In this document: one piece after another, positions 1 to 33,416 of the stretch
How the letters are laid out: each line of letters opens with the position of its first letter
Position numbering within the stretch: position 1 is the first letter of the stretch
Source of the DNA: a virus
DNA: 33,416 nt
Strand: one strand, 5' to 3'
Virus record (IMG/VR): IMGVR_UViG_3300025892_000070
Span: 1-33,416 of that record
The notes under the pieces: generated by a model
The model's input: only the letters and a program-made list of their open reading frames with translations
Told to the model about the DNA's origin: nothing
The model's database searches: none
Program-made: the position numbers and the translations under genes

Positions 1-57
1 GAATTGGATGAAAACGGAATGCTTACAAACGTAACTTGGCCAGAGGAACCAGTATAA
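1..57 (+). CDS. Tail fibre assembly chaperone, C-terminal end only
   Basis: The window opens inside a gene; the 18 residues visible read ELDENGMLTNVTWPEEPV and then stop. This is the conserved ending of the tail assembly chaperone family found throughout the window (compare endings such as LTNVTWPEKPE at 9470 and LTNITWPEEPA at 16515). The stop overlaps the next start as TAATG, the same translational coupling used by other cassettes. Its adhesin partner should lie just upstream, outside the window. The family call rests only on this tail, but the match to its paralogs is close. Confidence 0.8.
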   Translation, partial: ELDENGMLTNVTWPEEPV

Positions 58-641
58 TGGCAATACTAAAGTTAAACAGTCATGAAGTGATTACACAAAG
101 TGGAGACAATCGTCCAGAGTTTGGTGCAAGTGTGCCTGCTGGTTGTATGTTACAACTTAAATCAACTACTAAAACCGACCATTGGGGTGGTTCTGGAGTT
201 TCAAATGGAAATTCAGGTGTTACTCCATATGCTGTAACTGGATTATCTGTTACAATTACTCCAAAGTTTAATACAAGTAAAATATGGTTATTTGCTGATA
301 TTTTTATGGGATTAAATAACTTTGAAGGATACAATTATTATTGGTCAATTTATAGAAGTATTAATGGAGGAACTAGTTCAGCAATTGGAGTAGGTACAGA
401 TAGTAGTGCAACATTTTTTGTTATGGGTGGTCATAATATGTATCCTTCTGGAAGTAGTATTCCTTTTGCGGGAGGTAATTCTAAAAATTATTTAGACAGT
501 CCATCTACAATAGATAGTATAACTTATCAAATAAATGTAGGTGCTGCAGATTCAAATGCTATTTTATATGTTAATAGAAGAGCTAGTGGTGGCAATCCTT
601 GTGGGGTATCAACAATCACAGCAATGGAGATAGCAGCATAA
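57..641 (+). CDS. Short tail adhesin, class A (variant junction)
   Basis: A 194-residue virion protein, probably a host-binding adhesin or tail-fibre tip. The start chosen is the ATG in the TAATG overlap with the chaperone before it; an upstream TTG is possible but unlikely. Residues 1-20 are the N-terminal tag MAILKLNSHEVITQSG, related to the tags at 641, 1203, 7540 and 8509. At about residues 25-31 it has SVPAGCMLQL, a divergent form of the TFPAGH junction. The body is rich in G, S, N, T and aromatic residues, as expected of a beta-sandwich receptor-binding domain. It ends TAMEIAA, the shared last strand. No chaperone follows directly; two more adhesins come first, so this one may use the chaperone at 1781 or the one ending at 57. 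The receptor cannot be told from sequence. Confidence 0.75.
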   Translation: MAILKLNSHEVITQSGDNRPEFGASVPAGCMLQLKSTTKTDHWGGSGVSNGNSGVTPYAVTGLSVTITPKFNTSKIWLFADIFMGLNNFEGYNYYWSIYRSINGGTSSAIGVGTDSSATFFVMGGHNMYPSGSSIPFAGGNSKNYLDSPSTIDSITYQINVGAADSNAILYVNRRASGGNPCGVSTITAMEIAA

Positions 642-1192
642 TGGCAACTCTACAACTCGGAAACAAAACACTGTTTACACAATCTGGAAGTGCTGATCCG
701 GAAATAACATCAAATGTAAATTTGACAAATGCAGATATGTCTAATGCAGATATGTCTAATGCAAATATTAAAACATCATTTAGTTCATTAGATACTTCTG
801 CATCTCAAGGACCAACAACAGATTTAACAAATACAACATTACCTATATTTGCTTGTAGAGCATGGGTACATTTTAACGGCATGTCATATGTTACTGTAGA
901 AAGTGAATCTCATTGTGATATATATGCTTCTGGTAACGTAAGTAAAGTAGTAAGGGTTGGCGTTGGTTTGTATAAAATTTATTTTTTAACCCCAATGCCA
1001 GATACTAATTATTGTGTAACTGGTTCGCATGTTGCTTCAACCAATAGTTATGGTAATGTTGGTGGAATCGGAGGTTACAATGCTACGGCAGGGGGTATTG
1101 AAACAACTTATGTAGGAATAACATACCAATACCACTATAGTAGTTATGGTTTCGTTGACCAAGACCATTTACATATTGCTATTTTCAGATAA
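641..1192 (+). CDS. Short tail adhesin with NADMS repeats
   Basis: A 183-residue protein starting at the ATG of a TAATG overlap. Its tag MATLQLGNKTLFTQSG places it with the class A adhesins, but it lacks the TFPAGH junction. Instead, residues 30-44 hold a pentapeptide-like run, NADMSNADMSNANI, encoded by a 15-base tandem repeat. The C-terminal part has a spaced aromatic and glycine pattern (VGVGLYKIYFLTPMPDTNYCV...VDQDHLHIAIFR) that resembles the H-type lectin-like or fibre-tip beta-sandwich seen in phage proteins, where a YxVxFxTPMPDxNY-like segment is common. It lacks the usual MEI ending. A fibre-tip role is inferred from tag and position. Confidence 0.7.
   Translation: MATLQLGNKTLFTQSGSADPEITSNVNLTNADMSNADMSNANIKTSFSSLDTSASQGPTTDLTNTTLPIFACRAWVHFNGMSYVTVESESHCDIYASGNVSKVVRVGVGLYKIYFLTPMPDTNYCVTGSHVASTNSYGNVGGIGGYNATAGGIETTYVGITYQYHYSSYGFVDQDHLHIAIFR
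729..758 (+). repeat. 15-base tandem repeat, two exact units
   Basis: AATGCAGATATGTCT occurs twice in a row and a third, degenerate unit follows at 759-773. It encodes NADMSNADMS in the adhesin at 641. The unit is a multiple of three, so copy changes keep the frame. Confidence 0.9.
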
Positions 1193-1202
1193 GGTATAAA
1201 AC

Positions 1203-1784
1203 ATGGCAACACTTACGATTGGTGGAAAAACAGTAGTAACGCAGACAGGCACGGATGAGCCTATAATGACAAGTAATGTTGTGATGGATAATGTTAATGT
1301 GAACAATGCATTGGCAAGTGCTACGTTTCCTGCTGGACATATGTTAAGACATTTTTATGATGAATATAATTTTAATGGGTCTCCTGCTACAATCACAACA
1401 ACCGCATCAAATTGGAGCGGTCTACAAATTGATATAATTAATCCTAATACAAGTAATTATTTATTTTTACAAATGTTTATTCCTGACGTATATTGTAGCG
1501 GTTCAAGTAATGGACTTGGAGGTGGTTTTGTTTATAGTACAAATTCTTTTAGTTCAGAATCAATTTTAGGTTCATCTGCTTGGTATTTTAATCAACATTC
1601 ATGGACAAGTTCTGGTTCAAATTTAAATAATACTAGTTTGACTGTTAGAGTATTACATCCAACAAGTAGTAACTATTCAATAAGACCATATTTTCAGGCT
1701 TATAATGCAAGTTTAAGTATAGGACAAGGCAATAGTGGCAATAAGTCTATCGCAACATTATTTGCTATGGAGATACAAGGATGA
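1203..1784 (+). CDS. Short tail adhesin, class A (TFPAGH type)
   Basis: A 193-residue protein, a typical class A adhesin: tag MATLTIGGKTVVTQTG, spacer MTSNVVMDNVNVNNALASA, junction TFPAGHM starting at residue 41, then a variable G/S/N/Y-rich beta body and the last strand LFAMEIQG. The DNA at the junction matches the 14-base core shared by other adhesins. The body is much more AT-rich than the tag and junction, suggesting a different origin. The stop overlaps the chaperone start by ATGA, so the two should be translated together. It is probably a trimeric receptor-binding tip; this is inferred from family resemblance, and the ligand is unknown. Confidence 0.78.
   Translation: MATLTIGGKTVVTQTGTDEPIMTSNVVMDNVNVNNALASATFPAGHMLRHFYDEYNFNGSPATITTTASNWSGLQIDIINPNTSNYLFLQMFIPDVYCSGSSNGLGGGFVYSTNSFSSESILGSSAWYFNQHSWTSSGSNLNNTSLTVRVLHPTSSNYSIRPYFQAYNASLSIGQGNSGNKSIATLFAMEIQG
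1323..1336 (+). repeat. 14-base junction core, copy 1
   Basis: ACGTTTCCTGCTGG encodes TFPAG at codon 41 of the adhesin at 1203. Confidence 0.9.
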
Positions 1785-2215
1785 AAACATATTTTGAAGT
1801 GGTTATAGATTTAGTAGGTATTGAAAATATTTGTAACGGACCATCCAATGGACCTGTATCTCAAATTAAATTTATAAATGGATTTGTAAACATACCCACT
1901 GAAGAAGAAATCCAAGCAAAGATAGCAGAACTTCAAGCAGCCGAACCACTACGTCTATTAAGAATAGAACGAAACCAAATTCTTCAACAATCTGATTGGG
2001 AAGTTCAACGCAATACAGAACGCAACATTACAGATTCAAATCTAATAGACTATCGTAATGCACTCCGAGACCTTCCACAAGAAATAGCAAATGGAAACAT
2101 TCCAGCACCTACACTGGATGAGAATGGAATGCTGGTGTTTGAACATTGGCCGAATCGCTATGAGATAAATATAGAAGATGAACCAACAGCAAACAATTCA
2201 GCTAATACAGTTTAA
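1781..2215 (+). CDS. Tail fibre assembly chaperone (Phage_tail_APC-like)
   Basis: A 144-residue protein. A unique N-terminus (MKTYFEVVIDLVGIENICNG...) leads into the family core: EEEIQAKIAELQAAEPLRLL, RIERNQILQQSDW, then YRNALRDLPQEIANGNIPAPTLDENGM and a final HWP. The R..RN..L..(S/T)DW...YR.ALRDLP pattern is that of phage tail assembly chaperones, small helper proteins that fold or cap fibres. It overlaps the preceding adhesin by ATGA, which points to that product as its client. It carries about 20 extra residues after the usual WP end; this extension contains an ATAAATA sequence that could serve the next gene. The N-terminal part differs in every paralog and may recognise the client. Confidence 0.85.
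   Translation: MKTYFEVVIDLVGIENICNGPSNGPVSQIKFINGFVNIPTEEEIQAKIAELQAAEPLRLLRIERNQILQQSDWEVQRNTERNITDSNLIDYRNALRDLPQEIANGNIPAPTLDENGMLVFEHWPNRYEINIEDEPTANNSANTV
2165..2171 (+). promoter_or_regulatory. Possible late promoter element ATAAATA
   Basis: ATAAATA lies 43 nt before the start at 2215, inside the C-terminal extension of the chaperone gene. It has the same GATAAATATAG context as the element at 19899. It precedes a small cap protein related to the one at 15328, which also has such an element. The spacing is looser than in the three intergenic cases and the motif lies in coding sequence of an AT-rich genome, so chance is quite possible. Confidence 0.22.
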
Positions 2216-2439
2216 TGCCGTCAAAAAGTAACGCCAAACAAAAATCAATTATAGTTGGTATTAACACAAAAACTTTTACCAATGATGTTGAAGTTGCTGA
2301 AAACTATTCTGCAATTCTCAGTGGTCCTGTAAGTGTACCAAACATCACTGTCAATGGTACTTTAAATGTGATCAACAATCTAAGTGTAGATGGTGATATT
2401 GTGATTGGTCCAAATGGTAATTTAAATCTAACAGGATGA
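2215..2439 (+). CDS. Small beta-rich capping/fibre protein (GPVSV type)
   Basis: A 74-residue protein starting in a TAATG overlap. After a lysine-rich start comes NYSAILSGPVSVPNITVNG followed by short strands (TLNVINNLSVDGDIVIGPNGNLNLTG). The A-(I/L)-x-x-GP-(V/I)-(S/T)-(V/L) motif recurs at the ends of larger fibre proteins in this window (20944-21059, 26630-26736, 33181-33336) and in the free-standing protein at 15328. In marine phage fibres this segment forms a C-terminal beta-helix-like cap; here it appears as a separate small gene. The role as a structural cap or shaft piece is inferred. Confidence 0.6.
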   Translation: MPSKSNAKQKSIIVGINTKTFTNDVEVAENYSAILSGPVSVPNITVNGTLNVINNLSVDGDIVIGPNGNLNLTG

Positions 2440-2440
2440 T

Positions 2441-3163
2441 ATGCCCAACGCAAGTTTGACAATAGATGGAACAGAAGTTATCAGCAAAGTAAATGGCTCA
2501 ACTTCTATTCAAATTGACACCGTAGAAAGTAATGATATAAAAAATGCACATGGAAATGTTGTTGGTTTTAGATCTGTTCAAATATTTGACACTGTTGGTA
2601 CATCAACATGGACAAAGCCCGCTGGTGTAAATTATATAAAAGTTTATGTTACTGGCGGAGGAGGTGGCGGTGGTTCTCACAACCAAGATGATGCTCAAGG
2701 AGGTGGTGGAGCAGGGGGAACTACAATTAAATGGATTGATGTACGACAAGTAACAAGCGTATCTGTCACAGTTGGAGTTGGAGGTACACGTTCTATTGGT
2801 AATTCAGGAGGTGGTGGAGGTCCTGGAGGCACATCATCTTTTGGTTCGTATTGCTCTGCCACAGGTGGTGAAGAACCAGAAACTTGGGCAGTTGGTGGAT
2901 ATGGTGGTGTTGCTACTGGAGGAGATATCAATTTGTATGGTAATGCAGGAATATGTGGCAACATAGATGGCGGTGGCAATGAAGAAAGTAGTGGAGTTGG
3001 AGGTGCTTCTTATTGGGGTGGAACAGGCAGAGGAGGTAGTGTTTGGGGTGCAAGGTCTAATCCAAATGGATGGGGATGTGGTGGTTCAGGCACCCATGTA
3101 AGCACTAATAATGAAGGTGCTGATGGATACAAAGGTGCTGTTATTGTAGAGGAATACGTATGA
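2441..3163 (+). CDS. Glycine-rich tail adhesin (polyglycine domain)
   Basis: A 240-residue protein. The tag MPNASLTIDGTEVISKVNG is a distant relative of the class A tags. Around residue 56 it has WTKPAGVNYIKVYVTGGGG, where PAG matches the position of the junction in other adhesins. From residue 71 to near the end it is dominated by glycine runs (seven in a row near residue 73) with inserted short loops, ending GYKGAVIVEEYV. This is the pattern of the phage glycine-rich fibre domain (Gly_rich type), and is reminiscent of adhesins that pack polyglycine helices and present variable loops to the receptor. A chaperone follows with an ATGA overlap. The polyglycine-helix fold is an inference from composition. 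Confidence 0.8.
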   Translation: MPNASLTIDGTEVISKVNGSTSIQIDTVESNDIKNAHGNVVGFRSVQIFDTVGTSTWTKPAGVNYIKVYVTGGGGGGGSHNQDDAQGGGGAGGTTIKWIDVRQVTSVSVTVGVGGTRSIGNSGGGGGPGGTSSFGSYCSATGGEEPETWAVGGYGGVATGGDINLYGNAGICGNIDGGGNEESSGVGGASYWGGTGRGGSVWGARSNPNGWGCGGSGTHVSTNNEGADGYKGAVIVEEYV

Positions 3164-3495
3164 AAAAGGCGCTTATACATTTAGATAAAATTGTACAAGT
3201 TTCAGATTCCACATTTGAAGTTCATTCCAGTATGAAATGGGTAGACTGTCCAGATAATTGCACTACTAAATGGAAATATGAAAATGAACAATTCATTGAA
3301 AATGTTTATACAGATGAAGAAAAATTAAGAGATTTGAGATTAGCAAGAGGAACTAAGTTAAGAAAAACAGATTGGTGGGTTTTACCAGATAGAACTCCAA
3401 CACAAGAGCAATTAAACTATAGACAAGCTTTACGGGATATTACTAACACATATACATCACTTGATGATGTTATTTGGCCGGAGAAACCTGAATAA
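3160..3495 (+). CDS. Tail fibre assembly chaperone (Phage_tail_APC-like)
   Basis: A 111-residue protein. It has the family core in a divergent form: EEKLRDLRLARGTKLRKTDW, then a PDRTPTQEQLNYRQALRDI segment and the end IWPEKPE. It lacks the AAEPLRLLRIERN block that most paralogs share at DNA level, so it belongs to a separate lineage within the family. Its W-V-L-P-D-R-T-P-T segment after TDW is close to the classical tail assembly chaperone form. It is coupled by ATGA to the glycine-rich adhesin and by TAATG to the long fibre downstream, and probably assists one of them. Confidence 0.82.
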   Translation: MKKALIHLDKIVQVSDSTFEVHSSMKWVDCPDNCTTKWKYENEQFIENVYTDEEKLRDLRLARGTKLRKTDWWVLPDRTPTQEQLNYRQALRDITNTYTSLDDVIWPEKPE

Positions 3496-6287
3496 TGCCA
3501 TTCATCGGAGCACCGTCACCTAAAGAATTACAATCCATAGAAACCATTTCTGACCGTAAAACATATACGGGGGATGGCATAAAAACTATTTTTGGCGTTA
3601 GCTATGAATCCAATCATATTAGTGTATTTCAAAACGGCTTAAAACTTATTGAAGGTATTGACTATAATATTGCATCTACTGGTCAGTATATAACATTTGT
3701 TATTGCTCCAGAAAGTGGAGATGTAATTGATTTAGTCGGTGCAAGTGGAGTTACTAATTTAGCACAATCAAGTTATTCAAGAGAAACATTTGTCTCTCTC
3801 GCAAATCAAACATCATTCATTCTTTCAACAAATATAGATGATTCTTTTAGAACAAATGTATATGTAAATGGAATAAGATTAACAGAGACTGATTATACAA
3901 TATATAATTCAAATAATACACTTGAATTTAATTCTGCTCTTGCAGTAGATGATACTGTTGCTATAGAATTAATTAAACCTGGATTTAGAATAGTAGATGG
4001 TACTCTTGATGTTTCAAATCTAACACAAACAAGTTATGCTAGAGAAGCTTTTGAAAATATATCAAACACTTCCAATGTAATATTATCTTCAAATATTGAT
4101 GCTAGTACAAGATTAAATGTCTTTTTTAATGGTGCTAGATTACATGATACATCATTTACCATTGATGTTGCAAATAATAAAGTAACTTTCAATCAAAGTA
4201 TATCAGCTAATGATGTAATAGAATTTGATATATTCAGTCCTGGTTTCAGAACGATTGATAGTGTATCAACAGGAATATCTAATTTTTCTCAATCTAGTTA
4301 TAATGAAGAAGTGTTTCAAGCAATTGAAAACCAAACGGTCATAACACTTGATACAGACATTAATAGTTCTTATTTTATTAATGTATATAATAATGGTATT
4401 CGTTTAAATTTAGAAGATTATACATTTAATTATTCTGCAAATACTATTACATTTACAGAAGCATTATTTGCTAATGATGTTATTACAGTGGACACATTTA
4501 GACCTGGATTTAGAATACAAGGTGTACGCACATTTCTTTCTGACTTAGTTGATGTAAATTCTACTGCTACTGCAAATCAAGTTCTGACTGCAGATGGAAC
4601 TGGTAATTTCTATTTTGCTAATACAGCAGGCGGAAGCGGAAGTGTTTCACTAGCTTCATTCACGGCTAATGGTACAATCACAACAGGAGATACAGTAGCA
4701 TTACGAATAGATAATGGAGAAATTGAAAAGATTGCACATCCCATAATAGCACAATATACAGAAGTTTCACAAACATTAAGTGAAGCAACTACAACTGGTA
4801 CTACATTTTTTGATGTAGATTATGATGAAAACACAAGTTCTGCCATTGTTGCTCAAAGAAGTTCAGTTTCTCCTTTTAATGGATTAGTAAGTATAGGAAC
4901 AGTGACTGAAACCTCAAATACGACCACAAACGGAGAAACCACAAGAGAAGTTGGTTTTAATTGGGGTACACCTGTAGCATGGAACTCAGACAATATTTCT
5001 AACACAGTTGTTGCAATTGATACTGACCAAAATAAAGTAGTTATAACTTATATTAATAATAGTGATGCAATCAACATATATGCAGTAGTTGGAGATATAA
5101 GTGGAAATAGCATCACATTTGGAACTCCTCTTGAACTTTATACAACAAGGTCAAGATTTAATTCAATAGTATATGATACTAATTCAAATAAAATGGTGAT
5201 ATACTTTCAAGATTATAATTCCTTTTATATGTACTATGCAGTATGTACGGTTTCTGGTACAAATATAACACTTGATTCACCAGTGACATTTATAGTAACT
5301 ACGGCATCTAATGCATATTCAACTGCTCTATACATACCCGAATTAAATAAGCATGTTTTACTCTATCATGATACTTCTAATTATGTAACGATAATGATTG
5401 GTGAACTTGCTAATGGAACTATAACATGGGGGTCGGCAGTAACTGTACAATCTGCAGCCGGAATCACACCTATTTGCCGATATGATAGTGTAAATGAAAA
5501 ACTACTTCTTTATATTGGTCAGAATACTGCAGACAGTAACTACCAGTCAGTATTTATTGGTACAATTACCAATAATTCTGTAACTTTTGGTTCTGCTATA
5601 AGAGTTAGTACTGCTAATCCGTTTTCTGGCGTTGCTAATATTTTTGTTCATCATAAAGCCAGCAATAAATTTATAATTGGTGGTGCTGATGGAAATAATA
5701 GTTCTTATCCATATTATAACGTAGTTCAAATAGATGATTCTGCTCCTAATGGATTATCAATTTCAGGTGTTACTGATATAGTTTCTACAGGTTCAACTTA
5801 TTTTGGATTAGGTGGTGGTGTGTATGCGAGTAATTTTGAAAAAATATTTGTAGGTATACGTTTAGATAATACTACCAGACCTAATGTTTGGACATATAAT
5901 CCAGAATATACATCATATGATCTAACAACAACAAATGCGACTAATTATATAGGTATAGCCAAAGATTCTGTAAACAATGGTCAAGTATCTGAAGTATTTT
6001 TAGTAGGTGATATTGCGGACAATCAAACTGGACTTACCGTAAATCAAAATTACTATTTAACTGGAAGTGGTTTGTTAACTACATCATCTACTTCTTATGG
6101 TTTAATTGGCAGAGCAGTATCAGATACATCTATACAACTATTACAAACTACATCAAAATCACTAACAGACCTAAATATAACAGATGGTACTTCTGGTCAA
6201 GTTCTCAAAACATATGGCAATAATGCATTCTATTTTGCTGATGAAGAAAACCTTAATGCAATACTTTATTCAATTGCTCTCGGATAA
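3495..6287 (+). CDS. Long tail fibre with NG repeats and probable beta-propeller
   Basis: A 930-residue virion fibre. It starts MPFIGAPSPKE, a tag also seen at 19944, 24433 and 26092. Residues about 15-345 hold four repeats of roughly 80 residues built on a VYVNGIRLTETDYTI-like unit, each ending near a PGFR motif and followed by a linker such as SSYSRETF; these are shaft-type modules of marine T4-like fibres. A shaft linker (LSDLVDVNSTATANQVLTAD) follows at about 346-385. Residues about 390-815 contain repeating units of the form GxISGNSITFGTP plus YDxxxNKxxI, which suggests a multi-bladed beta-propeller. A YIGIAKDS module at about 817-870 precedes a last shaft unit. The same propeller and YIGIAKDS modules recur in the 1313-residue protein at 26744. 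Confidence 0.82.
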   Translation: MPFIGAPSPKELQSIETISDRKTYTGDGIKTIFGVSYESNHISVFQNGLKLIEGIDYNIASTGQYITFVIAPESGDVIDLVGASGVTNLAQSSYSRETFVSLANQTSFILSTNIDDSFRTNVYVNGIRLTETDYTIYNSNNTLEFNSALAVDDTVAIELIKPGFRIVDGTLDVSNLTQTSYAREAFENISNTSNVILSSNIDASTRLNVFFNGARLHDTSFTIDVANNKVTFNQSISANDVIEFDIFSPGFRTIDSVSTGISNFSQSSYNEEVFQAIENQTVITLDTDINSSYFINVYNNGIRLNLEDYTFNYSANTITFTEALFANDVITVDTFRPGFRIQGVRTFLSDLVDVNSTATANQVLTADGTGNFYFANTAGGSGSVSLASFTANGTITTGDTVALRIDNGEIEKIAHPIIAQYTEVSQTLSEATTTGTTFFDVDYDENTSSAIVAQRSSVSPFNGLVSIGTVTETSNTTTNGETTREVGFNWGTPVAWNSDNISNTVVAIDTDQNKVVITYINNSDAINIYAVVGDISGNSITFGTPLELYTTRSRFNSIVYDTNSNKMVIYFQDYNSFYMYYAVCTVSGTNITLDSPVTFIVTTASNAYSTALYIPELNKHVLLYHDTSNYVTIMIGELANGTITWGSAVTVQSAAGITPICRYDSVNEKLLLYIGQNTADSNYQSVFIGTITNNSVTFGSAIRVSTANPFSGVANIFVHHKASNKFIIGGADGNNSSYPYYNVVQIDDSAPNGLSISGVTDIVSTGSTYFGLGGGVYASNFEKIFVGIRLDNTTRPNVWTYNPEYTSYDLTTTNATNYIGIAKDSVNNGQVSEVFLVGDIADNQTGLTVNQNYYLTGSGLLTTSSTSYGLIGRAVSDTSIQLLQTTSKSLTDLNITDGTSGQVLKTYGNNAFYFADEENLNAILYSIALG

Positions 6288-6295
6288 TTTAAGAC

Positions 6296-6595
6296 ATGGC
6301 TACATTTAAAAGAAAAGCTGCAACTGCAAATACTGCTGGCGTGATCGTTCATACAACACCCGCCGGTATTACTGCATTAATCATTGGTTTAGTTCTAGCA
6401 AACAAAGGTAGTAGTTCTGAAACTGCAGATGTAGATATTGACGGAACATATGTTGTGAAGAATGCACCGATTCCAGTTGGAAGTACACTTTCAGTACTTG
6501 ATGGTAAAATGGTTGTTCAGCAAAATGAAATTATCACAGTCACTGCATCGGCTAACAATGTCATAGATGCCACAATCAGCATACTAGAATTATGA
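6296..6595 (+). CDS. Conserved small virion protein (IPVGSTLSVLDGK type)
   Basis: A 99-residue protein beginning MATFKRKAATANTAGVIVHT. Its alternating hydrophobic pattern, the segment VKNAPIPVGSTLSVLDGKMV and the end IDATISILEL resemble a small structural protein repeatedly found beside tail genes of cyanophages and related marine phages. I recall the family by its motifs but cannot give it an established gene name. It is probably a beta-sandwich that decorates or attaches a fibre. It lies 8 bases after the long fibre and overlaps the next gene by ATGA. Unlike its neighbours it is low in N and G, which suggests a conserved core role and not host binding. Confidence 0.65.
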   Translation: MATFKRKAATANTAGVIVHTTPAGITALIIGLVLANKGSSSETADVDIDGTYVVKNAPIPVGSTLSVLDGKMVVQQNEIITVTASANNVIDATISILEL

Positions 6596-6870
6596 GTGGT
6601 TACTTAGGTTCAAAAAGAGCGGTCAACTTTGCTACAGTACAGTTGCCGATAAAATCAAAAGACATGGAAATCATCACAGAGCATGGTGCAATTGCTCAAA
6701 GAAATTCAATACCCGAAGCAGTAACTATAGATGAGGGTACAAATGTAGCTTTTTATGGTGATGTAACATTTGATTCTTTAGTCACAGTCAATGGAAATTT
6801 AATTGTGATTGGTGGAGACATTGACTTCAAAGGTGGTGCGGACATCGTAGGAAAATTAATCTATCGTTAA
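6592..6870 (+). CDS. Small beta-rich capping/fibre protein
   Basis: A 92-residue protein overlapping the previous gene by ATGA. After MSGYLGSKRAVNFATVQLP comes a section with acidic residues, then stacked short strands (NVAFYGDVTFDSLVTVNGNL, IVIGGDIDFKGGADIVGKLI). The strand-turn pattern matches a short beta-helix or triple-beta spiral cap like those at 2215 and 15328. It may be a separate cap for the long fibre upstream or an accessory shaft piece. Function is inferred from sequence style and neighbours only. Confidence 0.55.
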   Translation: MSGYLGSKRAVNFATVQLPIKSKDMEIITEHGAIAQRNSIPEAVTIDEGTNVAFYGDVTFDSLVTVNGNLIVIGGDIDFKGGADIVGKLIYR

Positions 6871-6872
6871 CT

Positions 6873-7526
6873 ATGCCTGACATAAACATAAACGGTTATC
6901 CATTTATATCTCAATCTGGAACGAATGTACCTGAAATTGACAATGTTAAAATAGGTGCAAGTGTTGATACTGTTTCCAATACAGGTGCAGGATATAAACC
7001 AGCAGAAGTTTGGCTTTCTACAACTGAAATTTCAGCACAAGATACTGTCATAAATCTACCATCTGGTTATAAAAAGTATCATGTTATTGGACATAATGTA
7101 TTTTGGGGTGGAACGGCCTCAACTGGTGATATTAGAATGTACATGCGTTATAACAACAATACACAAGATGATACTGGTTTACAAATGAGTGAATGGTATA
7201 AAAGATTAGATGCTGCGGGATATGGGCAAGAAGTATGGGATGGTTTTGTTGTTATTTCAAATAATATGGGAACAGACCCAACAGAAAATTCTTTTTTTGA
7301 TATTTGGTTAAATGGTTGTAATGAGGCCAATAAAACCAGGGGATATACAGGATATGGTATGTCCACTTATGGTCATACCTCAGACCAACATGCATACCAT
7401 TATACTATTGGTTTTAGATCACAATTAACAGATGCTATAGATGGTTTTAGAATATATTTTCATCCCGATGATAATGCTATTACTTCTTATGGTGGCACAA
7501 TAGTTGTAACAGGATATACTTTTTAG
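6873..7526 (+). CDS. Short tail adhesin with class A tag
   Basis: A 217-residue protein with the tag MPDININGYPFISQSGTNVP, near that of the next gene (MPELKINGYTFATQ). It lacks the TFPAGH junction. The body is rich in Y, W, G and N (KYHVIGHNVFWGG, MRYNNNTQDDTGLQMSEWYK, HAYHYTIGF) and ends with a strand, IVVTGYTF. The sequence suggests a single beta-sandwich binding domain. It is followed after 13 bases by another adhesin, so two adhesins precede one chaperone. The fibre-tip role follows from the tag and setting; I do not recognise the body. Confidence 0.7.
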   Translation: MPDININGYPFISQSGTNVPEIDNVKIGASVDTVSNTGAGYKPAEVWLSTTEISAQDTVINLPSGYKKYHVIGHNVFWGGTASTGDIRMYMRYNNNTQDDTGLQMSEWYKRLDAAGYGQEVWDGFVVISNNMGTDPTENSFFDIWLNGCNEANKTRGYTGYGMSTYGHTSDQHAYHYTIGFRSQLTDAIDGFRIYFHPDDNAITSYGGTIVVTGYTF

Positions 7527-7539
7527 GATTTAACATAAC

Positions 7540-8142
7540 ATGCCTGAACTTAAAATAAACGGTTACACATTTGCAACTCAAGCTGACGGCAACAATCCTG
7601 TGCTGGCGAGTAATGTTGATTTAGGTAGTGCTACGTTTCCTGCTGGGCATGTTCTACAGGTAAAAGGTGTAATTAGGAATACAGAATGGCAAGGACCAGA
7701 TACAGTAAATGATAATCATACGCTTTTTACAACTGACACTTTCACAACTACTGCACATACCAATACTGCATTTAAAGTAGAAATTACTCCAGCATCAAAT
7801 GCTTCTAAATTTCTTGTTCAATATGCAATTAATATTGGTAACACAAGTACCGGCATAAGTTTAAAATTGCATCGTGGTAATGCTACATCACCAATTTATG
7901 GTTCTAGTGGTAGTAGAACACCACAGAATTCTGGCAAAGAATGGACAGGAGATAATAATCAATCGTCTCAAACTTACTATTCTATACTAGATGAACCTGC
8001 AACTGATAGCACATTAACCTATTATCTTACTTATGTTTATTTTGGGGTTAAGCCTTGGTTTAACACAAATGTAAGCAGAAATGGTGCGGCGTATGATGAT
8101 GCGTATACATCCACTCTTATTGTTATGGAGATATCAGGATGA
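7540..8142 (+). CDS. Short tail adhesin, class A (TFPAGH type)
   Basis: A 200-residue adhesin. The tag MPELKINGYTFATQADGNNP is followed by VLASNVDLGSA and the junction TFPAGHVLQ from residue 32. The variable body (about 45-190) looks like a jelly-roll, with S/T-rich strands and KLHRGNATSPIYG, and the end is TLIVMEISG. The DNA from about 7613 to 7650 matches that of the gene at 8509 with one difference visible, although the bodies are unrelated in detail. It overlaps the chaperone at 8139 by ATGA. It probably forms a host-binding tip; the ligand is unknown. Confidence 0.78.
   Translation: MPELKINGYTFATQADGNNPVLASNVDLGSATFPAGHVLQVKGVIRNTEWQGPDTVNDNHTLFTTDTFTTTAHTNTAFKVEITPASNASKFLVQYAINIGNTSTGISLKLHRGNATSPIYGSSGSRTPQNSGKEWTGDNNQSSQTYYSILDEPATDSTLTYYLTYVYFGVKPWFNTNVSRNGAAYDDAYTSTLIVMEISG
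7633..7646 (+). repeat. 14-base junction core, copy 2
   Basis: ACGTTTCCTGCTGG at codon 32 of the adhesin at 7540; identity with copy 3 extends through about 40 bases with one mismatch. Confidence 0.9.
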
Positions 8143-8516
8143 CCGACTTTAGGAATCAAGCAATCTATGCATTATCTCCGGATGGAGATTGGATGTGGGA
8201 CGATGGTAATCTCATTTGGTGTAGCCCAAATGTTGCTCAACCAACACAAGCAGAAATAGATGCTAAATTAGCAGAACTAGAAGCAGCCGAACCACTACGC
8301 CTATTAAGAATAGAACGCAACCGATTACTACAAGAAACAGATTGGGAAATTACTAGAGGATTAGAAGAAGGATTAAATATAGATAGTTTAAAAACATATA
8401 GAACAGCACTTAGAAACTTACCACAACAAATAGAAGCTGGAGAAATAACAGCACCTACTTTGAATGACAATGGTATGTTAGTGTTTGAACATTGGCCGGA
8501 AAGAACAGATGCCTGA
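8139..8516 (+). CDS. Tail fibre assembly chaperone (Phage_tail_APC-like)
   Basis: A 125-residue protein: a variable start (MTDFRNQAIYALSPDGDWMW), then AEIDAKLAELEAAEPLRLL, RIERNRLLQETDW, a YRTALRNLPQQIEAGEITAP segment and the end FEHWPERTDA. A 49-base block in its core is identical to the chaperone gene at 21656. It overlaps its adhesin by ATGA and the next adhesin by 8 bases, which couples three genes. The expected job is folding or capping of the adhesin encoded just upstream. Confidence 0.85.
   Translation: MTDFRNQAIYALSPDGDWMWDDGNLIWCSPNVAQPTQAEIDAKLAELEAAEPLRLLRIERNRLLQETDWEITRGLEEGLNIDSLKTYRTALRNLPQQIEAGEITAPTLNDNGMLVFEHWPERTDA
8278..8326 (+). repeat. 49-base chaperone block A, copy 1
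   Basis: Encodes EAAEPLRLLRIERNRL in the chaperone at 8139; identical by eye to 21792-21840, about 13.5 kb away. Related, less exact blocks lie in the chaperones at 1781 and 22597. Confidence 0.88.
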
Positions 8517-9111
8517 AATAAGAATTAATAATAAAGTATTAGTAACACAAACTGGAGCGGCTGAGCCTGTATTGGCGAGTAATGTTAATTTAGGTAGTGC
8601 TACGTTTCCTGCTGGGCATATTATTCAGACAGTACAACATGTATTTACTGGAACTGCATCTATTAGTTCAGTATCTACTGATAGTTTTGCATCATTTAAT
8701 ATTCCGTTTAGTAAAGGAATTACTCCATTTCTAAGTTCATCAAAAATTTTGGTGAGCGTTAATATAAGTTTAGGACATGATGCAGGTTCAATTCATACTG
8801 CAATATACAGAGATGGAACTAAACTCACAGGAGCAGCAGGTGACGTAGCAGGAAATAGGTTTGGTAGTACCACTCTTTCTAGATATGCAAATCCTGCATA
8901 TGGTTTTGGTTGTAATTCAATGAGTTTTAATTATTTAGATTCACCAACAATACCTACCACACCTATAGAAATTGTTTATGAAATAAAAGCAACTCTTGGT
9001 GCAAGTTATAATGATGGTATATATTTGAATCATAGTGCGAGTGACAGTACTAATATGGATTACACACCAAGAACAGCATCTTTTATGACATTATTTGAGA
9101 TAGCACAATGA
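8509..9111 (+). CDS. Short tail adhesin, class A (TFPAGH type)
   Basis: A 200-residue adhesin. The start is placed at the ATG in 8509, giving the tag MPEIRINNKVLVTQTGAAEP; longer starts would add unrelated residues. Then VLASNVNLGSA and TFPAGHIIQ from residue 32, at the same spacing as in the gene at 7540. The body contains HTAIYRDGTKLTGAAG and an MSFNYLDSPTIPT segment, typical of phage jelly-roll domains with a YxDxP motif before the last strands, and ends FMTLFEIAQ. It overlaps the next chaperone by ATGA. Confidence 0.78.
   Translation: MPEIRINNKVLVTQTGAAEPVLASNVNLGSATFPAGHIIQTVQHVFTGTASISSVSTDSFASFNIPFSKGITPFLSSSKILVSVNISLGHDAGSIHTAIYRDGTKLTGAAGDVAGNRFGSTTLSRYANPAYGFGCNSMSFNYLDSPTIPTTPIEIVYEIKATLGASYNDGIYLNHSASDSTNMDYTPRTASFMTLFEIAQ
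8602..8615 (+). repeat. 14-base junction core, copy 3
   Basis: ACGTTTCCTGCTGG at codon 32 of the adhesin at 8509. Confidence 0.9.
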
Positions 9112-9470
9112 ATTATCTAGCAAAAGCATTGGGGGAATTAAGACCACAAGAAGGCATGATTTATAATTCAGAATTACCACCAATTGCAAGTAAAATAATT
9201 TATGATTCTGAATCAACTGTTAAAATTACACAAGAAGAATTAGATAACAAAATACAAGAAATTAAAGATAGGCAACCACTACGCCTGCTAAGAATAGAAC
9301 GTGATCGATTGCTACAAGAAACAGATTGGCGTTTTCGTTCAGACCTAACACCATCTCAAGCATGGATTGACTATTGCCAAGCATTGAGAGATTTACCTGC
9401 AAACAGTGAACCACAATTGAATGAGAATGGAGAATTGACAAACGTAACATGGCCGGAGAAACCTGAATGA
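9108..9470 (+). CDS. Tail fibre assembly chaperone (Phage_tail_APC-like)
   Basis: A 120-residue protein: a variable start (MNYLAKALGELRPQEGMIYN), EELDNKIQEIKDRQPLRLL, RIERDRLLQETDWRFRSDLT, then a WIDYCQALRDLPANSEPQLN segment and WPEKPE. A 48-base block around ETDWRFRSDLTP is identical to the chaperone gene at 21656, while the first part of the core differs. It is coupled by ATGA both to the adhesin before it and to the protein after it. The likely role is to chaperone the product of 8509-9111. Confidence 0.85.
   Translation: MNYLAKALGELRPQEGMIYNSELPPIASKIIYDSESTVKITQEELDNKIQEIKDRQPLRLLRIERDRLLQETDWRFRSDLTPSQAWIDYCQALRDLPANSEPQLNENGELTNVTWPEKPE
9306..9353 (+). repeat. 48-base chaperone block B, copy 1
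   Basis: Encodes RLLQETDWRFRSDLTP in the chaperone at 9108; identical by eye to 21836-21883. Confidence 0.88.
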
Positions 9471-10222
9471 GCGGAACGATTACATTGGGTGGGAAGACAT
9501 TAGCAAGTCATAGTAATGATACGGATAAATTAAGTCTAAGCGGAGATGTAGGAATACCTAGCGGTACTACATCAAACAGACCAGTATCTCCTTCCATTGG
9601 AACAAGTTATTACAATACAGAATTAAATGCTGTAGAGATGTATGTTGGACAATCACAATGGTTAACAGTTCAATACAGATATAAATGGATGTATCCTAGA
9701 GATAGTAATATTAATAATGGAATAATATCACCTGATGGTCAGAAGTGGTGGGGGAATGGTCAAGTTGCAAGTTCATATGGAGGTGTGATTTTGAATAGAG
9801 TATTTCCTGGAGATTTTACAGTAGTTGCATCTTGGCAACAAGATTTTCGTGGTGCGGGTATGGTATATAGAGATAGTGCTAGTTTAGACGATTTCACTGG
9901 TGATGGAGGCAATGGACCTTATTGGGGAGCAATAGGACAATCTGGATTTAGTCCTGCTTCTCCTGCATATAGTATATTATCTCAATATTATGCTCCTATA
10001 ACAGGAGACACCAGTAATACATTCTATTATTTTAAATGGCAAAGAAGTGGAAACACATTAACCTTACAGTATAGTGCGACATCAGCAACTGGTCCTTGGA
10101 CAAATTTTAATACTAATTATACGGCTACTTGTGCAACAAGTAATGAAGTAATTATAGGTGCAGGTGAAGCAAACGTCGGAGAAGTAAAACCATTAACACT
10201 AATAAGTGTAACAGAAGGATAG
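9467..10222 (+). CDS. Virion adhesin with concanavalin-like body
   Basis: A 251-residue protein. The tag is MSGTITLGGKTLASHSND, of the GTLKVGG..ASHS kind also at 10227 and 15555. Residues about 30-65 carry PSGTTSNRPVSPSIGTSYYN, a segment common in phage fibre proteins (compare the TAQRPSSP segment in the 1313-residue protein). The rest, with DFTVVASWQQDFRGAGMVYR and FYYFKWQRSGNTLTLQYSA, looks like a concanavalin-type beta-sandwich that could bind glycan. It is coupled by ATGA to a chaperone upstream, but the gene after it is another adhesin and no partner follows directly. The lectin fold is an inference. Confidence 0.68.
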   Translation: MSGTITLGGKTLASHSNDTDKLSLSGDVGIPSGTTSNRPVSPSIGTSYYNTELNAVEMYVGQSQWLTVQYRYKWMYPRDSNINNGIISPDGQKWWGNGQVASSYGGVILNRVFPGDFTVVASWQQDFRGAGMVYRDSASLDDFTGDGGNGPYWGAIGQSGFSPASPAYSILSQYYAPITGDTSNTFYYFKWQRSGNTLTLQYSATSATGPWTNFNTNYTATCATSNEVIIGAGEANVGEVKPLTLISVTEG

Positions 10223-10226
10223 ATTA

Positions 10227-11246
10227 ATGCCAGGAACTCTTAAAGTTGGTGGAAACATAATAGCAAGTCACACAGGTGTAGAAGGTGCGGGAACTGTTAC
10301 GCTAGGGAATGTTGTGCTGGGTGATTCAGCGGTTCCTACAAATAATTACACGTTCCGCAACAAGATTATCAACGGTGGAATGCAGATTGACCAAAGAAAT
10401 GCTGGCGCAAGCGTAGGTCCATTTGCATCCGCGAGTGCAGGATACAAAGGTGTAGATAGATGGTTTATAGCTAGCGATCCTATGACTTCACAACAGATAA
10501 CAGGAAATACACCTACAGGATTTTCCCATTATTTAAAACTTACTAAAGGATCAGGAAGTAATATTGATATTCGTCAAACTGTAGAATTGCCTGCTGCAGG
10601 TCAAGCAGGACAATTTGGTGTTGGTTCTGTTTGGACTTTAAGTTTTTATGCTAAGTCAGTAGCTGGTGGTGAAACTTTAAATTTTAGTAGTTATTTTCGT
10701 CTTGGAGTTGCAACAGGCACTTTTACTGCTGTTTCAGCACCTACACCAAGTAGTATTACATTAACAACAAATTGGACAAGATACTCAGTACTTTTTACAA
10801 TTGATGTATCTCCAGGTGCAAGTGATTTATGTATAGCATTCGGATTAAACACTACAGCAACAGAGTTGCATTTAACTGGAGTCCAGCTTGAAGAAGGACC
10901 TGTTGCCACTCCATTTGAGCATCGTTCGATTGGGGTGGAGCTAAAGTTGTGTAAAAGATATTATGCAACTGGAAGAGTTTCTGGATTGCTTGCTTATGCT
11001 GGTGGCAGACAATCTGCTTTTACAGATGTTAATTTTGAAGTTGAAATGAGAGCAGTCCCAACTGCTTATGTCACACATGATGGAACAACAGGAACAATTA
11101 GAGACAATAATAGTGCAGTCACATATAGTGGCTGGACAACAATAGGGGGTACAAATAAATATGTCGCAGTTAGAAATGGCAATGCTAGTGTGGGCGCCCC
11201 AAGTCACCATTTTAGTACAACTTATTTTGCAGATGCGGAATTATGA
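10227..11246 (+). CDS. Class B adhesin (FRNKIING ... ATPFEHR type)
   Basis: A 339-residue protein with four parts: the tag MPGTLKVGGNIIASHTG; FRNKIINGGMQIDQRN from residue 42; a jelly-roll or carbohydrate-binding-like domain with DRWF and FWTLSFYAK-type strands (WTLSFYAKSVAGG) up to LTGVQLEEGPVATPFEHR near residues 217-234; and a variable C-terminal region after ELKLCKRYYATG. The two conserved borders occur in four proteins here and widely in marine phage tail proteins. The C-terminal region differs completely between copies and is probably the exposed binding part. An acidic 78-residue partner follows with an ATGA overlap. Confidence 0.8.
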   Translation: MPGTLKVGGNIIASHTGVEGAGTVTLGNVVLGDSAVPTNNYTFRNKIINGGMQIDQRNAGASVGPFASASAGYKGVDRWFIASDPMTSQQITGNTPTGFSHYLKLTKGSGSNIDIRQTVELPAAGQAGQFGVGSVWTLSFYAKSVAGGETLNFSSYFRLGVATGTFTAVSAPTPSSITLTTNWTRYSVLFTIDVSPGASDLCIAFGLNTTATELHLTGVQLEEGPVATPFEHRSIGVELKLCKRYYATGRVSGLLAYAGGRQSAFTDVNFEVEMRAVPTAYVTHDGTTGTIRDNNSAVTYSGWTTIGGTNKYVAVRNGNASVGAPSHHFSTTYFADAEL

Positions 11247-11479
11247 GTTCAATAACAAATGTAAAATACATGGCTCAAATAAATTTTGATCCAAATGCTG
11301 AAATTAAATTTAGTAATGGTGAAAATATCAGATTTTTAGCAACTATTGACGGTATAGAAAAGTCTGTACCATTTCATTCTGGAAATAAGGATTACATAGA
11401 AATAATGGAAATGGTTGAAAAAGGCGAACTTACTATTAGTGATGCTGACGAACCTTCACAAGAGGAACCGCAATCGTGA
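11243..11479 (+). CDS. Small acidic partner of class B adhesin (divergent)
   Basis: A 78-residue protein. Its N-terminal part is variable; the end (KSVPFHSGNKDYIEIMEMVE, then DADEPSQEEPQS) aligns with the three other acidic partners, where the same place reads TVPFASGNTEYQEYLAWLAE and then EPSDEPPQEEP. It is the most divergent member: YQEYLAWLAEGN has become YIEIMEMVEKGE. Like the others it directly follows a class B adhesin, here with an ATGA overlap. The sequence style resembles small phage tail proteins with a DYQ.YL.W...GN.P.P motif. A chaperone-like role parallel to the APC proteins is my inference from gene pairing. Confidence 0.65.
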   Translation: MSSITNVKYMAQINFDPNAEIKFSNGENIRFLATIDGIEKSVPFHSGNKDYIEIMEMVEKGELTISDADEPSQEEPQS

Positions 11480-11970
11480 GTAAAGCAAGAGAAATATCCA
11501 AGTTTGCATCCAAATTAACTGTACAAACAAACTCAGTACTCATTGATTCATTGAATACTACAAATGCCAATATTGTTTTTGCTACAACTTTAAGTGAATT
11601 ATCAGATATAAATTCAGCAACTGCAACTGCCAATCAAGTTCTGACTACAGATGGATCAGGCAATTTTTATTTTAGAACGGTATCAGAAAACTTTATAACA
11701 TCACTATCTCAATTATCAGATGTCAATTCAACTGGAAATGCTAATCAAGTTCTGACTACAGATGGTTCGGGTAATTTTTATTTTACAACAGTACAGCATC
11801 CAGAAGCAAACACAGGAGGTGGTGCGTCATTAGATATTGGAAACTGGGATATAACAACTGATGGTTCTTCTAACTTATTGTTTACTTACAACAATGTAAA
11901 CAAATTAAATCTAAACACAAGTGGTGCATTAATAGTTTCTGATGATATAGAAGCATATGGCAATCCCTAA
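11476..11970 (+). CDS. Short fibre-shaft protein
   Basis: A 164-residue protein starting at a GTG that overlaps the previous stop (GTGA). The tag MSKAREISKFASKLTV belongs to the AR..(S/A)(K/E)F group also at 13599, 14221 and 18638. Two near-identical shaft repeats follow: LSELSDINSATATANQVLTT plus DGSGNFYF, and LSQLSDVNSTGNANQVLTTD plus GSGNFYF. The same repeat unit occurs in the proteins at 3495, 26744 and 32797. The C-terminal part has short strands (LDIGNWDITTDG, LNTSGALIVSDDIEAYGNP). It is probably a trimeric shaft segment lacking a binding tip of its own. Confidence 0.7.
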   Translation: MSKAREISKFASKLTVQTNSVLIDSLNTTNANIVFATTLSELSDINSATATANQVLTTDGSGNFYFRTVSENFITSLSQLSDVNSTGNANQVLTTDGSGNFYFTTVQHPEANTGGGASLDIGNWDITTDGSSNLLFTYNNVNKLNLNTSGALIVSDDIEAYGNP

Positions 11971-13310
11971 TGGCAGTAAATGAAAACGGCTCAATAAAAT
12001 TTTCTGATATAATAAGTGAATATAGAAACAAAGCCAATCATCCTACTTTATCCGATTCTAAGTTAAGTACATTTCAAGGCTGGCAAGATCACGACCGTGA
12101 TGCTACACTACCGTCAAATAATATAAAATTTTCAGACCTCAGAGGTCTACCAAAACCAAGAGCAAAAAATTTAGCAGATTTGCAGACACCGTTAATCATA
12201 TCAAATGCAATCCGAACTTGGTCAACTGGTACAAGTAAATTAGATATAGAATTTAATACTATTGCAGATGGAGAAGAATATAATGAAGTAGATTACTATA
12301 TTCAAACAACAACAGCAAATTCACAACCATCTAATACTCAAGGTAATTGGATATTTCTGAATCCAAATGACAGTCAGGTATCTGGACAAACTAAAGAATT
12401 TAACACTACGCAAGACCCAGATTTTAAATTGTACTATTGGGTAAAAGCTACAAATACTGCAAACTCACAAAATTATGATATCAATCCCACACCATATGAA
12501 TATCATTCTCCTCCAAAATCATATTTTATGGGTACAATATATCCAAATATAACTATCAATGATGTAGATGTTCAATCTGATTATATAAGTTATGCCCGAC
12601 CAACAAGGACCGTGGAAATTAATCCAAATTGGACATGGACTCCAGCAGAAGTATATGCTTGGAACGGAATGACAGATCCTGCTAATGGTGGCACAAGTTC
12701 TGTTGTGGATAAATATAAGGTTTTTTATAGTGCTACCCCAACTTCCGCTGCAGACATTGGAGATACAGGAACAACAATTAGTAATTGGGATGGAAACAGT
12801 TTTAAAGAAGTTGAAATTACAGGAACAAGAACATACACTCTCGGTGTAACTAGACAAATGAATGCACATGATGAAAAAGGTGACGAAAAAACTTGGTATG
12901 ATAATTGGAGAGTTACCCCAATTAGACATGTTAGTCCTGGATATCGTTTCTGGGTAGAGCATCCAAATGGCATGAATTGGAGTCATATTGGAAATTGTCA
13001 AGGTGTTTATACATCATTAAATCTTCCAAATGGTACTGGAGGTGGTGGAACACTTTGGTATGTTCAAATGAGTTCAGAACCGCCTACTTTAACTACTGCA
13101 AACTTTGTTGCAGATGAAAACGTAGTTTTTCAACCTAATATTTCAGGCGCAACCTTCTATAGTAGCAATTCATTTACACAACCATATAATGTTTGGAGAT
13201 ACTATTTTATTTTAAGATTAACTCAAGATTATAATCTCTATAATGGATATAGATATCATTATTATTGGCAGTATTCAAGTTGGCGTTCACTTATAGTATA
13301 TGCATGTTAA
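11970..13310 (+). CDS. Virion protein with FSDI/FSDL start, 446 residues
   Basis: This protein starts in a TAATG overlap. Residues 1-70 hold MAVNENGSIKFSDIISEYRN and later NNIKFSDLRGLPKP; the paired I(K/S)(F/L)SD(I/L) motif framing a short sequence is a recurring start of phage baseplate or fibre proteins. The remainder is a long region rich in W, Y, N and T with no clear repeats, including a fibronectin-like stretch (RTWSTGTSKLDIEFNTIADG, YYWVKATNTANSQNYD) that suggests one or two Ig-like domains. It ends with a tyrosine-rich tail, YHYYWQYSSWRSLIVYAC. A host-contact role is plausible but the C-terminal body is not recognised. Confidence 0.62.
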   Translation: MAVNENGSIKFSDIISEYRNKANHPTLSDSKLSTFQGWQDHDRDATLPSNNIKFSDLRGLPKPRAKNLADLQTPLIISNAIRTWSTGTSKLDIEFNTIADGEEYNEVDYYIQTTTANSQPSNTQGNWIFLNPNDSQVSGQTKEFNTTQDPDFKLYYWVKATNTANSQNYDINPTPYEYHSPPKSYFMGTIYPNITINDVDVQSDYISYARPTRTVEINPNWTWTPAEVYAWNGMTDPANGGTSSVVDKYKVFYSATPTSAADIGDTGTTISNWDGNSFKEVEITGTRTYTLGVTRQMNAHDEKGDEKTWYDNWRVTPIRHVSPGYRFWVEHPNGMNWSHIGNCQGVYTSLNLPNGTGGGGTLWYVQMSSEPPTLTTANFVADENVVFQPNISGATFYSSNSFTQPYNVWRYYFILRLTQDYNLYNGYRYHYYWQYSSWRSLIVYAC

Positions 13311-13317
13311 AAAGGAG
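13311..13317 (+). promoter_or_regulatory. Strong ribosome binding site AAAGGAG
   Basis: AAAGGAG lies 6 bases before the ATG at 13324, the best Shine-Dalgarno match noticed in the window. Most other genes here start in overlaps without such a site, so the 89-residue gene can be translated independently of the gene before it. Confidence 0.75.
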
Positions 13318-13323
13318 TAAAAT

Positions 13324-13593
13324 ATGATTAAAGAATTTATAGTCACAAGACAATATATGAGCCCAGTTTCAAATGGAGCAACAATAGTTTATTTTGATGA
13401 GCCTACAAATACTATTACTTCTAAAGAAGATTTTGAAATTGAACTTAAACATGACATGGAAATCTTAGTCATAGATGAAAATGATAGAGAAAAATCATTG
13501 ACCATTGATGTTGTTTTAGATGAACAAGGTAAATATAATGAAGAGGCTACTTTAAAAAAAATTGAAGATCTTTTACCAACAATAACTTTCTAA
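13324..13593 (+). CDS. Small protein of unknown function, 89 residues
   Basis: Starts MIKEFIVTRQYMSPVSNGAT after a strong ribosome site. It is charged and balanced, with alternating short strands (ATIVYFDEPTNTITSKEDFE, MEILVIDENDREKSLTIDVV) and a probable helix at the end (EEATLKKIEDLLPTI). It lacks the N/G/S-rich adhesin composition and lies where a partner protein would be expected, after the 446-residue protein. By position it may be that protein's chaperone or partner, but it shows neither the APC core nor the YQEYLAWLAEGN motif. Function is not recognised. Confidence 0.6.
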   Translation: MIKEFIVTRQYMSPVSNGATIVYFDEPTNTITSKEDFEIELKHDMEILVIDENDREKSLTIDVVLDEQGKYNEEATLKKIEDLLPTITF

Positions 13594-13598
13594 AAAAC

Positions 13599-14213
13599 AT
13601 GAGCAGAGCAAGAAGTTTTTCTAAACTAATTAATAAATCAAACTATCTAGCACATCGCGGAACAAGTTCTGTTGCTGATTTATCACCTACGGAAACAGAT
13701 GTTGCTGCTGAAATAAGTTCTAATCCAATACCTGCTTTTGTGGGAATGATTGGTGCGTTTTCAATGGCAACAACAACTGAATGGAAAACAACAAATCGGT
13801 GGATTGTTTGTGATGGTTCTGCAATATCTAGAACAATCTATAGTGATTTGTTCACTGTAGTTGGAACAACGTGGGGTATAGGTGATGGTTCTAGTACATT
13901 TAATTTACCGAATTTACAAGGTGCTTTTTTAAGAGGTACTGGAACAGGGACAATAAACGCAAGAAATAAAACCGCAGTTGCTGTTGGAAGTCTCCAAGAA
14001 GATAATTTTCAATCACACCATCATCAGTATAGAAGTGAAGGTTGGCAAACGGGGTATAGTGGTGGAATGAATTTAGTTACAACAAGTACAAATTATAATC
14101 AAACTATGACTACAAACCATGACATTGTACAATATGGTAGTAATGGAACACCCAGACACACTTCAGAAACTTATCCATATAATGCTTCTGTTCAATTTTG
14201 TATAAAATTTTAA
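13599..14213 (+). CDS. Tail fibre with phage tail collar domain (copy 1)
   Basis: A 204-residue protein. The tag is MSRARSFSKLINKSN. Residues about 45-125 are a phage tail collar domain: a G-x-(I/M)-x-x-F/Y segment, W-(I/L)-(V/I)-CDGSAISR, WGIGDGSSTFNLPNLQGAFL and RGTGTG. The variable region that follows has an HHHQYRSEGW stretch; the histidines could bind metal, as they do in fibre tips of this architecture. The end is NASVQFCIKF. A 120-base stretch and the gene end are identical or nearly so in the next gene. It probably forms a short trimeric fibre or tip. Confidence 0.85.
   Translation: MSRARSFSKLINKSNYLAHRGTSSVADLSPTETDVAAEISSNPIPAFVGMIGAFSMATTTEWKTTNRWIVCDGSAISRTIYSDLFTVVGTTWGIGDGSSTFNLPNLQGAFLRGTGTGTINARNKTAVAVGSLQEDNFQSHHHQYRSEGWQTGYSGGMNLVTTSTNYNQTMTTNHDIVQYGSNGTPRHTSETYPYNASVQFCIKF
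13872..13991 (+). repeat. 120-base direct repeat within collar domains, copy 1
   Basis: Starts at TGGGGTATAGGTGATGG and ends at GTTGGAAGT. It is identical, as read by eye, to 14515-14634. It encodes the conserved heart of the collar domain and the RGTGTG segment, while sequence on both sides has diverged. Confidence 0.9.
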
Positions 14214-14220
14214 AGGTAAG

Positions 14221-14853
14221 ATGGCTAGTAAGGCTAAAATATTTTCAAGATTTATAAACAATTTAGATGTTGTAAATGACCAAATTATAATAAATACAGT
14301 AACGATTGATGATTCATCAATAACAAATACTAACATGGGTGCAAATATTCAAATTGGAGGTTCTGATTTATCTAGTACTTTGTTAAGTGCAGCACCAATT
14401 GGTACAATATTAAATTATGCCGCCGAAACAGCACCATTAGGATGGTTAATTTGTGACGGGTCCGCAATTTCAAGAACAACATACGTTAATTTATTTACAG
14501 CAATCAGCACAGCATGGGGTATAGGTGATGGTTCTAGTACATTTAATTTACCGAATTTACAAGGTGCTTTTTTAAGAGGTACTGGAACAGGGACAATAAA
14601 CGCAAGAAATAAAACCGCAGTTGCTGTTGGAAGTTTCCAAGAAGACCAATTTCAAGGACACTATCATAGAGTTAGAACTTATGCAGGAACGGCAACTTAT
14701 AGAATAAGTAGAAGAGCGGATAATGGTCCAACAGTTGCTTTTTACGATTCTGAAGTATTGCAGCCAACTCCCGATGGAACAAATGGTAATCCTAGATATT
14801 CCGATCAAACAAATCCATATAATGCTTCTGTTCAATTTTGTATAAAATATTAA
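14221..14853 (+). CDS. Tail fibre with phage tail collar domain (copy 2)
   Basis: A 210-residue protein 7 bases after copy 1, with almost the same leader (TTAAAGGTAA) before its ATG. The tag MASKAKIFSRFINNLD resembles copy 1, and a spacer IQIGGSDLSSTLLSAA leads to the collar domain from about residue 59 (PIGTILNYAAETAPLGWLIC, DGSAISR, WGIGDGSSTFNLPNLQ). The variable tip from about residue 140 differs from copy 1: it has a single HYHR motif and then TYAGTATYRISRRADNGPTV. It ends NASVQFCIKY. This is a tandem duplicate with a different tip, followed by a chaperone that may serve both. Confidence 0.85.
   Translation: MASKAKIFSRFINNLDVVNDQIIINTVTIDDSSITNTNMGANIQIGGSDLSSTLLSAAPIGTILNYAAETAPLGWLICDGSAISRTTYVNLFTAISTAWGIGDGSSTFNLPNLQGAFLRGTGTGTINARNKTAVAVGSFQEDQFQGHYHRVRTYAGTATYRISRRADNGPTVAFYDSEVLQPTPDGTNGNPRYSDQTNPYNASVQFCIKY
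14515..14634 (+). repeat. 120-base direct repeat within collar domains, copy 2
   Basis: Identical by eye to 13872-13991. The two copies are 643 bases apart in direct orientation, so recombination between them would give a single collar gene with the first start and the second tip. Confidence 0.9.
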
Positions 14854-14860
14854 AGGTAAA

Positions 14861-15289
14861 ATGATAGCATATAATATACATAACGCAAATCAAGTTCCAA
14901 GGCAAGAATCTCCATTGGAGCCTGGAGTATGGTTAATGCCAGGACAATGCACTGATGTGGAGCCACCAGAATTTAATCAAGAAACACACACATGTAAATT
15001 CAATGGAGCCGAATGGATTGTTGAATTAATTCCTGTTAAAGAAGAAGAGCCAACTCCAGAACCAATTCCAGCAATGGAATTATTAAGAATGGAAAGAGAT
15101 TCTAAATTAGCACAATCTGATTGGAGAGTCAACACTGATTATCCATATGATGACCAAGAAGCTTGGAAAACATATAGAGAGGAACTAAGACAACTTCCTC
15201 AACAAATAGAAACTGGTGTTATACCTGCTCCTACATTAGATGAAAATTATCAATTAGTTTTTGATAATTGGCCTGTTGAACCATCATAA
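14861..15289 (+). CDS. Tail fibre assembly chaperone (Phage_tail_APC-like)
   Basis: A 142-residue protein with a longer, different N-terminal part (MIAYNIHNANQVPRQESPLE, FNGAEWIVELIPVKEEEPTP) and then the family core in diverged form: AMELLRMERDSKLAQSDWRV, a YREELRQLPQQIETGVIPAP segment and a final NWPVEPS. The N-terminal GAEW.VE pattern is that of tail assembly chaperones that pair with collar-type fibres. It lacks the shared DNA block of the other chaperones, so it probably moved with the collar genes. It starts 7 bases after copy 2 and ends at a possible late promoter. Confidence 0.83.
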   Translation: MIAYNIHNANQVPRQESPLEPGVWLMPGQCTDVEPPEFNQETHTCKFNGAEWIVELIPVKEEEPTPEPIPAMELLRMERDSKLAQSDWRVNTDYPYDDQEAWKTYREELRQLPQQIETGVIPAPTLDENYQLVFDNWPVEPS

Positions 15290-15292
15290 ATA
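15286..15292 (+). promoter_or_regulatory. Putative T4-type late promoter ATAAATA
   Basis: CATAAATATTG overlaps the stop of the chaperone and lies 36 nt before the start at 15328, in one of only a few true gaps. T4 late promoters carry TATAAATA at -10 and marine relatives use an ATAAATA core. Matching elements with nearly equal spacing stand at 19899 and 23680. No -35 is expected for this promoter class. Confidence 0.5.
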
Positions 15293-15327
15293 TTGTATAT
15301 AATATAAAACTTTCTTAACCAAAATAT

Positions 15328-15555
15328 ATGAGTACAGCAGAAGATTTAGCAACCTTTGCATCCGTTGGTGTCCTAACACATGATAGTTCTTTTGGATATA
15401 ATCATGTAGTTGAAGCAAACACTAATGCATTGCTTATTGGACCAATAACACTACCTGGTATCATAAACGTACAAGAAAATGCAGCACTCACTGTATTTGG
15501 TGAAGTCTCTGTTACTGGTAGTTTAACTGTTGATGGCAACTTGGATATACGATAA
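15328..15555 (+). CDS. Small beta-rich capping/fibre protein (GPITL type)
   Basis: A 75-residue protein first in its putative transcription unit. MSTAEDLATFASVGVLTHDS is followed by TNALLIGPITLPGIINVQEN and stacked strands ending SVTGSLTVDGNLDIR. It is a paralog in form of the protein at 2215, and the NAL..GPIT segment equals the C-terminal cap of larger fibres here. The tag resembles the AR.(I/S)..FA group. It is likely a small structural cap or shaft element. The stop overlaps the next start by TAATG. Confidence 0.6.
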   Translation: MSTAEDLATFASVGVLTHDSSFGYNHVVEANTNALLIGPITLPGIINVQENAALTVFGEVSVTGSLTVDGNLDIR

Positions 15556-16148
15556 TGGCGGGAACTCTTAAAGTTGGTGGCGTAACACTCGCAACACATT
15601 CAGATGCAACTGGCTTGGTCAGTATGGATAGTAGCGTGACGTTTCCGTTTCCTGCTGGGGCGGTTATAAACTATCAGGTATCCTCTTTTAGAGGAGAATA
15701 TACTAATGTTGGTGAAGGATTTTTTAATTCTTTTGATACAACTATTACTGCAAAATCTAACAATTCATGTTTCAAATATACAATGAGTTCCCAGTATGGG
15801 GTTAATTATGAGTATCATTCAGCAAGTTACAGATTATACGTTCAAGTAAATAGTGGTTCTGATAATCTTATAAAAGATATAAATAATAATGATAACATAG
15901 CATCTTTTGGCAGTTATCCCGATACTGGAAAGCTTCCATATCATCGTGATGCAAATCACGCAAAACCGTTTAGTTTTTCACACTTTGATTATACGACTCA
16001 TAGTGCTGGAGATTCTATGAAATACAAATTTTGGATAAGAACTCAAGGTGGTGATATTTTAGTGTTCAATCGAGCGCAAAATGGAACAGACCAAGACTAC
16101 AGAGCAAGTGGAATTACGACAATAATTATTGAAGAATTTGAAAAATAA
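15555..16148 (+). CDS. Short tail adhesin, class A with FPFPAG junction
   Basis: A 197-residue adhesin. The tag MAGTLKVGGVTLATHSDATG is of the GTLKVGG group, and the junction from residue 29 is TFPFPAGAVI, where a 6-base duplication (GTTTCC twice) has added two residues to the usual TFPAG. The body has jelly-roll style strands (NSCFKYTMSSQYGVNYEYHS, SFSHFDYTTHSAGDSMKYKF) and ends TTIIIEEFEK, a changed form of the MEI strand. The chaperone start follows after 10 bases with its own ribosome site. Confidence 0.76.
   Translation: MAGTLKVGGVTLATHSDATGLVSMDSSVTFPFPAGAVINYQVSSFRGEYTNVGEGFFNSFDTTITAKSNNSCFKYTMSSQYGVNYEYHSASYRLYVQVNSGSDNLIKDINNNDNIASFGSYPDTGKLPYHRDANHAKPFSFSHFDYTTHSAGDSMKYKFWIRTQGGDILVFNRAQNGTDQDYRASGITTIIIEEFEK
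15639..15658 (+). repeat. Junction core variant with 6-base duplication
   Basis: ACGTTTCCGTTTCCTGCTGG: the core with GTTTCC duplicated, at codon 29 of the adhesin at 15555, giving TFPFPAG. Confidence 0.85.
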
Positions 16149-16149
16149 A

Positions 16150-16154
16150 AAGGA
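16150..16154 (+). promoter_or_regulatory. Ribosome binding site deciding the chaperone start
   Basis: AAGGA lies 4 bases before the ATG at 16159 and favours that start over an in-frame TTG at 16129, which would overlap the adhesin and add ten lysine- and asparagine-rich residues absent from paralogs. Confidence 0.6.
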
Positions 16155-16158
16155 TTTG

Positions 16159-16515
16159 ATGTTTTTGGCAATCGCAATTCAAAATTTACAACCAGATGCT
16201 AGCTTCATAGTAGAGGATAATAGTTACGATTCAATAATTTGGAGAAGTCAAGGTCTTGCAATTCCTTCTAAAGAAGAAGTGATGACTGAAGTAGACAGGT
16301 TAAAAAGTCTTGAACCACTACGCCAACTCCGAATTCAACGCAACCAACTCCTCGCATTAACAGATTGGCGAATGACTGAAGATTACCCATTCAATGACAA
16401 AGAAGCATGGAAAACATACCGACAAGCACTTAGAGATTTACCTGCAAACAGTTTTCCAGAATTAGATGAATTTGGTAATCTAACAAACATCACTTGGCCA
16501 GAGGAACCAGCATAA
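16159..16515 (+). CDS. Tail fibre assembly chaperone (Phage_tail_APC-like)
   Basis: A 118-residue protein. The start MFLAIAIQNLQPDASFIVED compares well with other chaperone starts (AINAISPNAKFTLFG at 17080, AINFFTPNAVVSLSE at 21656). The core follows: KEEVMTEVDRLKSLEPLRQL, RIQRNQLLALTDWRMTEDYP, a WKTYRQALRDLPANSFPELD segment and ITWPEEPA. A 41-base block is identical with the chaperone gene at 17080, defining a second subfamily (RQLRIQRNQLL against RLLRIERNRLL). It probably serves the adhesin just upstream. Confidence 0.84.
   Translation: MFLAIAIQNLQPDASFIVEDNSYDSIIWRSQGLAIPSKEEVMTEVDRLKSLEPLRQLRIQRNQLLALTDWRMTEDYPFNDKEAWKTYRQALRDLPANSFPELDEFGNLTNITWPEEPA
16312..16352 (+). repeat. 41-base chaperone block C, copy 1
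   Basis: Encodes EPLRQLRIQRNQLL in the chaperone at 16159; identical by eye to 17236-17276. Confidence 0.88.
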
Positions 16516-16516
16516 C

Positions 16517-17080
16517 ATGACAGGGATTCTTAAAGTAGACCAAATAGCAGAAGCAAATTTGGGACAAGGTGTCAGACTGAATCATACTCTCAAGAATAGT
16601 TCTGATACAGAGATTATAAGTGCTGTAGGAACGATTAGCAACGCAACGCTGGACTCAACGGTTACGTTTCCTGCTGGGAATATTGTTAATTTTAGTCAAG
16701 GATACTCAACTACTAACACTGAAAAAACACTGTCATCAAGCTATGGTGCAACAGACACAAGCGTTACGTTGAGTGACATCACAACTGGAAATTCTATCTA
16801 CATTATTTATTCATTTTTAGCTGACGTTGATGGAGACATCCATTCAACTATTTATGTTGATTCAACAGATGATTTAGCTTTATCAGGAGATGTAGCCTTG
16901 ACACAAACGACAGATGCTGGGTCTGGTCGATTTTTAGTTAATAGTGTGGGGTCAGTTTTTTACACTTCTACTAGTACCAGTCATACTTTTACAATTTACG
17001 CAAAAACAGTAGTAACTCCTTGTTCAATTCGGGATGACAGAATCAAAAGTCAAATTATGGCAATGGAGATTCAAGTATAA
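16517..17080 (+). CDS. Short tail adhesin, class A (TFPAGN type)
   Basis: A 187-residue adhesin. The tag MTGILKVDQIAEANLGQGVR, with LNHTLKNSSDTEIIS, is typical of marine phage fibre starts. The junction TFPAGNIV starts at residue 50 and uses the shared 14-base DNA core. The body carries SSSYGATDTSVTLSDITTGN and HSTIYVDSTDDLALSGD-like strands and ends SQIMAMEIQV. A chaperone follows with a TAATG overlap. The class A layout is complete; the ligand is unknown. Confidence 0.78.
   Translation: MTGILKVDQIAEANLGQGVRLNHTLKNSSDTEIISAVGTISNATLDSTVTFPAGNIVNFSQGYSTTNTEKTLSSSYGATDTSVTLSDITTGNSIYIIYSFLADVDGDIHSTIYVDSTDDLALSGDVALTQTTDAGSGRFLVNSVGSVFYTSTSTSHTFTIYAKTVVTPCSIRDDRIKSQIMAMEIQV
16664..16677 (+). 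repeat. 14-base junction core, copy 4
   Basis: ACGTTTCCTGCTGG at codon 50 of the adhesin at 16517. Confidence 0.9.
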
Positions 17081-17466
17081 TGACTGCTCATAAACAAAAA
17101 AGAAATGCTATAAATGCGATAAGTCCCAACGCAAAGTTTACTTTATTTGGATTAACACTGAACTGGCTTGATGAAAATCAGAGAAAACCAACCGAAGAAG
17201 AAATCCAAGCAAAGATTCAAGAACTCCGAGCCGCAGAACCACTACGCCAACTCCGAATTCAACGCAACCAACTCCTAGCATCAACAGATTGGCGCATGAC
17301 AACAGACTATCCATATGCAGACCAACCTGAATGGGAAGACTATCGTTTTGAGTTGAGAGAATTACCACAACGTATTGCGAATGGTGAAGTGCCTGCTCCT
17401 ACACTGGATGAAAATGATATGCTGATGTTTGATGAATGGCCACTAAAACCGGGAGAGACTGCATGA
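17080..17466 (+). CDS. Tail fibre assembly chaperone (Phage_tail_APC-like)
   Basis: A 128-residue protein: variable start MTAHKQKRNAINAISPNAKF, then EEIQAKIQELRAAEPLRQL, RIQRNQLLASTDWRMTTDYP, a YRFELRELPQRIANGEVPAP segment and WPLKPGETA. The core belongs to the RQLRIQRNQLL subfamily with the one at 16159, but the end (PAPTLDENDMLMFDEWP) resembles the one at 1781. It is coupled by TAATG to the adhesin before it and by ATGA to the class B adhesin after it. Confidence 0.85.
   Translation: MTAHKQKRNAINAISPNAKFTLFGLTLNWLDENQRKPTEEEIQAKIQELRAAEPLRQLRIQRNQLLASTDWRMTTDYPYADQPEWEDYRFELRELPQRIANGEVPAPTLDENDMLMFDEWPLKPGETA
17236..17276 (+). repeat. 41-base chaperone block C, copy 2
   Basis: Identical by eye to 16312-16352; both flanks differ between the two genes. 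Confidence 0.88.
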
Positions 17467-18431
17467 GTAAAGTAGTAGGATTAGGCACACTTGCAGACGA
17501 TATATCAGTTAGTAATGGTGAAGTCACTATTAATGATTTAAAACCTAGCCAAAGTATGATGTTTCGGAATAAGATTATTAATGGAAACTTTGATATTTGG
17601 CAACGTGGGACAAGTCAGACGAGTAATGATTATGGAAGTGTAGACAGGTGGCGTTTAGGGAACGTTGGAAGTTCCAAAACAGCATCACAACAATCCTTTA
17701 CTCTTGGGCAAACAGAGGTTCCAGGCAATCCAAAATATTATCTAAGACATGTGGTAACAAGCGCAAATGGGTCTGGAAATTTAGTTGTTGCTTTTCATAG
17801 AATTGAAGGAGTTGGAACATTAGCTGGGAAAACAGCAACATTAAGTTTCTGGGCAAAAGCTGATTCTAATAAGAATATTGCAACTGAGGCAGAGCAAACG
17901 TTTGGAACTGGAGGATCTCCATCTAGTTCAGTTAATTCAATTGGGGTCACTACATATAGTCTAACACCTTCTTGGCAAAAATTTACAACCACTATTTCCA
18001 TTCCATCTATTAGTGGAAAAACTATTGGCACAGATGGTAATGACTATTTTCAAATAATATTTTGGTTTGAGGCAGGTTCAACTTACAATTCCAGAACCAA
18101 CTCACTAGGCAACCAATCTGGAACCTTTGACATTGCCCAAGTCCAACTTGAAGAAGGCACAGTCGCAACTCCGTTCGAGCATCGTCCAATTGGGGTAGAA
18201 CTAGGGTTGTGTCAGAGGTATTACCAGAAGATTTCTGGTAATTTGTACGGGACACAGGGCAGTGCAAGTTATGCGGTTTGGCAATTTAAGGAAACATTTA
18301 GAGCGCAACCTACTTGTACTGGCAACAACTCTGGTTCTGTTGTTGATTACCGAAATACCGATTTTGTTTCATGTTACTATAATGGTGGATATGCTAGTTG
18401 GACTAATGCAACTGCCGAAGCAGAGTTATAA
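17463..18431 (+). CDS. Class B adhesin (FRNKIING ... ATPFEHR type)
   Basis: A 322-residue protein; the start is the ATG in the ATGA overlap, giving MSKVVGLGTLADDISVSNGE. The module starts MFRNKIINGNFDIWQRGTSQ near residue 33, then a DRWR motif and a jelly-roll-like domain with TATLSFWAKADSNKN and WQKFTTTISIPSISGKTIGT, ending at FDIAQVQLEEGTVATPFEHR near residues 222-241. The variable end after CQRYYQKISGN is short. It is closely related through the central domain to the protein at 24433, with a 40-base identical block, but its C-terminal end is unrelated. An acidic partner follows after 3 bases. Confidence 0.82.
   Translation: MSKVVGLGTLADDISVSNGEVTINDLKPSQSMMFRNKIINGNFDIWQRGTSQTSNDYGSVDRWRLGNVGSSKTASQQSFTLGQTEVPGNPKYYLRHVVTSANGSGNLVVAFHRIEGVGTLAGKTATLSFWAKADSNKNIATEAEQTFGTGGSPSSSVNSIGVTTYSLTPSWQKFTTTISIPSISGKTIGTDGNDYFQIIFWFEAGSTYNSRTNSLGNQSGTFDIAQVQLEEGTVATPFEHRPIGVELGLCQRYYQKISGNLYGTQGSASYAVWQFKETFRAQPTCTGNNSGSVVDYRNTDFVSCYYNGGYASWTNATAEAEL
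17554..17585 (+). repeat. 32-base repeat at FRNKIING border, copy 1
   Basis: Encodes the SMMFRNKIING border and is identical by eye to 18728-18759 in the next class B gene; related sequence stands at 24917 and 10350. Confidence 0.85.
18106..18145 (+). repeat. 40-base repeat at QLEEG border, copy 1
   Basis: Encodes GNQSGTFDIAQVQ; identical by eye to 25472-25511, about 7.4 kb away in another class B gene. Confidence 0.85.
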
Positions 18432-18434
18432 AAA

Positions 18435-18641
18435 ATGAGTTATACATATAAATTACAAGCAAATTACATTGATCCAATGGGTGAACTTCGGATACCTGAT
18501 TTTATTATAAGAATTGAAGACAATGCCTATATCCCCTTCGACCCAGCAAACACTGACTACCAAGAATATCTTGCTTGGCTAGCCGAAGGTAATGAACCAG
18601 AACCACCAGATGAACCACAACAAGAGGAACCGCAAGCATGA
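18435..18641 (+). CDS. Small acidic partner of class B adhesin
   Basis: A 68-residue protein: variable start MSYTYKLQANYIDPMGELRI, then YIPFDPANTDYQEYLAWLAE, GNEPEPPDEP and an acidic proline-rich end (QQEEPQA). The IPFDPAN.DYQ.YL.W...GN.P.P pattern is frequent in small phage tail proteins. It directly follows a class B adhesin, as do the other three members in the window. A chaperone or capping role for that adhesin is inferred from this fixed pairing. It overlaps the next class B gene by ATGA. Confidence 0.7.
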   Translation: MSYTYKLQANYIDPMGELRIPDFIIRIEDNAYIPFDPANTDYQEYLAWLAEGNEPEPPDEPQQEEPQA

Positions 18642-19684
18642 CCAAAGCTAGAAACATAGCAGAATTTGCAGACGATTTAAGCGTATCAAATGGTGAGGTT
18701 TCCATTGCCGATTTGAAACCTAGCCAGAGTATGATGTTTCGGAATAAGATTATTAATGGGGATATGCAAATTGACCAGAGAAATGCTGGAAGTAGTGTGG
18801 TTTTGTCAAATGCAAATAATCTTCCTGTTGATAGATGGAGAGCATATGCGGCATCTGGTTCAGGACATACTGCACAACAATCAACAGATGTGCCTAGTGG
18901 AGTAGGGTTTAGTAATTCTGTAAAACTTACAGTTGGAACGGGTGCGAGTCCGGCAGGAAGTAATTTGAATATCTTTTATCATGTAATTGAAGGATACAAT
19001 ATTTCTGATTTAATGTTTGGTTCAACGAACGCTAAATTTGTTACTCTTTCATTTTGGGTTAAATCTACTGGCTTGTCTTATCCAGCAACATTTTCAGCAA
19101 GTTTGCAAGATGGGGCAATTCCAATTGGAACAGGCATTCCTAAAGAATATACTATAAGCACTTCAAATACTTGGGAATACAAAACCTTAACCTTTATTGG
19201 TGATGTTAACACTGGATCAACTTATTCAAATACCAATGGTAAGGGATTACATATCACTTTTGACCTTGGTTCTGGTTCTGACTACGAAGGGTCTGCTAAT
19301 GTTTGGTCATCTGGAAATATAAAAAGAACATCTTCAAGTGTTAAACTCATTGAAACATCTGGAGCAACATTATACATCACCGGAGTCCAGCTTGAAGAAG
19401 GCTCCGTTGCCACTCCGTTTGAGCATCGTCCTTATGGGTTGGAGTTAGGGTTGTGTCAGAGGTATTATGAAAAATTTGAGGGGGCTATGTATAGTGGAGA
19501 TGACTCTGGTTCTGGTAATCATTATTCAATTGTCTTTTTTAAAGTTGAAAAAAGAGATGTCCCAACGACTGCTTATAGTCATTTGTACGATACTATTCAA
19601 CTAATTACTAAACAAAAGTTAAGTCTATATAGGTCAAACTATAATACTTCAGTTGGCGATTTACAGATTATAGCGGAATTATGA
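18638..19684 (+). CDS. Class B adhesin (FRNKIING ... ATPFEHR type)
   Basis: A 348-residue protein. The tag MTKARNIAEFADDLSVSNGE leads to MFRNKIINGDMQIDQRNAGS near residue 32. The jelly-roll-like domain (VDRWRAYAASGSG, KFVTLSFWVKSTGLSYPATF) runs to ITGVQLEEGSVATPFEHRPY near residues 249-268, followed by LGLCQRYYEKFEGAMYSGDD and a variable end. The entry MQIDQRN matches the copy at 10227, whereas the SVSNGEV tag matches the gene at 17463, so parts of two paralogs appear combined. An acidic partner follows with an ATGA overlap. Confidence 0.82.
   Translation: MTKARNIAEFADDLSVSNGEVSIADLKPSQSMMFRNKIINGDMQIDQRNAGSSVVLSNANNLPVDRWRAYAASGSGHTAQQSTDVPSGVGFSNSVKLTVGTGASPAGSNLNIFYHVIEGYNISDLMFGSTNAKFVTLSFWVKSTGLSYPATFSASLQDGAIPIGTGIPKEYTISTSNTWEYKTLTFIGDVNTGSTYSNTNGKGLHITFDLGSGSDYEGSANVWSSGNIKRTSSSVKLIETSGATLYITGVQLEEGSVATPFEHRPYGLELGLCQRYYEKFEGAMYSGDDSGSGNHYSIVFFKVEKRDVPTTAYSHLYDTIQLITKQKLSLYRSNYNTSVGDLQIIAEL
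18728..18759 (+). repeat. 32-base repeat at FRNKIING border, copy 2
   Basis: Identical by eye to 17554-17585; sequence before it (SVSNGEV region) is also closely related between the two genes, while sequence after it diverges. Confidence 0.85.
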
Positions 19685-19899
19685 TTATTAAAACAGCAAG
19701 ATTGCAGAATACTATATCCCCAATATCTGGGGAGATTATTGAAAGATTAGTAGTTATTACTGATGTTAATGATAATAAAATGACAGTACCATTTGCATCG
19801 GGGAACACAGAATATCAAGAGTATCTAGCTTGGTTAGCAGAAGGCAATGAACCAGAACCATCAGATGAACCACCGCAAGAGGAACCACCCGTTACATGA
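19681..19899 (+). CDS. Small acidic partner of class B adhesin
   Basis: A 72-residue protein: variable start MIIKTARLQNTISPISGEII, then MTVPFASGNTEYQEYLAWLA, EGNEPEPSDEP and PQEEPPVT. It is the same family as 18435 and 25909, with the conserved 16-residue core YQEYLAWLAEGNEPEP. It overlaps the class B adhesin stop by ATGA. Its stop TGA overlaps a putative late promoter, so it closes one transcription unit. The role is inferred from pairing. Confidence 0.7.
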   Translation: MIIKTARLQNTISPISGEIIERLVVITDVNDNKMTVPFASGNTEYQEYLAWLAEGNEPEPSDEPPQEEPPVT

Positions 19900-19905
19900 T
19901 AAATA
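19899..19905 (+). promoter_or_regulatory. Putative T4-type late promoter ATAAATA
   Basis: GATAAATATAG begins at the stop codon of the acidic protein and lies 38 nt before the start at 19944, in a 44-base gap. Motif and spacing agree with 15286 and 23680. Confidence 0.52.
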
Positions 19906-19943
19906 TAGTAAAACAATTTTACTCAATTTAAATTAACAATAGT

Positions 19944-21059
19944 ATGTCATACATCGGTAACTCACCAGTTTTACAAATATCTGAAAGCAAAGAAGACCAG
20001 ATTGTAACTGCAACAACGCAATCTGTCTTCAACACCAACGGATATCTTGTCGGATACATCACAGTTTACCGCAATGGTGTACGTTTATCTGCAGATGATT
20101 TCGTAGCTACCGATGGTGCAACAGTCACACTCAATGCAGCCGCCAACAAAGATGATCTAATCAGTTTTGAATATCGCACCGAAATCACACAAGGTGTGAA
20201 GATTAGTGAAATCAAACAAGAGATTCTAGTCACCAACACCGCAGTTACTGCATACACTCTATCCTCTGACCCGCTACCAGAATACACAAACGTCTACTAC
20301 AATGGTTTGTTGTTGTCTCAAGAGGACTATTCATTCAATGGTAGAGTGATGACCATGTTGTTTAGTTTGAATCTAAATGACGTAATCACGGTCATCATGA
20401 AGAAAGGTGTTGATGTTTCAGAGTACTCAGTTGCATCAGAAGCAAGAGAAGAATTCACAGTTACAGCAAACACACAAACAGATTTCATCACATTCAACGA
20501 AATCACGGATGGTCTGACAGATGTGTTTGTCAATGGAATCAAGCTTTCCATAGATGATTTCACGGTGACAGGAAGCACAAAGACAATCACATTGACAGAT
20601 GCTGCGGTGAGTGGTGATTTGGTTGCTGTGATTAGCAAGAACAACTACATCACTGGTCCACAAATCACAGAGGCAAGACAAGAATTCACAGTGACTGCAG
20701 CACTTGAAACATCGTTCACAACAAGCGGACGTATTGTTCCAAGTCATACAGATGTCTATCTAAATGGTATACGTTTGAACACTGCGGACTATTCAATCTC
20801 TGGTCAGACAGTGACATTGACAGATGCACCTAATGAAAATGACATCGTGGTTGTCTACAGTAGAACAAGCCTGACAGATGCTACAAAGATTGGAGCAACT
20901 GGTGGAGGAAATGATAGAGTGTTCTGGCAAAACGATACGACACTCACAACATCCTATTCTATTCCATTGAATACTAATGCGTTGTCTGCTGGACCAATCA
21001 CAGTAGCAAATGGTGTAGTTATAACAGTGCCTGATGGCTCAACTTGGACGGTGGTATAA
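19944..21059 (+). CDS. NG-repeat tail fibre with C-terminal cap
   Basis: A 371-residue fibre, first in a putative late transcription unit. The tag MSYIGNSPVLQ is a common start in marine T4-like fibres. Four repeats of about 80 residues follow, each with a VYRNGVRL, VYYNGLLL, VFVNGIKL or VYLNGIRL core and a D(Y/F)..(T/S)G...T(L/M) strand pair, separated by linkers such as EAREEFTVTA. From about residue 322, GGNDRVFWQNDTTLTTSYSI and NALSAGPIT lead to the cap end PDGSTWTVV. It is visibly richer in GC than its neighbours: 24 of 60 bases in 20041-20100 against 14 of 60 in 22441-22500. This suggests a conserved core gene or a different origin. Confidence 0.82.
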   Translation: MSYIGNSPVLQISESKEDQIVTATTQSVFNTNGYLVGYITVYRNGVRLSADDFVATDGATVTLNAAANKDDLISFEYRTEITQGVKISEIKQEILVTNTAVTAYTLSSDPLPEYTNVYYNGLLLSQEDYSFNGRVMTMLFSLNLNDVITVIMKKGVDVSEYSVASEAREEFTVTANTQTDFITFNEITDGLTDVFVNGIKLSIDDFTVTGSTKTITLTDAAVSGDLVAVISKNNYITGPQITEARQEFTVTAALETSFTTSGRIVPSHTDVYLNGIRLNTADYSISGQTVTLTDAPNENDIVVVYSRTSLTDATKIGATGGGNDRVFWQNDTTLTTSYSIPLNTNALSAGPITVANGVVITVPDGSTWTVV

Positions 21060-21659
21060 ATGGCAACGAGTATAATAAAGACTGATGAGATTAGAAGACT
21101 AAACGATACAGTGTTGATGAGTGATGGTGTGTTGAGTGGGAATGTTACGTTTCCTGCTGGGCATATTATTCAAACATTTCATAGAACATATCAAATTGAA
21201 AACTCTGTCAATTATAATGGCACAACAGCAATAACTGTTAAAAGTGATGGGACTATAAGTGGTTCTAGTACAGAAGAGTTTTATGTTGATGCATCAAATA
21301 TTACATCTGGGAACAAGATATTTTTGATGTTTACTTTTTCTTATAGCATATATGGTTCTGGGGTGGATGCAATTTTTGGATCATTTGGTATTTGTCGAGA
21401 TTCATTGACTGTTGATAGCAATGGAGATCCCACTAATGATTTAGTAATTAATCAAACTGCGAATGATATACTTGGGGTTAACCAACAGGCAGGAACTAAC
21501 ATTCAGCATCAAGGTATGTTAACTTTAACAGCATTTGATACTCCTACAGGTGCTAGTCATAGATATAAACTTACTTATCAAACAGCTAGTTCAAATTATT
21601 ATTTTAAAGTACGACCTCAAGCTATAAATAACTTTTTCGCTTTTGAGGTACAACAATGA
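21060..21659 (+). CDS. Short tail adhesin, class A (TFPAGH type)
   Basis: A 199-residue adhesin starting at the first base after the previous stop. The tag MATSIIKTDEIRRLNDTVLM, with SDGVLSGNV, is shared in form with 22007 and with the partial gene at 33338. The junction TFPAGHIIQ starts at residue 30. The body includes a strand-rich segment with IFLMFTFSYSIYGSG and FGSFGICRDSLTVDSNGDP and ends NFFAFEVQQ. It overlaps the chaperone by ATGA. It is a full class A cassette with the third type of N-terminal tag. Confidence 0.78.
   Translation: MATSIIKTDEIRRLNDTVLMSDGVLSGNVTFPAGHIIQTFHRTYQIENSVNYNGTTAITVKSDGTISGSSTEEFYVDASNITSGNKIFLMFTFSYSIYGSGVDAIFGSFGICRDSLTVDSNGDPTNDLVINQTANDILGVNQQAGTNIQHQGMLTLTAFDTPTGASHRYKLTYQTASSNYYFKVRPQAINNFFAFEVQQ
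21147..21160 (+). repeat. 14-base junction core, copy 5
   Basis: ACGTTTCCTGCTGG at codon 30 of the adhesin at 21060. Confidence 0.9.
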
Positions 21660-22003
21660 ATTTTTTAATTGAAGCAATTAATTTTTTTACACCCAATGCT
21701 GTTGTTTCTCTTAGTGAAACTAAAATAGTTGAATGGCATGATTCTCGGCCTCAACCAACCGAAGCAGAAATCCAAGCAAAGATTGCAGAATTAGAAGCAG
21801 CCGAACCACTACGCCTATTAAGAATAGAACGCAACCGATTGCTACAAGAAACAGATTGGCGTTTTCGTTCAGACCTAACACCAAGTCAAGCATGGTATGA
21901 GTATTGCCAAGCACTCAGAGACTTGCCTGTAAATAGTGAACCACAACTAGATGAGTTTGGAAATTTAACTAACGTAAATTGGCCTACACCACCGGAGAAT
22001 TGA
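21656..22003 (+). CDS. Tail fibre assembly chaperone, apparent chimera
   Basis: A 115-residue protein: variable start MNFLIEAINFFTPNAVVSLS, then AEIQAKIAELEAAEPLRLL, RIERNRLLQETDWRFRSDLT, a WYEYCQALRDLPVNSEPQLD segment and NWPTPPEN. Its core DNA is identical over 49 bases (21792-21840) to the chaperone at 8139 and then over 48 bases (21836-21883) to the chaperone at 9108; the two blocks overlap by 5 bases. The gene therefore looks like a recombinant of these two lineages. It is coupled by ATGA to its adhesin. Confidence 0.86.
   Translation: MNFLIEAINFFTPNAVVSLSETKIVEWHDSRPQPTEAEIQAKIAELEAAEPLRLLRIERNRLLQETDWRFRSDLTPSQAWYEYCQALRDLPVNSEPQLDEFGNLTNVNWPTPPEN
21792..21883 (+). repeat. Chaperone blocks A and B joined
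   Basis: Bases 21792-21840 equal block A (8278-8326) and 21836-21883 equal block B (9306-9353). Neither parent gene carries both blocks. Confidence 0.88.
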
Positions 22004-22006
22004 TAG

Positions 22007-22600
22007 ATGCCAAGTGCTTTAAGAATAAAAGAACTAAGAGATTTGAATGATAATGTAATCATGAGTGATGGTGCGTTAGGCGCAAATGTCACGTTTCCTG
22101 CTGGGCATGTGATTCAGACAAAGGTGATTAAAGATTCTACTGCTAGAGGTGGATTTGGCAGTCAAGGAGACACATACACTGGAGTTAGTATTACATTTGA
22201 TAACAATTTGTCTAGTACAAACTCAGTTGTCTTAATTGAAGCAAGTCTGCAAATTGATATACAAAATGACACTGGATATGGCTTTACTTGGGGGGCATCA
22301 TCTACAACATTATCGGGTAATAAAATAGGAGTTGAGGGTAGTACAATTACAAATTTTTCTAGAGGCGCTCCACCTTATATTAACGGATCTCGGCACGGAG
22401 ATCATGTAAGTTTTATAACCTGTGATTCAAACATTATTTCTGTTACACCGAAAACTTATTATTTGTGGGTTATAAATTCTTACTCTACAAATATTTATAT
22501 AAATACTCATTTAAATGTAAATCAAGGACAACAATTTGCCACTAACTTTTGGACTGGATCTTCAACAGCAGTTTATAAATTAACAGAGATTGCAGGATGA
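22007..22600 (+). CDS. Short tail adhesin, class A (TFPAGH type)
   Basis: A 197-residue adhesin. The tag MPSALRIKELRDLNDNVIMS, with DGALGANV, leads to the junction TFPAGHVIQT from residue 29. The body contains VVLIEASLQIDIQNDTGYGF and KTYYLWVINSYSTNIYINTH, again a jelly-roll type pattern, and ends YKLTEIAG. The body is very AT-rich compared with the tag. The stop overlaps the next chaperone by ATGA. Confidence 0.78.
   Translation: MPSALRIKELRDLNDNVIMSDGALGANVTFPAGHVIQTKVIKDSTARGGFGSQGDTYTGVSITFDNNLSSTNSVVLIEASLQIDIQNDTGYGFTWGASSTTLSGNKIGVEGSTITNFSRGAPPYINGSRHGDHVSFITCDSNIISVTPKTYYLWVINSYSTNIYINTHLNVNQGQQFATNFWTGSSTAVYKLTEIAG
22091..22104 (+). repeat. 14-base junction core, copy 6
   Basis: ACGTTTCCTGCTGG at codon 29 of the adhesin at 22007. 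Confidence 0.9.
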
Positions 22601-22950
22601 ATAAACTAATAGCAATTAATGAATTAGGTTGTGGCCCAGTCGCTATTGATTCAGATGGGAATGTTACAGCATTGTACAATCAACAATTACCTACTGAAGA
22701 GCAAATCCAAGCAAAAATAGCAGAACTAGAAGCAGCAGAACCACTACGCCTATTAAGAATAGAACGCAACCGAATCCTCCAACAATCAGACTGGATGGCA
22801 AATTCAGATGTTGTAATGACAGATGAATGGAGAGCATACCGACAAGCACTCCGAGACTTACCAGAAACACAAACACCTGCACTAGATGATAATGGCAATC
22901 TAATCAATGTAGAATGGCCAACACCACCAGGAGAAACAAGTGTCAGTTAA
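22597..22950 (+). CDS. Tail fibre assembly chaperone (Phage_tail_APC-like)
   Basis: A 117-residue protein: variable start MNKLIAINELGCGPVAIDSD, then EEQIQAKIAELEAAEPLRLL, RIERNRILQQSDWMANSDVV, a WRAYRQALRDLPETQTPALD segment and WPTPPGETSVS. It shares its first core half with 8139 and 21656 and the ILQQSDW part with 1781. It is coupled by ATGA to its adhesin, and its end overlaps the C1q-like gene by 11 bases. Confidence 0.85.
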   Translation: MNKLIAINELGCGPVAIDSDGNVTALYNQQLPTEEQIQAKIAELEAAEPLRLLRIERNRILQQSDWMANSDVVMTDEWRAYRQALRDLPETQTPALDDNGNLINVEWPTPPGETSVS

Positions 22951-23521
22951 AATATTTGGTTCTACAGGTATAGAATTTTCAGATAGCAATCAAGAAATCA
23001 AAATCAAAGGACCAACTCAGACATTCAGTTTGAAAGCAACAACTGATGATGAGTTTACTGTATACAATGCTGCGAACAAGTTATGGGGAATGAGTTCTGC
23101 TGGATTGGAAAGTAAGCCTAATGTACCTGGATTTGTAGCTTTTGCTAGTGGTAATTCTAATTACTTAACAGTAAATGCCGGTGTACCTTTTCCTGGTAAC
23201 AATGTTAATTATAATCAGGGCGGTTGTTATGATACAACAACTTATAAATTTACAGCACCAAAACAAGGATTATATTTTTTTGCATTTTCTTCTATAAAAG
23301 AAAATACTAGTAGTAGTAGACCGATGTTTTATGTTAATGATAGTAGTACTTACAATCAATGTCAACATGGTATATGTGGAGGTTCAGGTAATGCTAGTAA
23401 TTCTACTTCCAGTTTAATTTATTTACAATTGGGTGATAGTGTGTATGCTGCTTCACAATCAGGAAGCTTATATTATTATGGAAGCGGTCACAGTACATTT
23501 AGTGGATTTCTAATAGGTTAA
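22940..23521 (+). CDS. C1q-like domain virion protein
   Basis: A 193-residue protein starting at a GTG that overlaps the chaperone by 11 bases. Residues 1-60 (MSVKIFGSTGIEFSDSNQEI, then KATTDDEFTVYNAANKLWGM) resemble the coordinate-like fibre starts of marine phages. Residues about 65-193 show the C1q/TNF-type pattern: FVAFASGNSNYLTV, YKFTAPKQGLYFFAFSSIKE, LIYLQLGDSVYAASQSGSLY and the last strand STFSGFLIG. The TAPKQGLYFF, LQLGD and FSGFLI landmarks are diagnostic of that fold. C1q domains are trimeric, which suits a fibre tip. No partner gene of either type follows. Confidence 0.84.
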   Translation: MSVKIFGSTGIEFSDSNQEIKIKGPTQTFSLKATTDDEFTVYNAANKLWGMSSAGLESKPNVPGFVAFASGNSNYLTVNAGVPFPGNNVNYNQGGCYDTTTYKFTAPKQGLYFFAFSSIKENTSSSRPMFYVNDSSTYNQCQHGICGGSGNASNSTSSLIYLQLGDSVYAASQSGSLYYYGSGHSTFSGFLIG

Positions 23522-23524
23522 CCC

Positions 23525-23680
23525 ATGACCTATCTCAAGGACAAACTTAAACAAGATTATTCATTGTTCAAAAGTTTGTTCACCAAAGAAGAGTTGTTCA
23601 GTTTTCATTTTCTAGTTATGCTTATTTCTTTATTAACTTTACCAGCGATCTTTGCGATTTTATTTTACTATTACATTTGA
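23525..23680 (+). CDS. Small single-span membrane protein, 51 residues
   Basis: ATG at 23525 opens a 51-residue reading frame ending TGA at 23680, below common ORF-length cutoffs. Residues 1-26 are charged (MTYLKDKLKQDYSLFKSLFT, KEELFSF); residues about 28-50 are one hydrophobic segment (FLVMLISLLTLPAIFAILFY). It starts 3 bases after the C1q-like stop. Its tail TGA overlaps the start of a putative late promoter. Possible roles include a membrane or lysis-related function, but one transmembrane span alone does not show that. It is the only clear membrane protein in an otherwise virion-fibre region. Confidence 0.6.
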   Translation: MTYLKDKLKQDYSLFKSLFTKEELFSFHFLVMLISLLTLPAIFAILFYYYI

Positions 23681-23686
23681 TAAATA
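23680..23686 (+). promoter_or_regulatory. Putative T4-type late promoter ATAAATA
   Basis: GATAAATATATAATA starts at the stop of the small membrane protein and lies 36 nt before the start at 23723. Motif and spacing agree with 15286 and 19899. A second AT-rich run (ATAATAAAATAG) follows directly. Confidence 0.52.
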
Positions 23687-23722
23687 TATAATAAAATAGT
23701 AAAATTCATTTAATATAATTAC

Positions 23723-24418
23723 ATGTCAAATAATAGTATACAACATATTAGAGGTACACTTGCCGAACATTCTACTTATACTGGTAGAAAAGGTGAAATC
23801 TCTTTAATCACAGATACAACAAACGATAGAGTACCAACTGGTGAAATAAGAATTCATGATGGTGTTACTGCAAGTGGTTTACCCATAAAATTAGGTACAT
23901 CCTCTTCACCATTGACAAGTGATATCTATTTGGCTAGTGGTTCAGGAATTAATTTTGATGCGTATGCCACAAGTGGAAATCCTAGTTCAAATCTTCTGAA
24001 TGATTATGAGGAGGGTACTTGGGTTCCAAATATATATGATGCTAATGGTACTATACCATTTAGTGTTCAGTATGCCAATTATGTAAAAACAGGAAAAAAT
24101 GTATATGTAACATTTTTTGCTAGTGGAGCTTTTAATTACACTTCTAGTGGTAATGTTAGAGTAGGCGGCCTTCCATTTACATCTGATGGTGGTTCATTCA
24201 ACGGTGCAAAATTTGCAGGAAATTTTTATGTAAGAATGCTTGGCTCTGGCATTGTAAATCCTGGTTGTGTTATTTCTGGCGGCTCAGATCTAATTGAGAT
24301 TTTAGAAATGAATAGTGGCACTTCTTTTACTGCAAATGTTTCAGCAACTCAAATATTTGTATTTAATAATTCTTCCAATAATTATTTTGGACTTTCGATA
24401 GTATATTTAACAAATTAA
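23723..24418 (+). CDS. Tail fibre with Mtd_N-like start
   Basis: A 231-residue protein, first in a putative late unit. Residues 5-55 (IQHIRGTLAEHSTYTGRKGE, ISLITDT, GEIRIHDGVTASGLPI) match the RGT..(E/Q)H..(F/Y)TG..GE(I/L)....R(I/V)HDG pattern at the start of phage tropism-determinant and fibre proteins (Mtd_N). From about residue 93, LNDYEEGTWVPNIYDANGTI and YANYVKTGKNVYVTFFASGA, then VRVGGLPFTSDGG, form a module seen in many phage and bacterial surface proteins. The end SLSIVYLTN-like strand (FGLSIVYLTN) closes it. It has no partner gene directly after it. Confidence 0.78.
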   Translation: MSNNSIQHIRGTLAEHSTYTGRKGEISLITDTTNDRVPTGEIRIHDGVTASGLPIKLGTSSSPLTSDIYLASGSGINFDAYATSGNPSSNLLNDYEEGTWVPNIYDANGTIPFSVQYANYVKTGKNVYVTFFASGAFNYTSSGNVRVGGLPFTSDGGSFNGAKFAGNFYVRMLGSGIVNPGCVISGGSDLIEILEMNSGTSFTANVSATQIFVFNNSSNNYFGLSIVYLTN

Positions 24419-24432
24419 AATATAGGATTTAA

Positions 24433-25908
24433 ATGCCGTACATTGGTTCAGCAGTAAAAAGTATAAACACAAGGTCAGCAGTTGACCATCAACAATTTCT
24501 TGGTTCATCTGCAGATACTGTTACAAATCCTGGATACTATACATTCTATGTGAACTATTCACCGGGTAATATATCTGTTTTTGTAGCAGGTAATAATATA
24601 AGTCATACAGACTATACTGCTAATAATGGTACTGATGTAAGAATTTCTACAAGCACATTAACAATTAATCCAGCGGATAATGTAGAAATCATTGGTTATA
24701 ATATACCAACAAGTCAAGTGTTAGAAAGAAGTGATGTGAATATTACTGGTGGAAGTATACGAAATGTTGAAATATCTGATTCTAATTTTCTTGGAACAAA
24801 CAATGTACAATTTTCTACGGGTCTGCCAGTTGTAGATAGTACTGGAAATAATGTTATAAGTGAAAGTGGGGGAGTAGTTACTCTTGCAAATAATGTTGTT
24901 CCTAGCAGTAGTTATATGTTTCGGAACAAGATTATCAATGGTAATTTTGACATTTGGCAACGTGGGACAAGTCAGACAAGTAGTGGGTATGGAAGTGCAG
25001 ATAGGTGGAATAACACTCATTCTGGGCCATCATCTAAAACAGCATCACAAGGAGTATTTGCTTTAGGTCAAACTGATGTTCCAGACAATCCTAAATATTA
25101 TTTAAGGACTGTATTTACAAGTTCAGGTGGGAATGGTGATATTTGTCTAACCCTACAAAATATAGAAGATGTTAAAACATTAGCAGGGCAAACAGCAAAA
25201 TTGAGCTTTTGGGCCAGAACAACAGGTTCCAATAAAAACATTGCAACTGAAATTATTCAATATTTCGGAACTGGTGGTTCTCCATCACCTTCCGTTCTTT
25301 CAATTGGGACAACAACTCACACACTAACAAGTTCGTGGCAGAAATTTACAACTACTGTTTCTATTCCGTCTATTAGTGGAAAGACCATTGGCACAGATGC
25401 TAATGATTACTTAGGTTTAAATTTTTGGTTTGAAGCAGGTGCTAACATAAATTCTTCTAGAACTAATTCATTAGGCAACCAATCTGGAACCTTTGACATT
25501 GCCCAAGTCCAGCTTGAAGAAGGCACAGTTGCGACACCGTTCGAGCATCGGCCTTATGGGTTAGAGTTAAGTTTGTGTCAACGCTACGCACATTTTATAA
25601 GACCAGCATCACAATATGCTGCAATTGGTGTTGGAAGAGCGTGGAGTTCTACACAGGGAAATGCTCATGTGTATCTTCCAGTCAGTATGCGAGGTGCTAT
25701 AGCAATAGAATATTCAAATCTTAGCCATTTTGATTTACCCCCTGCAGGAGAAGGTGTTAATGGACTACACAATGACGGGTCAACTAAACAAACTGTGAAA
25801 GTTGGATGGGTAAGAAATTCAAATGTCACAAGTGGTACTTACTATCAATTAGAGTTTGAAGATTCAAATTGGCAAAATGCTTATCTAGGTTTTACTTCGG
25901 AGTTGTAA
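24433..25908 (+). CDS. Class B adhesin with NG-type N-terminal extension
   Basis: A 491-residue protein. The tag MPYIGSAVKSINTRSAVDHQ and one NG-like unit (NISVFVAGNNISHTDYTANN) take up about residues 1-100, followed by a linker with VNITGGSIRNVEISDSNFLG. The class B module starts MFRNKIINGNFDIWQRGTSQ near residue 162 and closes with QVQLEEGTVATPFEHRPYGL near residues 358-377. The variable end (SLCQRYAHFIRPASQYAAIG...) differs from all others. Thus the fourth class B protein has replaced the usual short tag by a fibre-shaft front. An acidic 59-residue partner follows with no gap. Confidence 0.82.
   Translation: MPYIGSAVKSINTRSAVDHQQFLGSSADTVTNPGYYTFYVNYSPGNISVFVAGNNISHTDYTANNGTDVRISTSTLTINPADNVEIIGYNIPTSQVLERSDVNITGGSIRNVEISDSNFLGTNNVQFSTGLPVVDSTGNNVISESGGVVTLANNVVPSSSYMFRNKIINGNFDIWQRGTSQTSSGYGSADRWNNTHSGPSSKTASQGVFALGQTDVPDNPKYYLRTVFTSSGGNGDICLTLQNIEDVKTLAGQTAKLSFWARTTGSNKNIATEIIQYFGTGGSPSPSVLSIGTTTHTLTSSWQKFTTTVSIPSISGKTIGTDANDYLGLNFWFEAGANINSSRTNSLGNQSGTFDIAQVQLEEGTVATPFEHRPYGLELSLCQRYAHFIRPASQYAAIGVGRAWSSTQGNAHVYLPVSMRGAIAIEYSNLSHFDLPPAGEGVNGLHNDGSTKQTVKVGWVRNSNVTSGTYYQLEFEDSNWQNAYLGFTSEL
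25472..25511 (+). repeat. 40-base repeat at QLEEG border, copy 2
   Basis: Identical by eye to 18106-18145. The protein regions after it are unrelated, so it marks the border between a shared domain and an exchangeable tip. Confidence 0.85.
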
Positions 25909-26088
25909 ATGCAATATAAATTAATCAATGGACCAAATAATAAACCTATTAGTATTATGATAGTAGGTGGTAATGTAAGTTTTCCTTTATCTGAGGATTG
26001 TAATTATTACCAAGAATACTTGGCATGGCTAGCAGAAGGCAATGAACCAGAACCGGCAGATGAACCAATACAACAACATGAGGAATGA
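25909..26088 (+). CDS. Small acidic partner of class B adhesin, 59 residues
   Basis: ATG at 25909 directly follows the stop of the class B adhesin and opens a 59-residue frame ending TGA at 26086-26088, just under a 60-residue cutoff. It reads MQYKLINGPNNKPISIMIVG, a SFPLSEDCNYYQEYLAWLAE segment and GNEPEPADEPIQQHEE. The YQEYLAWLAEGNEPEP core is identical in protein sequence to 19681 and 18435 apart from their neighbours. It completes the four-of-four pairing of class B adhesins with this family. The next fibre gene starts 3 bases later. Confidence 0.78.
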   Translation: MQYKLINGPNNKPISIMIVGGNVSFPLSEDCNYYQEYLAWLAEGNEPEPADEPIQQHEE

Positions 26089-26091
26089 TTA

Positions 26092-26736
26092 ATGCCATTC
26101 ATAGGAAATCAACCCACACAAGAAAAAATACAAGACCATCGTTCATACACTGGTGATGGTGTTAGAACGGCATTTGGTGTTCAGTATGAAGGTGGTGCAG
26201 TACTTGTATTTCAAAATGGTATAAAATTAAAAGAAACCGAAGATTATTTATTAAATGATATAGGCACATTTGTTACTTTTGTAGATGCGCCATTAGCAAA
26301 TGATGTCATAGACCTATATGGAACAAGTGAAATCACAGACCTATCACGTTCAACATATGCCAAAGAAACTTTCACTGCAGCAAAATATCAAACTAACTTT
26401 CAAGTACATAATCCAATATCACCAACAGAACGTATCAATGTTTATGTAAATGGTTTAAGATTATCTGAAGTAGATTTTACAATTGATTATGTAAATAAAA
26501 CTATTATTGTTCCGGAGAGAGACACAGATGATATTGTAATGGTTGAAGTGATCTCACCAGGCTTTAGAAGTTCTATGCATAATGCCAAAAATGAAAAGGC
26601 ATATCATCCAATGTTCTCCACACCGGATGAGATAAATAGTGATATAGTAATACCAGAAGGAGAGAACGCAATGCTAGTTGGTCCCGTTACTCTGAATGGT
26701 GTAATCACTCTCAATGGAACACTCACCGTAGTATAA
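26092..26736 (+). CDS. NG-repeat fibre with C-terminal cap
   Basis: A 214-residue protein: tag MPFIGNQPTQEKIQDHRSYT, then two NG repeats of about 80 residues (VLVFQNGIKLKETEDYLLND and RINVYVNGLRLSEVDFTIDY), the second ending in the PGFR motif, and the cap segment from about residue 180 (NAMLVGPVTLNGVITLNG, then TLTVV). The first repeat is close to the first repeat of the 930-residue fibre (YTGDGIKTIFGV against YTGDGVRTAFGV). It is a compact version of that fibre without propeller. It is likely a shaft or adaptor for the large adhesin downstream. Confidence 0.8.
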   Translation: MPFIGNQPTQEKIQDHRSYTGDGVRTAFGVQYEGGAVLVFQNGIKLKETEDYLLNDIGTFVTFVDAPLANDVIDLYGTSEITDLSRSTYAKETFTAAKYQTNFQVHNPISPTERINVYVNGLRLSEVDFTIDYVNKTIIVPERDTDDIVMVEVISPGFRSSMHNAKNEKAYHPMFSTPDEINSDIVIPEGENAMLVGPVTLNGVITLNGTLTVV

Positions 26737-26743
26737 AAAATAA

Positions 26744-29700
26744 ATGGCAAGCATACTCAAAATTGATGTATTAGAACAAAGATACGCCAATTCAGGATTA
26801 TATCTTTCTGGTAGGATTCACGGTCCTCAGGGAGATATAATTAATAATGGTAGAGTTGTTCTTCCTGGAAACTTTGAAGCAAATACATTCAATGTTCTTG
26901 AAAGTCTAGATGCTAATACAATAAATGCCAATACAATATTTCTCGGTGGAGTCAATGGTAAGCTTGAATTTGACGCAAACACTTCCACATTAAAAATCAA
27001 TAATGCTTCCCTTGCATTACAATCTGATGTCTCTACATTAATTGAAAATAGTTACACTAAGTTTACAGCAAATAGTTCAATTACAGCAGGAGATTTAGTA
27101 AGTTTATTAGATAATGGTAAAATTGAAAAGACAGCAGAAGCGAGTGTTAGAACTAACAGTGTTGGTGCTACTACAACATTTGATAGTAATGCTAGTGACA
27201 ACATATATGTTCAATATGATAAAACTTTAAACAAAGTACTTGTTTCATATGCGGTTGGAAGTTCCTCTGCTTGCTACGGTGTACTTGGAACGGTTAATGC
27301 TGACGGAAGTATAACATTTGGAACACCACTTCAGATTACTTCTCAATATAATTTGATGACTGGTGCGATAGACCCCGTTCAAAATAGAGCAGTTTTTACA
27401 TTTTTAGGTGATGTATATATTGCTGAAATTTCTGGTAACAATCTTATAAATTTACAATCTCCAATAACATTTGATAGTAGTACAGAAAATTATAATGCGA
27501 CAATATATGACCCAAATTCTGGTAAAATAATAATAGCATATTCAGATAGTGCGAGTCCTACAGGTAGAGCAGGTAATGTACTGGCGGTAACTGTTAATGG
27601 AAATTCAATTACATTTGGACAAACAACTGTTTTTGAGGCTTCCAATACAGAAACGATTTCTTTAAGTATAGATAATGATACAAATAAAATAATTATCGGA
27701 TATTCATTAATAGGATCATCCGCTAGATGTGTTATCGCAACTGTATCTGGAACAACAATAACAACAAGCTCACCTGCCGTTGCCTCTCCAGGTACAGCAG
27801 ATTTTGTAAAATTTACTTATGCTTCAAATGGCATAGTTGTTGCTGCTTTCCGTGATAATACTAATAGTAACTATGGTGCATATTCTATAGGACAGATATC
27901 TGGCAACTCAATAACATTTGGAAGTTCTGTTGTTTTCAATTCTGCAACTTCCGTACCAATAGGTTTGAGTTATGATAATGTAAATGAGAGAATTTCAATT
28001 TCATACAATGATTTTGGAAACAGTAATTATGGTACAGTAAAATCCGGTATAATTGAAAACGGAGCTATAACATTTGAAGCTACAGATATATTCAATAGCA
28101 GTGCTACATATGAAGTTTTTAGTGTAGTTGATACCACATACAATAGAATTTTAATAGGATTTAAAAATGGTGCTACTGGTCCTGGTAGAATAAATGTATA
28201 TTCAACGTTTGGAACCGAATATAAAGATAACGTAGATAATTATATTGGAATAGCAAAGGATTCAATTGCTGCTACTCAGGAAGGTTCTGTATTCATAATT
28301 GGAGACATTGCTGATAATCAAACAAGTCTCACAGAAAATCAAATTTATTATGTTGATAAAACAGGAAGCCTAACCACATCCAAAACAGAATATAGTATTG
28401 TAGGTAGAGCGGTATCAAATACGTCAATACAATTACTTGACAATAAACCAACATTACTTACTGATTTAAATATTATAGATGGAACTAATTCACAAGTATT
28501 GACAACATATGGTAATGGTTCTTTTTATTTTGCCGCAGCTAGTGACCCTATAGCAGTATCCAAAACTAATACTACAAATGCCATTCTATCAACAGTTACA
28601 AATGTAAATGATTTTAGATTTGATAGTGATAGTGGTTTTGATGTTGTTGATTTAGGAGCAGGTGCAGTAAAGATTCAAATGAATTCAACTTTCAAAACAT
28701 TGAAAGTTTCTGGTCAGAGTGATTTAGTAGCAACTGGTTTAGATACATTAGAGTTAATAGGTTCTGGAATAACAATTACAACAGATGCTGTAGCTAATCC
28801 TAAAACACTCACATTTACTGGTGCCAGCACTCTTACTGATTTGGGAATAACTGATGGTAGTGCAAATCAAGTATTAATTACAGACGGTTTAGGAAACTAT
28901 TCTTTTGCTAATGCTGCTTCGGGAGGCGCAAGCACACTAACAGATTTAGGCATAGCTGATGGTGAATCAGACCAAGTGCTTACAACAGATGGAAATGGTA
29001 GTTTCTTCTTTGGACATTCATTATCTATATTAAATCAAGATTTGATTGATGGTGGAGAAATTACAGAATTGCGTGATTGTCGTACAGTTATTGATTTAGG
29101 TAGTGTAGATACAAGATTGGGATATGCCGTACCTGAAGGTAGTAAAACTATTCTTTTAGCAAATGATTCTACAATTGTTTCTTCTACAAATGATATAATT
29201 ATATCAGAAACAAATGGATTTGCAAAATTAGAAAATGTCACTATAGATTTAAGTGGAAAAACGGATGCAATTATAGTTCCAAAAGGTACAACAGCACAAA
29301 GACCTAGTTCACCTATTGCTGGAATGATTCGTTATAACACAGAATTAGACCAGTATGAATTATATGATGAAACAACAACAGCTTGGGGAAAACTTGGAGA
29401 TCAACCACCTACAATTTCCAGTATTTCTCCTGCCACAACAGAAACTGTTTCAGGTACAACACAATTTACTGTGGTCGGCACTAATTTTGAATCCACAGGA
29501 ATGACAACTCAATTTGTGAGTACGGTAGATAGTACCGCTGTAAATAGAACTGCATTTATTTTTGATAATAGTGGTCAAATTAGAATCACCTTTGATAACA
29601 CAGATTTTGATGCCGCAAAAGAACCTTACAATTTAATTGTTACAAAATCCAGTGGTTTAAGTGTTACTAAACTAAATGCATTATATGTAGATGAAGCTCC

Positions 29701-30685
29701 TGTTTGGTCACTTACAAGCACAAATATTGCTACTATTTTACCACAAGCAATTACAAATGTCAATATAGATTTACCTACAGCAACAGACCCTGAAGGAGAT
29801 ATAGTAACTTATAGTGGGAGTAATTTACCTAGCGGTTTAAGTATTGATGCAAACACTGGTGATTTGAGTGGTAGTGTTCCTGCAGCAAATACAGAAATAG
29901 AATATACAGTTACTATAAATGCACAAAGCACTGGTAGTGACCCGGGTGCAACACAAAAAACCACAACAAGACAACCCACAATCATTGTGAAACCTGTGAT
30001 TGAAAATTCCTTGATGTTTGATGGGAGCAGCTATTTAAGTAAAAGCACAAGTGATAACAGCACCAATTCAAGTATTAAGACTTGGTCTTTTTGGGTTAAA
30101 AGATCAGTTCTAGGAACAAACTTTTATATGACCGGAGGATTCAAATCGGGGAACTCAAATACTTTTGATATCTACTTTCATACTGATGATACTTTTAGTG
30201 TCCAGTGGGGTGGCAGTTCTGCATTACTTAACAGATCCAGTGCGGTATTTAGAGATACATCTGCGTGGTATCATATATTGGTGCATAAAAACAGCACTTC
30301 ACAAAGTTTTTACATTAATGGCAGTTTGGTTAGTTTAGCAACAACTAACACAACTTCGTCATCAGTGGCATTTGCTGAAAACGGGATGTCTGTCTCTGGT
30401 AATTATGGCAGTTTCATTGGTGGAGGTGGATTTGGAGGAAGCAATAACATAATTGGCTACCTCGCCAACATCCATTTCATAGACGGACAAGCATTGACCC
30501 CAACATCATTCGGTGAAAGTATAAATGGTATCTGGTTGCCGAAAGTTTACAATCCAACAGGTAATGCACTAACAGATTACGGTACAAATGGTTTCCACCT
30601 TACATTTGCACCAAGCACAATTAGCGGCACAACTGTACAAGATATTTCTGGTAGAGGAAATGATTGGACAGCAAATGGTTTTTAA
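26744..30685 (+). CDS. Giant adhesin: propeller, shaft, IPT/TIG, He_PIG and LamG domains
   Basis: A 1313-residue protein, the largest here. Tag MASILKIDVLEQRYANSGLY and short strands fill residues 1-110. About 110-495 is a probable beta-propeller with GxISGNSITFG(S/T)-type units (IGQISGNSITFGSSVVFNSA; NVNERISISYND). YIGIAKDS at about 500 starts a module paralogous to that in the 930-residue fibre. Shaft repeats (TLTDLGITDGSANQVLITDG) lie at about 690-765. A TTAQRPSSPIAGMIRYNTEL segment is near 847. About 888-980 is an IPT/TIG-like Ig domain (PPTISSISPATTETVSG), about 985-1080 a He_PIG-like domain (LPSGLSIDANTGDLSGSVPA), and about 1087-1290 a LamG or concanavalin-like domain (NSLMFDGSSYLSKS, SAWYHILVHKNSTSQSFYIN, GYLANIHFIDGQALTPTSF). 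It is probably a long glycan-binding fibre. Confidence 0.82.
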   Translation: MASILKIDVLEQRYANSGLYLSGRIHGPQGDIINNGRVVLPGNFEANTFNVLESLDANTINANTIFLGGVNGKLEFDANTSTLKINNASLALQSDVSTLIENSYTKFTANSSITAGDLVSLLDNGKIEKTAEASVRTNSVGATTTFDSNASDNIYVQYDKTLNKVLVSYAVGSSSACYGVLGTVNADGSITFGTPLQITSQYNLMTGAIDPVQNRAVFTFLGDVYIAEISGNNLINLQSPITFDSSTENYNATIYDPNSGKIIIAYSDSASPTGRAGNVLAVTVNGNSITFGQTTVFEASNTETISLSIDNDTNKIIIGYSLIGSSARCVIATVSGTTITTSSPAVASPGTADFVKFTYASNGIVVAAFRDNTNSNYGAYSIGQISGNSITFGSSVVFNSATSVPIGLSYDNVNERISISYNDFGNSNYGTVKSGIIENGAITFEATDIFNSSATYEVFSVVDTTYNRILIGFKNGATGPGRINVYSTFGTEYKDNVDNYIGIAKDSIAATQEGSVFIIGDIADNQTSLTENQIYYVDKTGSLTTSKTEYSIVGRAVSNTSIQLLDNKPTLLTDLNIIDGTNSQVLTTYGNGSFYFAAASDPIAVSKTNTTNAILSTVTNVNDFRFDSDSGFDVVDLGAGAVKIQMNSTFKTLKVSGQSDLVATGLDTLELIGSGITITTDAVANPKTLTFTGASTLTDLGITDGSANQVLITDGLGNYSFANAASGGASTLTDLGIADGESDQVLTTDGNGSFFFGHSLSILNQDLIDGGEITELRDCRTVIDLGSVDTRLGYAVPEGSKTILLANDSTIVSSTNDIIISETNGFAKLENVTIDLSGKTDAIIVPKGTTAQRPSSPIAGMIRYNTELDQYELYDETTTAWGKLGDQPPTISSISPATTETVSGTTQFTVVGTNFESTGMTTQFVSTVDSTAVNRTAFIFDNSGQIRITFDNTDFDAAKEPYNLIVTKSSGLSVTKLNALYVDEAPVWSLTSTNIATILPQAITNVNIDLPTATDPEGDIVTYSGSNLPSGLSIDANTGDLSGSVPAANTEIEYTVTINAQSTGSDPGATQKTTTRQPTIIVKPVIENSLMFDGSSYLSKSTSDNSTNSSIKTWSFWVKRSVLGTNFYMTGGFKSGNSNTFDIYFHTDDTFSVQWGGSSALLNRSSAVFRDTSAWYHILVHKNSTSQSFYINGSLVSLATTNTTSSSVAFAENGMSVSGNYGSFIGGGGFGGSNNIIGYLANIHFIDGQALTPTSFGESINGIWLPKVYNPTGNALTDYGTNGFHLTFAPSTISGTTVQDISGRGNDWTANGF

Positions 30686-30699
30686 TAGGATAAATTAAT

Positions 30700-32553
30700 A
30701 TGGCAGTTATAGATCACGTTTTTCCTGATTCACCAACGAATACTTTTGCTACGCTTAATGTTTTAGATGCAGAATCTGCTACACTTAGTAATGGCAATTT
30801 AGCCGCAACAATAAATGCTGGGCCAAACAACTCAACAACAATAATTCCGTCATCCGGTACATGGTATTGGGAAGTTTACATAACTGACCACACAAACATT
30901 TATATGGGAATTCAAAAGATAGAAACTCAAGAAAGCGGATATTCTCAAGATGCAGTGGCAGTTAATAATGTTGGAAATGTCTATTATGATGCTAGTTACC
31001 AAAATAAAGATGCACTGCCTTCAATTGCAACCGGAGATATTATTTCTGTTTTTTGGGATATAGATAATAAAAAAATTTGGTTTGCTCAAAATGGTCAATT
31101 TTATGATGCGACAGGAACAACTCATCCCACTTTAACACTTTCCCAAGTAGCCAGTGGTGTGAACGGATATGATTATAGTTCTAATATTCCAAATAGTGCT
31201 AAACCTTTCTTTGGTAGTTCAGCGACTTCTGCAGGAATTATTTGTAATTTCGGTCAAGACAGTTCTTTTGGCGGAAATAAAACTAGCGGATCAGCTAATG
31301 CTACTGATTCTGGTGGTATAGGAGACTTTTATCATTCAGTACCAACGGGTGCAAAAGCATTATGCACATCAAATATTCAAAGTAACTTAGCTATAGATCC
31401 AGCAGTGGATGATTTGCCGGAAGACTACTTTAAATGTGTAAAATATAACGGTGTTAGCACTGGTGGGGGTAATTTTGCTGTGCCAGTAGGTTTCCAAAGT
31501 GATTTAATTTGGATTAAAAGACGAAATAACGGTAATTCGCATAATCTTTTTGATTCTGTCAGAGGATTTGATAAGTGGATAATATCAGATTTTTCGGGGG
31601 CCGAAAGGAATAACACTTCTAACAATAGTGGTAATTCTAAAATATCAACAGTCAATAGCAGTGGGTTTACAGTACACGATAATCATAATGCGGAAGTCAA
31701 TGACGGTACTGCTGGGTCAGCTAGTCAATATATCAGTTGGAATTGGAAAGCCGGTGGTGCGCCAAGTGGATCAAACATCTATATGAAGAATGATGTAGGA
31801 TATACTAGTTCAACGTCAGATAAAGCAACTGTATTTGGTAACGCTAGTAACTATACGATTACTCCAGCATCAGCAAGTATTAATACAAAAGCGGGTTTTA
31901 GTATAATTAAGTATCTTTCTCCAGACGATTCGGGAGGAGCAGTTTCTACTGCTACTGTGCCGCACGGTCTTAGCGCTGCACCAGATTTTATAATTTGCAA
32001 GAATTTAGACACTTCATACAACTGGGATATTTATCATAGCAGTGTTAATTATTCTGGAATTTTTACAACTGCAGCGATTAACTCAAGAAACGCATTCGGC
32101 ACAATTAACTCTAATATTTTTACAACTAAAGACACATTTACGCATCATGATGATGATGAGTACATAGCATATTGTTTTACAAGTATTCCCGGCTACTCCG
32201 CATTTGGTTCGTATACTGGTACTAATCATCAAGATAAAGGTTATCGTTCATTAGATTTTAAGCCTAGTTTCATTTTGATTAAAGATGTAACTTCGAGTGG
32301 TAATTGGGCTATGTTTGATAATCAAAGAGGCCCGATTAATCCAATAGATCATTGTTTATTAGCTGATTCTGCTGCTGTTGAAACTACCAGCACTACTAGT
32401 AGTGGTCAAAATCAAATCGACTTTTTAAGCAACGGGTTTTTTATTCGTTGCGATAATGCGAATAGCAAAATGGGGAATGTAACCGGAAATACTTACCTCT
32501 ACGCAGCCTTTGCGGAAATGCCCTTCAAATACTCAGCAACGAACGCCAGGTAA
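30700..32553 (+). CDS. SPRY-domain virion protein with tandem DUF7483-like domains
   Basis: A 617-residue protein. Residues about 50-180 resemble a SPRY domain: TWYWEVYITDHTNIYMGIQK, DIISVFWDIDNKKIWFAQNG. Then follow two related beta domains: about 240-390 with FQSDLIWIKRRNNGNSHNLF and DSVRGFDKWIISDF; and about 395-610 with APDFIICKNLDTSYNWDIYH, PSFILIKDVTSSGNWAMFDN and the end YLYAAFAEMPFKYSATNAR. This layout, often placed behind a LamG fibre, is known from cyanophage structural genes. It likely works with the 1313-residue protein upstream, 14 bases away. Names of the latter domains are from memory of motifs. Confidence 0.78.
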   Translation: MAVIDHVFPDSPTNTFATLNVLDAESATLSNGNLAATINAGPNNSTTIIPSSGTWYWEVYITDHTNIYMGIQKIETQESGYSQDAVAVNNVGNVYYDASYQNKDALPSIATGDIISVFWDIDNKKIWFAQNGQFYDATGTTHPTLTLSQVASGVNGYDYSSNIPNSAKPFFGSSATSAGIICNFGQDSSFGGNKTSGSANATDSGGIGDFYHSVPTGAKALCTSNIQSNLAIDPAVDDLPEDYFKCVKYNGVSTGGGNFAVPVGFQSDLIWIKRRNNGNSHNLFDSVRGFDKWIISDFSGAERNNTSNNSGNSKISTVNSSGFTVHDNHNAEVNDGTAGSASQYISWNWKAGGAPSGSNIYMKNDVGYTSSTSDKATVFGNASNYTITPASASINTKAGFSIIKYLSPDDSGGAVSTATVPHGLSAAPDFIICKNLDTSYNWDIYHSSVNYSGIFTTAAINSRNAFGTINSNIFTTKDTFTHHDDDEYIAYCFTSIPGYSAFGSYTGTNHQDKGYRSLDFKPSFILIKDVTSSGNWAMFDNQRGPINPIDHCLLADSAAVETTSTTSSGQNQIDFLSNGFFIRCDNANSKMGNVTGNTYLYAAFAEMPFKYSATNAR

Positions 32554-32791
32554 TTATAATTATCAATGGAGAAAACAATATGGCAGAACAATTGAAATTG
32601 AAAACACAATTTTTGAAAACACAAACTTTTTTACAGCAGTAAATAAAGTTATAAATCATGATGAAGTTTCTATTGCCGATGCATATAGAATAAATAAGAT
32701 CATTAAAAAAACTTAAAGAATTCAAGATGGAATTTTGGTCGCTGATATCAACAAACTAGAATTAATATTTGATTTTTCTAACATAGAATAA
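32510..32791 (+). pseudogene. Possible decayed small gene after the SPRY protein
   Basis: One frame is open from an ATG at 32510 (inside the previous gene) to TAA at 32714-32716, and reads YNYQWRKQYGRTIEIENTIF and INHDEVSIADAYRINKIIKK. After that single stop the same frame continues RIQDGILVADINKLELIFDF up to TAA at 32789-32791. The text looks protein-like on both sides of the stop, as if a partner gene lost its start and gained a stop codon. Alternative: a real 68-residue gene, or nothing. The region 32554-32796 shows no other feature, and it lacks the ATAAATA element at the expected spacing. Confidence 0.25.
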
Positions 32792-32796
32792 AATAA

Positions 32797-33336
32797 ATGC
32801 CAGAAGTTATAAAATTTTCCAAAGGTACTGTAGCAGAACACAATAACTTTACGGGAGAGAATGGTGAAATCACATTGATTTGTGATGATAGCCCGAATCG
32901 TAAAGTTACTGGCATCATACGTTTACATGACGGTCAGACTGTTGGTGGTGTTCCTTTTGGTGGTAGTCAATTGCTAAATGATTTACATGATGTAAATACT
33001 GCTAGTGCTACACTTGGTACTGTATTAACTGCTGGTGCTAATGACACGTTTTATTTTAATTCAGTAGTAACTAATCTAGCTGGATTGACTGATGTAATTT
33101 CTGCTAACACTGCAGCAAATGGTACAATACTTACAGCAGATGGTAATGGTGGTTTTAAGTTTGATACAATAGCAAAAGGTGGTGGAAACAATCAAGTGTT
33201 TTTTGAAAATGATACAACAATCACAGATGATTATACAATCTCAGCAGGTAAGAATGCAATGACTGCTGGACCAATAACAATCGCAAACAATGCAACTGTA
33301 GTTATACCAGTTGGTTCAACTTGGACAATAGTGTAA
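32797..33336 (+). CDS. Mtd_N-like fibre with shaft repeats and C-terminal cap
   Basis: A 179-residue protein. Residues 5-55 (IKFSKGTVAEHNNFTGENGE, ITLICDD, GIIRLHDGQTVGGVPF) are the Mtd_N-like start shared with 23723. Two shaft repeats follow (LLNDLHDVNTASATLGTVLT and LAGLTDVISANTAANGTILT, each ending in a G..F(Y/K)F strand). The end is the cap: GGNNQVFFENDTTITDDYTI, NAMTAGPIT and PVGSTWTIV, closely matching the end of the fibre at 19944. It has start, shaft and cap but no binding body, so it is likely a minimal fibre or adaptor. Confidence 0.78.
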   Translation: MPEVIKFSKGTVAEHNNFTGENGEITLICDDSPNRKVTGIIRLHDGQTVGGVPFGGSQLLNDLHDVNTASATLGTVLTAGANDTFYFNSVVTNLAGLTDVISANTAANGTILTADGNGGFKFDTIAKGGGNNQVFFENDTTITDDYTISAGKNAMTAGPITIANNATVVIPVGSTWTIV

Positions 33337-33337
33337 T

Positions 33338-33416
33338 ATGGCAGAAAGTATATTAAAAACGGACGAAATTCGTCTATTAAATAATCAAGTGTTGATGAGT
33401 GATGGTGCGTTGACTG
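33338..33416 (+). CDS. Class A adhesin, N-terminal part only (runs off the window)
   Basis: ATG at 33338, one base after the previous stop. The 26 residues visible read MAESILKTDEIRLLNNQVLM followed by SDGALT. They match the tags at 21060 (SIIKTDEIRRLNDTVLMSDG) and 22007 (DLNDNVIMSDGALG), so a TFPAGH junction is expected a few codons beyond the window end. The adhesin array therefore continues downstream. Confidence 0.75.
   Translation, partial: MAESILKTDEIRLLNNQVLMSDGALT

Follow-up and report, generated by a model that had tools for sequence, protein, structure and literature searches.

Related host-recognition systems

Recombination at short conserved motifs that flank the variable receptor-binding segments reportedly changes the specificity of T-even phage adhesins, according to a study of 1998. 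In the locus described here, the break points of replaced segments likewise lie at conserved motifs, but what is exchanged usually extends over two genes (the adhesin body and the N-domain of its chaperone), exchange affects many slots of a single genome and the silent sites of the putative 5′ anchor are frozen. Joint transfer of a fibre and its cognate chaperone between phage families is also seen in the unrelated Alteromonas phages A5, V22 and P24, which share a tail-fibre and chaperone module (PMC10579305). Those phages share whole genes, whereas here the boundaries fall within both genes. In the available text on Pam3, the chaperone gp25 binds the fibre through its N-domain and trimerises through its C-domain; Pam3 gp25 and Mu Tfa resemble the chaperones found here in having a variable fibre-binding N-domain and a conserved helical C-terminal domain (PMC9608196). 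That text deals with a single fibre-chaperone pair and does not report joint exchange of the N-domain and the fibre body.

The available text on phage RaK2 describes an adsorption complex that combines around ten different tail-fibre proteins (PMC10253068). The RaK2 proteins are mostly of the depolymerase type, and a chaperone-paired array of small adhesins is not described in that text. Homologous short adhesins with a C-terminal MEIAA-type strand are found in P-SSP7 (PSSP7_037-041) and in Melnitz, where there is an APC partner. These phages have only a few copies, however, and the DNA hinge discussed below is absent or partial (CCTGCTGG in one Melnitz copy).

The closest relatives of the whole locus are the host recognition clusters of T4-like marine phages, large hypervariable tail-fibre islands in the structural region with a mean size of 44.6 kb in pelagimyophages and 34.2 kb in cyanomyophages (PMC7029224). 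Compared with these, the present array of about 57 kb consists almost purely of adhesion genes, 16 of them for chaperones, and lies downstream of gp23 and large baseplate/fibre genes; its cartridge exchange could be mapped to fixed break points. An earlier note on this DNA took the scale of the array, with its modular grammar, as a sign of an undescribed system. The comparison supports its picture of a large adhesin-cassette repertoire built on a recurring grammar. Since the locus belongs to this known kind of cluster, scale by itself is not new. The new element is the mode of variation.

Gene content of the locus

The window, meaning the whole stretch of 33,416 bp that was analysed, corresponds to bases 60077-93492 of IMGVR_UViG_3300025892_000012 (G001) and is the last part of this 93-kb contig. 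A second contig of the same sample, IMGVR_UViG_3300025892_000050 (G027), continues it with a 127-bp overlap at 100% identity. The array starts near 52.0 kb on the first contig and extends to about 15.9 kb of the second, giving a complete locus of about 57 kb with about 84 tail-adhesion genes on one strand. The window is thus its middle portion and not its full extent. Over the entire array on the 93-kb contig, plus-strand coding amounts to 97.6%.

Upstream of the array, the same genome encodes a T4-like terminase (Pfam Terminase_6), a sheath protein, a portal protein (assigned from gene order alone) and gp23, the last with up to 56% identity to the homologues of S-CAM9, S-8S55 and Melnitz. This gene set places the phage among the T4-like (Kyanoviridae-related) myoviruses. 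A gp9/10-like baseplate connector marks the start of the array, which follows directly, and purine-synthesis-like genes come after it. The array is a large variable island of tail-fibre genes within the structural region and in this respect a host recognition cluster; the window belongs to the tail adhesin locus with which a marine T4-like myovirus, so far uncultivated, recognises its host. Clusters of this kind lie between VrlC and the neck gene gp14, whereas the present array comes after gp23 and the baseplate genes, and profiles assigned neither VrlC nor gp14 here. A nucleotide search with the initial 25 kb of the window against cultured phages gave no match, and neither did further adhesin searches.

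The window holds 45 non-overlapping ORFs of at least 60 aa, all on the plus strand and almost all for tail-adhesion proteins. This confirms the earlier note, which had counted about 48 collinear genes, nearly all with fibre, adhesin or helper features. Its statement that both ends cut array members was also correct: the 5′ end holds the last 57 nt (1..57) of an APC-type chaperone gene (complete at 59759-60133 of G001), and the 3′ end holds the stub of a further class A adhesin (33338..33416), whose body differs between G025 and G026/G027. Among the window proteins scanned for domain families, none matched an enzyme or replication family, as the note had said, and no tRNAs were found in the window.

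The locus is laid out as shaft or cap genes followed by slots; each slot contains one short adhesin, in most cases together with a chaperone of its own. Two short adhesins lie at 57..641 (stub MAILKLNSHEVITQSG..., C-terminus TAMEIAA) and 641..1192, the latter with a homologous body in a different slot of contig L058. The seven complete class A adhesins are encoded at 1203..1784, 7540..8142, 8509..9111 (about 34% identity to a P-SSP7 tail fibre protein), 15555..16148, 16517..17080, 21060..21659 and 22007..22600. APC-type chaperone genes that are complete within the window number nine: 1781..2215 (profile match to PF16778), 3160..3495, 8139..8516 (PF16778, 3e-8), 9108..9470, 14861..15289 (7e-11), 16159..16515, 17080..17466, 21656..22003 and 22597..22950. 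The second of these follows a glycine-rich adhesin (2441..3163, PF21722).

The remaining adhesins are those that the earlier note had listed. The four class B adhesins, recognised by FRNKIING, lie at 10227..11246 (with a small partner at 11243..11479), 17436..18431 (phrog_4492, 2e-80), 18638..19684 and 24433..25908, the last fused to a shaft. Two adhesins with Tail Collar domains occupy 13599..14853 (13599-14213, E 9e-17; 14221-14853, E 8e-20), and a single C1q-domain adhesin lies at 22940..23521 (E 1e-16). Shaft proteins are encoded at 3495..6287 (930 aa), 11476..11970 (with repeats), 19944..21059 (ending in a GPITV cap), 26092..26736 (with a cap) and 32797..33336 (with a cap and a weak Mtd_N match), and small shaft-cap proteins at 2215..2439 (GPVSV..VTVNG motif) and 6592..6870. 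The other domain matches are an Mtd_N-domain protein (23723..24418, 9e-8), a fibre of 1313 aa with a He_PIG Ig domain (26744..30685) and a fibre of 617 aa with SPRY and DUF7483 domains (30700..32553), in which an internal segment at about 31454-31761 is replaced in contig G025.

The whole locus has 16 clear chaperone genes, compared to 0-2 in 12 cultured relatives. PF16778 (Phage_tail_APC) matched 13 copies in G001 and three in G025, all above the curated cut-off. An alignment showed the two-domain layout of the Tfa/Pam3 type, with a variable N-domain and a conserved helical C-domain. The chaperone at 21656..22003, with a weak XkdW-like N-half and an APC C-half, gave an AlphaFold2 model with a pLDDT of 86.5 and a long helix at residues 36-71. 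A fold search found no significant structure, and XkdW was again the best weak match.

Replacement of adhesin bodies

Comparison of near-identical contigs showed that the receptor-binding genes turn over through cartridge replacement of adhesin bodies while the order of the array stays fixed. The backbone is 99-100% identical with the same gene order, whereas entire adhesin bodies have given way to different ones. Most of the clear replacements begin at the hinge, just after the adhesin N-terminal stub; at 14 class A boundaries in eight contig pairs, which are not all independent, the 5′ break is no more than 26 nt away from it. The replaced piece usually ends in the next gene, at the LRLLRxER..LL..DW box/helix of the chaperone, and therefore the body and the chaperone N-domain move together. 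The slot-specific stub and the chaperone C-domain are kept. The contigs are metagenomic, and some variants are known from one contig only.

In one pair of related phages, a cartridge has also changed its slot. Between L093 and G028, the stub is 97.3% identical, the body and chaperone N-half then match another slot at 96.8%, and the alignment returns to the original slot at 95.7%. A homologous cartridge is present in an unrelated phage contig, where it is the only copy: the body of the adhesin at 22007..22600 is 60% identical to it and the N-half of the chaperone at 22597..22950 is alike, while the stub and the chaperone C-half are unlike. Contig G004, considered as a possible relative, turned out to come from an unrelated tailed phage and to carry a single cassette.

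To describe the body and the chaperone N-half as strictly linked would be too strong, since L093-2518 and G025-15957 share the body and not the N-half. One replacement terminates at the adhesin stop codon rather than at the chaperone box, and the hinge is not used in replacements within long fibre genes or in the swap at G001 56826-57404. The proposal that cassettes are gained, lost and permuted between collinear flanks therefore holds in part. Content changes between flanks of 99-100% identity and the L093/G028 pair shows a cartridge in a different slot, but near-identical contigs showed no cassette gained or lost as a whole, and their slot order and number are fixed.

The hinge motif

The hinge is a DNA motif of 14-18 nt, ACGTTTCCTGCTGGGCAT, located just past the N-terminal stub at the start of clear class A cartridges. 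Seven copies with at most one mismatch occur in the window, compared to none in shuffled sequences. A motif scan placed them at 1323..1336 (ACGTTTCCTGCTGG), 7633-7646, 8602-8615, 15645-15658 (one mismatch), 16664-16677, 21147-21160 and 22091-22104. At its silent positions the same codon is used across different phages with an observed frequency of 0.92 against 0.49 expected. A scan of IMG/VR returned 42 matches, mostly adhesin and APC cassettes, including cassettes of other phages. Bacterial and archaeal genomes gave one chance-like match, outside any adhesin.

These data raise the tentative possibility that the 15-nt hinge serves as a dedicated anchor for DNA recombination, maintained at the nucleotide level by this use. 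If so, cartridges of an adhesin and half a chaperone circulate between slots and unrelated marine phages, like gene cassettes with a common recombination site. Somewhat less probable, and the best-surviving alternative, is that protein function or recent duplication of adhesins alone keeps the hinge, and that breaks occur there since only identical DNA recombines. TFPAG is indeed conserved at the protein level too, and identity is a requirement of homologous recombination anyway. However, only the hinge is frozen, and it uses the rare codons ACG (5%) and GGG (5.5%). Silent sites upstream and downstream of it, like those of the chaperones, deviate little from what codon usage predicts, which indicates that the copies are old. 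A synonymous control pattern had three matches in IMG/VR, none in an adhesin cassette. Homogenisation, rather than an anchor role, could explain the invariance of the hinge, and such an origin would be compatible with cartridge exchange.

Sources of the variation

It is improbable that the gene set is stable, as in any T4-like host recognition cluster of the ordinary sort, and that assembly errors or a mixture of strains only simulate the swaps. Contigs from different samples are indeed collinear and 99.8-100% identical over most of the array, and a large fibre cluster is normal in marine T4-like phages (PMC7029224). Yet the exact 127-bp overlap of G001 and G027 suggests an assembly k-mer far exceeding the 20-bp hinge, which makes it unlikely that these contigs were falsely joined there. 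Furthermore, G026 and G027, which belong to separate IMG datasets, carry an identical variant (100% over 3,088 bp), and the break pattern repeats in other phage lineages.

Slightly less credible still is a phase-variation switch in which inversion, or a dedicated site-specific recombinase acting at the hinge, allows a single cassette to be expressed at any one time. The hinge is a conserved motif, as long as the sites of recombinases or nucleases, and exchanges start there. Its copies are direct repeats, however, and the window has just one weak inverted repeat pair. No recombinase gene was recognised among the families and ORFs read, slot order is kept in near-identical contigs, and the cassettes are coupled without promoter enrichment: the late-promoter motif TATAAATA showed no excess over chance, and sigma-70 and terminator scans were at chance level. 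A diversity-generating retroelement, which the Mtd-type N-terminal domains of two window genes (one weak) might suggest, is very unlikely, as the variants are unrelated bodies rather than adenine-directed point changes and no reverse transcriptase (RVT_1) was found in the three contigs of this phage (157 kb including overlap, an incomplete genome).

Proposed mechanism and significance

We favour a fixed-order T4-like array with hinge-to-box cartridge exchange at short anchors, lectin heads and virions with multiple adhesins, and give this explanation as a whole a probability of about 75%. Phage homologous recombination would exchange the cartridges, with two short anchors: the hinge, at which the clear class A cartridges begin, and the chaperone box inside the neighbouring gene, in which most of them end. 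The stub would dock on the shaft, and the chaperone N-domain would be the part matched to its adhesin. The body may be a trimeric TNF/C1q-like lectin head, since Foldseek assigned a lectin-like fold to the class A body, although weakly, on an adhesin model with a pLDDT of 57. Because the genes are dense and coupled without an on/off switch, many adhesins may be made together, and judging from the sequence virions probably carry several kinds.

Such exchange would give abundant, mostly uncultured ocean phages a concrete route to renew receptor specificity with assembly unharmed. The variable head and the likely matched part of the chaperone are exchanged jointly, and the docking stub and the generic part of the chaperone stay. 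The frozen hinge also serves as a search key, which retrieved adhesin cassettes from unannotated viral contigs. Two questions become directly testable: whether phages preserve short stretches of DNA as anchors for swapping receptors, and whether mixed sets of adhesins are displayed on virions.

Genome setting and extent of the array

A linear fragment from IMG/VR, the window is identical at every base to positions 60077-93492 of a 93-kb contig, IMGVR_UViG_3300025892_000012 (G001). On G001, a T4-like structural module lies 5' of the window (large terminase, tail sheath, tube, portal, protease, scaffold, and gp23), with several of its genes assigned by their order and sequence instead of by profile matches. 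Identity of gp23 to its counterparts in cyanophages such as S-CAM9 and in Methylophilales phage Melnitz does not exceed 56%. Giant baseplate and fibre proteins follow, and after them a gp9/10-like baseplate-fibre connector whose end is at 51,965. G027, a contig from the same sample, has an overlap of exactly 127 bp (100% identity) with the end of G001 and extends the array by ~15.9 kb, beyond which purine-synthesis-like and recombination-like genes start. Translations inspected by eye in this 3' region (L109/L108) showed apparent purL, purQ, purM, and purE-like genes, as well as iron-sulphur assembly-like genes. In contig G008 (L048-L050), a small reverse-strand cluster of genes that look like membrane-protein genes, including one for a TolQ/ExbB-like protein, was found at ~9.3-11.4 kb of the reversed contig, among baseplate-side genes and upstream of the terminase.

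The single-strand array proposed in an earlier note is real, as is its list of domains, and the array exceeds the window: G001 contributes 63 genes and G027 about 21. A further ORF in G027, on the reverse strand and overlapping coding sequence, was taken as spurious. The G001 side is 97.6% coding, with a 4-nt overlap in 16 of 62 neighbours, and such density suggests that the genes are expressed jointly and their products displayed as a mixture. Clear APC-type chaperone genes number 16 in the array, compared to 0-2 in each of twelve related or similar cultured phages. Scale, together with a modular grammar, had been put forward as the mark of a candidate undescribed system. However, host recognition clusters are known from marine T4-like phages, whose mean size is 44.6 kb for pelagimyophages and 34.2 kb for cyanomyophages (PMC7029224). 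The present locus is a large, pure example, so that its size does not by itself amount to a discovery.

Several other features were observed. Class B (FRNKIING) adhesins share conserved DNA blocks (window 17544-17651, 18736-18789, and 24901-25008), which surround FRNKIING or lie close to the EGTVATPFEHR part at the C-terminus and are possibly exchange anchors of their own. No gene was called at 25908-26092, where a repeat copy at 25999-26081, similar to the end of a class B partner gene, is perhaps a gene remnant. A related array (L083, 7337-9528) contains a sulfotransferase-like gene amid its adhesin genes, a call made by eye on the start of the sequence.

Exchange between the hinge and the chaperone box

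Same-phage contigs from other datasets were collinear and 99.4-100% identical, save where an adhesin body was replaced. Among these near-identical contigs, no gain or loss of whole cassettes was seen. Between G025 and G026/G027, two adjacent cassettes were replaced: DNA identity is ~100% through the N-terminal stub and the hinge motif TTTCCTGCTGG, then drops to background and is regained within the chaperone gene, where the codons of the ..ETDW or AAEPLRLLR box lie. A third break starts at a hinge at G025 19,444. G026 and G027, from different IMG datasets, are 100% identical over 3,088 bp. False joining at the hinge is unlikely in the G027 sample, since an overlap of 127 bp points to assembly with a k-mer much longer than the hinge. 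Other replacements fall within long fibre genes, and one hinge-less cassette near G001 56.9-57.4 kb was also replaced. An internal piece of an SPRY/DUF7483 fibre (window 31454-31761) has been replaced between G001 and G025 without a hinge and, therefore, a second exchange mode exists.

A related pair of phages, L093 and G028, showed movement between slots. As far as the hinge, L093 follows slot 1 of G028 (97.3%); its body and chaperone N-half then match those of slot 2 (96.8%), and within the chaperone box it returns to slot 1 (95.7%). Protein comparison agreed, with 0.99 for the body and 0.97 for the chaperone N-half, versus 0.26 for the stub and 0.41 for the chaperone C-half. Fourteen class A boundaries lay within 26 nt of a hinge over eight contig pairs, not all of them independent, and the 3' breaks checked were 5-102 nt ahead of the chaperone DW codons. 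One homologous cassette was found in an unrelated phage contig, with a 60% identical body and a similar chaperone N-half but an unlike stub and C-half. The body and the chaperone N-half are commonly but not strictly linked. Cultured cyanopodovirus P-SSP7 (L123, PSSP7_037-041) has homologous adhesins in a short tandem series, together with a chaperone-like gene similar in its C-half to the one on the unrelated contig.

The hinge is conserved at silent sites

FPAG is present in eight cassettes of G001. Copy pairs with the same amino acid used the same hinge codon in 0.92 of cases, versus 0.49 expected from codon usage, and the recurring codons include the rare ACG (5%) and GGG (5.5%). The corresponding values were 0.53 (expected 0.39) for the 8 codons upstream, 0.53 (0.50) for the 20 codons downstream, 0.51 (0.47) for the chaperone box, and 0.46 (0.48) for the chaperone C-terminus. 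A DNA-only scan of IMG/VR for ACGTTTCCTGCTGGNCAT returned 42 stretches, a count that includes some phages repeatedly. Most encode an adhesin, with the motif read in the same frame, and then an APC chaperone; among the phages are some with just one cassette and unrelated stubs. The synonymous control ACATTTCCAGCAGGNCAT, made from this genome's commoner codons, matched three stretches in IMG/VR and no adhesin cassette. Bacterial and archaeal genomes gave one hinge match only, which was unrelated. The invariance of the hinge may be a product of repeated recombination rather than a dedicated function. No switch was found: three contigs of this phage (157 kb in all, with overlap) showed no reverse transcriptase, promoters were not enriched, and the window had a single weak inverted repeat.

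T-even phages reportedly swap adhesins guided by a motif, as Tetart and colleagues are said to have described in 1998. The present system is alike in this respect; its own features are a cartridge spanning two genes, a large number of slots, and an anchor whose silent sites are frozen. The class A body is predicted to be all-beta, with TNF-like lectins among its best structural neighbours, a likeness that is a lead only because the model has a pLDDT of 57. The chaperone N-half is variable, with a weak XkdW match, and the C-half is the APC domain. In the Pam3 chaperone gp25, it is the N-domain that binds the fibre, whereas trimerisation is the role of the conserved helical C-domain (PMC9608196). 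Since the N-domain binds the fibre there, exchanging the body together with the chaperone N-domain would preserve a matched pair.
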